DNA of 64,000 bases, from assembly GCF_016862575.1 (NCBI RefSeq), contig NZ_BONF01000005.1, positions 186,001 to 250,000 on the forward strand. Direction: 5' to 3'. The stretch's first letter is position 1, and each line of letters begins with the position of its first letter. The DNA is from Catellatospora bangladeshensis (GTDB taxonomy: Bacteria > Actinomycetota > Actinomycetes > Mycobacteriales > Micromonosporaceae). The position numbers and the translations under genes were made by a program. Below the pieces are notes generated by a model, which saw nothing but the letters and a program-made list of their open reading frames with translations, made no database searches and was not told the DNA's origin. Shown here piece by piece: positions 1 to 64,000 of the stretch.

Positions 1-118
1 ATCAGCGCCAGCGGCCCGGTTATCAACCAGGAGAGCTCAGGCGATCGTTGGACGCGCCGGTCAGTCCTCGCCAATGCCGTTCGCCCAATCCATTCGGTGT
101 CGTCCTAGCCGAGCGGGC

Positions 119-361
119 TCAGCCCCACTCGAGGCTGCGCTCCTCCAGGCCGGTCTCCGCCGGGCCGGCGGTGGGGTCGGCGGCGGGCGCGGAACCCCAC
201 TCCAGGGAGTCGGTGTAGGACAGCGAACGCTTGGGGACGACATCGCCGTCGAACGAGTACCGGGCCGAGGCCGGGGAAGCCACAGCAGCGACGGTCGCCA
301 CGCCGAGGACCGCGATGATTGCGCCGCGGCCCAGAAGGGCGCAAATCTTGTTCGTACGCAT
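119..361 (-). CDS. small secreted protein with duplicated SLEWG motif
   Basis: This is an 80-residue protein of unknown function. The chosen ATG has a GGAG ribosome site six bases upstream, which favours it over the longer frame beginning at 427. Residues 1-33 form a classic signal peptide: a charged MRTNK start, a hydrophobic stretch, and an AxA-type cleavage site ending ASPASA. The mature part would be only about 47 residues, acidic, without cysteine. The pentapeptide SLEWG occurs twice, near residue 54 and as the very C-terminus. No neighbour suggests a pathway. A structural or signalling peptide is possible, but nothing in the sequence proves it. Confidence 0.6.
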   Translation of the reverse strand: MRTNKICALLGRGAIIAVLGVATVAAVASPASARYSFDGDVVPKRSLSYTDSLEWGSAPAADPTAGPAETGLEERSLEWG

Positions 362-610
362 CGTCGACTCCACGAATACAGCGGGACGCCAGGGGGCTGA
401 CATGGATCGTGCCACAATCGCTGGCACCGGAGGAAGCCCGCTGGGCGTGCCACGCCGCCGACACGCGGAATTCTAGCCGTTCGGTGGTGATTCGGTAGTC
501 CAGCCGCACCACCGCTCCTGAACCGCCGGAGCACGAGTCACCACTGTACGTCTCCGTGCCGCGCCCGGATAGTCTTCTGCCCTCGTTCGAACATGTGTAC
601 GATGCCGCTC

Positions 611-832
611 ATGATGCGACTGGTTGAGCACCGATGGAACGGCACGACGGCGAGTTACCGGCGGCAGGACGTGTTCCTGCGCGTGAATCCGGCCGGGCCT
701 TGGGAGGTCGAGCACCGCCAGCACGGCAAGTCCGTGATGCGGGAGTACGCCACCGAGAGAGAGGCCCGGCGTGTCGCCGACGGCCTCTGTGCGCAGGGCG
801 AATGGCGCAATCTGGAGCACCTGCACCGCTGA
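611..832 (+). CDS. small conserved-looking hypothetical protein
   Basis: This 73-residue protein is not recognised. It is rich in Arg, Glu and His and has no signal peptide or membrane segment. The middle reads like a short beta-rich domain (DVFLRVNPAGPWEVEH) followed by a helix (REARRVADGL). The start at 611 is preferred over 593 because a TACGAT -10 hexamer at 598-603 ends seven bases before it and no ribosome site is visible, which is typical of a leaderless actinobacterial transcript. The next 300 bases hold no gene I can support. Confidence 0.55.
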   Translation: MMRLVEHRWNGTTASYRRQDVFLRVNPAGPWEVEHRQHGKSVMREYATEREARRVADGLCAQGEWRNLEHLHR

Positions 833-1131
833 GCCGGCTCACCGGCGAGCCGCGCCACCGCGAGGCGCGGACCCGCCCCACCGGCCGCCGGGGCGGCGGC
901 ACGCATCGACGGCCCCCACCGTCCGGCCATGCCGTTCCCCACCCGCCTCGGCACGACGCACTGCGCACCACAGCCCTCCGCACCGTGCGCGCGATGGCCG
1001 CCGAGATCCGCACGATCACCCGGACGGGCGACGTCCTCCCCGAACACCGCCCACCCCGCTCTAAGGGGACGGGCGCTGACACACGGGCCGGTTATTGCGA
1101 TTCATTGGCAACAGCAGGAGACTCGCAACTT
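833..1131. other. intergenic stretch, nothing recognised
   Basis: About 300 bases lie between two small plus-strand genes. Open frames cross it in several registers because of high GC content, but none has a convincing start or recognisable product. I see no hairpin, repeat or RNA gene. Confidence 0.5.
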
Positions 1132-1602
1132 GTGAGTGGGCCTGGTGTCGTCGTCGAGGTCATCGTGCTGTCCGAGCAGGCAGGCGTGCTGTATTACCGC
1201 GACCTGCGCACGCCGGTGGCCGGTGGGGCGCACCCGGACGACGTCGCCCGGCAGCTCGCGGGGCTTTCGCCGTGCACCGAGGGTGGCCTGCTGCACTCCA
1301 CCTCGTGGCGGGTGGCCGAGGGCACGGTCGTGCTGACGTACGCCGCGCTGCCGGATCTGCGGCCGCGGGACACCCGGCCGGTGCAGCTGGACGCGGCGAG
1401 CACCGGCGCGCATCCGCTCACCCCCAGCCCTCTCTCGGTGGACCTGGACGCGGTCGCCGCGCACGCCTGCCGGCATCTCGCCCTGCTCGCCGTGACCGAC
1501 GGCACCGTGGCGGCCGCGGCGCGGCAGCTGCCGCGGCTGTGGGAGCCGATCGGCAAGCTCTCCCCCGGCCCGGCCGGAGCGCTGGGCGCCGTCGGCGCGT
1601 GA
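1132..1602 (+). CDS. hypothetical protein
   Basis: This is a 156-residue protein I do not recognise. The frame is open much further upstream, but the first plausible start is a GTG at 1132, with CAGGAG at 1115-1120, a rather long spacing. From that point the sequence becomes protein-like (VVVEVIVLSEQAGVLYYRDL). It has no signal peptide and no membrane segment. Residues 100-140 look helical and alanine-rich. It is followed by a palindromic intergenic element and the terminator of the convergent tRNA gene. Confidence 0.5.
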   Translation: MSGPGVVVEVIVLSEQAGVLYYRDLRTPVAGGAHPDDVARQLAGLSPCTEGGLLHSTSWRVAEGTVVLTYAALPDLRPRDTRPVQLDAASTGAHPLTPSPLSVDLDAVAAHACRHLALLAVTDGTVAAAARQLPRLWEPIGKLSPGPAGALGAVGA

Positions 1603-1642
1603 GCCGCCATTGAGGGGTGGTACGTCTGCCGAGCGGCGGCAT

Positions 1643-1703
1643 GATCGCAGTTTCGTGTCGAAAGGTGCGGCTGGACTCAAGGTTCAGACACGAGACCGCG
1701 ATC
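1643..1703. repeat. intergenic palindrome family A, copy 1
   Basis: Arms GATCGCAGTTTCGTGTC (1643-1659) and GACACGAGACCGCGATC (1687-1703) pair at 15 of 17 positions around a 27-base loop. Copies at 34432-34497 and 57062-57122 share both arms and most of the loop, so this is a dispersed element rather than a local hairpin. It lies just downstream of the preceding gene. Confidence 0.8.
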
Positions 1704-1731
1704 TTCGCCGCGAAGGCGGCCCTATACGGAA

Positions 1732-1764
1732 AGAGCCCCCGACCGGTGTCCGGTCAGGGGCTCT
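1732..1764 (-). terminator. terminator downstream of tRNA-Tyr
   Basis: A 15-base stem with one mismatch (AGAGCCCC...GGGGCTCT) and a three-base loop lies directly past the 3' end of the minus-strand tRNA. On the minus strand it is followed by a short T-run. It is probably also used by the convergent plus-strand gene. Confidence 0.75.
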
Positions 1765-1772
1765 TCTGCTGT

Positions 1773-1856
1773 TGGTGGCGGGTAGAGGATTCGAACCTCT
1801 GTAGCTTTCGCGACGGATTTACAGTCCGCTCCCATTGGCCGCTCGGGCAACCCGCC
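1773..1856 (-). tRNA. tRNA-Tyr (GTA anticodon)
   Basis: The minus strand folds as an 84-base cloverleaf. The 5' GGCGGGT pairs with ACCCGCC, followed by discriminator A and an encoded CCA at 1773-1775. The anticodon loop reads CTGTAAA, giving anticodon GTA for tyrosine. The T-arm has the GGTTCGAATCC core, and a long variable arm is present, as expected for bacterial tRNA-Tyr. A weak TTGCAC/TATCCT promoter pair is visible on the minus strand upstream (1902-1932), with a 19-base spacer. Confidence 0.95.
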
Positions 1857-1984
1857 TGGTCACAGCGCTGCCAGCACCATCTTCGCGGCGTTGGCTCGAT
1901 AAGGATAGCGGTACACGGGCGGCGATGTGCAACCGGGTTGGACCATGGGCACGCCGCGCCGCGGGATCTGCTAAAACGGTACGC

Positions 1985-2479
1985 ATGGCAGCTAACCCGT
2001 CGTTCGACATCGTCAGCAAGGTTGATCGGCAGGAGGTGGACAACGCGCTGCACCAGGCCGAGAAGGAGATGGGCACCCGGTTCGACTTCCGCGACACGGG
2101 AGCCTCCATCGCGTGGGCCGGCGAAGAGGGCGTCACGCTCCAGGCGAACACCGAGGACCGGGTCCGGGCCGCGCTGGACGTCTTCAAGGAGAAGCTGATC
2201 AAGCGGAACATCTCGCTCAAGTCGCTGGACGCGGGCGACCCGAAGGCCTCGGGCAAGACCTACAAGATCGACTGCAAGATCATCCAGGGCATCGACCAGG
2301 AGAAGGCCAAGGCGATCTCCAAGGCGATCCGGGACGAGGGCCCGAAGGGCGTGCAGGCGCAGATCCAGGGCGACCAGCTCCGCGTCACCGGCAAGAAGAA
2401 GGACGACCTCCAGGAGGTCATCGCCCTGCTCAAGGCCGGCGACTTCGGCGTGGCCCTTCAGTTCACCAACTACCGGTAG
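1985..2479 (+). CDS. yajQ: YajQ-family nucleotide-binding protein
   Basis: This 164-residue protein matches the YajQ/UPF0234 family over its full length: it begins with the family-type [10 protein letters not shown] and ends with [13 protein letters not shown]. Members have two ferredoxin-like domains and bind nucleotides; some homologues bind cyclic di-GMP and influence transcription. The protein has no signal peptide and should be cytoplasmic. No ribosome site is visible before the ATG, and TAAAAC lies seven bases upstream, so a leaderless start is likely. The gene stands alone between tRNA-Tyr and an acetyltransferase gene. Confidence 0.93.
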
Positions 2480-2560
2480 TCCCGTACGTCATGCCGGCGG
2501 TGGTCCAGCGGCTCGCCGCGGGGCCACCGCGCGGCCGCGAGCGGGCCTAGACTCCGCCGG

Positions 2561-2983
2561 GTGATCGTGCGAAGGGCCGGCGTGGCGGATGTGGCGGCGC
2601 TCGCCGAACTGCGCGGCATCGACGGGGACCAGCTCGAGCCGTTCGCCGCCTGGATGGCCGCCCGCGCGGAGACCTACCTGCCGTTCGCCGCCGAGATCGA
2701 CGGGCGGGTGGTCGGCGCCGCCTGGCTGCTCGTCGCGGAACGGGTGCCCGGCAACGGATCGCCGGAGCGGTGGTACGGCGACGTCCAGTCCGTCATGGTC
2801 CGCGAGGAGCACCGCGGCCGCGGCATCGGCGGCGCGCTGATGGCGGCGATCCTCGCCGAGGCCCGCAAGCGGGGGCTGCTGCACGTGACCGTCCACTCCG
2901 GCCGCCGCGCGGTCGACTTCTACCTTCGCAACGGCTTCAGCCACCACCGCCAGCTCCTGCTCTGGGAGCCGGACGCCTCCTGA
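2561..2983 (+). CDS. GNAT-family N-acetyltransferase
   Basis: This 140-residue single-domain GNAT protein should transfer an acetyl group from acetyl-CoA to an unidentified amine. The acetyl-CoA loop is clear (VREEHRGRGIGGAL, around residues 85-98), followed by the C-terminal beta-strand pair and FYLRNGF, the typical GNAT end. The GTG start is supported by a TAGACT hexamer at 2548-2553, seven bases upstream with no ribosome site, which suggests a leaderless message. It ends at a shared bidirectional terminator. The substrate cannot be read from sequence. Confidence 0.85.
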   Translation: MIVRRAGVADVAALAELRGIDGDQLEPFAAWMAARAETYLPFAAEIDGRVVGAAWLLVAERVPGNGSPERWYGDVQSVMVREEHRGRGIGGALMAAILAEARKRGLLHVTVHSGRRAVDFYLRNGFSHHRQLLLWEPDAS

Positions 2984-3012
2984 GCCGCCCGGCTCCCAGA
3001 GCAGGTGACGAG

Positions 3013-3056
3013 CGAGGCTCCCGCGATGCCGCCGACGCGGCAGGGCGGGAGCCTCG
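3013..3056. terminator. bidirectional terminator hairpin
   Basis: A perfect 12-base stem (CGAGGCTCCCGC with GCGGGAGCCTCG) lies between the convergent acetyltransferase gene and the G5/excalibur gene. Confidence 0.7.
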
Positions 3057-3078
3057 ATCAGCCGAGGGCGGGCCGGGC

Positions 3079-3810
3079 TCAGTCGCAGCCGATCCCGTCG
3101 CCGTCGCGGTCCAGGTCGTAGATGTCGGTGCCGATGACCTTCACCGGGCCGGTGACATACGCGGGGCCGTTGCCGCTGCCCCCGGCGCAGTCGACGTCGG
3201 AGGCGATGGGCACGCAGGCCCAGGCGTAGTTCGGGTCGCAGGAGGACGAGGACGTCGGCTTCGTGCCCACCAGGATGACCTTGGTGACCGGCTGCTTGGT
3301 GACCACCTCGCTGACCAGTGTCTTCGCGGTCTCCACGCCGTCGGTGTAGGTCACCTCGTAGGTGCGCGTCTTCACACCGTTCACGCCCGCCGTCTTGACC
3401 TTCGTCTTGCCCTTGGCCAGGTTCGGGTCGTTGACCCGGCGGGTCGAGTACGGGATCGCGGCCGTCTCGGTGACGGTGCGCTTCTCCACGAGAGCCGACG
3501 CGCTCGGCGCAGGAGTGACCTCACCGGCCTCGGCCACGGCCGACGGCGACGGGGAGGGCTCGCTGTTCACCACTGCCGCGGGCGCGGCCTGGCCGGCCGG
3601 GCGCCCGGCGTCCTGCGGCGGGTCGGTGAAGGCGCCGACGACGACGAGCCCGCCGCAGCAGGCGAGCAGCATGGCGACGAAGCCGCCGCCGAAGAGCAGG
3701 AGGGCTTTCTGGCCAACGCGCAGGCTCGCGAGGAAGCCCCGCCGCGGGGCCGTGGGCGGCAGGTACCACTGCTGGGTGTGCTGCGGGCCGTGGGGAGGGA
3801 GATTCGTCAC
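3079..3810 (-). CDS. membrane-anchored G5 and excalibur domain protein
   Basis: This is a 243-residue predicted surface protein. After a short proline-rich cytoplasmic start there is one membrane segment (around LLLFGGGFVAMLLACCGGLVVVGAF). A Pro/Ser-rich linker and a G5-like domain follow (KRTVTETAAIPYSTRRVNDP to VVTKQPVTKVILVGTK). The C-terminus is an excalibur calcium-binding motif (DLDRDGDGIGCD). G5 domains are linked to glycan binding in cell-wall proteins, so a role at the wall is likely. The GTG at 3810 is preferred because CAGACT lies six bases before it; an ATG at 3840 would add ten residues. Confidence 0.8.
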   Translation of the reverse strand: MTNLPPHGPQHTQQWYLPPTAPRRGFLASLRVGQKALLLFGGGFVAMLLACCGGLVVVGAFTDPPQDAGRPAGQAAPAAVVNSEPSPSPSAVAEAGEVTPAPSASALVEKRTVTETAAIPYSTRRVNDPNLAKGKTKVKTAGVNGVKTRTYEVTYTDGVETAKTLVSEVVTKQPVTKVILVGTKPTSSSSCDPNYAWACVPIASDVDCAGGSGNGPAYVTGPVKVIGTDIYDLDRDGDGIGCD

Positions 3811-3994
3811 CGCCGCAGTCTGGCCCGGTGGGATCCCCATCGATAACCGAGAAACCCGGTGCCGTTTCGTGCCCGGCAGGGGCGTTCGACCGGTTTCCGG
3901 GCCGCCCCGGGAGCGGCTCGGCCACCAACGGTGTGCGAGCCGTCACCGCGCAGCGCCCTCCGGCAGCTCGGCTCGGCGGACGGACGATCGGCGC

Positions 3995-4669
3995 TCAGGC
4001 GAAGGGGTCGCGGGCGAAGTCCCGGAGGCGCTCGGCGACCACGAACGAGCTCTCGGTCGCCTCCGTACGGGGGCGGCCCCGGGTGATGGCGTCGGCGAGC
4101 GCGGTGAGCTGCGCGGCGGGCAGCATGGCGAGTCCGGCGCCGCGCAGGGGCAGGGTGAGCTGCACGCCGGAGCGCGGGTCGGCGGCGTGGAGCACCTGCA
4201 CGCGGTGGTAGCTGCGCGCCTCGCCGGTGCCGACGGCCTGCAGCTGGGAGCCGCCGGTGACGATCGAGGTGGCCAGGTCGGCGGTCTTGCTGCCGAGCGC
4301 GCCGCGCACGGTGAGCACGGTGCCCTCCAGCCAGGCGGCGGTGCGCCATACCCGCAGCACCATGTAGCCGGCGACGAGGATGACGAGCAGGGCGCATGCG
4401 GCACCGGCGAGGCCGATGACACTGACGCCGCCGGCGAGGCTGGAGCCGGGGTCGGGGGCGGGGCCGGGGACCAGGTTGCCGTTGTCGTCGACGTGCCACT
4501 CGCCGTCGCCGATGGTGGAGTTCACGGTCGTGCGGGCGAAGAACGAGAAGCCGAACGCGAGCACCGCGACCAGCACGCTTCCGGCGATCATGAAGGCGGC
4601 CACCACGGTGGCGAAGATCTTGATGCCGGTGGGTACACCGATCGACAGGGCGAGCCTGGGCTGCGACAT
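3995..4669 (-). CDS. two-helix membrane protein with C-terminal cytoplasmic domain
   Basis: This 224-residue protein has two hydrophobic helices (about residues 17-45 and 83-107) separated by a loop of about 38 residues, probably extracytoplasmic. A cytoplasmic beta-rich part follows (EGTVLTVRGALGSKTADLA ... SYHRVQVLHAADP) that could be a PH-like fold. I do not recognise a named family. The start is supported by TAGGCT at 4677-4682, seven bases upstream of ATG, with no ribosome site. The gene lies downstream of htpX in the same direction, but a strong terminator separates them. Confidence 0.65.
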   Translation of the reverse strand: MSQPRLALSIGVPTGIKIFATVVAAFMIAGSVLVAVLAFGFSFFARTTVNSTIGDGEWHVDDNGNLVPGPAPDPGSSLAGGVSVIGLAGAACALLVILVAGYMVLRVWRTAAWLEGTVLTVRGALGSKTADLATSIVTGGSQLQAVGTGEARSYHRVQVLHAADPRSGVQLTLPLRGAGLAMLPAAQLTALADAITRGRPRTEATESSFVVAERLRDFARDPFA

Positions 4670-4700
4670 GGCGCGCAGCCTATCGGGTGCACGCCACAGG

Positions 4701-4731
4701 GAAAGGCCCCGCCAGCAGGGCGGGGCCTTTC
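4701..4731 (-). terminator. terminator downstream of htpX
   Basis: A perfect 13-base stem (GAAAGGCCCCGCC with its complement) and a five-base loop follow the htpX stop codon closely. Confidence 0.8.
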
Positions 4732-4744
4732 GGTGACAGCGACG

Positions 4745-5620
4745 TCAGCGCATGTACTGGATGGGGCCGGAGCTGGCCGCCATCGCCTCCAGGCGCCGCA
4801 CCCGCTCCTCCATCGGCGGGTGGGTGGAGAACATGTTCGCCAGGCCACCGCCCTTGAGCGGGTTGTCGATCATCAGGTGGGCGGAGCTGGCGAGCTGGCC
4901 CTCGGCGGGCAGCGGCATCTGCTGTACCCCCATGTGGATCTTCTTGAGGGCGCTGGCCAGCGCGAGCGGGTCGTTGGTCAGCTGGGCGCCGGACGCGTCG
5001 GCCTGGAACTCCCGGCTGCGGCTGATCGCGAGCTGGATGACGGTCGCCGCCATCGGGCCGAGGATCAGCATCATGAGCATGGCCAGCGGGTTGGGGCCGT
5101 CCTCGTCGTCCCCGCCGATCGGCAGGAACCACGCCAGGTTGGCCAGCATGGTGATGATGCCGGCGAGCGCGCCGGCGACGCTGGAGATCAGGATGTCGCG
5201 GTTGTACACGTGCGACAGCTCGTGGCCGATGACCGCGCGCAGCTCGCGGTAGTCGAGGATGCGGGTGATGCCCTCGGTCACCGCGACCGCGGCGTGCTCC
5301 GGGTTGCGGCCGGTGGCGAAGGCGTTGGGCTGCATGGTCGGGCTGACGTACAGGCGGGGCATGGGCTGGCCCGCCTGCTGGGAGAGTTCGCGCACCATCT
5401 GGTAGAGCTGGGGGAACTCCGCCTCGCTGACCGGTTGGGCGCGCATCGAGCGCAGCGCGAGTTTGTCCGAGAAGAAGTAGCTCACTCCGTTCATCAGCAG
5501 CGACACGATCACCGCGATGAACAGGCCCGTGCTGCCCCCGAGCCAGTAGCCGATCGCCAGGATGATGCCGGTCAGCAGGCCGAGCAGCGCTGCCGTCTTC
5601 AGACCGTTGTGGCTGTGCAT
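4745..5620 (-). CDS. htpX: membrane zinc metalloprotease HtpX
   Basis: This 291-residue protein is the M48B protease HtpX, which degrades damaged membrane proteins. Two N-terminal membrane helices (about 8-50) precede the catalytic domain. The zinc motif HELSH is at 133-137 and the third ligand Glu lies in RSREFQAD (around 204). Two further hydrophobic segments follow the zinc motif. The ATG at 5620 has a GGAGGGAAGG ribosome site immediately upstream, which decides against the longer frame from 5719. The length matches the family. It is transcribed alone. Confidence 0.95.
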   Translation of the reverse strand: MHSHNGLKTAALLGLLTGIILAIGYWLGGSTGLFIAVIVSLLMNGVSYFFSDKLALRSMRAQPVSEAEFPQLYQMVRELSQQAGQPMPRLYVSPTMQPNAFATGRNPEHAAVAVTEGITRILDYRELRAVIGHELSHVYNRDILISSVAGALAGIITMLANLAWFLPIGGDDEDGPNPLAMLMMLILGPMAATVIQLAISRSREFQADASGAQLTNDPLALASALKKIHMGVQQMPLPAEGQLASSAHLMIDNPLKGGGLANMFSTHPPMEERVRRLEAMAASSGPIQYMR

Positions 5621-5743
5621 ACCTTCCCTCCGTCGATGGCGCGGCGTGGGCCGCGCATCAGGTGCAACGGATACCTCCGGTAGCCACCTTCCCGATGTGA
5701 GCTGGGAACATGCTGACAATCAGCCTAATCACCGCCGTATGCG

Positions 5744-5779
5744 CGAACGCCCAGGTCGTGAACACGGCCTGGGCGTTCG
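5744..5779 (-). terminator. terminator of the nuoIJKLMN operon
   Basis: A perfect 12-base stem (CGAACGCCCAGG with CCTGGGCGTTCG) and a 12-base loop lie just past the nuoN stop codon. Confidence 0.7.
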
Positions 5780-5793
5780 TGGTGTGGGCGAGG

Positions 5794-7308
5794 TCACCGC
5801 CAGGCGGTGACGGCGGCGTAGACGAGCTGCGGCGCCACGGTGAGCACCACCCCGGCGGCGGTGGCGAGCGCGAGCGCCGCGGCGGGGGCCCAGTGCGCGG
5901 GGGCGGCGTCGGCCGGGGTGTCGGCGGCGCGGTAGAGGGCCGCGACGGGACGCCAGTACACGGCGAGGCCGATGACGGAGACGAGCGCCACGAGCAGGGC
6001 GAGCCGGTAGGAGTCGACGCTCAGCAGCGCCTGGATCACCGTGATCTTGGCGAACAGCCCGGCCAGCATCGGCGGCAGCCCGGCCAGGCCGACCAGCGCG
6101 AAGGTCAGCGCGGCAGCCCGCCAGGGCGCGCCCCGGCCCAGGCCGTGCAGGTCGGCCAGGGTGCCGCCGTCGGCCGCGCCCGGCCGCAGCGCCACCACCG
6201 CGCTGAACGCGGCCAGCTCCAGCACCAGGAAGAACACGGTGTAGACGAGCGCCGCGTCGAGCAGCCCGTCGACCGGACCGGCGAGCGCGAGCCCGGCCAG
6301 CCCGCCCAGCGGCGCGAGGATGAACCCGGCCTGCGCGACCGACGACCAGGCCAGCAGCCGGACCGTGCGGCGCTGGCGCAGTGCGACCAGGGTGCCGACC
6401 AGCATGGACAGCGCCGCGAGCACGGCCAGCGTGATCCCGGCGGTGACGAACATGCTCCGGTCGTCGCCCGCCGCGCCGGTGGCCAGCACCCCGTCCACCA
6501 CGATCAGGATCGCGGCCACACCGCCGAGCTTGGAGGCGGTGGACAGGAACGCGGCGACGGGCACCGGCGCGCCCTCGTACGTGGCGGGCGCCCAGGCGTG
6601 CAGCGGCACGGCGGCCACCTTGAAGCCGAGCCCGACCAGGATCAGCGCCAGGCCGGTCAGGGCGACGGGTCGCCAGTCGTCCCCGGCGAACAGCGGCGCG
6701 GAGACCAGACCGCGCAGCTGCACGGTGCCCGAGGCCAGGTAGAGCAGCGCGGCGCCGAGCAGGGTCACCGCGGTGGCGACCACGCTGGTGGCGAAGAACG
6801 TCACCGAGGCAGCCGCGGCCGTGCCGGCCCGCCGCCGGTGCAGCGCCACCAGGGCGTACAGCGGGACGGTCAGCGTCTCCAAGGCCACGATCAGGGTGAT
6901 CAGGTCACCGGCGGCGGCAAGCGCGACGCCACCGGTCATCGCGCACGCGAACAGGAACACCGTCTCGCCCGCGGGCGAGTCGCCGCGGCGCAGCGCCGGG
7001 GCGTAGAGCAGCAGCGCCCCCACGGTCAGCGCGGCGACCAGCACGGTGATCAGGCGGGCGCGCGCGTCGTAGACGTACGCGCAGTCCACCGGCATGACCT
7101 CGGTGCCGCCGGGCGCGGCCAGCCCGGCGCAGAAGGTGCCGATCTGGCGCGGCTGCACCGCGAACGCGGCCGCGGCGGTGAGCGCCGCCCCGGCCAGCGC
7201 GACCCCGTACGGCCAGCGCCAGCGGGGCTGGGTGAACAGGTCCACGACCAGTGCCGCGAGCGCCGTCCCGGCCGCGACCAGCAGCGGCAGCATCATCTGG
7301 AGGTTCAC
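5794..7308 (-). CDS. nuoN: NADH-quinone oxidoreductase subunit N
   Basis: NuoN is one of three antiporter-like proton-pumping membrane subunits of respiratory complex I. The 504-residue protein is a multi-helix membrane protein. The charged residues expected for pumping are present: Glu144 (VALETLTVPLYAL), Lys230 (GLGFKVAAVPLHAWAP) and Lys260 (STASKLGG). The GTG start at 7308 overlaps the nuoM stop as GTGA, indicating translational coupling. It is the last gene of a nuoIJKLMN run and is followed by a hairpin terminator. Confidence 0.95.
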   Translation of the reverse strand: MNLQMMLPLLVAAGTALAALVVDLFTQPRWRWPYGVALAGAALTAAAAFAVQPRQIGTFCAGLAAPGGTEVMPVDCAYVYDARARLITVLVAALTVGALLLYAPALRRGDSPAGETVFLFACAMTGGVALAAAGDLITLIVALETLTVPLYALVALHRRRAGTAAAASVTFFATSVVATAVTLLGAALLYLASGTVQLRGLVSAPLFAGDDWRPVALTGLALILVGLGFKVAAVPLHAWAPATYEGAPVPVAAFLSTASKLGGVAAILIVVDGVLATGAAGDDRSMFVTAGITLAVLAALSMLVGTLVALRQRRTVRLLAWSSVAQAGFILAPLGGLAGLALAGPVDGLLDAALVYTVFFLVLELAAFSAVVALRPGAADGGTLADLHGLGRGAPWRAAALTFALVGLAGLPPMLAGLFAKITVIQALLSVDSYRLALLVALVSVIGLAVYWRPVAALYRAADTPADAAPAHWAPAAALALATAAGVVLTVAPQLVYAAVTAWR

Positions 7309-8789
7309 GGCGCTCCCGTCGTCAGGGCGGACACCGTACTCGCCGACAGCTCCAGCACCAGCATCGGCGCGACGCCGAGCAGCAGCGCCAGCAGCACCAG
7401 CGGGGACCAGGCGGCCAGTTCGGGGGTGCGCGCCTCGGGCGCGCCGGCCAGCACCGCGGCCTGCGGGCCGTGGCTGACCCGGCGCAGCAGGCGCAGCAGG
7501 TACGCCGCGGTCAGCGCCCCGCCGATCGCGGCGAGCACGGCCAGCACCGTCCACAGGGTGCCGCCCCGCTGCACGGCGGCGACCACGGCGAACGCCTCGC
7601 CCCAGAAGCCGGCCAGGCCGGGCAGTCCGAGGCTGCCCAGCGCGGCGAAGCCGAGCACGCCCGCCAGCCAGGGCTGCCGCTCGCGCAGGCCGCCCAGGTC
7701 GGCCAGCAGGCCGGTGTGCGCCCGGTCCTTGATCGCCCCGGCGAGGAAGAACAGCAGGCCGGTGAGCAGGCCGTGCGCGATGTTGCCGAGCAGCGCGGCC
7801 TGCACGCCGATCTCGCTGAGCGTCGCGATGCCGAGCAGCACGAAGCCCATGTGACCGACGGACGAGTACGCGATCAGCCGCTTCAGCTCGGTCTGGGTGA
7901 GGCACACCAGCGACCCGATCAGGATCGCGGCGACGGCGAGCACGCCCAGCGCCGGAGCGAACGCGGCGGCGCCCTCGGGCGTCACCCCGAGCCCGACCCG
8001 GATCAGGCCGTACGTGCCCATCTTCAGCAGCACCCCGGCCAGCACGACGCTGCCCACGGTCGGCGCCTCGGTGTGCGCGTCGGGCAGCCAGGTGTGCAGC
8101 GGCCAGAGCGGGCTCTTCACCGCGAACGCGAGCGCGAACAACCCGAAGATCCACAGCTGCGCGGTGTGCGACAGGGTGGGCGCGGCGGTGAGGCTCACCA
8201 GGTCCGCGGTGCCGGTCTGCACCACCACGGCCACCACGCCGACCAGCAGCAGCACCGATCCGGCCAGGGTGTAGAGGGCGAACTTCAGCGCGGCGGCGCG
8301 GCGGGCGGGCCCGCCCCACCCGGCGATGACCGCCGCCATCGGCAGCAGCACCACCTCGAACGCCAGGAAGAACAGCACCAGGTTGAAGGCGAGGAAGGTG
8401 CCGAGGATGCCCACCTCGATCACCAGCAGCAGCGCGGCGAGCAGGCCCGCCCGCTCCGGCCGCTGCCACAGCAGGTAGCCGCAGCACAGCACGGTGAGCA
8501 GCGCGGTCAGCACGACCAGGGGGTATGAGATGCCGTCCACGCCCAGGTGCAGCCGCAGGTCCAGCGCGGGCACCCAGGACCAGTCGGCCTCGTGCCACAG
8601 CTGCGGGCCGCGCCCGGCGGGCTTCACCAGCCCGCGCGTGGTGAACATGGGCACCGTCAGCAGCAGCGTGAGCACCGACGCGACGGTCGCGGCCACGGCA
8701 CCGGCCCGGCCGCGCAGCAGCAGCGCCGCGACCGCGCCGAGCAGCGGCACGGCGAGCACGCCCACCAGCAGGAACGCCGAGTTCGTCAT
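7305..8789 (-). CDS. nuoM: NADH-quinone oxidoreductase subunit M
   Basis: NuoM is the second antiporter-like proton-pumping subunit of complex I. The protein has 494 residues. Conserved pump residues are seen at Glu145 (FLAFEVVLLPM), Lys225 (FAVKSPLWPLHTWLPDAH) and Lys256 (LLKMGTYG). A GAGGTGA ribosome site precedes the ATG. The gene is separated from nuoL by 58 bases and overlaps nuoN by four. Length and motif order are normal for the family. Confidence 0.96.
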   Translation of the reverse strand: MTNSAFLLVGVLAVPLLGAVAALLLRGRAGAVAATVASVLTLLLTVPMFTTRGLVKPAGRGPQLWHEADWSWVPALDLRLHLGVDGISYPLVVLTALLTVLCCGYLLWQRPERAGLLAALLLVIEVGILGTFLAFNLVLFFLAFEVVLLPMAAVIAGWGGPARRAAALKFALYTLAGSVLLLVGVVAVVVQTGTADLVSLTAAPTLSHTAQLWIFGLFALAFAVKSPLWPLHTWLPDAHTEAPTVGSVVLAGVLLKMGTYGLIRVGLGVTPEGAAAFAPALGVLAVAAILIGSLVCLTQTELKRLIAYSSVGHMGFVLLGIATLSEIGVQAALLGNIAHGLLTGLLFFLAGAIKDRAHTGLLADLGGLRERQPWLAGVLGFAALGSLGLPGLAGFWGEAFAVVAAVQRGGTLWTVLAVLAAIGGALTAAYLLRLLRRVSHGPQAAVLAGAPEARTPELAAWSPLVLLALLLGVAPMLVLELSASTVSALTTGAP

Positions 8790-8847
8790 GCGGTCACCTC
8801 GCTGCGCCCGGCGCTGTCCCGGGAGGTCTCAGGAATGTTCCGGCCGC

Positions 8848-10617
8848 TCACGTGAACACCACCGCCGTCACCGTCACGACCACCGCCCCGATCAGGACAC
8901 CGGCCAGCGCGCGGGGCAGCGCGGCACGGTGCCAGGCCGCCAGCCCGGCGCCCGCGCCGACGGTCGCCCGGCCGAGGCCGTTGACCGCGCCGTCCACCCC
9001 GGACACGTCCACCGCGGTGATCGCGCGGGCGAGCCCGCGTACCGGCCGGACGATGACGCGGTCCTGCACCGTGTCGAGACCCAGCCCGCCCGCGAGGAAC
9101 GGCCCGGCCTTGCCGAGCACCGCCGCCGGATCGCCCGCGTCCGCGCGCCGCCAGCCCCACCAGGCCACGGCGACGCCGAGCACGGCCAGCAGCAGCGGCA
9201 GCACCAGCTCCACCCCGAGGTGGGCCAGCTCGTAGCCGGCGGCCAGCGCGCCCACGCCCAGCCCGGCGGCGGGGACCGCGAGCAGCAGCAGCGGGGCCAG
9301 CATGGCCCAGCCGGGCTCGTGCCCGTGCACGGAGGCGTCGCGTGCCGGGCCGAAGAAGGTCAGCAGCCACAGGCGCGTCGAGTACCAGGCGGTCAGCACG
9401 ACGCCGAGCAGCGCTGCTAGCCACAGCGCGGGCCGCTCGTGCAGCGCCGCGACCACGGCCTCCTTGCTGAAGAACCCGGCGAACGGCGGCAGCCCGATCA
9501 GCGCGCCGAGGCCGATCGTCATGGTCCAGAACGTCACCGGCATCGAGCGGCGCAGCCCGCCCATGTGCGACATGAGGTTGCTGCCCACGGCGTGGATCAC
9601 CGAACCGGCGCAGAGGAACAGCAGCGCCTTGAACGCGGCGTGCGCGAGCAGGTGGAACATGGCCGCGTCGAGCGCGCCCGCGGACAGCGCCGCCATCATG
9701 TAGCCCAGCTGCGACACCGTCGACCAGGCCAGCACCCGCTTGATGTCGTCGGCGGCGGTCGCGGCCAGCGCGCCGAGCAGCAGCGTCACGCCCGCCATCG
9801 CCGCCATCACGGCCAGCGCCGTCGGGGAGGCCGCGAAAACCGGGAAAAGGCGGGTCACCACGTACACACCGGCGGCCACCATGGTGGCGGCGTGGATGAG
9901 CGCCGAGATCGGCGTCGGGCCGGCCATCGCGTCCGGCAACCAGGTGTGCAGCGGGAACTGGGCGCTCTTGCCGGCCACTCCGGCCAGCAGCAGCAGCGCC
10001 GCCGCCGTCACGGTCCCGGGGCTCATCGCGGGCACCGCGGCCAGCACCTCCGGGATGCGGAAGGTGCCCGCCTGCACGCCGAGCAGCACGATGCCGAGCA
10101 GGAAGCCGACGTCGCCGACCCGGGTCACCAGGAACGCCTTCACCGCCGCGCGGGGCGCCTCGGGCAGCGTGCGGTCGTGCGCGATGAGCAGGTACGAGCA
10201 GGCGCCCATCACCTCCCAGCCGATGAGCAGGGAGACGAGGTCACCGGAGAACACCACGGTCAGCATCGCGCCGGTGAAGATCGAGATCTGCGCGGCGTAC
10301 GGGCCGTAGCGCCCGTCCCCGGCGAGGTAGCCGATCGAGTACACCTGCACGCACAGCGCGACCACGGCCACCGCCAGCGCCATCAGCAGCGCCCGGGTGT
10401 CCACCAGCGCGGTGAGCGTCACGTCCAGGTCGCCGAAGCTCGCCCAGTGGTATGACACCGTGCCGCGCTCGCCACCGGCCAGCTCCAGCACCGTCAGCGC
10501 CAGGGCGGCCAGCGCGCCGAACACCCCCAGCAGGGCCGCGACCGGCCGGTTGCGCTGCGGCAGCAGCAGGCCGATCAGCCCGCACACCAGCGGGGTCAGC
10601 ACCAGCGTCGCGATCAT
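8848..10617 (-). CDS. nuoL: NADH-quinone oxidoreductase subunit L
   Basis: NuoL is the distal antiporter-like subunit of complex I. At 589 residues it is slightly shorter than most homologues. It retains Glu135 (GWEVMGACSYLLI), Asp169 (RVGDVGFLLG), Lys217 (GVAGKSAQFPLHTWLPDAM) and His242. After the core helices the C-terminal part is short, with the lateral amphipathic helix region and a final membrane helix near residues 570-588. The start overlaps the nuoK stop by four bases (ATGA). Confidence 0.95.
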   Translation of the reverse strand: MIATLVLTPLVCGLIGLLLPQRNRPVAALLGVFGALAALALTVLELAGGERGTVSYHWASFGDLDVTLTALVDTRALLMALAVAVVALCVQVYSIGYLAGDGRYGPYAAQISIFTGAMLTVVFSGDLVSLLIGWEVMGACSYLLIAHDRTLPEAPRAAVKAFLVTRVGDVGFLLGIVLLGVQAGTFRIPEVLAAVPAMSPGTVTAAALLLLAGVAGKSAQFPLHTWLPDAMAGPTPISALIHAATMVAAGVYVVTRLFPVFAASPTALAVMAAMAGVTLLLGALAATAADDIKRVLAWSTVSQLGYMMAALSAGALDAAMFHLLAHAAFKALLFLCAGSVIHAVGSNLMSHMGGLRRSMPVTFWTMTIGLGALIGLPPFAGFFSKEAVVAALHERPALWLAALLGVVLTAWYSTRLWLLTFFGPARDASVHGHEPGWAMLAPLLLLAVPAAGLGVGALAAGYELAHLGVELVLPLLLAVLGVAVAWWGWRRADAGDPAAVLGKAGPFLAGGLGLDTVQDRVIVRPVRGLARAITAVDVSGVDGAVNGLGRATVGAGAGLAAWHRAALPRALAGVLIGAVVVTVTAVVFT

Positions 10618-10964
10618 CGCAGCTCCCCGTCGAGCGCGGGCGCGGGCTCGGCGGGCGCCTCGGCGGCCTCGTCGAGCGGCACCTGGTCGGTGTTGATGTC
10701 CTGGCGCAGCCGGAACAGCCGCAGCACCAGCGCCAGGCCGACGCCCACCTCGGCCGCCGCGAGGACGATCACGAACAGCGTGAAGACCTGGCCGGTCAGG
10801 CGCTCGCGCAGCGTGTCGGCGGTGACCAGGATCAGGTTCACCGCGTTGAGCATCAGCTCGACCGACATCAGCACCAGCACCGCGTTGCGCCGCCGCAGCA
10901 CGCCGTACACGCCTAGGCCGAACAGCAGCGCGGCGGTCACCAGGGGGATCACCGGACGGATCAT
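10614..10964 (-). CDS. nuoK: NADH-quinone oxidoreductase subunit K
   Basis: NuoK is a small three-helix membrane subunit of complex I in the proton path. The two membrane glutamates essential in the family are at Glu36 (MSVELMLNAVNL) and Glu72 (LAAAEVGVGLAL). The protein is 116 residues, longer than the usual 100 or so because of an acidic Ala/Pro/Glu tail after residue 90. Both ends overlap neighbours by four bases (nuoJ upstream, nuoL downstream). Confidence 0.96.
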   Translation of the reverse strand: MIRPVIPLVTAALLFGLGVYGVLRRRNAVLVLMSVELMLNAVNLILVTADTLRERLTGQVFTLFVIVLAAAEVGVGLALVLRLFRLRQDINTDQVPLDEAAEAPAEPAPALDGELR

Positions 10965-11476
10965 CGCGGCTCCTCCCCCGCCACGGCGGTCTCCCGGCGG
11001 GACAGCACGATCGCCCCCACCAGCGCGGCCAGCAGCAGCACCGACAGCAGCTCGAACGGCAGCACCCAGTCCTTGAAGACGGTGTCGCCGATGCGCTCGG
11101 CGGTGCCCGGGGCGGGCGGGTCCACCCTCATCCGCCCGAAGACCACCGCGAACAGCGCGGACAGGCCGAGCGCGGTGGCCGCGCCGAGCAGCACCGCGGG
11201 TAGCGCGGGCCGGTCCAGATCGGAGCTGCGCCCGATCGGCGCGCGGGTCAGCATGACCGCGAACAGCAGCAACACCACCACCGCGCCGACGTAGATGAGC
11301 ACCTGCACCCAGGCCGCGAACTCCGCGCCGAGCAGCAGGAACTCCACCGCGACCGCGCCCAGCGTGACGACGAGCCAGAGCCCGGCCCGGACCAGCTGCT
11401 TCGTGGCCACCACCGCGACCGCCCCCGCCACGGCGACCAGGCCGGTCACCGACAGCAGGACGTCCATGAGCGTCAC
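10961..11476 (-). CDS. nuoJ: NADH-quinone oxidoreductase subunit J
   Basis: NuoJ is a five-helix membrane subunit of complex I. The conserved segment [20 protein letters not shown] is present at about residues 53-72. The protein is 171 residues. A GTG at 11476 overlapping the nuoI stop (GTGA) is chosen as start; an ATG three codons later (11467) is the alternative. The frame is open much further upstream, but that part lies inside nuoI. Confidence 0.93.
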
Positions 11477-11991
11477 GAGGCGCTCGCGCGTTTGGCCACG
11501 GCGGTCTCCTCCTTCGACGGCTCGCCGTTCGGGTCGTGCGGGGGCGGCGGCGGCACCGTCGCCATCCACTCCCCCAGCCGGTCCTTCTCGTGCATCAGGT
11601 CGCGGATGTCGTACTCGGCGTACTCGAACTCCGGCGACCAGTAGAGGGCGTCGAACGGGCACACCTCGATGCAGATGCCGCAGTACATGCACAGCGAGAA
11701 GTCGATGTCGAACCGGTCGAGGACGTTGCGCTGCCGCGGGCGCGCCGCGCCGGGCACCACGACCTCCTCCTTGTGCGAGTCGATGTAGATGCACCAGTCC
11801 GGACACTCACGCGAGCAGAGCATGCAGACCGTGCAGTTCTCCTCACGCAGAGCGATCACGCCCCGCGAGCGCGGCGGCAGCTCGGGAGCCACATCCGGAT
11901 ACTGCTGCGTCGTCGACGGCGAGACGAGGGTCTTCAGCGTGACCGCCAGCCCCTTGCCCAGCCCCGCGCCGGGAATGCTCATGCGCACCAT
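11473..11991 (-). CDS. nuoI: NADH-quinone oxidoreductase subunit I (two 4Fe-4S clusters)
   Basis: NuoI carries two tetranuclear iron-sulfur clusters that pass electrons toward quinone in the peripheral arm of complex I. Both ligand sets are intact: Cys53/56/59/63 ([12 protein letters not shown]) and Cys101/104/107/111 ([12 protein letters not shown]). The 172-residue protein has a Pro- and Glu-rich C-terminal tail. A GAGGGG ribosome site supports the start at 11991; another ATG lies three codons inside. It is the first gene of nuoIJKLMN and is divergent from the secreted-protein array. Confidence 0.95.
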
Positions 11992-12060
11992 CCTGCCCCC
12001 TCACCGGTCGGTGCGCGAGTACCGGTACGCACGGAGGATTCCGTGCTGGGCAAGATCCGC

Positions 12061-12066
12061 TAGGGT
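12061..12066 (+). promoter_or_regulatory. candidate -10 element of first array gene
   Basis: TAGGGT lies about 32 bases before the ATG. The same TANNNT position, followed by a similar TTC-CAC-GGGG leader and ribosome site, recurs before the collapsed copy (TACGGT, 14776-14781) and the second gene (TAACGT, 14990-14995). A TACGTT at 17694-17699 precedes the third gene. Confidence 0.5.
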
Positions 12067-12097
12067 GAGCCCGATTTCTCACGGGGAGGAACCCGCC

Positions 12098-14674
12098 ATG
12101 CGCGCTCGCGCACTGGCCGCGCTGGCTCTGTTGTCCGCGGCCGTCGTAGTGCCATCGTCCACCGCCCAGGCCATCCCGCAGCAGGCCGCGCCCGCACCTG
12201 CCGCCGCACCGGTGGCGGCTCGGGCCGCCGCGCCGCTGACCGGCACCATCACCGGCAAGGTCACCGACGGCAACGGCGCGCCCCTGCCCGGCGCCTGCGT
12301 GACCGCGGTCGCCGGCAGCCTGCAGACCCTCGGCCGCGCCTGCGCCGGCGCCGACGGCCGCTACCGCATCGACAACGCCCGCAACGGCGTCATCTACCTG
12401 CGCGCCGAAGCCGGCGGGCACACCACCTGGGCGCCGGACCGGCTGGACCGGGTCACCGCCACGTACATCGGGGTGACCGAGGGCGAGACGGAGACCGTCG
12501 ACCTCGTCGTCGAGCAGCGGCACGGCACGCTGCGCGGCACGGTGAGCCGCCAGGACGGCTCGCCCGCCAAGTACGCCAACGTCTCGCTGTACCGCGAGGG
12601 CGCTCCCGGCACCCGGATCGGCATGATGATCGCCCGGGACGGCTCCTTCACCTGGTCGCTGCCGGTCGGCCGCTATCTCGTCTCCTACGGCGGCAGCGGC
12701 TACAACACCACGGAATGGCACCCGGGGGTGCCGAACGCGGGCGCCGCGACGGCCGTCGAGATCACCGAGAACGGCACCGTGGCGATCGCCGCGCGCTTCC
12801 TGCCGGCCGACCCCATGCCACCGGCGCCCACGGAGCTGCTGCACCGCGGCTACATCACGGCCCAGCCCGACGGCGCGCCGGTAGCCGGCGCCACGGTCAG
12901 CCTGTACAGCCAGTCGCTCGTCCACTGGGGCACCGTCCAGACCGCCGCCGACGGCGAGTGGCGGCTGCCGCTGCCGTCCGACCTGCGCCTGATCACCACC
13001 GTTTCGGCGCCCGGATACGCGACGGTCTGGGGATTCGACGATCCCGAGCCGATGATCGGGCAGGTCATGCTCCCGCCCACCCGCCTGCGGCCCGGCTCCG
13101 GCGGCCTGCGGGTGACGGTCCGGGACCATGACGGCGGGCCGCTCGTGCCCACCGCCACCGCTCTGCTCAAGATGGTCGACACCGGCTACAGCTGGGACTA
13201 CACCCTGCCGGTCCGGTTCGACGGGACGATCGACCTGCCGAACCTGCCGGCCGGGCGGTACAAGCTCAAGATCACGCCGTCGGCCGATCCGGTCCGGGCG
13301 ACCCAGTGGTATCCGGCCGCGCTCGACGAGGCCTCCGCCGAGGTGATCACCGTCTCGGACGGGCAGACCACGGAACTCACCACCTCGCTGCTCGGCCCTG
13401 GCCGGGTCGAGGTGAAGGTGGTGGACGCGGTCACCGGCGCGCCCGTCAAGGACGCCTGCATGTCCATCTTCGACCAGGAGGGCTGCACCGACGCCGACGG
13501 CATCCGCCGCGCCGAGGTCGGCTGGCAGCTCAAGAAGCACACACTCCACGTGGAGCACCTGCCCTACCACTTCACCGCGACCGGCTCCTTCGACGCCAAG
13601 CCGGGCCAGCTGGTCAAGGTGACGGTGCCCATGCAGCCGGGCGCGACGGTGGCCGCGACGTACGAGGACAAGACCGGGCATGACGGCGCGAGCGGAGTGT
13701 GCGTGGACGCCGTACGCGGGGTCTGGGGCGACGTGATCGCGGAGGAGGACAAGGTCTGCGGTTCGCTCACCCCCGGCAAGAAGGTGCTGCTCGGCCCCTT
13801 CCACCCCGGCCAGGTGCAGCTCTTCGTGCACCCGACCGTCACGACCGGGGCGCAGTGGCTGGGCCACCAGGGCGGCACCGGCAACCGGCGCACGGCGGCC
13901 ACGCTGGACCTGCGCGCCGGGTTCATCACCACCGCCCCGAACATCGTCGCGCTCGGCTACGGCCGGATCGACGGCCGCATCAGCTTCCCGAACGGGGACG
14001 ACGCCATGTACGGCTGCGCCGCCGTCGCGCCCCGGATGTCGGGCTGCGCGGACAGCGAAGGCGCGTACTTCACGATCCCGTACCTCGGGCCCTACACCTG
14101 GACGCTCACCTACAACGGCGGAGCCTTCTACCCGGTGCGCACAGGCGAGGCGGGCGCGCCCGCCCACTTCACGGTGAAGGTCGGCCAGAGCACCCCCGCC
14201 TGGGTGAAGCTCATCCCGGGCACCTCGGTTTACAACATCGACAACGGCAACGTGAACAGCGAGATCGACGCGTTCGACGCGTACACCGGACGCCTGCTCT
14301 ACACCACCAGCGGAGGCACGCTGGCGCTGCCGGCGAACCGGATCGTGGTCTTCCGGCTGCGGTACGGCAGCACCCAGAACCCGCTGAGCTGCTGGGCGCA
14401 CCTGTCCACCCGCAAGGGCAGCACGCCGTACTACATGGTCGGCTTGGCGCCGCTCAGCCCGTTCCGCATCGACCCGGCGAAGAACTGCCTGAACCGGGAG
14501 CCGGTGCGGCTGACCGGCCCGGTCGCGCCGCTGCCGGGCCCGGTGCCCGCCACGATGTTCGCGTCTCGGACGGGCGGCCCCGCCGGCGCGGGCGCCGCGA
14601 CGGCCCCCGGTGGCGTGCCCGCCTCGCCGTGGGGTGTGCCGACCGCGGCCCGGCTGGCCCGGGTCAAGCCCTGA
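12098..14674 (+). CDS. secreted carboxypeptidase-regulatory-like repeat protein, array copy 1
   Basis: This 858-residue exported protein starts with a signal peptide ending near STAQA (residue 25). It consists mostly of repeated beta-sandwich units of the carboxypeptidase regulatory-like type, each opening with patterns such as GTITGKVTDGNGAPLPGACV or LRGTVSRQDGSPAKYANVSL and ending with DG-(S/E)-(F/W) turns. At least five units can be seen by eye. The C-terminus is Pro/Gly/Ala-rich and has no sortase motif or membrane anchor. The ATG follows GGGGAGG. It is the first member of a tandem array inserted between nuoI and nuoH. A structural or adhesive surface role is inference; no catalytic motif is seen. 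Confidence 0.85.
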   Translation: MRARALAALALLSAAVVVPSSTAQAIPQQAAPAPAAAPVAARAAAPLTGTITGKVTDGNGAPLPGACVTAVAGSLQTLGRACAGADGRYRIDNARNGVIYLRAEAGGHTTWAPDRLDRVTATYIGVTEGETETVDLVVEQRHGTLRGTVSRQDGSPAKYANVSLYREGAPGTRIGMMIARDGSFTWSLPVGRYLVSYGGSGYNTTEWHPGVPNAGAATAVEITENGTVAIAARFLPADPMPPAPTELLHRGYITAQPDGAPVAGATVSLYSQSLVHWGTVQTAADGEWRLPLPSDLRLITTVSAPGYATVWGFDDPEPMIGQVMLPPTRLRPGSGGLRVTVRDHDGGPLVPTATALLKMVDTGYSWDYTLPVRFDGTIDLPNLPAGRYKLKITPSADPVRATQWYPAALDEASAEVITVSDGQTTELTTSLLGPGRVEVKVVDAVTGAPVKDACMSIFDQEGCTDADGIRRAEVGWQLKKHTLHVEHLPYHFTATGSFDAKPGQLVKVTVPMQPGATVAATYEDKTGHDGASGVCVDAVRGVWGDVIAEEDKVCGSLTPGKKVLLGPFHPGQVQLFVHPTVTTGAQWLGHQGGTGNRRTAATLDLRAGFITTAPNIVALGYGRIDGRISFPNGDDAMYGCAAVAPRMSGCADSEGAYFTIPYLGPYTWTLTYNGGAFYPVRTGEAGAPAHFTVKVGQSTPAWVKLIPGTSVYNIDNGNVNSEIDAFDAYTGRLLYTTSGGTLALPANRIVVFRLRYGSTQNPLSCWAHLSTRKGSTPYYMVGLAPLSPFRIDPAKNCLNREPVRLTGPVAPLPGPVPATMFASRTGGPAGAGAATAPGGVPASPWGVPTAARLARVKP

Positions 14675-14712
14675 CCGAGCAGTCACGACCCGCCACGGCG
14701 GGCCGAACGGAC

Positions 14713-14744
14713 CGTGCCCGGTGCATCTACACGCACCGGGCACG
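14713..14744 (+). terminator. terminator of array copy 1
   Basis: A perfect 12-base stem (CGTGCCCGGTGC with GCACCGGGCACG) follows the gene. A near-identical hairpin follows the collapsed copy at 14893-14923. Confidence 0.75.
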
Positions 14745-14807
14745 GCCGTACGCACAACGACCTGCGGCGTCCCGCTACGGTGAGCGCCGTTCACACCGGG
14801 AGGTTTC

Positions 14808-14852
14808 ATGCGCCGAACTGCGCTGGCCGCGCTGGCCAGGGTGAAGAACTGA
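14808..14852 (+). pseudogene. collapsed remnant of a fourth array paralogue
   Basis: This 15-codon frame keeps the start of a signal peptide (MRRTALAALA, compare MRARALAALA of copy 1) joined directly to the last residues of copy 1 (LARVKN, compare LARVKP), then a stop. It has its own GGGAGG ribosome site, a TACGGT -10 at 14776-14781 and its own terminator at 14893-14923. The simplest reading is an internal deletion that removed about 2.5 kb of a full paralogue. The tiny peptide could still be translated. Confidence 0.7.
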
Positions 14853-14892
14853 CCTGAGCCGAGCGGCCGGTTCCGGCGGCTCCCGCAGGATC

Positions 14893-14923
14893 GTGCCCGG
14901 TGCGCCGCAAGCGCACCGGGCAC
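14893..14923 (+). terminator. terminator of the collapsed copy
   Basis: A 13-base perfect stem (GTGCCCGGTGCGC with its complement) with a five-base loop is nearly the same sequence as the terminator of copy 1. Confidence 0.7.
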
Positions 14924-15028
14924 CTTCATGTCACGTCTCATACAGCGCAACCTGGCCGTTCTGATGATCCGTGTCGGATCACGGACAGCTAACGTGATCG
15001 CGATTCATCACGGGGAAAGAGGATCATC

Positions 15029-17524
15029 TTGCGGTTCCTGCTGCTCAAAAGAAGATCGAGGCTCGGCGCGGCGGCGGCGTCCGCAGCCCTGATGAGCTCC
15101 CTTGCCGTGGCGCTGCCGACGGCCGCCGGGGCGGCCGAACCGCCCGCCCTGATGACCGGCCTCATCACCGACGCGGTCACCGGCCAGCCGGTGCCGGGGG
15201 CCTGTATGGAACTGGAGCACCCTTCCTACCTGACGCTCGTCGCCAAGGCCTGCGCGGGCAGCGACGGCCGCTACACCATCCCGGGCAAGGCCGCGGCGGC
15301 GGTCACCGTGCGGACGCACGCGTACGCCGGCGGATACGGCGACAGGTGGCTCGGCAGGGTGAGCCGCTCCGAGTCGGGGACGATGCCCCTCACGGTCGGC
15401 GCGACGACCGTGCGCGACCTCGCGCTCGACCCGGCGGTCGGCACGCTGCACGGCACGCTCCGCTTCCGGGACGGCAACCCGGTGGGCCTCATCGCCGTGT
15501 GGGTGTATCCCGAGGCCGCCGGGTCGACGATGATCGCCGGGACGCGGACCGCGCCCGACGGCACCTGGAGCGTGCCGAACCTGCCGCCCGGAAACTACCG
15601 CCTCGTGACCAGCAGCGGCGCCCTGGAGTCTGCCGGGCCGTTCACGGTGACTGACGGCGGGAGCACCACGGCGGACGTGACCCACCTCGGTTCCGTGCTG
15701 GTCTGGCGCACGCTGAGCGGCACGGTGCGCGACACCGGCGGCTCGCCCGTGGCGGGCGCCCGCGTGGCACTGTGGTATCCGGGGTACGGCGACGTGGCGT
15801 CGGTGCTCGCGGACGCGGCGGGTGTATACCGCTTTCCACCGGTGGTCGACGGCTTCCACAACAACTACCGGATCGTGGTCACCGCGCCGGGCTACGGCGC
15901 GACGTGGAGCGGCGACCGGCCGCACCCGTTCGGCGCGCTGCCTGTCCAGGCGCTGCCCGCCGTCTCCGACTTCACCCTCCGCCAGGACGCGGGCACGGTC
16001 GGCGGCAGGCTCACCGACGGAGCCGGCGACCCCGTGGTCACCTCGGTGCAGCTGCGGCAGAGCAACGGAGTCCTGCACAGCGGGTACACCACCTCGGACG
16101 GGACCTACCTGTTCCCGAACGTGCGGCCGGACCAGGTCACGCTGAACTACACGACCACCGGGCCGAAGCAGTGGGCGTCACGGAAGCTGTCCGAGGCGGA
16201 GGCCGACAAGTACACCGTCGCCGCCGGGGCGGCCGTGACCGTCGACAACCAGCTGTTCGGCCCGACCGGCACGCTGGAGGTGCGGCTCGTCGACGCGGTC
16301 ACCGGCGAGCTGCTCCCGAAGGCCTGCGCGCTCATGTCGGGCAACCAGCAGTGCGTGCCAGGCGGGATCCAGCGGTTCGAGGGCCTGCTGCCGGGGCCGC
16401 GTGCGGTGACCGGCCAGGCGTGGCCGGTGGCGGTGAACGCCACGGACTCCGTGACGGTGAACCCGGACGGGGTCACCGTGCTGACCCTGCGGCTGGAGCC
16501 GCTGACGCACGCCGAGTTCCGGGTCGCCCGCGACCCCGACGGCACCGCGCCCGGGTTCTGCGTACGGCTCGTCGCCGTGTACGGGACCCCGCAGCCGGCG
16601 AGCGTGCAGCAGATCTGCAACTACGGCAGTGGCACCGCGCCGGGTGACGGCATCGTCACCACCGTGCCCGCCGGCCGCTACCAGGCGCTCGTCGAGCCGC
16701 AGGACACCACCCGATACGGCCGGCAGTGGCTGGGCGCGGACGGCGGCACCGGGCGGCGCGCCGAGGCGGCCGTGCTCGACTTCCGCCTCGGCAAGGGCAC
16801 CGTGGCTCCGGTGATCAAGCTGGACGGTGCGGGCACCATCCGCGGCCGGGTCGACAGCGTGTTCCAGACCAGCACGCCGCGCTGCGTGCGGTACGCGCCG
16901 AAGGCGGTGACCGGGTCGCAGGGCTGCGCCACGCCCGGCAGCGAGTACGAGCTCACCGGGCTCGGGCCGTACGCCTGGGAGCTGGAGGTCAGCGACGGGG
17001 AGGCGGCGGCGGTGTGGTCCGGCGGCGCGCCCGACCGTTCCAAGGCCGCGGGTGTCGTGGTGACCGTCGGGCAGACCACGCGGTTCGACCACACCCTGCG
17101 GGTCGACGACTCGCGCATCAAGCTGACGGCCCCGGAGTCCGTGAAGGTGACCGTGTACAGCGCCGTCACCGGCGACGAGCTCGGCACCGGGCTGGCGGTC
17201 TCGATGCTGACGGGCCTGCCCGCCGGGCGGGTCTACCTGCACTACGAGGGCAGCGTGGACTGCTGGTACGGCCAGCGGACGCCCGCCACGCTCGACCGCG
17301 CGCACCGCGTCGGCGGCGCGCTGAACCTGCCGGTCGCCGTGGCGGTCGGGCTCGACATCAAGCCCGGGGTCAACTGCTTCGCGGCACGCCCGCAGCTGTG
17401 GAACCCGGCCGACCGGTTCCGATTCTCCGCGGACGTGCAAGGCGAGATCGCCACGGCGGTCGCCACCGCGGTGGACACGCTGAGCCCGCGCACCGCCCAG
17501 CGGCGGGGGCGGGCCGCTTCCTGA
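15029..17524 (+). CDS. secreted carboxypeptidase-regulatory-like repeat protein, array copy 2
   Basis: This 831-residue exported protein is clearly paralogous to copy 3 and more distantly to copy 1. The TTG start follows AAAGAGGA. A basic signal peptide (MRFLLLKRRSRLG...) ends near AAGAAE (about residue 36). Repeated beta units follow, such as MTGLITDAVTGQPVPGACM, LSGTVRDTGGSPVAGARV and VGGRLTDGAGDPVV. A shared C-terminal segment has paired cysteines (DCWYGQRTPA and KPGVNCFAARP). No enzyme motif or wall anchor is visible. Expression is probably independent, with its own TAACGT promoter and a terminator at 17530-17561. Confidence 0.83.
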   Translation: MRFLLLKRRSRLGAAAASAALMSSLAVALPTAAGAAEPPALMTGLITDAVTGQPVPGACMELEHPSYLTLVAKACAGSDGRYTIPGKAAAAVTVRTHAYAGGYGDRWLGRVSRSESGTMPLTVGATTVRDLALDPAVGTLHGTLRFRDGNPVGLIAVWVYPEAAGSTMIAGTRTAPDGTWSVPNLPPGNYRLVTSSGALESAGPFTVTDGGSTTADVTHLGSVLVWRTLSGTVRDTGGSPVAGARVALWYPGYGDVASVLADAAGVYRFPPVVDGFHNNYRIVVTAPGYGATWSGDRPHPFGALPVQALPAVSDFTLRQDAGTVGGRLTDGAGDPVVTSVQLRQSNGVLHSGYTTSDGTYLFPNVRPDQVTLNYTTTGPKQWASRKLSEAEADKYTVAAGAAVTVDNQLFGPTGTLEVRLVDAVTGELLPKACALMSGNQQCVPGGIQRFEGLLPGPRAVTGQAWPVAVNATDSVTVNPDGVTVLTLRLEPLTHAEFRVARDPDGTAPGFCVRLVAVYGTPQPASVQQICNYGSGTAPGDGIVTTVPAGRYQALVEPQDTTRYGRQWLGADGGTGRRAEAAVLDFRLGKGTVAPVIKLDGAGTIRGRVDSVFQTSTPRCVRYAPKAVTGSQGCATPGSEYELTGLGPYAWELEVSDGEAAAVWSGGAPDRSKAAGVVVTVGQTTRFDHTLRVDDSRIKLTAPESVKVTVYSAVTGDELGTGLAVSMLTGLPAGRVYLHYEGSVDCWYGQRTPATLDRAHRVGGALNLPVAVAVGLDIKPGVNCFAARPQLWNPADRFRFSADVQGEIATAVATAVDTLSPRTAQRRGRAAS

Positions 17525-17529
17525 CGGCC

Positions 17530-17561
17530 GACGAGGAGTCCGTCACGGCGGGCTCCTCGTC
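17530..17561 (+). terminator. terminator of array copy 2
   Basis: A nine-base perfect stem (GACGAGGAG with CTCCTCGTC) begins five bases after the stop codon. Confidence 0.6.
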
Positions 17562-17721
17562 TCCGGCAGCCGACGTGCTCCCGCAGCTGCCGGCATCGCG
17601 AGACGGCAGGGGGAAGGCGCCGCTGGTCACGAAGACCCCGGCGACGAGCAGTGGCCTGGCTGAGGCACATCCTGCGCCGCTCCCCCGCCCACCTACGTTC
17701 CATACGGGAAAGAGGCAAGTC

Positions 17722-20247
17722 ATGCATCTCGGCAAGTTGTCGAGACCCGTCGCGGTCACCGCGACCGCCCTGCTCATCGGCTCGCTCGCGGTCGCGCCAC
17801 CGGCCGGTGCCACGGCCGCGCCGGCACCCGTTCCGCTGGAGGGCCGCATCACCGACGCCACCACCGGCGAAGCCGTGCCCGGGGCCTGCGTCGACGTGGA
17901 GTTCACCACCTACCTGACGCCCATCGCGACGGTGTGCGCCGACGCCGGCGGCCGGTACGTGCTGGACGCGCGCCTGGCCAGTCAGGTCGGCGTGCGCACC
18001 CGCGCGTACGCCGCCGGGTACGTCGACGAGTGGGGCAAGGGATTCCGACACGCCTTCGCCAGCTCGGTGACCCTGAACCCGGGCAGCACCGTGGTCCGTG
18101 ACTTCGCGCTCGGCCGTGACGCGGGCGAGCTGCGCGGGACTCTGCGCTACAAGTCAGGCAACCCGGCGGGCATGGTTCTCCTGGACTTCCATCCGGGCGG
18201 CGCGGAGGCCGCGCCGGTGGCCCGCCTCTGGACCGGGATCGACGGCACCTGGTCGCTGCCCGCGCTTGCTCCCGGCAGCTACGTGATCAGGTCGAACGCC
18301 GGCTCCGCACAACTGCTCTCCGCGCCCGTGACGGTCACCGCGAACGCCGCCACGACGGCGGACCTGACGCTGAACGCCTACGAGCAGCCACGCCGACGGC
18401 TCTCCGGCACCGTCCGTGACACGTCCGGCGAGCCGGTCGGCGGCGCCCGGGTCACCCTGTGGCTGCCGGCCTACGGCGAGGTGCACTCGGTCGACGCCGA
18501 CGCCGCGGGCGCCTATGCGTTCCCGCCGCTCCCCGGCACCTTCGTGGGCCAGCACTATCTGGTCGCCCGCGCGCCCGGCTTCGCCGACCTGTGGAGCCGC
18601 GACAAGCCGCATCCCGCCTCGGCGAACCGGATCTCCAGCCACCCGGCCGAGGCGGACGGCTGGACGATCGACTTCGTCATGGCGCCGCCGGCCGGCACCA
18701 CCGTCACCGGCACGCTGACCGACGCGGACGGCACCCCTGCCATCGGCCTGGTCCAGGTACGGCAGGCCGACGGCGCCCTGCACACCGGGGTGAGCGGCCC
18801 GGACGGCCGGTACCGGTTCAACAACGTCCGGCCCGGCGACGTGACACTGCAGTACTTCACCGCCGGGCCCATGCAGTACGCCTCAGGCAAGGTGGCGGCC
18901 GAGGAGGCCGACGTCTACCCGGTGGCCCCAGGCGCGACGCTGACCGTGGACAACCGGCTGCACGGCCCCACCGGCGTGCTAGAGGTGCGCACCGTCGACG
19001 GTGTCACGGGCGAGGTGGTGACCACTGCGTGCGTCACCGTCGGCAAGGCCGAGATCTGCGACCCCACCGGCGTGCACCGGTTCGAGGGCCTGCTGCCGGG
19101 TACGCGGCTGATCAGCGTCGACGGCTTGCCATACCACTACGGTGGGGGCCAGAACGTCGTGGTGCGGCCCGACGGTGTCACCATGGCGACGCTCAAGCTT
19201 GGGCCGCAGACCCACGCCGTGGCACGGGTCGCCCGCGCCGCCGACGGCACGGTGCCCGCGGTCTGCCTGCGTCTTGTGGCGGTGTACGGCACCGACCAGT
19301 GGTCCCCCGCCTCGAACCACTTCTGCAACCACGACGGCGCGGGTGGCGACGTGCGGGAGTCCTTCGCCGCTGGTACCGTCAGCGGCCGCTTCCAGGCGTT
19401 CGTGGAGCCGTACGACGTGAGCCGGTTCGGCAGGCAGTGGCTTGGCGCGGCCGGCGGCACCGGGCGCCGCGCAGAGGCCGCCGTCCTGGAGTTCACCGAT
19501 CAGAAAGGCACCACCCTGCCCACCATCACGCTGGACGGCGCCGGCGGGATCACGGGGCGGATCGACAGCGCCTTCGCGACCTCGGGGTCGGTCCGGTGCG
19601 TGCGGTACGCGCCCGAGTTCATCACCGGCCGCGGCGTGTGCGTGACCGCCGGTCAGACGTACGAGCTCACCGGTCTCGGGCCCTATGCCTGGGAGCTGGA
19701 GATCAACACTGGCCATAACGAGGCGTTGACCTGGTCCGGCGGTGCAGGTAACCGCTCCGGCGCCACGGGCGTCCAGGTGACCGCCGGGCAGACCACGCGA
19801 TTCGACCAGACCTTGAAAGCGTGGGGCACTCGGGTGACCGTCAGTGACTCGGGCAACGACTGGATCACGGTCATCGCGCACAGCGCCATCACCGGCGACG
19901 AGGTGTCCGACAACATGGCCATGCAGCTGACGACGGTGTGGGGCCTGCCGGCCGGTCCGGTTTACCTGCACTACCTCGGCGAGACCGACTGCTGGTACCG
20001 CGGCGGGGCGCGTCCATCGGCCGGGCTCGACCGCGCACAGTGGGTCGGCGGAGCGCTGCACCTGTCGGCGAACGACATCGTGGAGATCAAGATCAAGCCG
20101 GGGGTGAACTGCTTCGCGCCACGACCGGAGCTGCTGCCCGCGACCATTCGGCCGAGCCTGTCCGGCGACCTGCGCACCCGGCTCACCGCGGCGGTGACCG
20201 CCGCCGTGCGCACGCTCACCGCGCAGACCCAGCGTCCCGCACGGTGA
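17722..20247 (+). CDS. secreted carboxypeptidase-regulatory-like repeat protein, array copy 3
   Basis: This 841-residue exported protein is the closest paralogue of copy 2. A signal peptide (MHLGKLSRPVAVTATALLIG...) ends near AGATAA. The repeat units align with copy 2 one by one: RLSGTVRDTSGEPVGGARVT, GTLTDADGTPAIGLVQVRQ, TGVLEVRTVDGVTGEVV and the C-terminal DCWYRGGARP plus KPGVNCFAPRPELL. The ATG has AAAGAGG upstream. The frame is open far upstream, but that part is the out-of-frame shadow of copy 2. Function is unknown; an extracellular structural role fits best. Confidence 0.83.
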   Translation: MHLGKLSRPVAVTATALLIGSLAVAPPAGATAAPAPVPLEGRITDATTGEAVPGACVDVEFTTYLTPIATVCADAGGRYVLDARLASQVGVRTRAYAAGYVDEWGKGFRHAFASSVTLNPGSTVVRDFALGRDAGELRGTLRYKSGNPAGMVLLDFHPGGAEAAPVARLWTGIDGTWSLPALAPGSYVIRSNAGSAQLLSAPVTVTANAATTADLTLNAYEQPRRRLSGTVRDTSGEPVGGARVTLWLPAYGEVHSVDADAAGAYAFPPLPGTFVGQHYLVARAPGFADLWSRDKPHPASANRISSHPAEADGWTIDFVMAPPAGTTVTGTLTDADGTPAIGLVQVRQADGALHTGVSGPDGRYRFNNVRPGDVTLQYFTAGPMQYASGKVAAEEADVYPVAPGATLTVDNRLHGPTGVLEVRTVDGVTGEVVTTACVTVGKAEICDPTGVHRFEGLLPGTRLISVDGLPYHYGGGQNVVVRPDGVTMATLKLGPQTHAVARVARAADGTVPAVCLRLVAVYGTDQWSPASNHFCNHDGAGGDVRESFAAGTVSGRFQAFVEPYDVSRFGRQWLGAAGGTGRRAEAAVLEFTDQKGTTLPTITLDGAGGITGRIDSAFATSGSVRCVRYAPEFITGRGVCVTAGQTYELTGLGPYAWELEINTGHNEALTWSGGAGNRSGATGVQVTAGQTTRFDQTLKAWGTRVTVSDSGNDWITVIAHSAITGDEVSDNMAMQLTTVWGLPAGPVYLHYLGETDCWYRGGARPSAGLDRAQWVGGALHLSANDIVEIKIKPGVNCFAPRPELLPATIRPSLSGDLRTRLTAAVTAAVRTLTAQTQRPAR

Positions 20248-20260
20248 GGCACTGAGCTGA

Positions 20261-20304
20261 CGGGAACAGGGCTCCGCCAACGCTGTCGGGGAGCCCTGTT
20301 CCCG
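20261..20304. terminator. bidirectional terminator between array and nuoH
   Basis: A perfect 15-base stem (CGGGAACAGGGCTCC with GGAGCCCTGTTCCCG) and a 14-base loop lie between the convergent array copy 3 and nuoH. Confidence 0.85.
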
Positions 20305-20311
20305 TGGCGGG

Positions 20312-21268
20312 TCAGCCCAGGGCCACCCGTATGCCGGCGGTGAGGATCAGCTGGAACAGCGCGAGCGGCACCAGCACCAGCCAGCACAGCCGCTGCAGCT
20401 GGTCCTCGCGCAGCCGGGGCCAGGAGACCCGCAGCCAGATCACCACGAACGCCACCAGGCCGGTCTTCAGCAGCATCCACAGCCAGCCCACGCTGTCCGC
20501 CCACGGGCCGTGCCAGCCGCCGAGGAACAGCGCCGCGGTCAGCGCCGAGATCACCACGATGCCGACGTACTCGGCGAGCAGGAAGAACGCGAAGCGCAGG
20601 CCGGTGTACTCGGTCATGTAGCCGAAGACCAGCTCCGAATCGGCGATCGGCATGTCGAACGGGGGCCGCCGGATCTCGGCCAGGCCGGACACGAAGAAGA
20701 CCACCATCGCGGGCAGCTGCCACAGCAGCCACCACGGCTCCCAGGCGGCCACGATGCCGGGCAGGCTCAGCGTGCCGGCGGCCATCGCGACGCTGGCCGC
20801 CGCGAGCACGAACGGCAGCTCGTACCCGAGCAGCTGCGCGGCCGCCCGCAGGCCGCCGAGCAGCGAGTACTTGTTCGCCGAGGACCAGGCGGCCATAAGC
20901 ACCGCGATCACGCCGATGCCGACCACGGCGAGCACGAAGAACAGGCCGATGTCGAGCGGCTGCCCGACCAGGTCGCCCGGCCCGAGCGGGATGACCAGCA
21001 GCACGAGCAGGTACGGCAGCAGCGCGACCGCCGGGGCCAGGCGGAACACCGGCCCGTCGGCGTCGCGCGGGGTGATGTCCTCCTTCTGCGCGAACTTCAC
21101 CCCGTCCGCGATGAGCTGCGCCCAGCCGTGGAACGCGCCCGCGTACATGGGCCCGAGCCGGGACTGCATGTGCGCCATCACCTTGTGCTCGGTCTGCCCG
21201 ACCAGCAGCGGCAGCGTCAGGAACGCCACCGCCACCAGCGCCACTCTGAGAACGATCTCCCAGGTCAC
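20312..21268 (-). CDS. nuoH: NADH-quinone oxidoreductase subunit H (divergent)
   Basis: NuoH is the membrane subunit that forms the quinone-entry channel and joins the two arms of complex I. The 318-residue protein keeps QSRLGP (36-41), GYELPF with Glu150, and the loop EIRRPPFDMPIADSELVFGY. In that loop the usual PEAEQEL is PIADSEL, so one conserved glutamate is isoleucine (208) and another is aspartate (210), while Glu212 and Glu220 remain. The GTG start overlaps the nuoC stop as GTGA. This sets it in a two-gene nuoCH unit with no nuoD between. Confidence 0.93.
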   Translation of the reverse strand: MTWEIVLRVALVAVAFLTLPLLVGQTEHKVMAHMQSRLGPMYAGAFHGWAQLIADGVKFAQKEDITPRDADGPVFRLAPAVALLPYLLVLLVIPLGPGDLVGQPLDIGLFFVLAVVGIGVIAVLMAAWSSANKYSLLGGLRAAAQLLGYELPFVLAAASVAMAAGTLSLPGIVAAWEPWWLLWQLPAMVVFFVSGLAEIRRPPFDMPIADSELVFGYMTEYTGLRFAFFLLAEYVGIVVISALTAALFLGGWHGPWADSVGWLWMLLKTGLVAFVVIWLRVSWPRLREDQLQRLCWLVLVPLALFQLILTAGIRVALG

Positions 21269-21825
21269 GACTGCGGCCCCCACTCCCCCGGCGCGGGCAC
21301 GCCCGGCGGGCGGATCGCCTGGCGCTTCGAGCCGGTCTCCGACTCGCCCGGCTCCTTGGCCCCGGGCCAGGGCTTGGCGACCCGGCTGGCCAGCACGAAG
21401 CTCTTGCGCAGCGGGTGGCCCTCGAACTCCGGCGGCAGCAGCAGCGGCTCCAGCGGGCCGGGGAAGCCGATGCCGAACATCTCGTACGTCTCCCGCTCGT
21501 GCCATGCCGCGCCGGGGTACACGGCCACCGCGGACGGCAGCGACGCGCCCTCGGCGGGCACCCGGGTGCGCAGCAGCGCGCCGTGCCGCTCGGTGGTGGA
21601 CCACACGTGCGCCACCACGTCGTAGCCGGCGTCCAGCTCGTCCACGGCGGACAGCCAGTCGAAGAAGTCGCAGGACAGCCCGTCGCGCGCGGCGGTCAGC
21701 GCCGCGACCCACTGCTCGGCGGGCACGTCCACGGTGGCGCGGGCGTACGCCCCGCCGCCGGACACCCCCGCCTGGGCGCCCGCCACCAGCTCGCTCAGGC
21801 GCGCCCCGATCTCCTCCGGCGTCAT
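21265..21825 (-). CDS. nuoC: NADH-quinone oxidoreductase subunit C
   Basis: NuoC (30-kDa subunit) supports the peripheral arm of complex I and packs on NuoB and NuoD. The 186-residue protein keeps WHERETYEMFGIGFPG and the end motif PPEFEGHPLRKSF, followed by a KPWPGAKEPGE tail. The ATG at 21825 has AGGA eight bases upstream; a second ATG lies three codons earlier. In standard operons nuoD follows, but here the next gene is nuoH, overlapping by four bases. Confidence 0.92.
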   Translation of the reverse strand: MTPEEIGARLSELVAGAQAGVSGGGAYARATVDVPAEQWVAALTAARDGLSCDFFDWLSAVDELDAGYDVVAHVWSTTERHGALLRTRVPAEGASLPSAVAVYPGAAWHERETYEMFGIGFPGPLEPLLLPPEFEGHPLRKSFVLASRVAKPWPGAKEPGESETGSKRQAIRPPGVPAPGEWGPQS

Positions 21826-21915
21826 GCCCGGCATCCTATGCCCGCGACGGCCCACCCCGCCCCTGTCCGGCCGCGGCGGCCACCGACGGGACGGACCGCG
21901 CGTTTCGGTGGGGGC

Positions 21916-21924
21916 TATGCTGCG
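21916..21924 (+). promoter_or_regulatory. candidate promoter -10 of first ECF module
   Basis: TATGCTGCG lies 39 bases before the sigma-factor start. The identical nonamer occurs 42 bases before the second sigma gene (23256-23264), which suggests a shared, possibly autoregulated promoter. Confidence 0.45.
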
Positions 21925-21954
21925 GCGGACTTCCGCACAATCCAGGAGCCGGCC

Positions 21955-22455
21955 GTGACCGAACACCGCGACTTCGCGGAGTTCTACGCTGCCTCGTTCC
22001 ACAAGCTGGCCGGGGCGCTGTACGTCTACACCGGCGACCTCGCCGAGGCGCAGGACGTGGTGCAGGAGGCGATGATCCGGGCCCTGGCCCGCTGGTCCGC
22101 CGTGTCCACCTACGAGGAACCGGCGGCGTGGGTGCGCCGGGTCGCCTGGAACCTGGCCACGAGCCGGTGGCGGCGGGTGCGCCGGGGCTTCGAGCTGGCC
22201 GTGCGCGACCACGTCGAGCAGGACGCGGCTGGGCCGGAGCCGGACCGGGTGGCGGTGGTCGCGGCGCTGGCCACCCTCCCGGCGCGCCAGCGTCAGGCGG
22301 TCGTGCTGCACTACCTGGAGGATCTGCCGATCGCCGAGGTCGCCGAGATGGTGGGGGCGGCCGAGGGCACGGTCAAGTCGTGGTTGCACCGCGCCCGGAC
22401 CGCGCTCGCCGACCGGCTGTCCGACCTGGCCCCGGAGGAGGTGGACCGTGTCTGA
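21955..22455 (+). CDS. ECF sigma factor (module 1)
   Basis: This 166-residue protein is an extracytoplasmic-function sigma factor. Region 2 starts with FAEFYAASFHKLAGALYVYTGD and includes the EAQDVVQEAMIRAL core. Region 4 has LPARQRQAVVLHYLEDLPIAEVAEMVGAAEGTVKSWLHRAR as its helix-turn-helix (about residues 102-150). The GTG start has a CAGGAG ribosome site. The stop overlaps the next gene by eight bases (GTGTCTGA), so sigma and membrane partner are translationally coupled. A near-identical module follows at 23298. Confidence 0.92.
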   Translation: MTEHRDFAEFYAASFHKLAGALYVYTGDLAEAQDVVQEAMIRALARWSAVSTYEEPAAWVRRVAWNLATSRWRRVRRGFELAVRDHVEQDAAGPEPDRVAVVAALATLPARQRQAVVLHYLEDLPIAEVAEMVGAAEGTVKSWLHRARTALADRLSDLAPEEVDRV

Positions 22456-23221
22456 CGACCTCCGCCGCCTGCTGGGCGACGCGAGCGCGGCGGCCCGGCC
22501 GCACCTGAGCCCGCCGGGAGCCGAGGCGGCCCGGCGTACGCTGCGCCGCCGCCGGCTGACTCGCGCCTCGGTACTGGCCGTGGTCGCCGCCGTGCTGGCG
22601 CTGGCCGGGCTGCAGCAGCTGCCGCACCGGGGCCCGGCGCCGACGCCGCTGGTGCCCACGCCCGTGCCCGGCCCGTCCACGGGCCCGTCGGCCACCCCGT
22701 CGCCGTCGCCGTCGGCCGCCGTGTCGGCCAGCCCTTCGCCGACCGGGCAGCCCCGGCCGGGCCCCTCGCCGAGCAGGTCGCGGTCCTCCTCGAACCAGGT
22801 CCTGGCGTCGCCGGCGGCCCCGCCGCCGTGCCTGCCCGCGGTGCGGCCGCGGATCGCCGGGGCCACCGCACCGGGGCCGGGCACGATGACCTTCTCGCTG
22901 ACCGCGGCCGACGTGTCCCGGCTCTGCCCGGGGCGGCGGATGCACATCAGCTGGGCCTCGTACCGGGTCACCTTCGAGAGCCGGCTGGTGCTGGTGGACA
23001 GCGGCGAACTGGACCTGGACGCGACCACCCGCACCGGCACCGGGACCCTCAGCGACGTCTACGGCTGCCAGGCCGACCGCTACTTCTACCTGGGCAGTCA
23101 CACGTTCCCGGCGGAGATCGCGCCGAACACCCACCTGAGCCTGCCCGCCTGGAGCGCCGGGCGCACCACCGGCCTGTTCGAGAAGCACTACCTGCCGCGG
23201 GACGGCTGCGCCTTCTACTGA
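22448..23221 (+). CDS. single-pass membrane protein coupled to ECF sigma (putative sensor or anti-sigma)
   Basis: This 257-residue protein has a short cytoplasmic part (1-38) ending in an Arg cluster, one membrane helix (about 39-56), a long Pro/Ser-rich linker and an extracellular domain with four cysteines (from about residue 118). No zinc-finger anti-sigma motif (HxxxCxxC) is present in the cytoplasmic part, so an anti-sigma role is inference from position only. The outer domain shares HISWASY with the second module's KIFWASY. It is translated from a GTG inside the end of the sigma gene. Confidence 0.75.
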   Translation: MSDDLRRLLGDASAAARPHLSPPGAEAARRTLRRRRLTRASVLAVVAAVLALAGLQQLPHRGPAPTPLVPTPVPGPSTGPSATPSPSPSAAVSASPSPTGQPRPGPSPSRSRSSSNQVLASPAAPPPCLPAVRPRIAGATAPGPGTMTFSLTAADVSRLCPGRRMHISWASYRVTFESRLVLVDSGELDLDATTRTGTGTLSDVYGCQADRYFYLGSHTFPAEIAPNTHLSLPAWSAGRTTGLFEKHYLPRDGCAFY

Positions 23222-23255
23222 TCCGCGGTGGCGCAACAGGTCCGGCGAGCTTCGT

Positions 23256-23264
23256 TATGCTGCG
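23256..23264 (+). promoter_or_regulatory. candidate promoter -10 of second ECF module
   Basis: TATGCTGCG occurs here in the same position relative to the sigma start as in module 1. Confidence 0.45.
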
Positions 23265-23297
23265 ATCTCATCCCCCGTACACCCTTCGGAGACGCCC

Positions 23298-23804
23298 GTG
23301 GCCGGACACCGCGATTTCGCGGAGTTCTACGCGGCCGCGTTCCATCCGCTGGCCACGCAGCTGTTCCTGCACACCGGGAGCGCCGCGGAGGCGCAGGACG
23401 TGGTGCAGGAGGCCATGTGCCGGGCGTACGACCGGTGGAGCACCGTCGCCGAGCACGAGGATCCGGTGGCCTGGGTGCGCCGCGTGGCGTGGAACCTGGC
23501 CACCAGCCGGTGGCGGCGGGTGCGCCGGGGCATCGAGCTGATCACCCGGGACCGGCTGGTTGAATCGACGCCGGGCCCCAATCCCGACCGCATCGCCATC
23601 GCCACCGCGCTGGCGACCCTGCCCGCCCGGCAGCGGCAGGCGGTCATCCTGCACTACCTCGAGGACCTGCCGATCGCCGAGATCGCGGCGCTCACCGGGG
23701 CCGCCGAGGGCACGGTCAAGTCGTGGCTGCACCGCGCGCGGCATACGCTGGCGTCCCGGCTCAGCGAGGCGCTACCGGCTGCGGAGGAGGTCGACCGTGT
23801 CTGA
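23298..23804 (+). CDS. ECF sigma factor (module 2)
   Basis: This 168-residue ECF sigma factor is a close paralogue of the module 1 sigma. Shared stretches include HRDFAEFYAA, EAQDVVQEAM, WVRRVAWNLATSRWRRVRRG and the region 4 core LPARQRQAV. The GTG start follows CGGAG. Its stop overlaps the next start by the same eight bases (GTGTCTGA) as in module 1. The promoter-recognition helices differ slightly (AEIAALTGAAEGTVKSWL versus AEVAEMVGAAEGTVKSWL), so cross-talk between modules is possible. Confidence 0.92.
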   Translation: MAGHRDFAEFYAAAFHPLATQLFLHTGSAAEAQDVVQEAMCRAYDRWSTVAEHEDPVAWVRRVAWNLATSRWRRVRRGIELITRDRLVESTPGPNPDRIAIATALATLPARQRQAVILHYLEDLPIAEIAALTGAAEGTVKSWLHRARHTLASRLSEALPAAEEVDRV

Positions 23805-24537
23805 GTTCGACCCCGTCCGGGACGCCTTCGGCGACGCCCGCAGCAGCCTCAAGGGCGCCTTCGTCCCGGCGGGCGTGGACGCGGTGCTGGGCACCGTGCG
23901 GCGGCGCCGGATCCGCCGCCGGGCCGGGGCGGTCGCCGTGGTCGCGGCGGTCGCGGCGCTGGCCGTCGCGGTCCCGTGGGCCAACCGCAGCACGCCCCCG
24001 GCGGTGCCCGGCCCCAGCCCGAGCGCCTCGCCCAGCGAGCTGCCGCAGCTCACGCCCACCCCCACCGCGGAGCAGATCGACGGCGCCGGGGTCGGGCCGA
24101 AGCTCGCCTGCCGGGCGAAGCCGGAGGCGTACGTCGAGGGCGCGGGCGCGGCCGGGGACCACGAGGTCACCATGGGGCTGACCGACGCGTCCACGTTCTG
24201 CGCCGGGAAGAAGGTCAAGATCTTCTGGGCGTCGTACGCCTGCCAGGCCGACGGCACCCAGGACCTCGTCGAGCACGAGACGTTCCACCTGGAGCCGGGC
24301 GACCGGTCGGTCACCACCACGGTGCGCTGGCCCGCCGACCCGGAGAACCTGGGCGTCCGGGTCATCTACGTGGTCGGCGACCTCGCGGTGCTGTCCGAGA
24401 TCCCCGTGGGCAAACGCCAGCAGTATCCGTACTGGACGCGCGCCCGGGGCAGCGGCGCCTTCGCCAACCACACGATGGGCGAGATGCACTGCGGCCCGCC
24501 GCCGTCGGCGACCCCGAGCGCGAGCCCCAGCGCCTGA
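23797..24537 (+). CDS. single-pass membrane protein coupled to ECF sigma (module 2)
   Basis: This 246-residue protein has the same plan as its module 1 counterpart: a basic cytoplasmic part, a membrane helix at about 44-61, a Pro/Ser/Thr linker and an extracellular domain with four cysteines. The outer domain contains TFCAGKKVKIFWASYACQ, matching LCPGRRMHISWASY in module 1. The tail is a Pro/Ser/Ala repeat. No classical anti-sigma zinc motif is visible. The GTG at 23797 is chosen because of the coupling overlap; the frame upstream is a shadow of the sigma gene. Confidence 0.73.
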   Translation: MSEFDPVRDAFGDARSSLKGAFVPAGVDAVLGTVRRRRIRRRAGAVAVVAAVAALAVAVPWANRSTPPAVPGPSPSASPSELPQLTPTPTAEQIDGAGVGPKLACRAKPEAYVEGAGAAGDHEVTMGLTDASTFCAGKKVKIFWASYACQADGTQDLVEHETFHLEPGDRSVTTTVRWPADPENLGVRVIYVVGDLAVLSEIPVGKRQQYPYWTRARGSGAFANHTMGEMHCGPPPSATPSASPSA

Positions 24538-24541
24538 GCGC

Positions 24542-25849
24542 TCACACGCCCGGGATCGCGCCGTTGCGGAACAGGTCCACGAACAGCTGGTGGTCGGCGC
24601 GGGCCTGGGCGCCGTACGCGTGCGCGAACTCGACCAGGCCGCCGGTGAAGCCCTGCTCGTCGCGGTCCAGCTCGGCGACGATCGCCTCCTCGGTGGAGAA
24701 GTCGACCAGGTCGTGGCTGGACTCGTCGTCGGCGACCGAGTGCATGCGGGCCACCGCCCGGCCCAGCTCGCGCACCACGCTGACCAGCTCGTCCGGCTCG
24801 TTCACGTCGGCCCAGTCCAGGTCGGCGGCGTACGGCGACACCTCGGCGACGAGCTGGCCGACCCCGTCCAGCTCGGTGTAGCCCAGCCAGGCGTCCGCGG
24901 CGGCCTGCAGCGCCCGCTGCGACTCGGCGGTCCGGTGCCCCTGGTGCAGGAAGTAGCCGCGCACCCGGGCGTCGTCGACGTAGCGGGAGACCGCCGGGGT
25001 CTGCGCCTGCTTCATGTAGACCACGACGTCGTTCTCCAGCGCCTGGGTGTGGCCCTCCAGCAGCAGGCTGTACGACGGCAGCCCCGCCGAGCCGATGCCG
25101 ACCCCCTTGCGCAGCACCACGTCCTTGATGGTGCGCTCGATGCCGCGGTGACCCGTATGCGCGTGGTGCGGGTTGAGCGTGCCCAGGTAGCCCCGGAACG
25201 CCTCCTCCACGGCCGCGCGGGTCGCGGCGTCGATGCGGTACACCCCGTCGCGCTCGGCGAAGCGCCGCTCGTACCCGTCGATCACGGTGAGCCCGTCCAG
25301 CAGCTCCACTCGGGTGTTGAGCCGCGCCTGCTGGAGCACCCGGTGCAGCGGCCCGGTGGTGGTGGACAGGGTCAGCGAGCCGATCGCGTCGTCGCCGCCC
25401 TGCGCGATGGCCCGCAGCTCGGCCAGGTACGCCCCCGCGAAGCTGCGCACCAGGTGGCCGATCATGTGGTCGGACAGCGCCTTGCCGTACGCGAGCAGCG
25501 CGATGCTGGCGCACAGCCGCCGCAGGTCCCACAGGAACGGCCCGACGTACGCCTCGTCGAAGTCGTTGACGTTGAAGACCAGCACCCCGTCGGCGTTCAT
25601 GTAGGTGCCGAAGTTCTCCGCGTGCAGGTCGCCGTGGATCCACACCCGGCTGGTCGCCTCGGTGAGGAACGCGCCGTCGGCGTACTGCCCGGTCATGTCC
25701 GCGTAGAACAGCGCCGCGCTGCCGCGGTAGAACGCGAACGCGCTGGAGGCCATCTTGCGGAACTTGCGCCGGAACGCGGCCGGCTCGGCCGTCATCAGCG
25801 GCCCGAACTCGGTGACCAGCACGTCCAGGATCTGCTCGGAGCGCGTCAT
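24542..25849 (-). CDS. DUF2252 family protein
   Basis: This 435-residue protein matches DUF2252, a family with a kinase-like fold and no established function. Motifs that look catalytic are WIHGDLHAENFGTY and FNVNDFDEA, reminiscent of the HGD and D-containing loops of aminoglycoside-kinase-like enzymes. No signal peptide is present. The ATG has TAGCGT six bases upstream and no ribosome site, so it is probably leaderless. It ends four bases from the convergent membrane-protein gene and lies between nuoB and nuoC. Confidence 0.85.
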   Translation of the reverse strand: MTRSEQILDVLVTEFGPLMTAEPAAFRRKFRKMASSAFAFYRGSAALFYADMTGQYADGAFLTEATSRVWIHGDLHAENFGTYMNADGVLVFNVNDFDEAYVGPFLWDLRRLCASIALLAYGKALSDHMIGHLVRSFAGAYLAELRAIAQGGDDAIGSLTLSTTTGPLHRVLQQARLNTRVELLDGLTVIDGYERRFAERDGVYRIDAATRAAVEEAFRGYLGTLNPHHAHTGHRGIERTIKDVVLRKGVGIGSAGLPSYSLLLEGHTQALENDVVVYMKQAQTPAVSRYVDDARVRGYFLHQGHRTAESQRALQAAADAWLGYTELDGVGQLVAEVSPYAADLDWADVNEPDELVSVVRELGRAVARMHSVADDESSHDLVDFSTEEAIVAELDRDEQGFTGGLVEFAHAYGAQARADHQLFVDLFRNGAIPGV

Positions 25850-25897
25850 GGGTGGACGCTAACCCGCCCCCGCAAGGTCACGCTGCGGAAACCGGAC

Positions 25898-26419
25898 TCA
25901 GGCCGGCTTGTTCACCACCGGGGCCGACAGCGCGGCCGCGTCCGGGCGGTGCACGCCGCCGAAGCCGGACTTCTCCGCCGCGATCTTCTCCTGCAGGCGC
26001 AGGATGCCGTGCAGCAGCGCCTCGGGGCGGGGCGGGCAGCCGGGCACGTACACGTCCACCGGGATGATCTGGTCCACGCCCTTGGTCACCGAGTACGAGT
26101 CCCAGTACGGCCCGCCGCAGTTGCTGCACGCGCCGAACGAGATGACGTACTTCGGCTCGGGCATCTGGTCGTAGAGGCGCTTGACCGCCGGGGCCATCTT
26201 GTCGGTGACCGTGCCGGACACCACCATCAGGTCGGCCTGGCGCGGCCCGTGCGCGAACGGGATGACGCCCAGCCGCATGAAGTCGTGCCGGCCCATGCTG
26301 CTGGCGATGAACTCGATCGCGCAGCAGGCCAGCCCGAAGTTGAACACCCACAGCGAGTAGCGCCGACCCCAGTTCAGCACGAACTTGATCGGGTCCGGGA
26401 GCGCCGACGGCAGGGCCAT
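25898..26419 (-). CDS. nuoB: NADH-quinone oxidoreductase subunit B
   Basis: NuoB holds cluster N2, the last iron-sulfur centre before quinone. The 173-residue protein keeps the ligands: adjacent Cys32-Cys33 (LACCAIEF), Cys98 in GACSNCGG and Cys128 in PGCPPRP. The N-terminus is short ([20 protein letters not shown]) and the C-terminus carries an extra tail of about 20 residues. A TAGGCT hexamer seven bases before the ATG indicates a leaderless transcript. It is isolated from the other nuo genes by a DUF2252 gene and two sigma-factor modules, and nuoA is not beside it. Confidence 0.95.
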
Positions 26420-26429
26420 GCGAGCCAGC

Positions 26430-27455
26430 CTAGTCCGCCGAGGGCGGTGGAATGTAGCCCATCCAGGCGTCGACCTCCTGCTGCGTCAGGATCCGGTCCA
26501 CCCGGACCTGCGCGGGGATCGGGAAACGCCGCCCCGGCCGCCAGTGCCGGCTGTACCGGGCCTCGTCCAGCACCAGCACCCGCGAGCCGCTCACCACCGC
26601 GATGTCCGCCGGGCCGGCCTCGTTGCGCATGGTCGCGCCGGTGGCGTCGGTCAGGTGGAAGTAGTCGTCCACATGCTCCAGCTCGGTGCCGTCCGGCCCG
26701 TGCCGGAACGCGGCCACCCAGCGCTGGTCCGGGCGGTCGCCCGGCACCAGCCCCGCGCCCACCAGCGCGTCGGCGAGCAGTGTCTGCAGCTGGAAGTTGT
26801 CGGCTACGCCGCTGACGTACACCATCGCGCCGCGCCCGGTGGGCCGGTGCAGCACCAGCAGGTGCTCGTCGACGATGCGCAGCGCCAGGATCAGCCGCAG
26901 GAAGGCCGGGGCGGCCGAGTGCAGCGGGTCGACCTGGGCGGTCCACGCGGCCCGGTCGCCGAGCTGCGCCCGCGCCTCGGCGTGGTGCAGGCAGGCCACC
27001 GCCGCCAGCGCCCAGTGCGGCGCGTCGCGCCAGGCCGCGAGCAGCGGGGTGGCCCGCTCCATGCCGACCGCGCCGGTCAGCACCGCGGTGGCGGCGGCCA
27101 TGTCGAGCTGGTTCCGTTCCGGCAGGGGCCGTCCCCCGGCCGCCGCGAGCCATACGTCGAGGAACGCGTGCGTGCCGGTAAGGGCGCTGCTGAGCCGCTC
27201 CAGCACGACGCGGGTCAGCGGGCCGGGCTGGCCGCCCAGCTCCACCAGCGCACCGGCGGCGGTCGCCGCGGTGGCCGCGACGAAGGGCACCGGCGCCGCG
27301 CCGATCGCGGGCGCCAGGTGTGCCACGGCCGGGGTCAGCTCGTGCGGTGCCGCCTGCCGGGCCGCCTGCACCAGCGGCGCCACCGCGGCCAGGGCCGTGG
27401 TCGCGTCCCGGCCCAGCACGAGCTGGTGGAACTGCTGAACTCGTTGCGCGAACAT
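26430..27455 (-). CDS. hypothetical protein
   Basis: This is a 341-residue protein I do not recognise. The first half is alanine-rich and mostly helical, resembling a repeat of paired helices ([36 protein letters not shown]). The second half is mixed, with strands such as [20 protein letters not shown] and [19 protein letters not shown]. No signal peptide or membrane segment is seen. A GGGGAGGG ribosome site supports the ATG at 27455. It ends 11 bases upstream of nuoB in the same direction. Confidence 0.65.
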
Positions 27456-27503
27456 CCGGCGTGCACCCTCCCCAACAGGCCTGATACGCGAACGCGGTGC
27501 TGG

Positions 27504-28889
27504 TCAGCGCGCGGGCGCGGGCTCCGGCAACGGTGCGCTCTCCGCGCCCGCCGGGTCCCCGCCGAGGTCGTACCCCCGCAGCAGCACCAGTGCGATGCCC
27601 ACGATAAGGCCCGGCACCACGGTGAAGCCGAGCAGCACTCCCGTCTTCGCCAGATCGCTCTGGGCCACCGTCTCCCCCGCCGTGGTGGAGATGTAGCCGA
27701 ACAGCTGGAGCACGATGCCGAAGATGAACGGGCCGAGTGCCAGGCCCAGCGCCTCGCCCGCGGTCCACACGCCGGTGAACACGCCCGCCTGCCGCTTGCC
27801 GGTGCGCGCGGTGTCGTACGCGATGCAGTCGGGCAGCATGGCCAGGCCGAACAGCTGCTGCCCGGCGTAGCCGAAGCCGATCACCGCGATGATCGCGTAC
27901 ACCGCGAGGTGGGGCAGCACCGGCGCGGCGGCCAGCGCGAACGTCGCCACGGTGAGCGTGATCGAGGCGATCACGTAGCCCTTGAGCTTGCCCAGCCGCT
28001 CGCCGACCCGGCGCCACACCGGCATCACGAACAGGGCCGGGCTGACCACGACCGCGAACAGCGCGGTGGTGGTGCTCGCGTCGCCCAGCACGTGCTTGGC
28101 GAAGTACTCGACGCCGCCGAGCATGCAGGCCACGCCGGTCGCCTGCACCACGAAGCAGGCCACCAGCACCCGGAACGGCCGGTTCGCGCCGACCACCTTG
28201 AGCTGGGCGCGCAGCGACGGCTCACTGGCGGTGATGGCGCCGGTCGGGGCGGAACGGGTGCTGATGAAGACGATCAGGGTGCCGGCCACCATGATCGCGG
28301 CGACGAACACCGCCATCCACCGGTAACCGGGCAGGCCGCCGCCCGCCGCGTCCCGGATGATCGGCGCCATCGCGCCCGAGACCAGGATCGAGGTGGCCAG
28401 CAGCGCCACCCGCCAGGTCATCAGCCGGGTCCGCTCGGACGGCGACGAGGTCATCTCGGCCGGCATGGCCACGTACGGCACCTGGAAGAACGCGAACGCG
28501 GTGGCCGTGAGCAGGAACATCACCGCGACGTAGAGGCCGGCTGCGTCGTTGATCCCGAACGGAGCCGCGAACAGGCCCGCGAACAGGGTGGCCATGGCCA
28601 GACCGGCGAACAGCAGGTACGGCCGGCGGGCGCCCCAGCGGGTCTGGGTCCGGTCCGAGATCCGGCCCGCCAGCGGGTTGAGCATGACGTCCCAGGCCTT
28701 GGGCAGCAGCACCAGCAGGCCCGCCAGGCCCGCGGCGACGCCCAGGGTGTCGGTCAGGTACGGCAGCAGCAGCAACCCCGGCACCGTGCCGAACGCACCG
28801 GTGACCAGGGAGCCGAGCGAATATCCGACCCGCACGCGAGTGGGAAGCGCTTCGTCCGGGGCCTCCATCACCTCCACACTGGATGTCAT
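27504..28889 (-). CDS. MFS transporter of the GPH (glycoside-pentoside-hexuronide) type
   Basis: This 461-residue protein is a 12-helix major facilitator of the sugar:cation symporter (GPH/MelB-like) kind. The early loop KAWDVMLNPLAGRISDRTQTRWGARRPY has the family pattern of Asp in helix 2 followed by D-R-T-x-x-R-x-G-R-R-x-P. The substrate is unknown. The start at 28889 is supported by TACCAT eight bases upstream; an ATG seven codons later has GGAGGTG too close to it. It is divergent from a gamma-glutamyltransferase-like gene with only 28 bases between. Confidence 0.87.
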   Translation of the reverse strand: MTSSVEVMEAPDEALPTRVRVGYSLGSLVTGAFGTVPGLLLLPYLTDTLGVAAGLAGLLVLLPKAWDVMLNPLAGRISDRTQTRWGARRPYLLFAGLAMATLFAGLFAAPFGINDAAGLYVAVMFLLTATAFAFFQVPYVAMPAEMTSSPSERTRLMTWRVALLATSILVSGAMAPIIRDAAGGGLPGYRWMAVFVAAIMVAGTLIVFISTRSAPTGAITASEPSLRAQLKVVGANRPFRVLVACFVVQATGVACMLGGVEYFAKHVLGDASTTTALFAVVVSPALFVMPVWRRVGERLGKLKGYVIASITLTVATFALAAAPVLPHLAVYAIIAVIGFGYAGQQLFGLAMLPDCIAYDTARTGKRQAGVFTGVWTAGEALGLALGPFIFGIVLQLFGYISTTAGETVAQSDLAKTGVLLGFTVVPGLIVGIALVLLRGYDLGGDPAGAESAPLPEPAPAR

Positions 28890-28917
28890 GAGCGCGGATG
28901 GTACGGGAGGCAGTTGA

Positions 28918-30318
28918 ATGCGGGTACCTGCCGGTGTGGCAGCGGGCCATCCGGCCACCGCCGAAGTGGGCCTTCGGGTACTGGAAACAGGCGGAACGGC
29001 CGCCGACGCGGGGGTCGCGGCGGTGCTCGCCGCCTGCGTCGCGGAGACCATCTTCACCGGCCTGGGCGGCGGCGGCTACGCCACCTACTTCGAAGCTTCG
29101 ACAGGGCGGGTGACCTGCCTTGACTTCTTCGTCGCGGCACCGGGGCTGGACGGTGATCGCAAGGCGGAGCCGATGACCCCGATCGCGGTGCGGTTCGGGG
29201 AGGTCCCGCTGCCGTACGAGATCGGCGGGGCCTCCGTGGCGGTGCCCGGCGTGCCGGCCGGGTGTGGCGAGATTCACGCCCGCTGGGGCAGGCTGCCCTG
29301 GGCCGAGGTCGTCGCGCCCGCCGTCGAGCTGGCCCGCACCGGCACCGCCATGCCGCCCGCGCACGCCGTGACGCTGCCCGCGCTCGTCGAGGCCATGCTG
29401 CCCGGCGACGGCGGGCCCGCGTACGCCCCCGGCGGGCGGCTGCTGCGCGGCGGCGATCGGCTGCACCACCCCGGCCTCGCCGACGCGCTCACGATCATCG
29501 CCGAGGAGGGCCCCGGCACCTGCTACACCGGCAAGATCGGCGCGTCGATCGTGGAGTCGGTCCGCGCCGACGGCGGCGCGCTCGGCCCGCTCGACCTGTC
29601 CGCGTACCGCGTCGCCGAGCGCGAGGTCACCACCGCGGAACTGGCCGGATGCACGGTGCTCGGCCGCGCCGACCTCAACCGCACCGTGGAGACGCTCCGC
29701 GGCCTGCCCCCCGAGCTGCCCGAACTCGCCCACCCCGAGCGCGCCGTGGTGCTCGCCAACGCCCTCGACGTGCGCGGCCCCGACGACCGGCTCGGCGACA
29801 CCACCAACGTCACCGCCGTCGACCCGGAAGGCAACGCCTGCGTCATCACCACCACGCTCGGCCTCGGCTCCGGAGTGTGGCTGCCCGGTCTGGGCGTACA
29901 CCTCAACTCCATGCTCGGCGAGGGCGAGCTCTACTCCGGCGACCTGCCCCCCGGCGAGCGCCTCGCCTCGATGATGTGCCCGCTCGTCGTGCTGGACCCC
30001 CGCGGCGCGCTGCACCTGGCGGTCGGCTCCGCGGGCGCCTCCCGGATCCGCTCCGCCCTCCTCAGCACCCTCGTCGGCATCCTCATCGACGACCTGCCCA
30101 CCCGCGACGCCGTCCGCGCCCCCCGCCTCCACCCGGTGGACGACGTCGTCCACGTAGAACCCCACTACCCCCTCCCCGACGAAATGGCCCTCACCGAGGC
30201 GGGATACACCGTCAACCGCTGGCCCACCCGCAGCCACTACTTCGGCGGCGTATCCGCCATCGGCACCGCAGGCGCCGCCGGCGACCCCCGCCGCGGCGGC
30301 ACCTCCCGCCTCCTCTGA
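28918..30318 (+). CDS. gamma-glutamyltransferase-like protein, apparently cytoplasmic
   Basis: This 466-residue protein belongs to the gamma-glutamyltranspeptidase superfamily, whose members self-cleave at a threonine to become active. The likely nucleophile is in GDTTNVTAVDPEGNAC, where most enzymes have TTH. The upstream GHPATAEVGLRVLETGGTAADA and downstream GSAGASRIRSALL match family landmarks. It is about 100 residues shorter than typical enzymes and has no signal peptide, so it may act on a cytoplasmic gamma-glutamyl or related amide substrate. A GGGAGG ribosome site precedes the ATG. It is divergent from the MFS gene. Confidence 0.82.
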   Translation: MRVPAGVAAGHPATAEVGLRVLETGGTAADAGVAAVLAACVAETIFTGLGGGGYATYFEASTGRVTCLDFFVAAPGLDGDRKAEPMTPIAVRFGEVPLPYEIGGASVAVPGVPAGCGEIHARWGRLPWAEVVAPAVELARTGTAMPPAHAVTLPALVEAMLPGDGGPAYAPGGRLLRGGDRLHHPGLADALTIIAEEGPGTCYTGKIGASIVESVRADGGALGPLDLSAYRVAEREVTTAELAGCTVLGRADLNRTVETLRGLPPELPELAHPERAVVLANALDVRGPDDRLGDTTNVTAVDPEGNACVITTTLGLGSGVWLPGLGVHLNSMLGEGELYSGDLPPGERLASMMCPLVVLDPRGALHLAVGSAGASRIRSALLSTLVGILIDDLPTRDAVRAPRLHPVDDVVHVEPHYPLPDEMALTEAGYTVNRWPTRSHYFGGVSAIGTAGAAGDPRRGGTSRLL

Positions 30319-30323
30319 AGTGC

Positions 30324-30384
30324 GTTGATCATGAACTTATGGCACGGTTCGACGGCGCGTCATGGCCATAACTTCATGATCAAC
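30324..30384. repeat. intergenic palindrome family C, copy 1
   Basis: Left arm GTTGATCATGAACTTATGGC (30324-30343) pairs almost perfectly with 30364-30384 around a 20-base loop. It starts six bases after a stop codon. Related copies are at 30724-30785 and, partly, at 35882-35923. Confidence 0.8.
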
Positions 30385-30418
30385 AGCGCACGCCGAGGGC
30401 CGCGCCGGGTGGGGACCG

Positions 30419-30712
30419 TTAGTTGATGGCGGTGGGGGCGACCTTGTCGCCGCGGAAGGGGACGCCCTCGGCGGTGAGGCGGCGGCGGGCCTCGTTCTCG
30501 TGGCCGGGAGGCAGGCGGCCGCCCGCGCCGACGACGCGGTGCCAGGGGACGCCGCCGCCGTGGCGCGCCATGATCGTGCCGACCCGGCGGGCCGAGTTGC
30601 GCCCGGACTCGTCGGCCAGGGCGTCGGCGATCGCGCCGTAGGTCATCACCCGCCCGGACGGGATCCGCTCGACCATGCGCAGCACCGCTTCGGTGTACTC
30701 CTCCGGAGTCAT
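30419..30712 (-). CDS. alkyltransferase-like (ATL) DNA repair protein
   Basis: This 97-residue protein is the DNA-binding domain of O6-alkylguanine methyltransferases. Where the repair enzyme has PCHR, this protein has PWHRVV (residues 56-61), replacing the acceptor cysteine with tryptophan. That is the hallmark of ATL proteins, which bind O6-alkylguanine and hand the lesion to nucleotide excision repair. RIPSGRVMTYGAIA and the Arg-finger region SARRVGTIM are intact. The gene sits alone between two copies of repeat family C. Confidence 0.9.
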   Translation of the reverse strand: MTPEEYTEAVLRMVERIPSGRVMTYGAIADALADESGRNSARRVGTIMARHGGGVPWHRVVGAGGRLPPGHENEARRRLTAEGVPFRGDKVAPTAIN

Positions 30713-30723
30713 AGGCGAAGGCT

Positions 30724-30785
30724 AGTTGACCAGGAACCTGGGCACACGACACGCCGTCGACCCGTGCCACAAGTTCATGATCGAC
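30724..30785. repeat. intergenic palindrome family C, copy 2
   Basis: This is a more degenerate copy: AGTTGACCAGGAACCTGGGC at the left pairs imperfectly with the right arm ending AAGTTCATGATCGAC. The central CGACACGCCGTCGACC matches the reverse complement of copy 1 and the core of copy 3. Confidence 0.65.
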
Positions 30786-30853
30786 GCGGAGAAGCGGGCC
30801 AGTGGGTGGGATGGCGCGGGGGTGGCGGGGGTGGGGGCGGGCAGAATGGGCGG

Positions 30854-31969
30854 ATGCGTGCGGTAGTCACCCGGGCTCGGCGGGTGGTCGTGAAGGTGGG
30901 GTCGTCGTCGTTGACGACCGCTGCCGGGGGGTTGGATCCGGAGCGGTTGGCGGCGCTGGTGGGGGCGCTGTGTGCCGTGGGTGAGCGGGACGGGCAGCGC
31001 GAGGTCGTGCTGGTGTCGTCCGGGGCGATCGCGGCGGGGCTGGCGCCGCTGGGGCTGTCGAAGCGGCCCCGTGATCTGGCCACGCAGCAGGCGGCGGCCA
31101 GCGTGGGCCAGGGGCGGCTGATGCACGCGTACACCGAGGAGTTCGGCCGGCACGGCCGCACCGTCGGGCAGGTGCTGCTGACCGTCGACGACGTGACCCG
31201 GCGCAAGCACTACCGCAACGCGTACCGGACGCTGCGCAAGCTGCTGGACATGCGGGCCGTCCCGATCATCAACGAGAACGACACGGTCGCCACCGAGGAG
31301 ATCCGGTTCGGCGACAACGACCGGCTGGCGGCCCTGGTGGCCGCGCTGGTCCAGGCGGACCTGCTGGTGCTGCTGTCGGACGTGGACGCCCTCTACACCG
31401 GGCACCCGTCGCAGCCGGACTCCCGCCGGGTCGCCGAGGTGACCGACTTCGCGCAGCTGGCGAGTGTGTCGGTGAGCGGTGCGGGCAGTGCGGGGGTGGG
31501 CACCGGCGGCATGGTCACCAAGGTCGAGGCGGCCCGGATCGCGTCCGACGCGGGCATCCCGGTGGTGCTGACCGCCGCCCCTCTCGCGGCGGCGGCCCTG
31601 ACCGGCGACGACGTCGGCACGCTGTTCCATGCGGCGGGGGTACGCGCGACCGCCCGCCTGCACTGGCTCGCCCACGCCACCACGGCGCGCGGCCGCCTGC
31701 ACCTCGACGAGGGCGCCGTGGCCGCCGTGGTGGGCCGCCGCGCCTCCCTGCTCCCGGCCGGCATCACCCGCGTGGACGGCGCCTTCACCGCCGGCGACCC
31801 GGTGGACCTGGTCGACGTCGCGGGCCGCGCGGTGGCCCGGGGCCTGGTCAACTACGACGCCCTGGAGCTGCCCACCCTGCTCGGCCGCTCCACGGTCGAA
31901 CTCGCCGCCACCCTCGGCCCCGCCTACGAGCGCGAGGTAATCCACCGCGACGACCTGGTGCTGCTGTAA
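30854..31969 (+). CDS. proB: glutamate 5-kinase
   Basis: ProB phosphorylates glutamate, the first and feedback-regulated step of proline synthesis. The 371-residue protein has the amino-acid kinase domain ([50 protein letters not shown]) and a C-terminal PUA domain (about 285-371, beginning [12 protein letters not shown]). The ATG lacks a clear ribosome site; CAGAAT sits six bases upstream, suggesting a leaderless start. proA follows, but a family B hairpin separates them. obg, which often precedes proB in actinobacteria, is absent here. Confidence 0.95.
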
Positions 31970-32019
31970 GGAAGGGCACCTTCTTAACGCTATGTGTAGA
32001 GGAAGGGCACCTTCCTAAC
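31970..32019. repeat. intergenic hairpin family B, copy 1
   Basis: Two units of about 20 bases (GGAAGGGCACCTTCTTAAC and GGAAGGGCACCTTCCTAAC) flank a ten-base spacer. The element starts immediately after the proB stop and lies before the proA ribosome site. Confidence 0.8.
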
Positions 32020-32037
32020 CCTCGGAGAGGTGGAGTT

Positions 32038-33282
32038 ATGAGCGTCATCGAGCAGGCGACGCGGGCGCGTGAGGCGGCGACGGTGCTGGCCACGGCTTCC
32101 CGCAGGGCCAAGGACGCCGGGCTGCTGGCGATGGCCGACGCGCTCGCCGCGCGTACCCCCGAGATCCTGGAGGCCAACGCCCTGGATGTGGCGGCGGCCC
32201 GGGAACAGGGCACCCCGGAGTCGACCGTGGACCGGCTGGCGCTGAACCCGGCCCGGCTGGCGGGGATGGCCGACGGGCTGCGCCAGATCGCGGGGCTGCC
32301 CGACCCGGTGGGCGAGGTGGTCCGGGGCGGCACGCTGCCCAACGGGCTGCAGGTGCGCCAGCTGCGGGTCCCGTTCGGCGTGGTCGGCATCATCTACGAG
32401 GCCCGGCCCAACGTCACCGCCGACGCGGCCGGACTGACCCTGAAGTCGGGCAACGCGGTGCTGCTGCGCGGCTCCGGCTCGGCGGCCCGGTCCAACGCGG
32501 CGATCGTCGCGGTGCTGCGCGACGCGCTGACCGCGTCCGGCCTGCCCGCCGACGCGGTGCAGCTGGTCGACTCGGCCACCCGGGACACGGTCAAGGAGCT
32601 GATGCGCGCCCGCGGCCTGGTCGACGTGCTGATCCCGCGCGGCGGCGCGTCGCTGATCCGCACCGTGGTCGAGGAGTCCTCGGTGCCGGTGATCGAGACC
32701 GGCGTCGGCAACTGCCACATCTACGTGGACGAGTCCGCCGATCTGGAGATGGCGCTGACCATCCTGCTCAACGCGAAGGTGCAGCGGCCGTCGGTGTGCA
32801 ACGCGGCCGAGTCGCTGCTGGTCCACTCGGCGGTCGCGGACGCGTTCCTGCCCCGGGCGCTGGCCGCGCTGCGCGAGCAGGGCGTGACGGTGCACGGCTC
32901 GCCCGAGGTCGCCGCGTACGCCGACGACGTCGTGCCCGCCGTCGAGGAGGACTGGGGCACCGAGTACCTGGCGCTGGAGCTGTCCGCGCGCGTGGTGCCG
33001 TCGCTGGACGAGGCGGTCGCGCACATCCGGCGCCACGGCTCCGGCCACTCCGAGGCGATCATCACGGGCTCGCTGCAGGCGGCCAACCGGTTCACGGCGC
33101 AGGTCGACGCGGCCGCGGTGCTGGTGAACGCCTCGACCCGCTTCGTCGACGGCGGCGAGCTGGGCTTCGGCGCCGAGATCGGCATCTCCACCCAGAAGCT
33201 GCACGCCCGCGGCCCGATGGGCCTGCCCGAACTCACCAGCACCAAGTACGTCATCACCGGCGACGGCCACATCCGCGCCTGA
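32038..33282 (+). CDS. proA: gamma-glutamyl phosphate reductase
   Basis: ProA reduces gamma-glutamyl phosphate to glutamate semialdehyde with NADPH, the second step of proline synthesis. The 414-residue protein shows the nucleotide region [20 protein letters not shown] and the catalytic cysteine in [13 protein letters not shown]. It ends in [12 protein letters not shown], typical of the family. The ATG has GGAG seven to eight bases upstream. It is transcribed behind proB, but the hairpin between them may uncouple the two. Confidence 0.96.
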
Positions 33283-33302
33283 CTGGTGAACCCCCGGCAG
33301 GA

Positions 33303-34169
33303 TCAGGCGAGGAGGCTGGCCTTGCCGGGGGGCGTGGTGGCCTCGTAGCAGGCACGGATGACGTTCAGCGTGAGGTTCACGTCGAAGGTCTCGCCCTCCT
33401 CGGAGTCCCAGCCGCCGTCGGTGCGCTGGGTCTCCGCCAGGCGGCGCTTGGCCGCGATCATCGTCCAGTCGTCGCCGGACATGCCGACCCGGCGCATCGT
33501 GGCGGCCATCGCGGCGGCGTCGGCGGGCGCCATGGACGGCAGCCGCTCGCCGAGCACCGCCTGCATCCGCGCGGCCTCGTAGAACATGTCCTGCCGGTAC
33601 ATCACGGCCGCGCCGAGCCAGCCGGTGACCAGGTACGACGGCCAGGTGCCGTCGTCGTTGAGGCTGCTCTTGATGAACTCGGCGCCCCGGGTGGCGGCGT
33701 CGGCGTACGGGATCGGCGTGGGGTCGCCGTACGGCAGCGCGGAGCGCACGTCGAGGCCCATCACGGTGAGCCAGAACGTCGCATTGGCGGTCAGGTACAG
33801 CGTGGCCTCGGGGTCGCCGGGCTGGGCCCACTCGGGCGCCTCGGCGGCCAGCTCCTTGGCCTCCTGCCAGCTGCCGTCGGCCGCCTGCCGCCCGGCGAGC
33901 CAGTCGAAGGCGCGCTTGACCCCGGGCCGCGCGAGCGCGCCGAGGTCGTCGAGCTGGGCGAGCCGGAAGCAGGTGATGTCCACGGAGGGCACCTTGCTGC
34001 GGGGGGTCGCGAACCAGCCGCCGCCGTCGGCCTGTCCGGCCTCCGCCGCGGCGAGGATCTCCTCGGCGGGCGTCGCGCCGGTACGCAGGTACGACAGGCG
34101 CGCGCGATCGACCGGGTCGCCCTTCTTCACCACGAAACCGATAGCCGCGTCGAGATCCACCACGGTCAT
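33303..34169 (-). CDS. prenyltransferase/terpenoid-cyclase toroid-fold protein
   Basis: This 288-residue protein contains repeated Gly-rich turns typical of the alpha/alpha toroid of squalene cyclases and protein prenyltransferase beta subunits: DGGGWFA, DGSWQEA, DGTWPSY and DGGWDSEEGE. It has no DxDD or other cyclase acid motif, so enzymatic activity is doubtful. No signal peptide is seen. Homologues are often annotated only as prenyltransferase or squalene oxidase repeat proteins. It has no obvious partner; proA converges from the other side and ends 20 bases away. Confidence 0.75.
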   Translation of the reverse strand: MTVVDLDAAIGFVVKKGDPVDRARLSYLRTGATPAEEILAAAEAGQADGGGWFATPRSKVPSVDITCFRLAQLDDLGALARPGVKRAFDWLAGRQAADGSWQEAKELAAEAPEWAQPGDPEATLYLTANATFWLTVMGLDVRSALPYGDPTPIPYADAATRGAEFIKSSLNDDGTWPSYLVTGWLGAAVMYRQDMFYEAARMQAVLGERLPSMAPADAAAMAATMRRVGMSGDDWTMIAAKRRLAETQRTDGGWDSEEGETFDVNLTLNVIRACYEATTPPGKASLLA

Positions 34170-34382
34170 CGAGGGTACGGGTTCCGCTACCGTCCGGCCT
34201 CATCAGGTTGGTCAAGGTCAACAGTCTGGGCGGCTGAAATAGTTTCTGAACAACTTCTTTCGGACCCGTTCAGCGCCCTGCAAGCGGGCCGTTCAGCCAT
34301 TTGGGCCGGGACTGTCAGATATGGACAGTGGTCGACATCACATGACTGAACCTGAGAGATCTTCGTAACGCGCCAGCCCAGC
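34170..34382. other. intergenic region, less GC-rich, likely promoter region
   Basis: This stretch upstream of the minus-strand toroid-fold gene is visibly less GC-rich than its surroundings. On the minus strand it carries two overlapping TTGACC-like hexamers (complement at about 34208-34220). No well-spaced -10 is clear and no gene is seen. Confidence 0.4.
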
Positions 34383-34426
34383 GGGGTGTTCGGCCGGTGG
34401 GCCGGGGGTGTTCGGCCGGTGGGTCG
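34383..34426. repeat. tandem 22-base direct repeat
   Basis: Two consecutive copies of a 22-base unit starting GGGGTGTTCGGCCGGTGGG (34383-34404 and 34405-34426) differ at one base. It lies directly beside family A copy 2. Confidence 0.8.
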
Positions 34427-34431
34427 GCGCC

Positions 34432-34497
34432 AAGATCGTGGTCTCGTGTCCAAACCTTGGGCCAGAGCGCACCTTTCGACACGAGACGGCGATCTTG
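34432..34497. repeat. intergenic palindrome family A, copy 2 (inverted)
   Basis: Left arm AAGATCGTGGTCTCGTGTC and right arm GACACGAGACGGCGATCTT surround a 27-base loop. The reverse complement of that loop matches the loop of copy 1 (gaaaggtgcg...caaggtt), so this copy is inserted in the opposite orientation. Confidence 0.82.
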
Positions 34498-34537
34498 CCA
34501 CCCGCCCACCCGACCCGGCCACGACGGGAGACGGAAA

Positions 34538-34578
34538 CGCCGAACGCCGGCCGGGGCGGACCCGGCCGGCGTTCGGCG
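34538..34578 (-). terminator. terminator downstream of moeZ
   Basis: A perfect 17-base stem (CGCCGAACGCCGGCCGG with its complement) and a seven-base loop follow the moeZ stop codon. Confidence 0.8.
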
Positions 34579-34594
34579 TGTGAGCTGGAGTGGG

Positions 34595-35776
34595 TCAGTA
34601 GCTGGGCAGGGACGGGTCCACCGTCTTCACCCAGGCCAGCACGCCGCCCTGCACGTGCACGGCGTCCTTGAACCCGGCCGCCTTCAGCGCGGCGAGCGCC
34701 TCGGCCGAGCGCACGCCCGACTTGCAGTGCAGCACGATCTGCTTGTCCTGCGGCAGCTTCGACAGCGCCTCGCCGGACAGGATGTCGCCCTTCGGGATCA
34801 GCACGCTGCCCGGGATGCGCACGATCTCGAACTCGGCGGGCTCGCGCACGTCCACCAGCAGGAAGTCCTTGTCGGCGTCCTGCCAGTCCTTAAGCTCCCG
34901 GGCGGTGATGGTCGCGTCGACCACCGCGTCCTGCGCCTCGGGCGAGACCGCGCCGCAGAAGTCCTCGTAGTCCTCCAGCAGCTCGGTGACGCTCGGGTTC
35001 TCGCCGCAGAGCACGCAGGACGGGTCCTTGCGGACCTTGATCTTGCGGTACGACATCTCCAGGGCGTCGTACACCATCAGCTTGCCGACCAGCGGCTCGC
35101 CGATGCCGGCCAGCAGCTTGATGGCCTCGTTGACCTGGATCGAGCCGATGCTGGCGCACAGCACGCCGAGCACGCCGCCCTCGGCGCACGACGGCACCAT
35201 GCCGGGCGGCGGCGGCTCCGGGTAGAGGCAGCGGTAGCAGGGGCCGTGCTCGGCCCAGAAGACGCTGGCCTGGCCGTCGAACCGGTAGATCGAGCCCCAC
35301 ACGTAGGGCTTGCCGAGCAGCACGGCGGCGTCGTTCACCAGGTAACGGGTGGCGAAGTTGTCCGTGCCGTCGACGATCAGGTCGTACTGGCCGAAGATCT
35401 CGAAGACGTTCTCGCGGTCCAGCGCCGTGTCGTGGATGACCACGTTCACGTACGGGTTGATCTCCCGGATGCTGTTCGCGGCCGACTCGGCCTTCGGCCG
35501 CCCGATGTCGGACTGGCCGTGAATGATCTGGCGCTGCAGGTTCGACTCGTCGACGGTGTCGAACTCGACGATGCCCAGCGTGCCGACCCCGGCCGCGGCC
35601 AGGTACATCAGCGCGGGCGAGCCGAGCCCTCCGGCGCCGACGCACAGCACCTTGGCGTTCTTGAGCCGCTTCTGACCGTCCATCCCGACGTCCGGGATGA
35701 TCAGGTGGCGGCTGTAGCGGCGGACCTCGTCCACCGAGAGCGACTCGGCGGGCTCCACGAGCGGCGGCAACGACAT
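34595..35776 (-). CDS. moeZ: adenylyltransferase/sulfurtransferase MoeZ
   Basis: MoeZ activates the C-terminus of small sulfur-carrier proteins (MoaD/ThiS/CysO-like) by adenylation and transfers sulfur through a rhodanese domain. The 393-residue protein has the ThiF/MoeB ATP-binding GAGGLGSP (about 47-54), VDGTDNFATRYLVNDAA, two zinc-type cysteine pairs (CYRC and CVLC), and a C-terminal rhodanese with active-site loop HCKSGVRS. The start at MSLPPLVEP is chosen by similarity to mycobacterial MoeZ; an ATG at 35812 with GGAG just upstream would add 12 residues. Gene order matches the Rv3206c neighbourhood. Confidence 0.93.
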   Translation of the reverse strand: MSLPPLVEPAESLSVDEVRRYSRHLIIPDVGMDGQKRLKNAKVLCVGAGGLGSPALMYLAAAGVGTLGIVEFDTVDESNLQRQIIHGQSDIGRPKAESAANSIREINPYVNVVIHDTALDRENVFEIFGQYDLIVDGTDNFATRYLVNDAAVLLGKPYVWGSIYRFDGQASVFWAEHGPCYRCLYPEPPPPGMVPSCAEGGVLGVLCASIGSIQVNEAIKLLAGIGEPLVGKLMVYDALEMSYRKIKVRKDPSCVLCGENPSVTELLEDYEDFCGAVSPEAQDAVVDATITARELKDWQDADKDFLLVDVREPAEFEIVRIPGSVLIPKGDILSGEALSKLPQDKQIVLHCKSGVRSAEALAALKAAGFKDAVHVQGGVLAWVKTVDPSLPSY

Positions 35777-35881
35777 GACCATATTCTCGCTCGCCAGGGT
35801 AGGGAATGCCATGATCTCCAACCCCGTGGGATGCGAATTGCATCACGGGCCCCACCGGGAATTTCGATCACGGTCCCGGGG

Positions 35882-35923
35882 TCGCGACACGCCGCCGAAC
35901 ACGCCCCTAAGTTCATGATCAAC
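35882..35923. repeat. intergenic palindrome family C, partial copy 3
   Basis: Only the loop core (CGCGACACGCCGCCGAACAC) and the right arm (TAAGTTCATGATCAAC) are well preserved. The left arm is degenerate. It lies between DUF3152 gene 1 and moeZ. Confidence 0.6.
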
Positions 35924-35952
35924 GGGGTAGGGCGCGGGGCGCGGCGGGGCGG

Positions 35953-36855
35953 TCAGGGGATGGCGGGGCCTCGGTAGAGGGTGGGGGTGGTGGGGGCCTG
36001 GGGGTAGGGCCAGGGGTTGGGGGTGCAGCCCTTGCGGTCGGTGGACTGTTGTTGCATGACGGGGGCGGGTTGGCCGGCGGCGGGGCAGGCCTCGTGACCG
36101 TAGCCGATCTGGTGGCCGAGTTCGTGGTTGAGGGCGAAGGCGCGGTAGTCGTCGAGGGGGGCGCCGTAGTTGGGGACGGCCTGCTGCCAGCGGTCCAGGT
36201 TGAGGATGAGCTGGCCGGGCAGGCGGCAGGAGTGGTAGCCCTCGGTGTGCAGGCCGCCCGCGGCGCACAGCTTCTGCGAGGTGCCCGCGGTGGCCAGGAA
36301 GACGGTGAAGTCGTAGGACGCCTTCTCCGCGACGCGCTGGAAGCGCAGGGTGCCGCCGGCGGTCCAGCCGCGCGGCTCGGTGAGGATGCGCTCCACCTCG
36401 GCGGCGAAGGCGGCTGGCTGCGGGCCGGCGCCCTTCTCCACGGCGATGCGGTAGCGCTTCAGGGTGCCCTTCGCGCCGAGGGCCTTGCCGGTGCCGGTGG
36501 CGTACGCGAACGAGCCGCTGCCCGCGGCGGGCGCGGAGCCCTCGGGGGCGGGCGTGCTCTCCTCGCGGGGCTGACCGGACGCGCCGGGTTCGGCGGCGGC
36601 CTCGGTCGGCGAGGTCTCGCCGGAGGCGGCCGGGGCGGCGGGGCCGTCGAGCAGCAGGCCCTCCGAGCCGCGGGCCAGGTCGATCCCGGCCAGCAGCACG
36701 ATGACGCCGAGCGCGCCGAGCACGATGCGGCGGTTACGGCGGCGGCGCGCCTCGATCACGGCGCGGCGGCGGGCCCGGAAGCCGGGGCGGTCGCCGCCGG
36801 AGGCGCGGTCGCCGTGCTCGCGCCGCGGTTCGAACAGCTCCAGCTCGGTGCTCAT
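35953..36855 (-). CDS. DUF3152 membrane-anchored protein with metzincin-type motif (copy 1)
   Basis: This 300-residue protein has a basic cytoplasmic start, one membrane helix (around RIVLGALGVIVLLAGIDLA), an Ala/Pro/Glu linker and a C-terminal DUF3152 domain. The domain contains HELGHQIGYGHEAC, an exact HExxHxxGxxH zinc pattern, so an extracellular metalloprotease-like activity is plausible but unproven. Four cysteines surround it. The ATG overlaps the stop of the tandem paralogue (TGATG), so both are co-translated. The mycobacterial counterpart Rv3207c is single. Confidence 0.87.
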   Translation of the reverse strand: MSTELELFEPRREHGDRASGGDRPGFRARRRAVIEARRRRNRRIVLGALGVIVLLAGIDLARGSEGLLLDGPAAPAASGETSPTEAAAEPGASGQPREESTPAPEGSAPAAGSGSFAYATGTGKALGAKGTLKRYRIAVEKGAGPQPAAFAAEVERILTEPRGWTAGGTLRFQRVAEKASYDFTVFLATAGTSQKLCAAGGLHTEGYHSCRLPGQLILNLDRWQQAVPNYGAPLDDYRAFALNHELGHQIGYGHEACPAAGQPAPVMQQQSTDRKGCTPNPWPYPQAPTTPTLYRGPAIP

Positions 36856-37769
36856 CAGGCCACCGGCGGCCCGGTGTAGCGCTTGCCGTCCACATACGGC
36901 CACGGGTTGGCCTTGCAGCCCTTGAGGCCGTACGTCTGCTGCTGCATGACCGGGGCGGGCTTGCCCTTGCCGGGGCAGGCCTCGTGGTTGCGGCCCAGCT
37001 CGTGGCCCACCTCGTGGTTGATCACGTAGGTGCGGTAGGTGGTCAGGTCGATCTTTCCGTTGACATAGTCGGGCACCGACAGCCGCCACCGGTTGAGGTT
37101 GATCACGACCCGGCCGGGCAGGCGGCAGGAGGTGTAGGAGACGCCGTCCATCCGCGTGTCCATGCCGCCGGTGGCGCACATCCGGCGCGTGGTCTCGCCG
37201 GTGGCCAGGTAGACGGTGAAGTTGTACGACGACCCGTTGGGCACCCGCTGCAACCGGTACTGCCTGCCCGCGATCCAGCTGCGCGGGTCGCCGAGCGTCT
37301 GCTCGATCATCTCGGTGAAGACGTCCAGCTCCTCGTCCGCGATGTTCTTCTCCGCCGCCACCCGGAACCGCTTGGTGGTGCCCGCGGTGCCCAGCACGTC
37401 GCCCTTGCCGGTGGCGTACGTCCAGGTGCCCGGCCCGGAGGCGGGGATGTCCCCGGCCACCTGGTAGACCGGCTCGGGGCTGGGCGACGGCGACGGCGCC
37501 GCCGAGGGCGACGGCTCGGCGGAGGGCTCAGCGCTCTCGGCCACCGACGGCGCCGAGGCCGTGTGGCTGGTCGGCACGGTCTCGTGCGTGCCGCCGCGCA
37601 GCAGGTCGATGCCGACGAGCAGGGCCGCGCCGAGCAGCACGAACGCCGCTGCCGCCCGGCGGCGTCGCTGCCGGGCACGGGCACGGGCGAGCCGTCCGGA
37701 CTCGACCCGGGACGACCGGACGGGGGCGTCCCGATCGGCCCGGCGCGTCGGTGCGGGGGCGGTGCGCAT
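36855..37769 (-). CDS. DUF3152 membrane-anchored protein with metzincin-type motif (copy 2)
   Basis: This 304-residue paralogue has the same plan: a basic start, a membrane helix (AAAAFVLLGAALLVGIDLL), a Ser/Pro/Glu linker, then the DUF3152 domain with HEVGHELGRNHEAC (HExxHxxGxxH). Shared flanks include MDGVSYTSCRLPGRVVINLNRW in equivalent position to copy 1, and APVMQQQT. The start at 37769 has AGG nine bases upstream; 37787 is an alternative that nearly touches the upstream gene. It is the middle gene of a three-gene minus-strand operon. Confidence 0.87.
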   Translation of the reverse strand: MRTAPAPTRRADRDAPVRSSRVESGRLARARARQRRRRAAAAFVLLGAALLVGIDLLRGGTHETVPTSHTASAPSVAESAEPSAEPSPSAAPSPSPSPEPVYQVAGDIPASGPGTWTYATGKGDVLGTAGTTKRFRVAAEKNIADEELDVFTEMIEQTLGDPRSWIAGRQYRLQRVPNGSSYNFTVYLATGETTRRMCATGGMDTRMDGVSYTSCRLPGRVVINLNRWRLSVPDYVNGKIDLTTYRTYVINHEVGHELGRNHEACPGKGKPAPVMQQQTYGLKGCKANPWPYVDGKRYTGPPVA

Positions 37770-37789
37770 CGACACAGCCTGCCACATCC

Positions 37790-40189
37790 CTACGGAAGCA
37801 GCGCCGCTAGCCGCCTGTTCACCGCGCTGAGCGTCGCCCGCACCACAGCCCGGCGGGGATCGCCGGCCACGAGCGCGGACCCGGCGAGCTGCTCCACCCA
37901 GCCGCCGCAGACCAGCAACACCACCACGACGGCGACCTCGCAGCTGCCCATCGGCACGATGGTGGCCTGCTCGACGAAGCAGCGGCCGGACTCGCCGGTG
38001 GTGGTGCCCTCGCGCAGCAGATCGTCGATGGCCACGGCGGTGGCCGCGGCGCACAGCCGCAGCACGTACGCGTCGACCGCCGGCCCGCTGGCCACCCCGA
38101 CGGCCTGCCGGTCGCCGGTGTTCAGCCGCACCTCCACCGTGGCGTCGAGCCCGAACGTGCTGGTCTGCACATGCTCGATGATCGCCCGGGGGCCCTGGTC
38201 GCGTTCGGTCGGCAGCGGCGGCGGCGACGCGGCGGCGGGCAGCTCCGGCTCGGTGTTCACCGAGCGCAGCGCCGCGACCCGGTCCCGCAGCTCGCCCGGC
38301 CCGCGCAGCTCGCCCGGGGCGCGCCGGGGCACGTTGACCGGGTGGCGGCGGCGCGGCTCGCGCGGCAGCGTGTCGGACAGCGGATCGGGCTGCAGGCCGG
38401 GTGGCGGCGCGGCGCCCGCGCCGGAGCGCGGGGCGGGCAGCGTCGCGGTCGGCGGGGGCCCGTCGGACGCGGGGGCGGGCTTCGGCACGGCCGGTCCGGC
38501 CGGCGCGGCGTCGATGCCCATCTGCTCCTGGAGCATGCGGGCCACCATCCGGCTGATCGCCGCCGGGTCGGCCCCCTCCGCGAGGTCGAGCCGAAGGTGA
38601 TGGGCGCCGGTGGGGGTGGTGCGCAGGGCCGCGTCGCGTACGCCGGCCACGCCGCGCACGGCGCGCAGCACCGCGTCGACGTCGAACCCGTCGGGCCGCT
38701 CGTCGGTCTCGGCGTCGTCGTTGCGGCGCAGGTGCGAGGCGATGCGGTCGAGCTGCGGCGTGGCGGCGACGGTCGCCTCCGCCTCCGCGACCGGGTGGAT
38801 GGTGGGCGGCACGTCCGGCACGGCGGGCACCCGCTGCGGCAGGTGCTCGCCCCCGGCCTCGGCCGGGGTGTCGCCCCGCTCGGCGGCGGCCGGCACGTGC
38901 TCGGCCGCCCGTTCCGCGGCGGGGGTGCCGCTCTGCGGGTGCGGGATGCGGGCCTGGTGCGGCGGAGGCGGGGCGGGCGGGATGTACGGCCGCGGCTGCG
39001 CCGTGAACGAGGGCTGTCCCGGGAACGACGCCGACGGCGTGCCCTCACCGCGCGGCGCGGGCTCCTGGTGCCCCGGGCCGCCGGACGCCTGCGCGACGAC
39101 CTCCTGCCCCGCCCGGCCGCCGCGTACCGCGTCGGCGACCTGGCGGCCGATCTGCTCGGCCGCCGGAGCGCGCCGCGAGCCGCCCTCTGCCGGCTCACCG
39201 GGCCGGGCGGCCTCCGGGTGGTCCAGCACGGGGCGGGCGAACTCCTGGGTGGCGTCCAGCCCCCGTCCCGGCCCGTCCTGCTCCGGAGCGCGCGCGGCGG
39301 GCGCCCGGTCGGCCGGGCCCGGCTGCGTACGGTCCGGCGGCGCGGGCTGGCGCGAGGGGCGCACGGGCAGCGGCGGCTCGGCGAACGCCATGCCGAACCG
39401 TGCACCGAGCGAGAGCTGGTCGTCCACCTCCGGCGCGGCCGCGCCGGGCGGCTCCTCGCGCTCCCTGGTCAACGGCATGGACATGCGGGCCTCCTGGACC
39501 GGTGGCACGGCACGGGTGGCGGCGGCGGCCGCGGCGGCCAGCGGCGCGTCGGCGGCGGGCAGCGCGGGCACCGGCCCGGTCAGCTCGGCGGGCAGCGAGG
39601 GCCGCAGGCCGGGCGGGGGCACCGGGTACCCGCCCGTGGGCACGGTCAGCGCCGGGTTGGCGCCCGTGGGCAGCGGCGGCATGACGGGGATCGGGACCAC
39701 CTCCGGCGGGGCGACCGGCTCCGGGTGGAACGGGGTGAAGACCGGCGGGGCGGGGTCGGCGGACAGGCGGGGCGAGCCGTGGGAGGGGGTGGGCTCGTCG
39801 AACGCCGCGTGCCGGGCGAACTCCGCCGAGCTCTGCGCCAGCTCGTCCGCGTACGGGTCCTCGCCGGGGGAGGAGGGCTCCGGCAGGGGACGCTGGTCGG
39901 CGTACTGGCGGTGCTGGCCGTTCACGGCGGGCGGGGCGGCCTCGGGTGAGCGCAGCAGGGTCGCGGTCAGCGGGTCGGCGCCGGACAGCGCCTCGATGCC
40001 GCGGCGATCGGCCACCTGGGCGTGCCAGGGGGTCAACGGCTCGAATCCCGGTTCGAGCGCGGCACCGGCGCTCGACCACCCTCCCGTACGCTCGTCGGCC
40101 CATCCTCCGGGCTTGCGCCCGTTCGCCGTCGAACCGTTACCTGGTTCGTCGGGTCCCGTCGTACTGTCGGTCTGCCCTGTTACGTCCAC
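37790..40189 (-). CDS. large proline-rich protein with two C-terminal globular segments
   Basis: This 799-residue protein is mostly low-complexity Pro/Ala/Glu/Arg sequence with no signal peptide or membrane segment near the start. Two ordered segments are seen. The first is FDVDAVLRAVRGVAGVRDAA... with a ferredoxin-like alternation of helix and strand. The second, about 150 residues at the C-terminus, contains GLDATVEVRLNTGDRQAVGVA and resembles the regulatory dimerisation domain of isopropylmalate synthase. Both readings are tentative. The GTG at 40189 has GGAGGA upstream, which rules out the longer frame. It leads the operon with the two DUF3152 genes and is divergent from tetR. Confidence 0.72.
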   Translation of the reverse strand: MDVTGQTDSTTGPDEPGNGSTANGRKPGGWADERTGGWSSAGAALEPGFEPLTPWHAQVADRRGIEALSGADPLTATLLRSPEAAPPAVNGQHRQYADQRPLPEPSSPGEDPYADELAQSSAEFARHAAFDEPTPSHGSPRLSADPAPPVFTPFHPEPVAPPEVVPIPVMPPLPTGANPALTVPTGGYPVPPPGLRPSLPAELTGPVPALPAADAPLAAAAAAATRAVPPVQEARMSMPLTREREEPPGAAAPEVDDQLSLGARFGMAFAEPPLPVRPSRQPAPPDRTQPGPADRAPAARAPEQDGPGRGLDATQEFARPVLDHPEAARPGEPAEGGSRRAPAAEQIGRQVADAVRGGRAGQEVVAQASGGPGHQEPAPRGEGTPSASFPGQPSFTAQPRPYIPPAPPPPHQARIPHPQSGTPAAERAAEHVPAAAERGDTPAEAGGEHLPQRVPAVPDVPPTIHPVAEAEATVAATPQLDRIASHLRRNDDAETDERPDGFDVDAVLRAVRGVAGVRDAALRTTPTGAHHLRLDLAEGADPAAISRMVARMLQEQMGIDAAPAGPAVPKPAPASDGPPPTATLPAPRSGAGAAPPPGLQPDPLSDTLPREPRRRHPVNVPRRAPGELRGPGELRDRVAALRSVNTEPELPAAASPPPLPTERDQGPRAIIEHVQTSTFGLDATVEVRLNTGDRQAVGVASGPAVDAYVLRLCAAATAVAIDDLLREGTTTGESGRCFVEQATIVPMGSCEVAVVVVLLVCGGWVEQLAGSALVAGDPRRAVVRATLSAVNRRLAALLP

Positions 40190-40308
40190 CGTGCGCTCCT
40201 CCGTCGCCCACGCTGAGGCTACCGTGAACGGCGAATGACGATAAGTTGCAACGACGGGCCAGTTTGCAAGATCCGTCGAAGGATCCGTCCGCAGGGTGAG
40301 GAGATTCC

Positions 40309-40962
40309 ATGACCGCGGCCACCAGTGGCGCCAACCCGAACGGCTCCACAGCCACGGGCCGGCCGACCCGGCTGCCCCGGTCGGCACGACGCAAGCAGCT
40401 GCTCGCCGCGGCTCAGGACGTCTTCGTCGCCCAGGGCTACCACTCCGCCGCGATGGACGACATCGCCGAGCGCGCCGGGGTGTCCAAACCGGTCCTCTAC
40501 CAGCACTTCCCCGGGAAGCTGGAGCTGTATCTCGCGCTGCTGGACACCCACTGCGACGCGTTCGCCGAGCGCATCCGGTCGGCGATGGCGGCGACCACGG
40601 ACAACAAGGAACGTGTCCGTGGAGCCATGCGCGCCTACTTCGACTTCGTCTCCCACGAGAGCGAGGCCTACCGCCTGGTCTTCGAGTCCGACCTGCGCAA
40701 CGACCCGGCGGTCGCCGAGCGGGTGGACCGGATGGAGCGGCTGTCCGTCGAGGCGATCACCGAGACCATCATGTCCGACACCGGCGTGTCGCGCGCCCGC
40801 GCCGAGGTCCTCGCGGCGGGTCTGTGCGGCGCCGCCCAGGTCTCGGCCCGCTGGTGGCTGGCCGGTGGCCGGGTCGTGGCCCAGGACGAGGCCGAGCAGC
40901 TCATCACCACCCTCTCGTGGCGTGGCATCAGCAGTTTCCCGCTCAGCGGCGCCGACCACTGA
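40309..40962 (+). CDS. TetR-family transcriptional regulator
   Basis: This 217-residue protein has a TetR DNA-binding domain at about residues 28-75 (RKQLLAAAQDVFVAQGYHSAAMDDIAERAGVSKPVLYQHF), followed by a helical ligand domain. The ATG follows GAGGAGATTCC. In M. tuberculosis the homologue in the same position is Rv3208, between DUF3152 and DUF3107 genes. The ligand and targets are unknown here; the divergent proline-rich gene is a natural candidate because the two starts are 120 bases apart. Confidence 0.9.
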   Translation: MTAATSGANPNGSTATGRPTRLPRSARRKQLLAAAQDVFVAQGYHSAAMDDIAERAGVSKPVLYQHFPGKLELYLALLDTHCDAFAERIRSAMAATTDNKERVRGAMRAYFDFVSHESEAYRLVFESDLRNDPAVAERVDRMERLSVEAITETIMSDTGVSRARAEVLAAGLCGAAQVSARWWLAGGRVVAQDEAEQLITTLSWRGISSFPLSGADH

Positions 40963-41047
40963 CGCAAGATCGATGAGAGCTGCCGGGCCGCCACGCCATC
41001 GTCCTGCCCGGACGGCGGTAGGCTCAAGGACGAGCCGAGGAGGTTGT

Positions 41048-41275
41048 GTGGAGGTCAAGATCGGTGTGCAGTTCGCCCCCCGCGAGTTGGTGGTGGACAG
41101 CGCGCAGACGCCCGCCGAGGTCGAGCAGCTGGTGGCCGACGCGCTCGCGTCGAAGTCCCAGGTGCTGACCCTGGTCGACGAGAAGGGCCGCCGGGTCGTC
41201 GTACCGGCGGACAAGATCGCTTATGTGGAGATCGCGGAAGCCTCGACGCGCAGCGTGGGCTTCACCGCCCGCTGA
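41048..41275 (+). CDS. DUF3107 small protein
   Basis: This 75-residue protein matches DUF3107 over its full length (VEVKIGVQFAPRELVVDSAQ to STRSVGF). The family is widespread in actinobacteria; in M. tuberculosis the homologue is Rv3208A (TB9.4). Function is unknown. The GTG start follows a GAGGAGG ribosome site. A strong hairpin follows the gene, so tetR and this gene probably form the end of one transcript. Confidence 0.93.
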   Translation: MEVKIGVQFAPRELVVDSAQTPAEVEQLVADALASKSQVLTLVDEKGRRVVVPADKIAYVEIAEASTRSVGFTAR

Positions 41276-41288
41276 GGCACTTCCTTTG

Positions 41289-41322
41289 ACGGACGGCACG
41301 GCGCTCGCGCCGTGCCGTCCGT
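41289..41322 (+). terminator. terminator after DUF3107 gene
   Basis: A perfect 15-base stem (ACGGACGGCACGGCG with its complement) with a four-base CTCG loop. Confidence 0.8.
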
Positions 41323-41346
41323 GCGTCCGGCCGGTATCCTGCGCAC

Positions 41347-42003
41347 GTGTCCGCTGACCCGGGTGTGATCGATCTTCTGGGCATGCTCGCCTACGGCGAG
41401 CTGCTGGCCTTCGACCGGATGGCGGCCGACGCGCGGCTGGCCCCGGACCTGTCCCGCCAGGCCGCGCTGGCCGAGATGGCGGCGGCGGAGATGGGCAACT
41501 ACCGGCGGCTGGCCGACCGCCTGGGCGAGCTGGGCGCCGAGCCCGAGGACGCGATGCGCCCCTTCGTCGCGGCGCTGCGCAGCTTCCACGACAACACCGA
41601 GCCGGGCGACTGGCTGGAGGCGCTGACCAAGGCGTACGTCGGCGAGGGCATCTCGGATGACTTCTTCCGGGAGGTGGCCCGGGTGCTGCCCCCGGGCAGC
41701 CTGGCCGACGCCGACCGGGCGCTGGTGCTGGACGTGCTGCACGACGACGGCTACGCGGGCTTCGCGGCGGCCGAGATCAAGGCCGCGATCGCGGCGGACC
41801 CGAAGGTCGCCAACCGGCTGTCGATGTGGGCGCGCCGGCTCACCGGCGAGGCGCTGTCACAGGCGCAGCAGGTGGCGCTGGAGCGCACGCCGCTCACCGC
41901 GCTGGTGCTGTCGGGCATCGACGGCGGCTCGCTGGAGGAGCTTTTCGGGCGGCTGACCGCCGCGCACACGGCCCGGATGGGCGCGGTCGGCCTCAATAAT
42001 TGA
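41347..42003 (+). CDS. ferritin-like fold protein
   Basis: This 218-residue all-helical protein resembles the ferritin-like family of Rv3210c, whose position it occupies next to the DEAD-box helicase. Candidate metal-bridging residues are in LLAYGELLAFDRM and AEMAAAEMGNYRRL. A complete second ExxH pair is not obvious, so metal binding is uncertain. The GTG start has TATCCT at 41335-41340 six bases upstream and no ribosome site, indicating a leaderless transcript. Function is unknown. Confidence 0.8.
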   Translation: MSADPGVIDLLGMLAYGELLAFDRMAADARLAPDLSRQAALAEMAAAEMGNYRRLADRLGELGAEPEDAMRPFVAALRSFHDNTEPGDWLEALTKAYVGEGISDDFFREVARVLPPGSLADADRALVLDVLHDDGYAGFAAAEIKAAIAADPKVANRLSMWARRLTGEALSQAQQVALERTPLTALVLSGIDGGSLEELFGRLTAAHTARMGAVGLNN

Positions 42004-42054
42004 CCGATTTGCGTGGCATATCCCACTAACAGCCGGGAATTCGCCACACACCAG

Positions 42055-42083
42055 GTGACCAGACGGCCACTACGCCGTACGAT
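42055..42083 (+). promoter_or_regulatory. candidate promoter of the DEAD-box helicase
   Basis: GTGACC (42055-42060), exactly 17 bases, then TACGAT (42078-42083) matches the housekeeping actinobacterial promoter well. Transcription from here would leave an untranslated leader of roughly 210 bases. Confidence 0.6.
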
Positions 42084-42303
42084 GGACCACGTTGACATGG
42101 GCCCGATGCCCATGTCGTCGCGTGTGCGGCGCCGCGGTCCCCCAGGATCGCGACCGCGACGGGGAGGCACTCCACTGTCGCGCCGCGCCCCCGCGCCGAG
42201 ACTACATATACGCCCTTCGATGAAAACTGGGCGTACCGACATCCGCAGGGCAACCCCCAGGGTCCGCCGTATGCGGATCACTGAGAGGGCACCCCAGAAC
42301 TCC
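42084..42303 (+). other. long 5' leader of the helicase gene
   Basis: No reading frame in this stretch looks like protein. It contains GC-rich complementary segments (for example around 42125-42165) that could fold. Long leaders are known on autoregulated RNA-helicase genes, so post-transcriptional control is plausible but not shown. Confidence 0.4.
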
Positions 42304-44028
<1,725 letters not shown>

Positions 44029-44040
44029 CGAAAGCACCGG

Positions 44041-44084
44041 AAGGGGCGTCCCGTGCTGTGGAAACACAGCACGGGGCGCCCCTT
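44041..44084 (+). terminator. strong terminator after the helicase gene
   Basis: A 20-base stem (one G-T pair) is closed by a GAAA tetraloop at 44061-44064 and followed by TTTCCC. It is among the most stable hairpins in the window. Confidence 0.9.
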
Positions 44085-44098
44085 TCCCAACTAAAGTT

Positions 44099-44117
44099 TG
44101 AGGTTAGGGTTCCCTTA
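44099..44117 (+). promoter_or_regulatory. candidate IdeR/DtxR iron box
   Basis: TGAGGTTAGGGTTCCCTTA matches the 19-base DtxR/IdeR consensus at 14 positions by eye. It lies where the -35 region should be: six bases upstream of a TACGGT -10 at 44124-44129, which itself is seven bases before the heme oxygenase ATG. Iron-loaded IdeR would then block transcription. Confidence 0.7.
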
Positions 44118-44136
44118 CTCGCGTACGGTGCTGGCC

Positions 44137-45075
44137 ATGAGTGAGCCCTTCTCCGCCCGCCTGCGCGCCGCGACCTGGACCGACCACAGCTCGGCCGAGC
44201 GGACGACGTTCCTCGACGACCTCACCCGGGGCCGGCTCACCGTCGCCGCCCACGCCGCGCTGACCGCCCAGCACTACCTGATCTACGAGGTGCTGGAGGA
44301 GGCCGCCGCGCACTGGAGCGGTGACCCCGTGGCCGGGAGCTTCCACACCGAGGCGCTCACCCGGCTGCCCGCGCTCGCCGCGGACCTGTCCTTCCTGCTC
44401 GGCCCGGCCTGGCGCGACTCGCTCACGCCCACCCCCGCCACCGCCGAGTACGCCGCCCGCCTGCGCGAGATCGCGTTCACCTGGCCGGCCGGTTACGTGG
44501 CCCATCACTACAACCGCTACCTGGGCGACCTGTCCGGCGGGCAGTACGTGGCCCGCGCCCTCGCCCGCGCGTACGGGCTGCCCCTCGGCGGCGACGGCCT
44601 GCGCTTCTACGCCTTCGACGGCGTCGCCGATCTCGACGGGTTCAAGAACGCCTACCGCGCCCGGCTGGACGCCGCGCCGTGGGACGCGGACGAGCAGGAC
44701 CGGGTGATCGACGAGGTGAAGCTCGCCTACCGGCTCAACACCGACGTCCTGGCCGACCTGGGCAGGCTGCACCCGAACCCGTTCCCGCCCGAGGTCGTCG
44801 CCCAGATCATGAAGCACATGAACGACGACCACGCCGGCGACTCGCTGCTGATCTGCCGCGCCACGCTGCCCGAGGACACCCGCCCGGCGGCCACCGCGGC
44901 GGCCATGTCCGGCATGGACAACCAGGCGATCGAGTTCAAGGCCGTGATCGACGGCGTGGAGACGGCGATCCGGGTGCCGTGGTCGCACCGGCTCACCGAG
45001 CGTGCCCAGGTCCGCGTCGAGGTCACCCGGCTCTACCGGGAGGCGTGCGCGCTGCTCGGGGTGCCGTCCCGCTGA
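44137..45075 (+). CDS. heme oxygenase fused to a C-terminal DUF2470 domain
   Basis: This 312-residue protein has two parts. Residues 1-210 are a HmuO-type heme oxygenase that opens heme to release iron, CO and biliverdin, with proximal His17 (TWTDHSSAER) and the distal-helix motif YLGDLSGGQ (128-136). Residues 215-305 match DUF2470 (QIMKHMNDDHAGDSLL...GMDNQAIEF), the small domain found at the end of HugZ-type heme-utilisation proteins. The fusion suggests combined heme binding and degradation for iron supply. The start is leaderless (TACGGT seven bases before ATG) under a candidate iron box. Confidence 0.92.
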   Translation: MSEPFSARLRAATWTDHSSAERTTFLDDLTRGRLTVAAHAALTAQHYLIYEVLEEAAAHWSGDPVAGSFHTEALTRLPALAADLSFLLGPAWRDSLTPTPATAEYAARLREIAFTWPAGYVAHHYNRYLGDLSGGQYVARALARAYGLPLGGDGLRFYAFDGVADLDGFKNAYRARLDAAPWDADEQDRVIDEVKLAYRLNTDVLADLGRLHPNPFPPEVVAQIMKHMNDDHAGDSLLICRATLPEDTRPAATAAAMSGMDNQAIEFKAVIDGVETAIRVPWSHRLTERAQVRVEVTRLYREACALLGVPSR

Positions 45076-45100
45076 GCCCGCACGTGGAACACTGACCGGT

Positions 45101-46123
45101 GTGAAGACGGCGCACGAGGTGCTCATCGCGCTCGCCGCGCGGTACTCCTTCGCCGACGTGGCCGCCCTGGCCGCGCAGGGCGCGGGCGGTCTCAGCCCGG
45201 CGCGGGTGGCCCACGTGCAGCGGCTGTGCGCCTTCGGGCAGCGGCTGATGGACCTCGACGCCGAGGACTTCGGCGAGCGCAACGCCGTCTTCGAGGCCAA
45301 CACCGAGCACGCCGTCGCCGACCGGGTGCCCGGCGACAGCGTGCCCGAACAGCTGCGCGAGCGGGCGCTGGCCTGCCGGATGCCGCAGGCTCCCCGCGAG
45401 GCGCACCGCGGCGCGCTGGGCAGCATGCGCCCGGCGTTCCGGCTGCTGCTGGAGGTGCTCGACGCGCGTTTCCGGCGCGGGGAGACCAATGCGGTGGTCG
45501 CGGTGGTGCACATCGCCAGCGAGTACGGCCCGCTGCTGGTCTGGGAGCGGGTGCTCGGGCACGCCGCCGACCCGGTGCGGCTGCCCGCGGCGGTCGGCGG
45601 CGACGGCAGCGCCTGGGGCGACTTCGAGGACCGCGAGTGCCCGCACACCAAGCCGGAGAAGTCGGCCGCCCGGCGCGTGCTGACCGTGGCCCACGAGAAC
45701 AACGCCGGCTGGCGGGCCTACCTGGACCGCCAGCACTCCAACACCGCGCAGGCGCTGTCCGTGTGCGCCACGTCCTGCCACCGCCGCTGCAGCGTCTACA
45801 GCCGCCTCGACCCCCGCCGCGCCGAGCAGATCACCCACGGCTGCCGCCTGGCCGCCACCCTCACCGACTCGGCCGTGGTCCGCCTGCGCCACAGCGCCCC
45901 CGTCGGCCACGGCTTCGGCGTACCCTCCCGCCGCGAACTCCTCGACGCCTGGTCCCGCACCCGCGCCTCGCTGGCCAAACAGGCCCCCGCCATCGCCACC
46001 GACGACGGCTACCCCCTCCCCGGCTTCCCCACCCTCATCTCCACCCTCGCCGGCACCCCCCTCCCCCAGGACACCCTCCTCGCCGACACCGCCACCACCC
46101 TCACCCGCGCCCTAACCCCCTGA
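45101..46123 (+). CDS. hypothetical protein with conserved Cys/His cluster
   Basis: This 340-residue protein is not recognised. It is largely helical. One segment has several cysteines and histidines close together (DRECPHTKPEKS, then SVCATSCHRRCSVYSR), which could bind metal. There is no signal peptide. The GTG at 45101 begins 25 bases after the heme oxygenase stop, with no ribosome site and AACACT seven bases before it. Proximity to the heme oxygenase gene makes a shared transcript possible. Confidence 0.65.
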   Translation: MKTAHEVLIALAARYSFADVAALAAQGAGGLSPARVAHVQRLCAFGQRLMDLDAEDFGERNAVFEANTEHAVADRVPGDSVPEQLRERALACRMPQAPREAHRGALGSMRPAFRLLLEVLDARFRRGETNAVVAVVHIASEYGPLLVWERVLGHAADPVRLPAAVGGDGSAWGDFEDRECPHTKPEKSAARRVLTVAHENNAGWRAYLDRQHSNTAQALSVCATSCHRRCSVYSRLDPRRAEQITHGCRLAATLTDSAVVRLRHSAPVGHGFGVPSRRELLDAWSRTRASLAKQAPAIATDDGYPLPGFPTLISTLAGTPLPQDTLLADTATTLTRALTP

Positions 46124-46184
46124 CCCCACCCCTCTCCCCACGCTGATCCCGCGCGGCCCGTGGGGACGCACCCCTCTCCCGCGC

Positions 46185-46253
46185 CGATCTTGCGCGGACT
46201 GTGGGTGCGACACGCGCTAAACGGACATATGGGCAACACTTCGCGCAAGATCG
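46185..46253. repeat. intergenic palindrome family E
   Basis: Perfect 12-base arms CGATCTTGCGCG (46185-46196) and CGCGCAAGATCG (46242-46253) flank a 45-base loop. A degenerate fragment resembling its left end lies at 46143-46170. It sits between convergent genes. Confidence 0.7.
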
Positions 46254-46289
46254 ACGCGATCTTGGCGGCGGGGCGGGGTGGGGCAGGGG

Positions 46290-47426
46290 TCAGGTTGGTA
46301 GCAGGGTGGCGAGGTGGGGGGTGATGCGCCACTCGGCGAGGAGGGCGGCCAGTTCGGCGCTCTCCTCCGCGGTGGGTGTGCGGCCGGTACGCCGGGCGCG
46401 GATCATCGCGTTGCGCGGGGTGTGCGCGGAGTCGATGAACTCGACGACCTCGACGGTGTAGCCGTGCTCGCGCAGCAGCGCCGCGCGCACCGTGTCGGTG
46501 AGCACGTCGGCGAAGCGCTCGCGCAGGATGCCGTACGCCGTGAGCAGGCCCGCGGGCCCGGCGGGCGGCTGGCGGCGCAGCTGGCGGGACAGGTCCTTGT
46601 GGCAGCACGGCGCGGCCAGGATCCACCGCGCGTCCCACTCCAGGGCCCGCGCCAGCGCGTCGTCGGTGGCGGTGTCGCAGGCGTGCAGCGCGAGCACCAC
46701 GTCGGCGGCGGGCACCGGCGCGTCGGCGATGGTCCCGGCCACGAACGTCACGTGCTCGGTCCAGCCCAGCCGCTCGGCCAGCGCCGTGTTGCGCTCCCGC
46801 TGGTCGGCCCGCACGTCCACGCCGATGAGGCGTACGTCCACGCCCCGGCCGGAGAGGTAGCGGTATGCCGCGAAGGTCAGGTACGCGTTGCCGCAGCCCA
46901 GGTCGACCACGTGCAGCGGGCTGGGCAGCTGCGCGGGGTCGGGCAGCGTCGCGTCCAGCGCGCGCAGGAACGCGTCGACCTGGCGGCGCTTGGCCGCGTC
47001 GCCGCCGATCACGGCGTACAGCGGGTCGCCGGGGTCGATCAGGTGCTCCTTGGCCCGGTCGTGCCCGGTGTCGGCGGCCGGGGCCGCCCCCGCGGAGCGG
47101 TGCAGCACCGCGCCCTTCTTCGTCGCCTGCAGCCGCAGCGTGCCGCGCCCGGTCTCCACCACCCAGCTGCCGAACGGCTCGTCCAGCAGCTCGTCGACCC
47201 GGCTCGCCAGCTCGGCGCCGGGCGCCAGGTTGACGGTGGTGGGCCGCTGCCCGTCCTCGGTGACCAGCTGCACGCGCTGCCCCGCCTTGAGGGTGACCGG
47301 GCGCAGCGTGGCGCTGACCAGCGACGGGGTCCCGCCCCGGCGCTGCCCGCCCGCGGTCGCCCGGACCAGGTCGGGTGCCAGCAGGAGTTCGCGTACCTCG
47401 GCGAGGGCTTCAGGAAGTGCGGCCAT
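46290..47426 (-). CDS. class I SAM-dependent methyltransferase (METTL25-like)
   Basis: This 378-residue protein has an N-terminal part of about 110 residues and a C-terminal Rossmann methyltransferase domain. The SAM motif VVDLGCGNAYLTFAAYRYL lies at about 148-166, and APCCHKDLSRQL near 270 is reminiscent of the Methyltransf_32/METTL25 group. The substrate is unknown; RNA or protein targets are both possible. Six bases before the ATG is CATCCT, so a leaderless start is likely. It converges with the preceding unknown gene across repeat E. Confidence 0.82.
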   Translation of the reverse strand: MAALPEALAEVRELLLAPDLVRATAGGQRRGGTPSLVSATLRPVTLKAGQRVQLVTEDGQRPTTVNLAPGAELASRVDELLDEPFGSWVVETGRGTLRLQATKKGAVLHRSAGAAPAADTGHDRAKEHLIDPGDPLYAVIGGDAAKRRQVDAFLRALDATLPDPAQLPSPLHVVDLGCGNAYLTFAAYRYLSGRGVDVRLIGVDVRADQRERNTALAERLGWTEHVTFVAGTIADAPVPAADVVLALHACDTATDDALARALEWDARWILAAPCCHKDLSRQLRRQPPAGPAGLLTAYGILRERFADVLTDTVRAALLREHGYTVEVVEFIDSAHTPRNAMIRARRTGRTPTAEESAELAALLAEWRITPHLATLLPT

Positions 47427-47459
47427 ACGTCAAGGATGCGTGATCGCCCGCGCGGGCCG

Positions 47460-47903
47460 TCAGAAGGAGTCCTCCGGGACCGCCGGCGGCGGCGCGTCCA
47501 TGTTGTAGATCACCAGCACCACGATGACGGCCATCCACAGCAGGGCCAGCCCGGTGGACACCCAGCCGATGATGATGCCGGCCAGCGCCATGCCGTCGCC
47601 CTCCTCGCCCGTGGTCCGCAGGCGGCGCCGGGTGACGTGGCCCATGACCGCCCCGACCGGCCCGAGCACGATCGTGGGCAGCCCGTACATGCAGATCGAG
47701 GCCAGGGCCAGCAGCGAGGTCACCATCGACGCGATGGCCATGCCGTTGGTGCGCCGCCCGATCGCGTACGGGTGCACCGCGTAGACCTGCTGCGGGTAGC
47801 CGTACGGCGCGTACGCCGGATGCATACCCGGCGGAGGCCCCGCCTGGTACGGGTTCGGCACGGGCGCGGCCACGCCGGGCGGCGGCGCGGAGGGGTCGGT
47901 CAT
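47460..47903 (-). CDS. DUF4190 membrane protein
   Basis: This 147-residue protein has a Pro/Tyr-rich cytoplasmic N-terminus and two long membrane segments (AIASMVTSLLALASICMYGL and GMALAGIIIGWVSTGLALLW) joined by GPVGAVMGHVTRRRLRTTGE, the DUF4190 pattern. Function is unknown. The ATG at 47903 has GGAG five bases upstream, preferred over 47918. It is probably co-transcribed with the methyltransferase gene, which starts 34 bases downstream. Confidence 0.85.
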   Translation of the reverse strand: MTDPSAPPPGVAAPVPNPYQAGPPPGMHPAYAPYGYPQQVYAVHPYAIGRRTNGMAIASMVTSLLALASICMYGLPTIVLGPVGAVMGHVTRRRLRTTGEEGDGMALAGIIIGWVSTGLALLWMAVIVVLVIYNMDAPPPAVPEDSF

Positions 47904-47992
47904 CGCTGCTCCGTCCACGTCTGGGAGTGACGCTCAGCGTAAGCGGCGGCCCCCTACTGGCGTCAGCCCGGACAAACCGGCAGGATCGAGCC

Positions 47993-48760
47993 ATGAACGA
48001 GCGGATGGATCTCTTCCGGCTGGACGGCCGGGTCGCACTCGTCACCGGTGCGGGCAGCCCCCATGGCATCGGCTTCGCCACCGCTCGCCAGCTGGCCGCC
48101 CTCGGCGCGAAGGTCGCCGTGGTCTCCACCACCCGGCGCATCCACGAACGCGCGGGCGAGCTGGGCGTGCTCGGCTTCGTGGCGGACCTCACCCTGGAGG
48201 CGGAGGTAGGCGCCCTGGCGGACGCGGTCACCGAGCAGCTCGGCGACGTCGACATCCTGGTCAACAACGCCGGCCTGACCAGCCGGGCCAGCGTGGAGGT
48301 GATCCGGCCGGTCGCGCAGCTCACCTTCGAGGAGTGGCACGCCGAGATCGACCGCAACCTCACCACGGCGTTCCTGTGCAGCCGGGCGTTCCTCGGCGGC
48401 ATGTCCGAGCGCGGCTGGGGCCGCATCGTGAACCTGTCGGCCACGGCCGGCCCGGTGAACGCGCTGCCCGCGGAGGCCGGCTACGCCGCCGCGAAGGCAG
48501 GCGTGCTGGGCCTGACCCGCGCGCTGGCGATGGAGCTGGTGGCGGACGGCATCACCGTCAACGCGGTCGCCCCCGGCAAGATCCACACTTCGGCCTCGAC
48601 CCTGGCCGAGCTGAAGCAGGGCTACGACACCCCGATGGGCCGCCCCGGCACCCCGGACGAGGTCGCCGCCACCATCGCGTTCCTCTGCTCCCCCGCCGCG
48701 GGCTACATCACCGGCCAGATGCTGGTCATCGACGGCGGCCAGTCCATCCGCCAGGGCTGA
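47993..48760 (+). CDS. short-chain dehydrogenase/reductase
   Basis: This 255-residue NAD(P)-dependent oxidoreductase has the cofactor motif TGAGSPHGIGFATA (TGxxxGxG type), NNAG, the catalytic Ser in NLSATAG and Tyr/Lys in YAAAK. The C-terminal GQMLVIDGGQSI is typical of FabG-like members. The insertion SP in the glycine motif is common in this subgroup. Substrate is unknown. The stop codon directly abuts repeat family B copy 2. Confidence 0.92.
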   Translation: MNERMDLFRLDGRVALVTGAGSPHGIGFATARQLAALGAKVAVVSTTRRIHERAGELGVLGFVADLTLEAEVGALADAVTEQLGDVDILVNNAGLTSRASVEVIRPVAQLTFEEWHAEIDRNLTTAFLCSRAFLGGMSERGWGRIVNLSATAGPVNALPAEAGYAAAKAGVLGLTRALAMELVADGITVNAVAPGKIHTSASTLAELKQGYDTPMGRPGTPDEVAATIAFLCSPAAGYITGQMLVIDGGQSIRQG

Positions 48761-48812
48761 AAGGAAGGGCACCTTCTTAACGCTTTACGTAGAGGAAGGT
48801 GCCCTTCTTAAC
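48761..48812. repeat. intergenic hairpin family B, copy 2
   Basis: AAGGAAGGGCACCTTCTTAA and GGAAGGTGCCCTTCTTAAC are inverted relative to each other and can pair into a stem of at least 11 bases around TACG-type spacer sequence. It begins at the SDR stop codon. Confidence 0.8.
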
Positions 48813-48895
48813 ACCGCGCAGGTCAGCGGCCTCCGCACCGCCGGGCCCGGCTTGGCTTCACCCGTGCGGTTCGGCGGGCCGAACGGCCTCGTGGG

Positions 48896-49621
48896 TCAGA
48901 CCGCGACCGGTTGCGCCGCCATGGCCAGCGCCGCCGCCTCGGCCAGGCTCGCCGCCGCCTCGCCGGTGAAGCCGTCGTCGCTGGCGTACTGCAGGTGCTC
49001 GGCGAGATCCGGCGCGGCCAGCCGGATCGCCCGCATGCCCAGCGCCTGAGCGCCGGTCAGCTCCCGCGAGCCGCCGTCCCCGACGAACACGCACCCGGCC
49101 GGCTCGACCCCGAGCCGCTCGCACGCGGTCAGGTACATGCGGGGATGCGGCTTGCTCTGCCCCACGTGCACCGAGTACACCTTCGCGTCTATCAGGTGGT
49201 CGATCGGCAGCGCCCGCATGATCTCGGGCAGCTCCCAGGCGCAGTCGCTGACGACCGCGAGCCGCACCCCGATCCGGCGCAGCGCCCAGAGCACGGGCAC
49301 GGCCTCCGGCCGCAGCCGGGTGTCGGCGCGGATCGCCGTCAGCCGGGCCGCCTGCGCCGCCCGCAGCCGCGCCGGCGTGACGCGTACGCCCAGCTCATCA
49401 GCCACCCAGCGCATGGTCTCCAGCGCGTCGCCGTGGGCTCCCCGGCACCGGGGGTAGAACGAGGTCTCCAGCACCGCGAAGTAGTCGGCGGGGTCGCAGC
49501 CCAGCAGCCGGGGGACTGTCGCGTGCGCGGGCCCGCGCGTGCAGGCCGAGGTCAGCGTGCCGTAGAAATCGAAGAGGATCGCGCGCGGCACGGCGCAGGA
49601 TAACGAGGGTTCTGAATCCAT
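48896..49621 (-). CDS. HAD-family hydrolase
   Basis: This 241-residue protein is a haloacid-dehalogenase-type phosphatase. Motif I is ILFDFYGTLTSA with the nucleophilic Asp, motif II is VVSDCAW, motif III Lys lies in GQSKPHPRMY and motif IV is VFVGDGGSREL. The substrate is unknown. The ATG at 49621 is supported by TACCCT at 49629-49634, seven bases upstream, with no ribosome site; the frame upstream of that belongs to the shadow of the divergent EamA gene. Confidence 0.9.
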   Translation of the reverse strand: MDSEPSLSCAVPRAILFDFYGTLTSACTRGPAHATVPRLLGCDPADYFAVLETSFYPRCRGAHGDALETMRWVADELGVRVTPARLRAAQAARLTAIRADTRLRPEAVPVLWALRRIGVRLAVVSDCAWELPEIMRALPIDHLIDAKVYSVHVGQSKPHPRMYLTACERLGVEPAGCVFVGDGGSRELTGAQALGMRAIRLAAPDLAEHLQYASDDGFTGEAAASLAEAAALAMAAQPVAV

Positions 49622-49750
49622 TCGCGGAAGGGTAATCAGGCGATCACGTGAAGTACATAGGATGATCGCGTTCAGTACGTGCCTGATTCCAGGGAGTAGA
49701 TGTCGATCTGCCGACGCCGCGCTGAGCTGCACCTGGCAGGATCGGGCCTC

Positions 49751-50686
49751 ATGCGCCCCCGGCTCGACTCGCTCACCATCGCCGCCGTCACCGTGGCGAT
49801 CATCGCCGTCTCGTCCTCCGGGGCCCTCATCGCGTACGCCGCCGCGCCCGCGCTGGCCATCGCGTTCTGGCGCAACGCCCTCGCGGTGGGCGTGCTCGCC
49901 CCGGTCACCCTCACCCGCCGCCGCGGCGAGCTGCTCGGCCTGCGCGAGGGCCGGGCCTGGCGGTGGAGCGTGCTGGCCGGCGTCGCGCTCGCCGCGCACT
50001 TCGCGACCTGGGTGCCCAGCGTCAAGATGACCACCGTGGCGACCGCGACCGCGCTGGTGGCCACCCAGCCGATCTGGGCCGGCCTCATCGCGCTCGGGCA
50101 GGGCCGCCGCCTCGGCCGCTGGACCTGGCTGGGCATCGGCACCGCGGTCGCGGGCGCCGCGATCGCCACCGGGGCCGACTTCACCCGCGGGGGTACGGCG
50201 GTGGCCGGTGACCTGCTCGCGGTGGCCGGAGGACTGCTCGCGGCGGTGTACACGGCGCTCGGCGAGAAAGCGCGGGAGCGGACGACCACCACGACGTACA
50301 CGACGGTCTGCTACTCGGTCTGCGCCCTGGTCCTGCTCGCGGTGTGCCTGCTCTTCGGGGTGGGACTCACCGGTTTCGACGACCAGACGTGGCTGGCGAT
50401 CATCGCGCTTACGGCGGGCGCGCAGCTGCTCGGGCACTCGATGTTCAACTACGCGCTGCACAAGATCTCGGCGACCACGATCAGCGTGCTGATCCTGCTG
50501 GAGGTGCCCGGCGCGGCGCTGCTCGGCTGGGCCTGGCTGGACCAGGTGCCGCCCGCCGCCGCCTGGCCCGGCATCGCCCTGCTCACCGGCGGCGTCGCCC
50601 TGGTCATCCTCGACGCCCGCCGCCCCGCCGCCCTCCCCACTCCCGACCCCGTCGACGTCGACCTGCCCGTGCCCGGCAAGCGTTAA
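49751..50686 (+). CDS. EamA-type (DMT) membrane transporter
   Basis: This 311-residue protein has about ten membrane helices in two EamA repeats. Landmarks are YAAAPALAIAFWRNALAVG in the first half and AGAQLLGHSMFNYALHKISATTISVLILLEVPGAALLGW in the second. Exporters of amino acids or metabolites belong here, but the substrate cannot be predicted. CAGGAT lies eight bases before the ATG. The last codons and the stop lie within repeat family B copy 3, so the C-terminal Lys-Arg is repeat-derived. Confidence 0.88.
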   Translation: MRPRLDSLTIAAVTVAIIAVSSSGALIAYAAAPALAIAFWRNALAVGVLAPVTLTRRRGELLGLREGRAWRWSVLAGVALAAHFATWVPSVKMTTVATATALVATQPIWAGLIALGQGRRLGRWTWLGIGTAVAGAAIATGADFTRGGTAVAGDLLAVAGGLLAAVYTALGEKARERTTTTTYTTVCYSVCALVLLAVCLLFGVGLTGFDDQTWLAIIALTAGAQLLGHSMFNYALHKISATTISVLILLEVPGAALLGWAWLDQVPPAAAWPGIALLTGGVALVILDARRPAALPTPDPVDVDLPVPGKR

Positions 50687-50733
50687 GAAGATGCCCTTCC
50701 TCTACGCATAGCGTTAAGAAGGTGCCCTTCCTT
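50681..50733. repeat. intergenic hairpin family B, copy 3
   Basis: CGTTAAGAAGATGCCCTTCC and GTTAAGAAGGTGCCCTTCCT flank CTACGCATAG. The TAA in the first unit is the stop codon of the EamA gene. The spacer is identical to that of copy 4. Confidence 0.8.
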
Positions 50734-50752
50734 TGTGGGGGAGAATGGCGGC

Positions 50753-51229
50753 ATGACGTATCCGTTGGTGGAGGAGGCCGCGAAGAAGGCGGCGGTCGCG
50801 TGGGTGTCGGTCGGCGGGCCGGCGTACGCGGTCTGGTGCCTGCCGCTGGAGGGCCGGCTGCACGTGGTGGTCGGTCCCGGGGAGCAGGAGCTGCCAGGTC
50901 TCGCCGAGGCGGAGCGGGCCACGGTGACGCTGCGCGGGGATCACGGCGGGGCGGTGGTCACCTATCCGGCGACCGTCGAGCGGGTCGAACCGGGCGGCGA
51001 GCGGTGGGACGCGGTCGCGGTGACGATGGCGGGCAAGCGGCTGAACGCCCCCGGCACCGCCGAGGCGCTGGCCGAGCGGTGGGGCCGGGAGTGTGTGCTG
51101 GTCGCGCTCACGCCCGCGGGTGAGCCGGAGCCGCGCGGCGACGCGTCCGGCAGCGCCGAGCCGCGCCCGACCCCGGCCGCCAACGCGACCCGCAAGCCGT
51201 TCCGGCTGCACCGGGTACGCCGCCGGTAA
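50753..51229 (+). CDS. hypothetical protein, possible split-barrel fold
   Basis: This 158-residue protein is not firmly recognised. Strand-rich sequence (AYAVWCLPLEGRLHVVVGPGEQ, RATVTLRGDHGGAVVTYPATVERV) is reminiscent of FMN-binding split-barrel proteins, but no flavin motif is certain. The C-terminal 40 residues are Pro/Arg-rich and probably disordered. GAGAAT lies shortly before the ATG; no ribosome site is clear. The gene follows repeat B copy 3 and precedes the CBS protein by 39 bases. Confidence 0.6.
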   Translation: MTYPLVEEAAKKAAVAWVSVGGPAYAVWCLPLEGRLHVVVGPGEQELPGLAEAERATVTLRGDHGGAVVTYPATVERVEPGGERWDAVAVTMAGKRLNAPGTAEALAERWGRECVLVALTPAGEPEPRGDASGSAEPRPTPAANATRKPFRLHRVRRR

Positions 51230-51268
51230 CACCCCACCGGGCCGGATAAATACGCATACCATGCCAAT

Positions 51269-52519
51269 ATGGCCACGCTGACCAGGGTCTTCGTCGCCCG
51301 GCTCGCGGGGCTGCCCGTCTTCGACCCGAACGGCGACCAGGTGGGCCGGGTCCGCGACGCCGTGGCCAGGCTGCGCTCCGACGGCCCGCCCGCGGTGGTC
51401 GGCCTGATGGCCGAGATGCCGATGCGGCGCCAGATCTTCCTGCCCATCGGCCGGGTCACCTCGATCGACTCCGACAGCGTCGTGCTCGGCTCGGGCACCA
51501 TCAACCTGCGCCGCTTCCAGAAGGGCCCGGCCGAGCTGCTCGTCCTCGCCGACCTGCTGGACCGCCGGATCACCACCCCCAACGGCACCCCGGCCGCCGT
51601 GGTCGACGTGGCCATGGAGTCCGACCGGGCCGGGCAGTGGAACCTGGGCCGGGTCGCGGTACGGGACATCGCCAGCCGCCTCGGCCGCCGCGGCCAGCTG
51701 CACCAGTTCGAGTGGGACGAGCTGACCGGGCTCGTCGACTCGGCCGCCGTACAGGGCACCGCGTCGCTGCTCACCGTGCTGGAGAAGATGCGCCCGGCCG
51801 ACCTGGCCAGCGCCCTGCAGGAGCTGCCCGACCAGCGGCGGCACGCGGTCGCCGCGGCGCTGGACGACGAGCGCCTCGCCGACGTGCTGGAGGAGCTGCC
51901 CGAGCACGACCAGGTGGACATCCTGGCCCGGCTGGACCGCGAGCGCGCCGCCGACGTGCTGGAGGAGATGGACGCCGACGACGCCGCGGACCTGCTGGCC
52001 GAGCTGCCGCCCAGCGAGCGGGCGCTGCTGCTGGACCTGATGGAGCCGGAGGAGTCCGCGCCGGTCCGCGCGCTGATGCACTACCGGCCCAACACCGCCG
52101 GCGCGCTGATGACCAGCGAGCCGGTGATCCTCACCCCGGACGCCACCGTCGCCGACGCGCTGGCCCGCATCCGCGAGAAGCACCTGTCCCCCGCACTGGC
52201 CGCGCAGGTCTTCGTATGCCGCGCGCCGATCGACACGCCGACCGGCCGCTACCTGGGCGTGGTGCACTTCCAGCGGCTGCTCCGCGAGCCGCCCGGCGAC
52301 CTGCTCGGCGGCGTGCTGGAACGCGACATCCAGCCGCTGCCGCCCAGCTTGCCGCTCGCCGAGATCACCCGGCGGATGGCGACGTACAACCTGGTCGCGA
52401 TCGCGGTGGTGGACTCCAACGACCGGCTGGTCGGCGCGGTGACCGTGGACGACGTCCTCGACCACCTGCTGCCGCGCGACTGGCGGGAGCGCAGCCCGGG
52501 CCCGGAAACGGCGTCATGA
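51269..52519 (+). CDS. PRC-barrel, MgtE N-domain and CBS protein without transporter domain
   Basis: This 416-residue cytoplasmic protein has three parts: a PRC-barrel-like N-terminus (PVFDPNGDQVGRVRDAVARL), an MgtE intracellular N-domain (repeated A-D-V-L-E-E-L/M units, about 170-265) and a CBS pair (TSEPVILTPDATVADAL to VGAVTVDDVLDHLL). No membrane helices follow, so it is not itself a magnesium channel and may instead sense magnesium or regulate another protein. M. tuberculosis Rv1232c has the same architecture and neighbourhood. The start is leaderless: TACCAT six bases before ATG. Confidence 0.9.
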   Translation: MATLTRVFVARLAGLPVFDPNGDQVGRVRDAVARLRSDGPPAVVGLMAEMPMRRQIFLPIGRVTSIDSDSVVLGSGTINLRRFQKGPAELLVLADLLDRRITTPNGTPAAVVDVAMESDRAGQWNLGRVAVRDIASRLGRRGQLHQFEWDELTGLVDSAAVQGTASLLTVLEKMRPADLASALQELPDQRRHAVAAALDDERLADVLEELPEHDQVDILARLDRERAADVLEEMDADDAADLLAELPPSERALLLDLMEPEESAPVRALMHYRPNTAGALMTSEPVILTPDATVADALARIREKHLSPALAAQVFVCRAPIDTPTGRYLGVVHFQRLLREPPGDLLGGVLERDIQPLPPSLPLAEITRRMATYNLVAIAVVDSNDRLVGAVTVDDVLDHLLPRDWRERSPGPETAS

Positions 52520-52544
52520 GCCGCGCCGGGCGGGGGGCGGGCCG

Positions 52545-53087
52545 GTGAGCGACCGTCTCGACCAGCCCCGGGAGCCCCGCGCGGTGCGCCTGCCGCAGTG
52601 GAACCCGGAGGCGTTCGGCGCCTTCGCGGAGAAGTTCGCCCGGTTCATGGGCACCGCGAAGTTCATCGTCTACATGACGATCTTCGTGATCGTCTGGATC
52701 CTGCTCAACCTGATCGGCGTCTTCGGGCTGAAGTGGGACCCCTACCCGTTCATCCTGCTCAACCTGTTCTTCAGCACTCAGGCGTCGTACGCCGCGCCGC
52801 TGATCCTGCTCGCCCAGAACCGCCAGGCCGACCGGGACCGGCTGACCCTCGACGAGGACCGCCGCCGCGCCCAGGCCCAGAAGGCCGACACCGAGTACCT
52901 GGCGCGCGAGATCGCCTCGCTGCGGATGGCCCTCAACGAGGTCGCCACCCGCGACTACATCCGCTCCGAGCTGGCCAAGCTCGCCGAGGAGCTGGACGAC
53001 GCGGCCGAGCGCCGCCACCAGCAGGAGAAGGCCGCGCGCAAGGAGGCGAAGGCGGACAGGAAAAGCCGCGCGTCGCAAGGGGCATGA
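52545..53087 (+). CDS. DUF1003 membrane protein
   Basis: This 180-residue protein has two membrane helices (IVYMTIFVIVWILLNLIGVF and YPFILLNLFFSTQASYAAPLILL) followed by a highly charged helical tail likely to form a coiled coil. That is the DUF1003 pattern. Function is unknown. The GTG start follows a GGGGGG run that may serve as ribosome site. It starts 25 bases after the CBS gene, so the pair is probably one operon; the homologous mycobacterial genes are also adjacent. Confidence 0.88.
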   Translation: MSDRLDQPREPRAVRLPQWNPEAFGAFAEKFARFMGTAKFIVYMTIFVIVWILLNLIGVFGLKWDPYPFILLNLFFSTQASYAAPLILLAQNRQADRDRLTLDEDRRRAQAQKADTEYLAREIASLRMALNEVATRDYIRSELAKLAEELDDAAERRHQQEKAARKEAKADRKSRASQGA

Positions 53088-53217
53088 CGCGCGGCTTCAA
53101 CTCCTTCGATGGTCCCACGATCGGGCGAGCGCGGGCAATGGGTCGCGAGAATGTTGCGCGTACCACCCGCCGCACGCATTGCCCGATCATGATCTGTGCC
53201 ACGGGTAGCATGGCCCC

Positions 53218-54360
53218 ATGTCCACCGCTGTGCACGCCGACGAGCAGGCCGTTCTCGCCGCACTCGCCTCCGTCAACGACCCGGAGATCAAGCGACCCAT
53301 CACCGAGCTCGGCATGGTCGAGTCCGTGAAGGTCGACGCGGGCGTGGCCCACGTACGCATCCTGCTGACCGTCGCCGGCTGCCCGCTCAAGGACACCCTG
53401 CGCACCGACATCACCGCCGCCGCGACGACGGTCGAGGGCGTCACCGCCGTCGAGATCGACTTCGGCGTGATGAGCCCGGACCAGCGCCAGGACCTGCAGA
53501 AGAAGCTGCGCGGCGGCGCCGCGGCCGAGCCCGTGATCCCGTTCGCGCAGCCCGGCAGCCGCACCCGCGTGTACGCCGTCGCCTCCGGCAAGGGCGGCGT
53601 CGGCAAGTCCAGCGTCACCGTCAACCTGGCCGCCGCGCTGGCCGCCCGCGGCCTGTCCGTCGGCGTGGTCGACGCCGACATCTACGGCCACTCGGTGCCC
53701 CGCATGCTCGGCGTCGAGGGCCGCCCCACCCAGGTCGAAGACATGATCATGCCGCCGCAGGCGCACGGTGTGAAGGTCATCTCGATCGGCATGTTCACCA
53801 GCGGGAACGCCGCGGTCGTGTGGCGTGGGCCGATGCTGCACCGCGCGCTGCAGCAGTTCCTCGCCGACGTGTACTGGGGCGACCTGGACGTGCTGCTGCT
53901 CGACCTGCCGCCGGGCACGGGCGACATCGCCATCTCGCTGGCCCAGCTGCTGCCCACCGCCGAGATCCTGGTGGTCACCACGCCGCAGGCCGCGGCCGCC
54001 GAGGTCGCCGAGCGGGCCGGCGCGATCGCGCTGCAGACCCACCAGCGCCTGGTCGGCGTCGTGGAGAACATGTCCTGGCTCGAGCTGCCCGACGGCAGCC
54101 GGATGGAGGTCTTCGGCGCGGGCGGCGGGCAGACCGTCGCCGACTCGCTGACCCGCCTCACCGGCGCGTCGGTCCCGCTGCTCGGCCAGATCCCGCTGGA
54201 CACCGGCGTACGCGAGGCCGGCGACGAGGGCACCCCCGTGGTGCTCGGCGCCCCCGGCTCCCCCGCCGGCAGCGCCCTGAACGCGGTCGCCGACCGCCTG
54301 GCCGTCCGCCGCGAGTCCCTGGTCGGCCGCTCCCTCGGCCTCTCCCCCGCCAAACGCTGA
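53218..54360 (+). CDS. mrp: Mrp/ApbC-type P-loop ATPase, iron-sulfur assembly family
   Basis: This 380-residue protein has an N-terminal MIP18/DUF59 domain (about 8-85, with the conserved TVAGCPLKDTL) and a deviant Walker A (SGKGGVGKSS at 123-132). Related proteins carry and transfer iron-sulfur clusters. The CxxC near ENMS that holds the cluster in many homologues is absent: the sequence is ENMSWLELPDGSRMEVFG. The start has TAGCAT (53206-53211) six bases upstream and no ribosome site. It occupies the same place as Rv1229c in mycobacteria. Confidence 0.93.
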   Translation: MSTAVHADEQAVLAALASVNDPEIKRPITELGMVESVKVDAGVAHVRILLTVAGCPLKDTLRTDITAAATTVEGVTAVEIDFGVMSPDQRQDLQKKLRGGAAAEPVIPFAQPGSRTRVYAVASGKGGVGKSSVTVNLAAALAARGLSVGVVDADIYGHSVPRMLGVEGRPTQVEDMIMPPQAHGVKVISIGMFTSGNAAVVWRGPMLHRALQQFLADVYWGDLDVLLLDLPPGTGDIAISLAQLLPTAEILVVTTPQAAAAEVAERAGAIALQTHQRLVGVVENMSWLELPDGSRMEVFGAGGGQTVADSLTRLTGASVPLLGQIPLDTGVREAGDEGTPVVLGAPGSPAGSALNAVADRLAVRRESLVGRSLGLSPAKR

Positions 54361-54456
54361 CCGCGCCCTGCCCCATGGCCCGCGCCTCCTCCCGGAGGCC
54401 GGGCCATGACCGTCCCCGAACCCGGCCGGGCCATGACCGTCCCGGGTCCGCCGGGC

Positions 54457-54537
54457 CTTGATCGTCCGACTTGCCTGGCACTTGTGCGTATCTTGGGCGC
54501 GCTTTCGCCCACGTGCCTGGCAAGTTGGATGATCAAG
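54457..54537. repeat. intergenic palindrome family D, copy 1
   Basis: The outer arms CTTGATCGTCCGACTTGCCT and the complement of GGCAAGTTGGATGATCAAG pair almost fully, and the inner part GGGCG...CGCCC forms a second stem. It lies between convergent mrp and tatB. The whole 80-base element recurs in reverse orientation at 62766-62843. Confidence 0.85.
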
Positions 54538-54583
54538 CACGCCGGGGACGGCGCGCGAGCGCGGCGGGACTGCGGGGTGAAGG

Positions 54584-55003
54584 TCAGGTGGCGTCGTCGA
54601 AGCGGGAGGCGGACGGGGCCGGGGACGCGGTGGACGACGTCGTGCCGCTCGGGGTGGCGGCCATGGCGTTGACGTTGGCCTTGGCGTCGGCGCCGAGCTT
54701 GTTCACCGTGTTCAGCTCGCCCTTGAGGTCGTCGTAGAGGCCGGTCAGCGGCTTGCGCAGGGCCGCCTCGTCCTCCTCGCTGAGCAGGTGCTTGCGTACG
54801 AACGCCTTGGGGTTGAGGTCTTCGAGCTTGATGTCGGTGCCCAGCTCGCGGCTCAGGTCGCCGGTGGCGTTGGTGGCCATGGCGCGCAGGTTGCGCAGCA
54901 TGCGCAGACCGTCGCTGATGACCTTGGGCAGCCGCTCTCCGAAGATCAACAGTGCGAGCAGCAGGAGCGCGATGAACTCCCAGCTGTTCAGATTCTCAAA
55001 CAC
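54584..55003 (-). CDS. tatB: Sec-independent translocase subunit TatB
   Basis: TatB is the receptor-type subunit of the twin-arginine translocase for folded proteins. The 139-residue protein has one N-terminal membrane helix (FIALLLLALLIFGERLPKV) with the Glu in the FGERLP hinge, an amphipathic helix (LRMLRNLRAMA) and a long charged tail. The GTG start follows CGGGAGG. It lies downstream of htrA in the same direction with 65 bases between, matching the htrA-tatB order of mycobacteria and streptomycetes. Confidence 0.93.
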   Translation of the reverse strand: MFENLNSWEFIALLLLALLIFGERLPKVISDGLRMLRNLRAMATNATGDLSRELGTDIKLEDLNPKAFVRKHLLSEEDEAALRKPLTGLYDDLKGELNTVNKLGADAKANVNAMAATPSGTTSSTASPAPSASRFDDAT

Positions 55004-55068
55004 CGCTGCCTCCCGAGGTGTGCCCGACGTCGCAAGGGTACGTGCGGCACGGCCGGACAGGCCACCCC

Positions 55069-56340
55069 TCAGTCGGCGTCAGCGACGAGTGTCACGGAGG
55101 CGTTATGGCTGGTGGGACCGCGTTTGTAGGCCACCTGGACCACCTCACCCGGTGCAGTTTTCCGCACAAGTGCGATGAGGTCCGTGGGCTCGCTGAGCGG
55201 CCGCCCGCCGAAGCTGGTCACCACGTCACCCTGGCGCAGGCCCGCCTCGGCCGCCGGCCCGGCGGCCACCACCTCGCCCAGCCGCACCCCGCCGGCGGGG
55301 CCGCGGAACGCCTCCTCGACCTCCGCCCCGATCACGGTACGGTGCGCCCGGCCGTCCGAGATGATCTCGTCGGCGACGCGCCGAGCGTGGTTGATCGGGA
55401 TCGCGAAGGCGAGGCCGATGTTGCCCGCCGACTCCTCGCTGCCGCCCATCGACTTGATCACGGCGTTGATCCCGACGACCTGCCCCGCGGCGTCCACCAG
55501 CGGCCCGCCGGAGTTGCCGTGGTTGACCGCCGCGTCGGTCTGGATCGCGGCGTAGTACCTGTTCCCGCCGTCGTCGGTGTTGGTGGCGATGGGCCGGTCC
55601 AGGGCGCTGACGATGCCCGCGGTGACCGTGCCGCGCAGCGCCAGCGGCGAGCCGACCGCGACGACCGGGTCGCCCACCACGACCGCGTCGGAGTCGCCGA
55701 GCAGCGCCGGGCGCACGTCCTTGCGCTGCACCTGCAGCACCGCCACGTCCGACTCCGGGTCGGCGCCGATCACCTTCGCGGGCGAGCTGGTGCCGTCGTC
55801 GAATATGACGCTCGCCACTCCGGAGCCGCCGGACACGACGTGGTCGTTGGTGATGATGTGGCCCTCGGCGCTGGCCACGAAGCCCGAGCCGAGCGACACG
55901 CTGCCCTCCACCGGCACCCGGATCGTGACCACGCTGGGCAGCACCATCCTGGCCACGGCGGCCAGCGAATCGGGAGCGCGCTGCGGGGTCGCGGCGGCCT
56001 GGCCGAGGACGGAGGGGGCGACGGCCCGGTCGTCGCTGAAGCGCACCCCCATCGCCCCGCCGAGGACCCCGGCCAGTACGCCCGCGAGGACGGCCACTCC
56101 GGCGACTGTCCACAACGTACGACGTCGGGTAGGGTCGGGCTCGGCCAACGGCTCCGGCACGGGCGCGGACACGCGCTCGGCGGGTGGCACGAGCGCCACC
56201 GGCGAGTGCGGATCGCGCCACGGATCGTTGAGCGCATCGGACCACCAAAACGACGCCGGCGGTGCGACGGCCGGCGGCGTCTGCTGCGTTGCCGTCCAGT
56301 CGTCGTCATCCGGCCGGCGATAACCCCAGCCGTCGGTCAC
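55069..56340 (-). CDS. htrA: HtrA-type membrane-anchored serine protease with PDZ domain
   Basis: This 423-residue protein has a cytoplasmic Trp/Pro-rich part, one membrane helix (WTVAGVAVLAGVLAGVLGGAMG), a trypsin-like protease domain and a PDZ domain. The triad is His in TNDHVV, Asp in ESDVAVLQV and Ser in HGNSGGPL. The PDZ carries GLRQGDVVTSFGGRPL. It degrades or refolds damaged extracytoplasmic proteins. The GTG at 56340 has GGAGGGCAGG upstream and is preferred over 56388. In relatives sigE and rseA lie just upstream; here they are missing. Confidence 0.93.
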   Translation of the reverse strand: MTDGWGYRRPDDDDWTATQQTPPAVAPPASFWWSDALNDPWRDPHSPVALVPPAERVSAPVPEPLAEPDPTRRRTLWTVAGVAVLAGVLAGVLGGAMGVRFSDDRAVAPSVLGQAAATPQRAPDSLAAVARMVLPSVVTIRVPVEGSVSLGSGFVASAEGHIITNDHVVSGGSGVASVIFDDGTSSPAKVIGADPESDVAVLQVQRKDVRPALLGDSDAVVVGDPVVAVGSPLALRGTVTAGIVSALDRPIATNTDDGGNRYYAAIQTDAAVNHGNSGGPLVDAAGQVVGINAVIKSMGGSEESAGNIGLAFAIPINHARRVADEIISDGRAHRTVIGAEVEEAFRGPAGGVRLGEVVAAGPAAEAGLRQGDVVTSFGGRPLSEPTDLIALVRKTAPGEVVQVAYKRGPTSHNASVTLVADAD

Positions 56341-56421
56341 TGACCTGCCCTCCGTCCGTTCCCCGGCTTCAGGATGGCACGGTTTCAACGTGAGAATTCA
56401 CTGTTCACGGAAGGTGCATCA

Positions 56422-57036
56422 ATGACGACGCTGCATCGGCAGGCCGGCAGCGCGGGCGACTTCGTCGCGACGTTCGTCCCTGAGGACGTGATCGCGCAGA
56501 CCGCGCGCGGACTGGCCGTCGAGGTGGGCCTGCACCCCGTCGCGCCGTCGGCCGGCGCGGCCCTGCGCATGCTGGCCGCCGCCTGCGGGGCGAAGGCGGT
56601 CGTCGAGATCGGCACGGGCACCGGCGTCAGCGGGCTGTGGCTGCTGCGCGGCATGCGCCCCGACGGCGTGCTCACCACGATCGACCTGGAGGCCGAGCAC
56701 CAGCGCATGGCCCGGCGGCTGTTCGTCGAGGCCGGTTTCTCCAGCTCGCGGGCCCGGGTGATCACCGGGCGGGCGCTGGAGGTGCTGCCCCGGCTGGCCG
56801 ACGGGGCGTACGACCTGATCTTCGTCGACGCGGACGCGACCGAGTACGCCGCATTCGTCGACGCGGCCGCCCGGCTGCTGCGTCCCGGCGGCCTGGTGGT
56901 GCTGCACGGCGTGCTGACCAGCGGGCGCGACGTGTTCACGGTGCGCGAGCTGGCGCAGAGCGTCCGCGACAGCGACCTCTGGCAGCCCGCGGTGCTGCCC
57001 CTGGGCGAGGGCCTCCTGGCCGCCGTCCGCGTCTGA
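56422..57036 (+). CDS. O-methyltransferase (class I, SAM-dependent)
   Basis: This 204-residue protein resembles the catechol-type O-methyltransferases next to sigE in actinobacteria (Rv1220c in M. tuberculosis). The SAM site VVEIGTGTGVSGLWLLRGM lies at about 58-76, and FVDADATEYAAFVDAAARLLRPGG supplies the metal-binding Asp region. The substrate is unknown. The ATG has AAGG eight bases upstream. It is divergent from htrA with 81 bases between. Confidence 0.9.
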   Translation: MTTLHRQAGSAGDFVATFVPEDVIAQTARGLAVEVGLHPVAPSAGAALRMLAAACGAKAVVEIGTGTGVSGLWLLRGMRPDGVLTTIDLEAEHQRMARRLFVEAGFSSSRARVITGRALEVLPRLADGAYDLIFVDADATEYAAFVDAAARLLRPGGLVVLHGVLTSGRDVFTVRELAQSVRDSDLWQPAVLPLGEGLLAAVRV

Positions 57037-57061
57037 CCCCGGCTCCCGGCTCCCGGCTGAT

Positions 57062-57122
57062 GATCGCGGTTTCGTGTCACAAAGTGCGGTCTAGCGCTGG
57101 GTTATGACACGAACCCGCGATC
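57062..57122. repeat. intergenic palindrome family A, copy 3
   Basis: Arms GATCGCGGTTTCGTGTC (57062-57078) and GACACGAACCCGCGATC (57106-57122) pair at 16 of 17 positions. The 27-base loop is in the same orientation as copy 1. It lies 25 bases after the O-methyltransferase stop. Confidence 0.85.
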
Positions 57123-57167
57123 ATGGCGGGCCGAGCCCGCCGAACCGGGCGCCCCGGCCCCGCCGGA

Positions 57168-57220
57168 CGTTAAGAAGGGCACCTTCCTCTACGCATAGCG
57201 TTAAGAAGGTGCCCTTCCTT
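57168..57220. repeat. intergenic hairpin family B, copy 4
   Basis: CGTTAAGAAGGGCACCTTCC, spacer CTACGCATAG and GTTAAGAAGGTGCCCTTCCT can fold into a long stem. It lies eight bases past the stop of the minus-strand aminopeptidase gene. Confidence 0.82.
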
Positions 57221-57228
57221 CGCCTCGG

Positions 57229-58680
57229 TCAGAGGGTGGTGAGCCAGCGGGTGAGGGTACGGACGCCCCAGCCGGTGGCGCCCTTGGCCAGCTCGGCGTC
57301 GGGGGCGGCGGACCAGGCCGGCGAGGACATGTCGATGTGGATCCAGCGGTCGCGCCGGTCGCCGGCGAACTCGCGCAGGTAGAGCGCGGCGGTGATGGTG
57401 CCGGGGTTGCCGGCCGCGTTGTCCAGGTCGGCGAGGTCCGACTTGACGTCGGCGGCGTACTCGTCGGCCAGCGGCAGGCGCCACAGCTGCTCGCCCGCGT
57501 CCGCCGCGGCCGCGCTGAGCGCCGCGACCAGCTCGTCGTCGGCCCCGAACAGGGCGGCGGTCTTCTTGCCCAGCGCGATGCGGGACGCGCCGGTCAGCGT
57601 GGCCAGGTCGATCAGCAGGTCGGGCGAGAGGTTCTTGACCGCGTACGCCATCGCGTCGCCGAGCACGACCCGGCCCTCGGCGTCGGTGCTGCGCACCTCG
57701 GAGGTGAGGCCGCCGTAGTGGGTGACGACGTCGCCCTGCCGCCAGGACGAGCCGGAGACCATGTTCTCGGCCAGCGGGGCCAGCGCGGTGACCTTGACGG
57801 GCAGGCCCAGCTCGGCGACGGCGAGCAGGGTGCCGACGACCGCGGCCGCGCCGCCCATGTCCTTGCGCATCAGCTGCATCGCCTCGGTGGGCTTGATGTC
57901 GATGCCGCCGGTGTCGTACGTGATGCCCTTGCCGACCAGCACCACGTGCCGGGTCGCGCCCTCCGGTGCCCAGGTCAGCTCCAGCAGGCGGGGCTCGTTC
58001 ACCGAGCCGCCGCCCACGGCGAGGATGCCGCCGAAGCCCTCGGCCGCCAGCTGCGCCTGCTCGCGCACGGTCACCGTGACGCCGTCCCCGGCCCGCTCCC
58101 GCACCTGGCGTACGAACCACTCGGGCGTCTTGATCACCGACGGGGTGTTGGTGAGGTCGCGGGCGAAGCGGACGTGCCCGGCCACGATGCGCGCGGCGGC
58201 CAGCGCCGCCTCCCGCTCCGGGGTGGCGTCCACCGCGACCACGACCTCGGCCAGCTTCGGCGCGGCCTCGGCCTTCTCCTCGGTCAGGGCGAACCGGTAG
58301 GACGCGAGCCACAGGCCCTCGGCGAGCCCGCGCAGCGCGGCCTCGGACAGGTCGGCGGGCACGGGCACGGTGAGCGCCGGCTCCTTGGCGGCGGCACGCG
58401 CCAGCGCCGCGCCGGCCGCGCGCCAGCCCGCCTCGTCGCCCGCGCCGACGCCGACGAGCAGCACCTTCGCCGGCTCGCGCAGCGGGCGGGGCAGCGTCTG
58501 GACCGCGCCGGGCGCGCCCTTGTGCTCGGTGGCGGCGAGGTACGCCTCGACCTCGGCGCTGATCTCGTCGGGCAGCACGGCCAGCGGCGTGCCGAGCGGG
58601 CTGTCGCCCACGGCGGCGCCCACCGGGCACGCGACGGTTCCGGCCGCGCTCGCCGCGCCGTCCAGACGAATCGAGATCAT
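57229..58680 (-). CDS. pepA: leucyl aminopeptidase (M17)
   Basis: This 483-residue protein is an M17 leucyl aminopeptidase, a two-metal enzyme that removes N-terminal residues and takes part in peptide turnover. The metal and active-site regions are GKGITYDTGGIDIKP, MRKDMGGAA and STDAEGRVVLGDA (NTDAEGR in most members). The N-terminal third is the usual regulatory domain. The ATG at 58680 has GGGGCAGG upstream; a GTG five codons earlier is possible. It is close to the Rv1209-Rv1232c-like block, but no operon partner is visible. Confidence 0.93.
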   Translation of the reverse strand: MISIRLDGAASAAGTVACPVGAAVGDSPLGTPLAVLPDEISAEVEAYLAATEHKGAPGAVQTLPRPLREPAKVLLVGVGAGDEAGWRAAGAALARAAAKEPALTVPVPADLSEAALRGLAEGLWLASYRFALTEEKAEAAPKLAEVVVAVDATPEREAALAAARIVAGHVRFARDLTNTPSVIKTPEWFVRQVRERAGDGVTVTVREQAQLAAEGFGGILAVGGGSVNEPRLLELTWAPEGATRHVVLVGKGITYDTGGIDIKPTEAMQLMRKDMGGAAAVVGTLLAVAELGLPVKVTALAPLAENMVSGSSWRQGDVVTHYGGLTSEVRSTDAEGRVVLGDAMAYAVKNLSPDLLIDLATLTGASRIALGKKTAALFGADDELVAALSAAAADAGEQLWRLPLADEYAADVKSDLADLDNAAGNPGTITAALYLREFAGDRRDRWIHIDMSSPAWSAAPDAELAKGATGWGVRTLTRWLTTL

Positions 58681-59021
58681 TACCTGCCCCTTCACAGCCT
58701 GTACCGAGGGCGTTCACACCGCCGACCGCCTGACCCTATCGCGCCGCCCCGGTCGCCGGCCGCGACGGAGGCAGGTGTGCGCGCCCCGTCCCGCGGGGGT
58801 TCGCCGTGGCCGCGGCGGAATCGGGACGGGGATGTTTCCCGCTGGTCAGGAGGGTGTTACTGCGGGGGGGTGTGAACGGCGAGGCGTCCGCGCCGGGCGA
58901 GGACGCCGTGCCGAGGAGGGGTGGGTCGGGTTCGGCCGGGTGGGGCCAGTGGAACGCCTGGCGGCCGTCGCGGAGACGGGCCGCCGGCGGGCGCACCACC
59001 GGCGCCGGCCGGTCCCGTTTG
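58681..59021. other. intergenic region, nothing recognised
   Basis: About 340 bases between two minus-strand genes. Open frames on the plus strand are low-complexity Arg/Gly shadows without start signals. It should contain the promoter of the aminopeptidase gene, but I cannot place it. Confidence 0.45.
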
Positions 59022-59189
59022 TCAGCCGACGGCCAGCTTGAGCGCCTCGCCCAGGGCAGTGGCCTCGTCTGGTGTCATCTCCACCACAAGCCGCCCGCCG
59101 CCCTCCAGCGGCACGCGCATGACGATTCCCCGGCCCTCTTTCGTGACCTCCAGCGGACCGTCGCCCGTCCGCGGCTTCATCGCCGCCAT
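59022..59189 (-). CDS. DUF3117 small conserved protein
   Basis: This 55-residue protein (MAAMKPRTGDGPLEVTKEGR at the start, ALGEALKLAVG at the end) matches DUF3117, which is nearly invariant across actinobacteria (Rv1211 in M. tuberculosis). Function is unknown. A GGGGAGA ribosome site precedes the ATG. In mycobacteria it neighbours tagA, as it does here apart from the intervening paaX genes. Confidence 0.95.
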   Translation of the reverse strand: MAAMKPRTGDGPLEVTKEGRGIVMRVPLEGGGRLVVEMTPDEATALGEALKLAVG

Positions 59190-59426
59190 GTGTGTCTCCC
59201 CTCAGACTTGCCAGTTCTGCACCCGGGATGGAATGCAAGACTCGGCGGGTCTCCCCGCCTGCTCCACCGCCGAAACATCGCGAGGCCGCGTTTCCACGGC
59301 CGGTCACGATGCGTCACCGGTGTACGCCTTCCGGCACCCCGTGTGGTTGGGTGGGACCACACGTTCGGGTGCCGACCAATGATTTTCCCTGATGGACTCC
59401 GCTAAGCCCAAACCGGGCCGGTCACG

Positions 59427-59467
59427 TTGTGACATCATCTCGCCAGCGCAGTTCACATCTGTCACAA
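59427..59467 (+). promoter_or_regulatory. candidate operator upstream of paaX
   Basis: Perfect inverted arms TTGTGACA (59427-59434) and TGTCACAA (59460-59467) are 33 bases apart centre to centre, about three helical turns. The second arm lies ten bases before the paaX ATG and overlaps the likely -10, an arrangement expected for autorepression by a dimeric or tetrameric regulator. Confidence 0.5.
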
Positions 59468-59476
59468 TCACCCCTC

Positions 59477-60268
59477 ATGCAGGCCCGTTCCGCACTATTC
59501 GACCTCTACGGCGATCACCTGCGGCAACGCGGCGGCCGGGCCACCATCGCGGCCCTCATCCGGCTGCTCGCGCCGCTCGGCATCGCCGCACCGGCGGTGC
59601 GCACCGCGGTGTCCCGCATGGTGCGACAGGGCTGGCTCTCCCCGGTGCGGCTGGAGGCCGGACCCGGCTACCAGCTCTCCCCGCGGGCGGTGCGCCGGCT
59701 CGACGAGGCCGCCGCCCGCATCTACCGCACCGGCCGCAGCTCCTGGGACGGCCACTTCGACCTGCTGGTGGTCAGCCCACCCGAGGCGCGGGCCGAGCGC
59801 GACCGGCTCTCCGCCGACCTCACCTTCCTCGGATACGGCCGCCTGGAGAGCGCGGTGTGGCTCGCCGCCCGCCCGGCCGGCGAGGTCGATCAGCTGCTCA
59901 CCGACGCCGGGGTGCGCTTCGAGCGCTTCTCCGCCGCGCACGTCGGCGGGGAGAACGGCGCCCGGCAGCTGATCATGAGAGCGTGGAACGTCTCCGCGGT
60001 CGGTGCCGCGTACGCCGGGTTCGTCGCGCAGCTCACGCCGGTGGTGAGCGCGGTGACCCGGCTGACCGACGACCGCACCGCGTACGCCGCCCGGTGCGCC
60101 CTCGTGCACGCCTGGCGGGCGTTCCTCTTCCGCGACCCGCAGCTGCCCGCCTCGCTGCTGCCCCCGGACTGGCCCGGCACCGCCGCGGCCGCGTTCTTCG
60201 ACCGGCAGGCCGCCCGGCTGCGGCCCGCCGCCGACCGTTTCGTCGATCACTGCCTCAGGGAGAGCTGA
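59477..60268 (+). CDS. paaX: PaaX-family transcriptional repressor
   Basis: This 263-residue protein matches PaaX, the phenylacetyl-CoA-responsive repressor family. An N-terminal winged helix (ATIAALIRLLAPLGIAAPAVRTAVSRMVRQGWL, about 22-55) is followed by the PaaX central domain and a C-terminal domain with LPASLLPPDWPG. The stop overlaps the next ATG as TGATG, so the enoyl-CoA hydratase is co-translated. No other phenylacetate genes are nearby, so the effector here may be a different acyl-CoA. Confidence 0.9.
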   Translation: MQARSALFDLYGDHLRQRGGRATIAALIRLLAPLGIAAPAVRTAVSRMVRQGWLSPVRLEAGPGYQLSPRAVRRLDEAAARIYRTGRSSWDGHFDLLVVSPPEARAERDRLSADLTFLGYGRLESAVWLAARPAGEVDQLLTDAGVRFERFSAAHVGGENGARQLIMRAWNVSAVGAAYAGFVAQLTPVVSAVTRLTDDRTAYAARCALVHAWRAFLFRDPQLPASLLPPDWPGTAAAAFFDRQAARLRPAADRFVDHCLRES

Positions 60269-61053
60269 TGTCCGCACCGCTGCTCGTCGACCGCGCCGAG
60301 GGCGTCGTCACCGTCACGATGAACCGTCCCGAGTCGCTGAACTCGCTGGACGTCGCGCTCAAGGAGGCGCTTCGGGAGACCTTCCTGGAGCTGGCCGCCG
60401 ACGCCGGCTGCCGGGCCGTGGTGCTGACCGGCGCCGGTCGCGCCTTCTGCGTCGGGCAGGACCTGCGCGAGCACGTCGCCGCGCTGGGCGGGGACGCCCC
60501 GCTGGACACCGTCGAGAAGCACTACAACCCGCTCGCGCTGGCCCTGGCCGAGCTGCCCAAGCCCGTCGTGGCCGCGGTGCGCGGCGCCGCCGCGGGGGCC
60601 GGGGCGGGCCTGGCCTTCCTGTCCGACCTGCGCATCGGCGGCCCCTCGACGTCGTACCTGATGGCCTTCGCCCGGGTCGGCCTGGCCGCCGACACCGCCG
60701 TCTCGTGGACCCTGCCCCGGATGGTGGGCAGCGCCAAGGCAGCCGAGCTGCTGCTGCTCGCCGAGCCGGTGCCCGCCGCCGAGGCCGCCCGCCTGGGCCT
60801 GCTGACCCGGCTGGTCGAGGACGACGAGCAGGTGCTGCCCGCCGCGCAGGAGCTGGCCGCGCGGCTGGCCGCCGGGCCCACCGTGGCGTACGGGCAGATC
60901 AAGCGCGAGCTGCTGCACGGCGCCACCGGCACCCTCGCCGACGCCCTCGACGTCGAGCTGGCCGCGCAGACCGTCTCGGGCCGCACCGCGGACCACCGCG
61001 ACAGCACCCACGCCTTCGTCGCCAAGCAGAAGCCCGTCTTCCACGGCGCGTGA
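60268..61053 (+). CDS. enoyl-CoA hydratase/isomerase family protein
   Basis: This 261-residue crotonase-fold protein should act on an acyl-CoA. The oxyanion-hole loops are GRAFCVGQDLREH and AAVRGAAAGAGAGLAFLSDLR. The position of the usual catalytic glutamate is occupied by AADTAVSWTLPRMVG, with Asp as in PaaG-type isomerases. Co-translation with paaX supports a role in ring-derived or phenylacetyl-type acyl-CoA metabolism. The exact reaction is not certain. Confidence 0.9.
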   Translation: MSAPLLVDRAEGVVTVTMNRPESLNSLDVALKEALRETFLELAADAGCRAVVLTGAGRAFCVGQDLREHVAALGGDAPLDTVEKHYNPLALALAELPKPVVAAVRGAAAGAGAGLAFLSDLRIGGPSTSYLMAFARVGLAADTAVSWTLPRMVGSAKAAELLLLAEPVPAAEAARLGLLTRLVEDDEQVLPAAQELAARLAAGPTVAYGQIKRELLHGATGTLADALDVELAAQTVSGRTADHRDSTHAFVAKQKPVFHGA

Positions 61054-61077
61054 GCCCCGTCCCGCAGCCGTCGCGGC

Positions 61078-61278
61078 TCAGTCCTCTTCCGGGTCCAGGG
61101 GCGCGACGCCGTCGGTGACGTACGCACTCATCTGCAGTTCGTCACCGGCGGGCGAGACGTAGGCGGGCAGCTCGTCCGGGCCGAGCTCGGTGACGTACCG
61201 CCAGTACTCCCGGACGGCCTCCTCCGGGGACTCCGCCTCGATCGGCAACGCGACGCTGACCAGCCACTCCCTACGCAC
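61078..61278 (-). CDS. small hypothetical protein
   Basis: This is a 66-residue acidic protein of unknown function. The N-terminus (VRREWLVSVALPIEAESPEEAVREYWRYV) looks like a strand-helix unit, with an acidic end (APLDPEED). The GTG start has TGGGAT six bases upstream. It lies 12 bases downstream of tagA in the same direction and is probably co-transcribed with it. Confidence 0.65.
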   Translation of the reverse strand: MRREWLVSVALPIEAESPEEAVREYWRYVTELGPDELPAYVSPAGDELQMSAYVTDGVAPLDPEED

Positions 61279-61290
61279 CCGTTCATCCCA

Positions 61291-61872
61291 TCACAGGCGT
61301 TTCGCGGCGACGTGGCAGCCCGCCAGATGGTCGTCGACCATGCCGGTGGCCTGCATCAGCGCGTACGCGGTGGTGGGCCCGACGAAGCGCAGACCGCGCT
61401 TCTTCAGGTCCTTGGCCATGGCGGTCGACTCGGCCGTCACGGCGGGCACGTCGGCCCGGGTCGCGGGCCGGGGCCGCCGCGCCGGGTCGGGGGCGTACGA
61501 CCACAGCAACGCGCTCAGCCCGCCGGGCAGCCCCAGCACCACCCGGGCGTTGTGCAACGTCGCCTCGATCTTGGAACGGTTGCGCACGATGCCCGCATCG
61601 CCGAGCAGCCGGTCCACGTCGGCGGACCCGAACCCGGCCACGGTCTCGATGTGGAACCCGGCGAACGCCGCCCGGAACGCGGGCCGCTTGCGCAGGATCG
61701 TGATCCAGGACAGGCCGGACTGGAACGCCTCCAGGCTCACCCGCTCGAACAGGGCGTCGTCGCCGCGCAGCGGCGTGCCCCACTCCTCGTCGTGGTACGC
61801 CCGGTACTCCGGAGCGCTCGCCGCCCACGCGCAGCGGGCCTTGCCGTCCTCCCCGACGATAAGGTCGTTCAC
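61291..61872 (-). CDS. tagA: DNA-3-methyladenine glycosylase I
   Basis: TagA removes 3-methyladenine from alkylated DNA in base-excision repair. The 193-residue protein has the family start RCAWAASAPEYRAYHDEEWG with the conserved Cys and zinc-binding His, the catalytic-region Glu in FERVSLEAFQSGLSWITIL, and the C-terminal zinc residues (DDHLAGCHVAAK). The GTG start has GGGGGCAAGAGG upstream. Rv1210 holds the same position in mycobacteria. Confidence 0.95.
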   Translation of the reverse strand: MNDLIVGEDGKARCAWAASAPEYRAYHDEEWGTPLRGDDALFERVSLEAFQSGLSWITILRKRPAFRAAFAGFHIETVAGFGSADVDRLLGDAGIVRNRSKIEATLHNARVVLGLPGGLSALLWSYAPDPARRPRPATRADVPAVTAESTAMAKDLKKRGLRFVGPTTAYALMQATGMVDDHLAGCHVAAKRL

Positions 61873-61914
61873 CCTCTTGCCCCCTTACCAGAACGCGAAT
61901 AGCCTTCGGAACCC

Positions 61915-62766
61915 ATGACGCTCCCGGACTTCCCACCTGTGGTGCTGTACTCGGTGCCGCTGTTCATTCTGCTCATGGTCCTCGAACGGGTGTCCTACCG
62001 GTTCCATCCCGACGAGGACGAGATCGGGTACGGGCTGAAGGACAGCGCCACGAGCATCGGCATGGGCCTGGGCAGCCTGGGCTGGGACGTCCTGTGGGGC
62101 CTGGGCACCGGCCTGGCCACCGCGGCGGTCTTCGAACTCACCCCGCTGCGCATCCCGTTCGCCTGGTGGGCGCTGCCGCTGTTCCTGATCGCGCAGGACT
62201 TCTGCTACTACTGGTCGCACCGCGGCCACCACGTCATCCGCCTGCTGTGGGCGTCGCATGTGGTGCACCACTCGTCCCGGGCGTTCAACCTGTCCACGGC
62301 GCTGCGTCAGTCCTGGACCGGCTTCACCGGCTTCATGTTCTACCTGCCGCTCGCGGCGCTGGGCGTCAACCCGGCGATCACCGCCTTCTGCGGCGGCATC
62401 AACCTGCTGTACCAGTTCTGGATCCACACCGAGCGCATCGACCGCATGTGGCGGCCGTTCGAGTTCGTGTTCAACACGCCCTCGCACCACCGCGTGCACC
62501 ACGCCTCGCAGGGCAGCTACCTGGATCGCAACTACGGCGGCATCCTGATCGTCTGGGACCGGATGTTCGGCTCGTTCGCGCCGGAGCTGGAGCGCCCCGT
62601 GTACGGCCTCACCAAGAACATCGAGACCCACAACCCGCTGCGGGTGGCCTATCACGAGTACGCGGCCATCCTCCGCGACCTGCGCCGCCGCCGCGTCACC
62701 CAGTGGCCCGCCACCCTGCTCCGCGGCCCGGGCTGGTCCCCGGCCGACCCGGAGCGCCCCGTCTAG
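61915..62766 (+). CDS. sterol desaturase / fatty acid hydroxylase-type membrane protein
   Basis: This 283-residue protein is a diiron membrane oxygenase of the fatty acid hydroxylase superfamily. Histidine boxes are SHRGHHVIRLLW, HVVHHSS and HHRVHHAS, with a further WIHTE. Several membrane helices precede and separate them. The lipid substrate is unknown. TAGCCT sits nine bases before the ATG. The TAG stop overlaps the first base of repeat family D copy 2. Confidence 0.88.
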   Translation: MTLPDFPPVVLYSVPLFILLMVLERVSYRFHPDEDEIGYGLKDSATSIGMGLGSLGWDVLWGLGTGLATAAVFELTPLRIPFAWWALPLFLIAQDFCYYWSHRGHHVIRLLWASHVVHHSSRAFNLSTALRQSWTGFTGFMFYLPLAALGVNPAITAFCGGINLLYQFWIHTERIDRMWRPFEFVFNTPSHHRVHHASQGSYLDRNYGGILIVWDRMFGSFAPELERPVYGLTKNIETHNPLRVAYHEYAAILRDLRRRRVTQWPATLLRGPGWSPADPERPV

Positions 62767-62843
62767 ATCGCTCGACTTGCCAGGCACATGGGCGAAAGGG
62801 CGTCCAAGATACGCCCATGTGCCAGGCAAGTCGGACGATCAAC
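62766..62843. repeat. intergenic palindrome family D, copy 2 (inverted)
   Basis: GATCGCTCGACTTGCCAGGC at the left pairs with GCCAGGCAAGTCGGACGATC at the right. Its reverse complement aligns with copy 1 along the entire length, including the inner GCGTATCTTGG and CTTTCGCCCA segments. It lies between convergent genes. Confidence 0.85.
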
Positions 62844-62869
62844 GCCAGGACGGCGGGACCGGCGGGGCG

Positions 62870-63346
62870 TCAGGGGAGGCGGCCGGACTCGACCAGGCGG
62901 GCGAAGCGCTTGAGGGAGTGCTTGAGGCTGACCTTGGAGCCGGGCCACAGCAGGGGCCAGGCCATCTTGCCGGCGACCCCGCCGGGCAGGTGGAACCACT
63001 CGTGCCAGACGACCTGGGTGCGGTCGCCGCCCATCGGGGTGCAGCGCATGACGCCGGGCCCGCGCAGCACCTTGCCCTGGTGCACGACGCGCACCTCGTA
63101 CGGCGGGTCGAGCTTGACCACGCGCATCTCGTCGCGCAGCACCGCCGGGCCGGCCACGGTGACCGCCTCGATGACGGTGCCCTCGCCGCCGTCGCCCTCG
63201 ACCACGCGCACCTTGGTCAGCGGGATCCAGTCGCCCTGCCGCTCCCAGGCGGTGAAGGCGGCGAACACCCGCTCGGCGGGCGCGGCGACGATCACCGTGG
63301 CGGTGACCTCTCCCGCGCCCGGGGCCGCTGGGTCGGGCGCCGTCAC
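62870..63346 (-). CDS. SRPBCC-family protein
   Basis: This 158-residue protein has the START/polyketide-cyclase-like fold: VTATVIVAAPAERVFAAFTAWERQGDWIPLTKVRVVEGDGG is the typical opening strand and helix pair, and the C-terminal long helix is KHSLKRFARLVESG. Such proteins bind hydrophobic ligands or act as small cyclases; the ligand is unknown. The GTG start overlaps the stop of the DivIVA-like gene (GTGA), so the two are coupled. Confidence 0.87.
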   Translation of the reverse strand: MTAPDPAAPGAGEVTATVIVAAPAERVFAAFTAWERQGDWIPLTKVRVVEGDGGEGTVIEAVTVAGPAVLRDEMRVVKLDPPYEVRVVHQGKVLRGPGVMRCTPMGGDRTQVVWHEWFHLPGGVAGKMAWPLLWPGSKVSLKHSLKRFARLVESGRLP

Positions 63347-63897
63347 CGCCGGACCGGCTCGCCGGCCGCCGCCGGGTCGGTGGTGGCCTCGGGCGCGTCC
63401 GTGTCGTGCTCGGGCTCGTCCGCGGGCTGCTCGGTCTGCTCCGCCTCGGCGGCGGGCGCGAGCTCGGCGGGCTCGCCGTCGGCCTCGCCGGCCGCGGCGG
63501 GCTCCTCGGCCAGCACGGCCGCCATCCCGGTGACCTGGCCCAGCGCGCTGGCGCGGGCGCGGGCGAGGGTGTCGGCGTCGTCGACGCGGCCCTCGCGCAG
63601 CGCGGTGACCTCCGCCTCCAGCACCTGGATCAGCTCGCTCTTGTAGCCGATGTCGTACGCCAAGCGGCGCAGCGTCTGGTCGACCTGCGCCATCCGGTAG
63701 CCGCGCCAGGTCGGGTCGAAAGTCACCCGGGACACGTCGCCCTCAACGAGCGGGCGGTCGGCGGGCAACGGTGTGGCCCGTTCGTCCGGCTCGGCCGGCG
63801 CCAGGCCCGGGTCACCCCCGGTGACCAGCGTCATCACCCCGAACACCACGGCGCCCACGGTGAGCGCGACGACGATCAGCAACAGCACGTTGTCCAC
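63343..63897 (-). CDS. DivIVA-domain membrane protein
   Basis: This 184-residue protein has one N-terminal membrane helix (VLLLIVVALTVGAVVFGVMTLV) and a short DivIVA-like segment (FDPTWRGYRMAQVDQTLRRLAYDI) followed by a coiled coil. The C-terminal 70 residues are acidic and low-complexity. DivIVA-type domains localise to curved or polar membranes, so a role in cell-envelope growth is plausible. Rv1209 in mycobacteria is a likely positional counterpart. The GTG start has CACGAT seven bases upstream. Confidence 0.82.
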   Translation of the reverse strand: MDNVLLLIVVALTVGAVVFGVMTLVTGGDPGLAPAEPDERATPLPADRPLVEGDVSRVTFDPTWRGYRMAQVDQTLRRLAYDIGYKSELIQVLEAEVTALREGRVDDADTLARARASALGQVTGMAAVLAEEPAAAGEADGEPAELAPAAEAEQTEQPADEPEHDTDAPEATTDPAAAGEPVRR

Positions 63898-64000
63898 GCC
63901 CCCGATCGTGGCACGAGTGGCGCTTTAGCGCGACCCTGCCACCCGAGCTGTCCGGCCGGTGACACGCGGGCTGTCCGGCTCATTACTCACGGGTAAGCAC
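63898..64000. other. window end, nothing recognised
   Basis: This is the region upstream of the DivIVA-like gene and should hold its promoter. No further gene start is visible before the window ends. Confidence 0.4.

What the first reader, a model, noticed from the sequence alone, without database searches (positions are those of the whole stretch)
1643..62843. Several families of dispersed GATC-bounded palindromes in intergenic DNA
Families A, C, D and E differ in sequence but share a design: 12-25 base inverted arms with GATC close to the outer ends, a conserved internal loop, and placement near gene ends. Within a family the loop is conserved as well as the arms, and copies occur in both orientations (A2 and D2 inverted), which ordinary terminators would not show. 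This suggests short mobile or formerly mobile elements, or a class of structured 3' RNA elements, possibly spread by one mechanism that recognises GATC-containing ends.
Basis: partly seen in the sequence, partly recalled or inferred. Interest (0 to 1): 0.8.

Follow-up and report, generated by a model that had tools for sequence, protein, structure and literature searches.

The report
GATC-tagged palindromes at gene ends
A soil actinobacterium carries hundreds of short hairpin-like DNA repeats just behind its genes; they come in several families of fixed length that begin and end with GATC, and evolution has kept that tag almost untouched, which points to a function rather than leftover mobile DNA.

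Summary
Confirmed and extended. The window (Catellatospora-like, Micromonosporaceae) holds nine elements of four families: A 61 nt (three), C 55 nt (three), D 75 nt (two), E 67 nt (one). In 1.11 Mb of the genome 115 copies were found, 108 with GATC at both ends. Symmetric GATC-bounded pairs pile up at 61, 75, 67 and 55 nt; a TCGA control does not.

They sit 3' of genes: convergent gaps 53 (19 expected), divergent 7 (34 expected). Gene ends with such an element have fewer U-tract terminators (8 of 128 against 52 of 320).

Against a congener with about 96% identity, 98 of 106 mapped copies have the same family at the orthologous place. GATC changed in 1 of 608 positions (A, D, E); other element columns in 9.3%, outside DNA about 30%. 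This is selection in place, bounded by GATC. No clear insertion site was seen, and the own genome has no Y1 (RAYT-type) transposase match.

Family A arms covary in the true register, clearly in one congener, weakly in the own genome. Its core varies between species while 61 nt and GATC stay.

Best reading: REP-like transcribed 3'-end hairpins with a new tag; what reads the tag is unknown. New variant of a known kind.

The parts
1643..1703 (+). family A copy 1, 61 nt, between a + gene end and tRNA-Tyr (-)
   Evidence: orthologue in G007 at 97% identity
34434..34494 (-). family A copy 2, 61 nt, inverted relative to copy 1
   Evidence: present in G007, no A element in G002, G008, G004, G003
57062..57122 (-). 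family A copy 3, 61 nt, convergent gap, next to a B element
   Evidence: present in G007 with 77% identity, no A element in the other four
30327..30381 (-). family C copy 1, 55 nt, convergent gap
   Evidence: by inspection a C element is present at the orthologous gap in all 5 congeners examined
30728..30782 (+). family C copy 2, left end GACC instead of GATC, in a divergent gap; with copy 1 it flanks an alkyltransferase-like gene
   Evidence: by inspection present in all 5 congeners examined
35866..35920 (+). family C copy 3, left arm not complementary to right arm
   Evidence: C elements in G007, G002 and G003, none in G008 and G004
46186..46252 (-). family E copy, 67 nt, convergent gap
   Evidence: many matches of roughly 90-150 bases to it elsewhere in G000 and G007
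54460..54534 (+). family D copy 1, 75 nt, convergent gap
   Evidence: D present in G007; in G002 the gap holds a C element, in G008 61-nt GATC palindromes, in G004 and G003 neither was seen
62766..62840 (-). family D copy 2, 75 nt, inverted relative to copy 1, convergent gap
   Evidence: present in G007, no D element in G002, G008, G004, G003

Best explanation
These are REP-like palindromic repeats of a GATC-tagged kind. Each family is a hairpin-forming element of fixed length whose two ends are GATC; in A and D the bases just outside are A/T, A/T, G/C.

Shown: dispersed families, fixed lengths, gene 3'-end placement, conservation in place, near-invariance of GATC, fewer U-tract terminators where an element sits, arm covariation in family A.

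Inferred: they are transcribed with the upstream gene and act at the RNA 3' end, ending or protecting the transcript, mostly between convergent genes; a sequence-specific factor reads the GATC base of the hairpin; they spread by copying earlier in the genus and are now inherited vertically under selection.
For: Placement: 116 A/C/D/E copies in 1.11 Mb by the first profiles, 114 in classed gaps: convergent 53 (expected 19.4), tandem 54 (60.4), divergent 7 (34.1); in tandem gaps 47 are closer to the 3' end and 7 to the 5' end.

Terminators: gene ends with an A/C/D/E element have a U-tract terminator outside it in 8 of 128, ends with only B or F in 0 of 53, ends without any in 52 of 320.

Selection in place: 98 of 106 mapped copies have the same family at the orthologous place in G007. 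With each G007 copy used once, GATC columns changed 1/248 in A, 0/168 in D, 0/192 in E; other columns 234/1643, 101/1407, 80/1416. Substitution outside GATC is 0.12-0.18 for three positions, then 0.27-0.45.

Rigidity: half-sites facing each other within 100 bp stand at span 61 in 45 of 47 (A), 75 in 24 of 24 (D), 67 in 23 of 23 (E).

Hairpin: in G002 (all 50 sites that one search printed) the family A columns 12-24, which the search pattern left free, show an excess of 74 Watson-Crick pairs in the true register, -10 to +14 in slid ones, and 44 after thinning to 28 rows; in G000 columns 7-11 show +25 (slid -10 to +5). Nine of ten folds of window copies beat all 200 shuffles.

Orientation to the gene in tandem gaps, same:opposite: A 19:5, C 1:8, E 3:10.
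Against: In G000 columns 12-24 of A show no excess pairing (+4), D a weak one (+7), E none (+1); with G-U allowed, jointly variable columns give 411 vs 400 (A), 184 vs 195 (D), 93 vs 90 (E). Between A orthologues most arm changes are one-sided (126; 33 two-sided, 7 of them paired in both genomes). In C the left arm is often unpaired. There is no U-tract: families differ in what follows GATC. The orientation bias of A is not seen in convergent gaps (11:12), and D is 3:5 in tandem gaps. No transcript data were available. Gene calls come from my own simple caller.
Confidence: 0.5

Rival explanations
1. Duplex-DNA binding sites: a dimeric protein reads two half-sites at fixed spacing and acts as a transcription roadblock or chromosome-organising mark between convergent genes.
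For: Rigid half-site spacing and almost no single half-sites; invariant blocks separated by columns that in G000 vary largely independently; A/T, A/T, G/C outside GATC in A and D, unpaired across the element, with TA rare in A (1 of 94); 14 of the 19 listed direct offsets of A half-sites are 104-108 bp, near ten helical turns.
Against: Register-specific arm covariation in family A, strong in G002; orientation bias to the gene in tandem gaps for A, C and E; no candidate protein identified (only the neighbours of seven divergent copies were looked at).
Confidence: 0.27
2. Neutral remnants of miniature mobile elements (MITE or REP/REPIN type) that simply survive where insertion does no harm, behind genes.
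For: Many copies, several families, patchy presence among congeners and different cores in different congeners; placement matches that described for GTAG and CGTC REPs (PMC3733652 section 15); one absence in G007 that leaves a single GATC.
Against: Elements evolve more slowly than their flanks (median identities 0.85-0.97 against 0.67-0.80) and GATC is nearly frozen; no recognised duplications; no Y1 transposase match in G000.
Confidence: 0.15
3. Ordinary intrinsic terminators whose similarity is chance.
For: Stable hairpins at gene ends.
Against: Exact family sequences and lengths, zero hits in G000 for control patterns, length peaks, no U-tract.
Confidence: 0.02

Closest known systems
GTAG- and CGTC-tagged REPs (PMC3733652: abstract, section 15 and passages seen)
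   Same: Short palindromic repeats in high copy, several families per genome, a constant tetranucleotide tag, placed downstream of genes in convergent and tandem gaps and less in divergent ones.
   Different: Tag is GATC, at both ends and base-paired, not unpaired at one end; lengths 55-75 nt against 20-40; the words Actinobacteria, Micromonospor- and GATC do not occur in that paper's main text.
REP plus TnpA-REP/RAYT systems (PMC8266576: passages seen)
   Same: Hairpin plus tetranucleotide as a joint recognition unit; family-specific stems.
   Different: No Y1 match in G000; the closest congener G007, with the same families, has one Y1 gene but no element within 1.5 kb of it; at ten Y1 loci only one weak partial C match.
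Intrinsic terminators
   Same: Hairpins behind genes; ends with an element have fewer U-tract terminators.
   Different: No U-tract, repeated sequence families, fixed lengths, near-invariant GATC.

Membership tests
REP (tagged type) | High-copy palindromic repeats in intergenic DNA | tested here: met
REP (tagged type) | GTAG or CGTC tag, unpaired, at one end | tested here: not met
   Tag is GATC at both ends in 108 of 115 copies, and self-complementary
REP (tagged type) | Placement 3' of genes, few in divergent gaps | tested here: met
REP/RAYT | Cognate Y1 transposase in the genome, flanked by repeats | tested here: not met
   PF01797: 0 matches in G000 (115 contigs, so gaps are possible); matches in 7 of 21 genomes; at ten Y1 loci with 1.5 kb flanks only one weak partial C match
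MITE | Target-site duplication or clean empty sites | tested here: inconclusive
   No clear case in 5 of 6 printed absences; one leaves a single GATC
Intrinsic terminator | Hairpin followed by a U-tract | tested here: not met
Intrinsic terminator | Transcripts end there | not testable with these tools
   no RNA data
Known Rfam family | Match to a covariance model | tested here: not met
   In the window only tRNA is above its gathering score; the two D copies score 30 against mir-584 (gathering 80) and another stretch 30 against mir-9223 (gathering 53)

The most novel reading that the evidence does not exclude
One factor that reads GATC at the base of a hairpin (a nuclease, a domesticated transposase or an RNA-binding protein) defines gene 3' ends in Catellatospora through hundreds of dedicated sites of four fixed lengths: a tag-specified, protein-dependent alternative to U-tract termination whose core sequence is rewritten between species while tag and length stay.
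Probability: 0.25. Interest if true: 0.85.

Novelty: new variant of a known kind. Interest (0 to 1): 0.62.

Why it matters
Tagged REPs have been sorted into GTAG and CGTC kinds, predominantly in Proteobacteria (PMC3733652 abstract). A GATC kind in an actinomycete genus, with the tag at both ends, fixed lengths and strong selection on the tag in place, separates 'mobile tag' from 'functional tag' and makes the question of what such repeats do directly testable by 3'-end mapping. It also bears on how transcripts end in this genome, where my scan finds U-tract terminators at few gene ends.

Tried and rejected
RAYT/Y1 transposase as present mover: not found in G000. Clean empty sites: none clear among the printed absences, one ambiguous. 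Rfam: nothing but tRNA above threshold. An early conclusion that arms do not covary was revised after Watson-Crick tests with slid registers and a second species; both sides are reported. One search used 36 of the G002 rows and one search used 47; one search uses all 50 printed, and its figures replace theirs. In one search several A copies in tandem arrays shared one G007 partner (37 pairs, 31 partners); one search counts each partner once. The palindrome scan with several tetramers did not discriminate, because it counts chance repeats in GC-rich coding DNA; one search replaces it. Genes beside seven divergent copies gave no common regulator by inspection. The core-agnostic A pattern outside the genus gives 0-8 hits per genome, 12 and 20 in two, and those listed are mostly not palindromes. 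The orientation bias of C and E puts their shared GACACG stretch on opposite RNA strands, so I do not treat it as one RNA motif. The script stopped after its first tables.

Papers: searches. No paper on GATC-tagged repeats of Micromonosporaceae appeared in the listed results of those searches. PMC12306157 and PMC5765111: passages only.

Full report
WHAT IS THERE. The window is G000:C5:186001-250000 of an 8.83 Mb genome in 115 contigs. A family D pattern scan of named genomes returned 8 stretches, all Catellatospora, so I take the genus to be Catellatospora; the genome itself is unnamed. The nine copies are listed under parts; palindrome families without the tag (B in the window, F elsewhere) are placed alike.

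COUNTS. By iterated profile search, 1.11 Mb of G000 (contigs C5, C8 and C11 in part) holds A 48, C 15, D 25, E 27 (B 56, F 13); GATC stands at both ends in 46, 13, 23 and 26 of them. Whole-genome patterns in G000: A 213 forward and 210 reverse hits, where each palindrome can score on both strands; A, core-agnostic 61-nt form, 159 sites; C 91 hits; D 145 and 146 half-site hits; E 71 and 64. Reversed control patterns gave 0 in G000 in each.

FIXED LENGTH. Facing half-sites within 100 bp lie at an outer span of 61 bp in 45 of 47 cases for A (one at 62, one at 96), 75 in 24 of 24 for D and 67 in 23 of 23 for E; 1 of 96 A half-sites has no facing partner within 200 bp. Over fetched DNA of seven genomes of the genus, own included, symmetric GATC-bounded pairs number 238: 86 of length 61, 49 of 75, 45 of 67, 10 of 55; the TCGA control gives 82 with no length above 8.

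BOUNDARY. Outside GATC the first base is A or T in 93 of 94 A ends and 47 of 48 D ends, the second in 88 and 43, and the third is C or G in 90 and 48. C ends read A/G, mostly A, mostly C; E ends mostly G, any, C. Over all 223 ends C is first once and A is third once. These flanking bases do not pair across the element in A and D. Between G000 and G007 orthologues the substitution fraction is 0.12, 0.16 and 0.18 at the first three outside positions, 0.27 at the fourth, and 0.29-0.45 further out (92 elements; 2 pairs dropped for lacking GATC at both ends).

SELECTION IN PLACE. G007 is a congener in one contig, about 96% identical over the aligned 338 kb of C5. Of 115 A/C/D/E copies in G000, 9 could not be mapped; of the other 106, 98 have the same family at the orthologous place and 8 do not (A 6, E 2). 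In tandem A arrays several G000 copies map to one G007 copy. Using pairs of at least 65% identity and each G007 copy once (A 31, C 12, D 21, E 24 pairs), GATC columns changed in 1 of 248 (A), 0 of 168 (D), 0 of 192 (E); other columns in 234 of 1643, 101 of 1407 and 80 of 1416. For C the profile starts at the A of GATC, so its 0 of 96 refers to ATCA and GATC (others 86 of 552). Median element identity is 0.85-0.97 against 0.67-0.80 for the adjoining 30 bp. Family A's nearly frozen blocks are GATCG, CGTGTC, GACACG and CGATC. A caveat: orthologues were found by profile, which could miss copies that decayed; the 8 non-shared and 9 unmapped sites bound that loss.

MOBILITY. Six of the eight absences were printed. 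In five the missing stretch is larger than the element and its ends are away from GATC. In one (C11:316525) G007 keeps a single GATC followed by the same four bases as the right flank, which could be a GATC-to-GATC loss or chance. By inspection C1 and C2 are occupied in all five congeners examined; A2, A3, D1 and D2 are occupied by the same family only in G007, and several of the other gaps hold another hairpin or another GATC element (the output for E1 was cut). PF01797 (Y1 transposase) has no match in G000, one in G007, and matches in 7 of 21 genomes searched; ten such loci with 1.5 kb flanks hold no element apart from a weak partial C match at the edge of one.

SPECIES-SPECIFIC CORES. With the core left free, the 61-nt A form occurs in 11 of 11 genomes of the genus, 37-241 sites each (control 0, one genome 1). 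In 44 G000 copies columns 13-17 are invariant but for one position in one copy; in the printed sites of G001 and G002 the core is mixed (CGTGTC, CGGGTC, GCGGTC, CCGGTC and others, mostly with the complement opposite). Outside the genus the pattern falls to 0-8 hits per genome, two higher, though G036 shows two real-looking 61-nt palindromes with another sequence. Family C reaches 15 of 150 genomes in 3 of 44 genera; E is absent by its pattern from three of eleven genomes.

STRUCTURE. In G000, with G-U allowed, jointly variable columns showed no excess pairing over shuffles for A, D or E. With Watson-Crick pairs and whole arms the picture is mixed. In G002 (all 50 printed of 98 sites) columns 12-24, which the pattern left free, show an excess of 74 pairs in the true register against -10 to +14 in slid ones; 44 remain after thinning to 28 rows; columns 25-30 show none. 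In G000 A shows +25 in columns 7-11 (slid -10 to +5) but only +4 in 12-24; D +7 (slid -2 to +3); E +1. In G001 (25 printed of 241 sites) columns 12-24 show 250 pairs against 220 expected. Shuffles ignore relatedness; slid registers and thinning guard against that. Between orthologues most changes are one-sided. So pairing matters but is loosely kept, while GATC is tightly kept. In 9 of 10 folds of window copies (E folded on both strands) no shuffle did as well; C3 is the exception with 24 of 200.

PLACEMENT AND FUNCTION. Convergent gaps hold 53 (expected 19.4 by length), tandem 54 (60.4), divergent 7 (34.1); tandem copies lie nearer the upstream gene's end in 47 of 54. Ends with an A/C/D/E element have a U-tract terminator outside it in 8 of 128, with only B or F in 0 of 53, without any in 52 of 320; masking the element shortens the searched DNA somewhat. 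Orientation to the gene (same:opposite) in tandem gaps is A 19:5, C 1:8, E 3:10, D 3:5; in convergent gaps, with respect to the nearer gene, A 11:12, C 1:3, D 6:9, E 4:7. All seven C pairs within 1 kb found in G000 and G007 together are in the -,+ order, conserved arms outward (some are orthologues of each other).

READING. The placement equals that described for GTAG and CGTC REPs (PMC3733652). What differs is the tag, its presence at both ends inside the stem, the length, the host group and the missing transposase. I therefore file this as working like REPs, not as a member of either tagged superfamily. The most likely role is a transcribed 3'-end hairpin; the frozen GATC suggests that something reads the tag itself. 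A duplex-DNA site remains a serious rival.

Noticed in passing
31969-32016, 48762-48809, 50674-50732, 57172-57219: Family B: AAGGAAGGGCACCTTC..., no GATC, 56 copies in 1.11 Mb, median 9 bp from a gene end and mostly oriented with the gene; in one congener, and in G003, the orthologue of 48762 carries an extra internal stretch.
   Followed up: partly
elsewhere in the genome, e.g. L036:12986-13049: Family F: CAGTTTCGGGGAAAGTGCA palindromes, also at gene ends; 13 in 1.11 Mb.
   Followed up: partly
L068:2888-3050 and offsets: Tandem family A copies often stand 104-108 bp apart, and one locus has A half-elements in a row.
   Followed up: no
gap corresponding to window 57062-57220 in G002 and G003: The A3/B4 gap holds a different long palindrome (GGCCTATCTC...GAGATAGGCC) in two congeners, another candidate repeat family.
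   Followed up: no
G036:C250:4310-4370 and G036:C471:6369-6429: Two 61-nt GATC-bounded palindromes with a quite different arm (GATCGTTGTCACG) in another genus of the family.
   Followed up: no
window 30419-30712: Small alkyltransferase-like gene (PF01035) flanked by C1 and C2; both C sites are occupied in all five congeners examined.
   Followed up: partly
families C and E: Both contain a GACACGCC stretch next to a GGG step, hinting at common descent or a shared binding motif.
   Followed up: no
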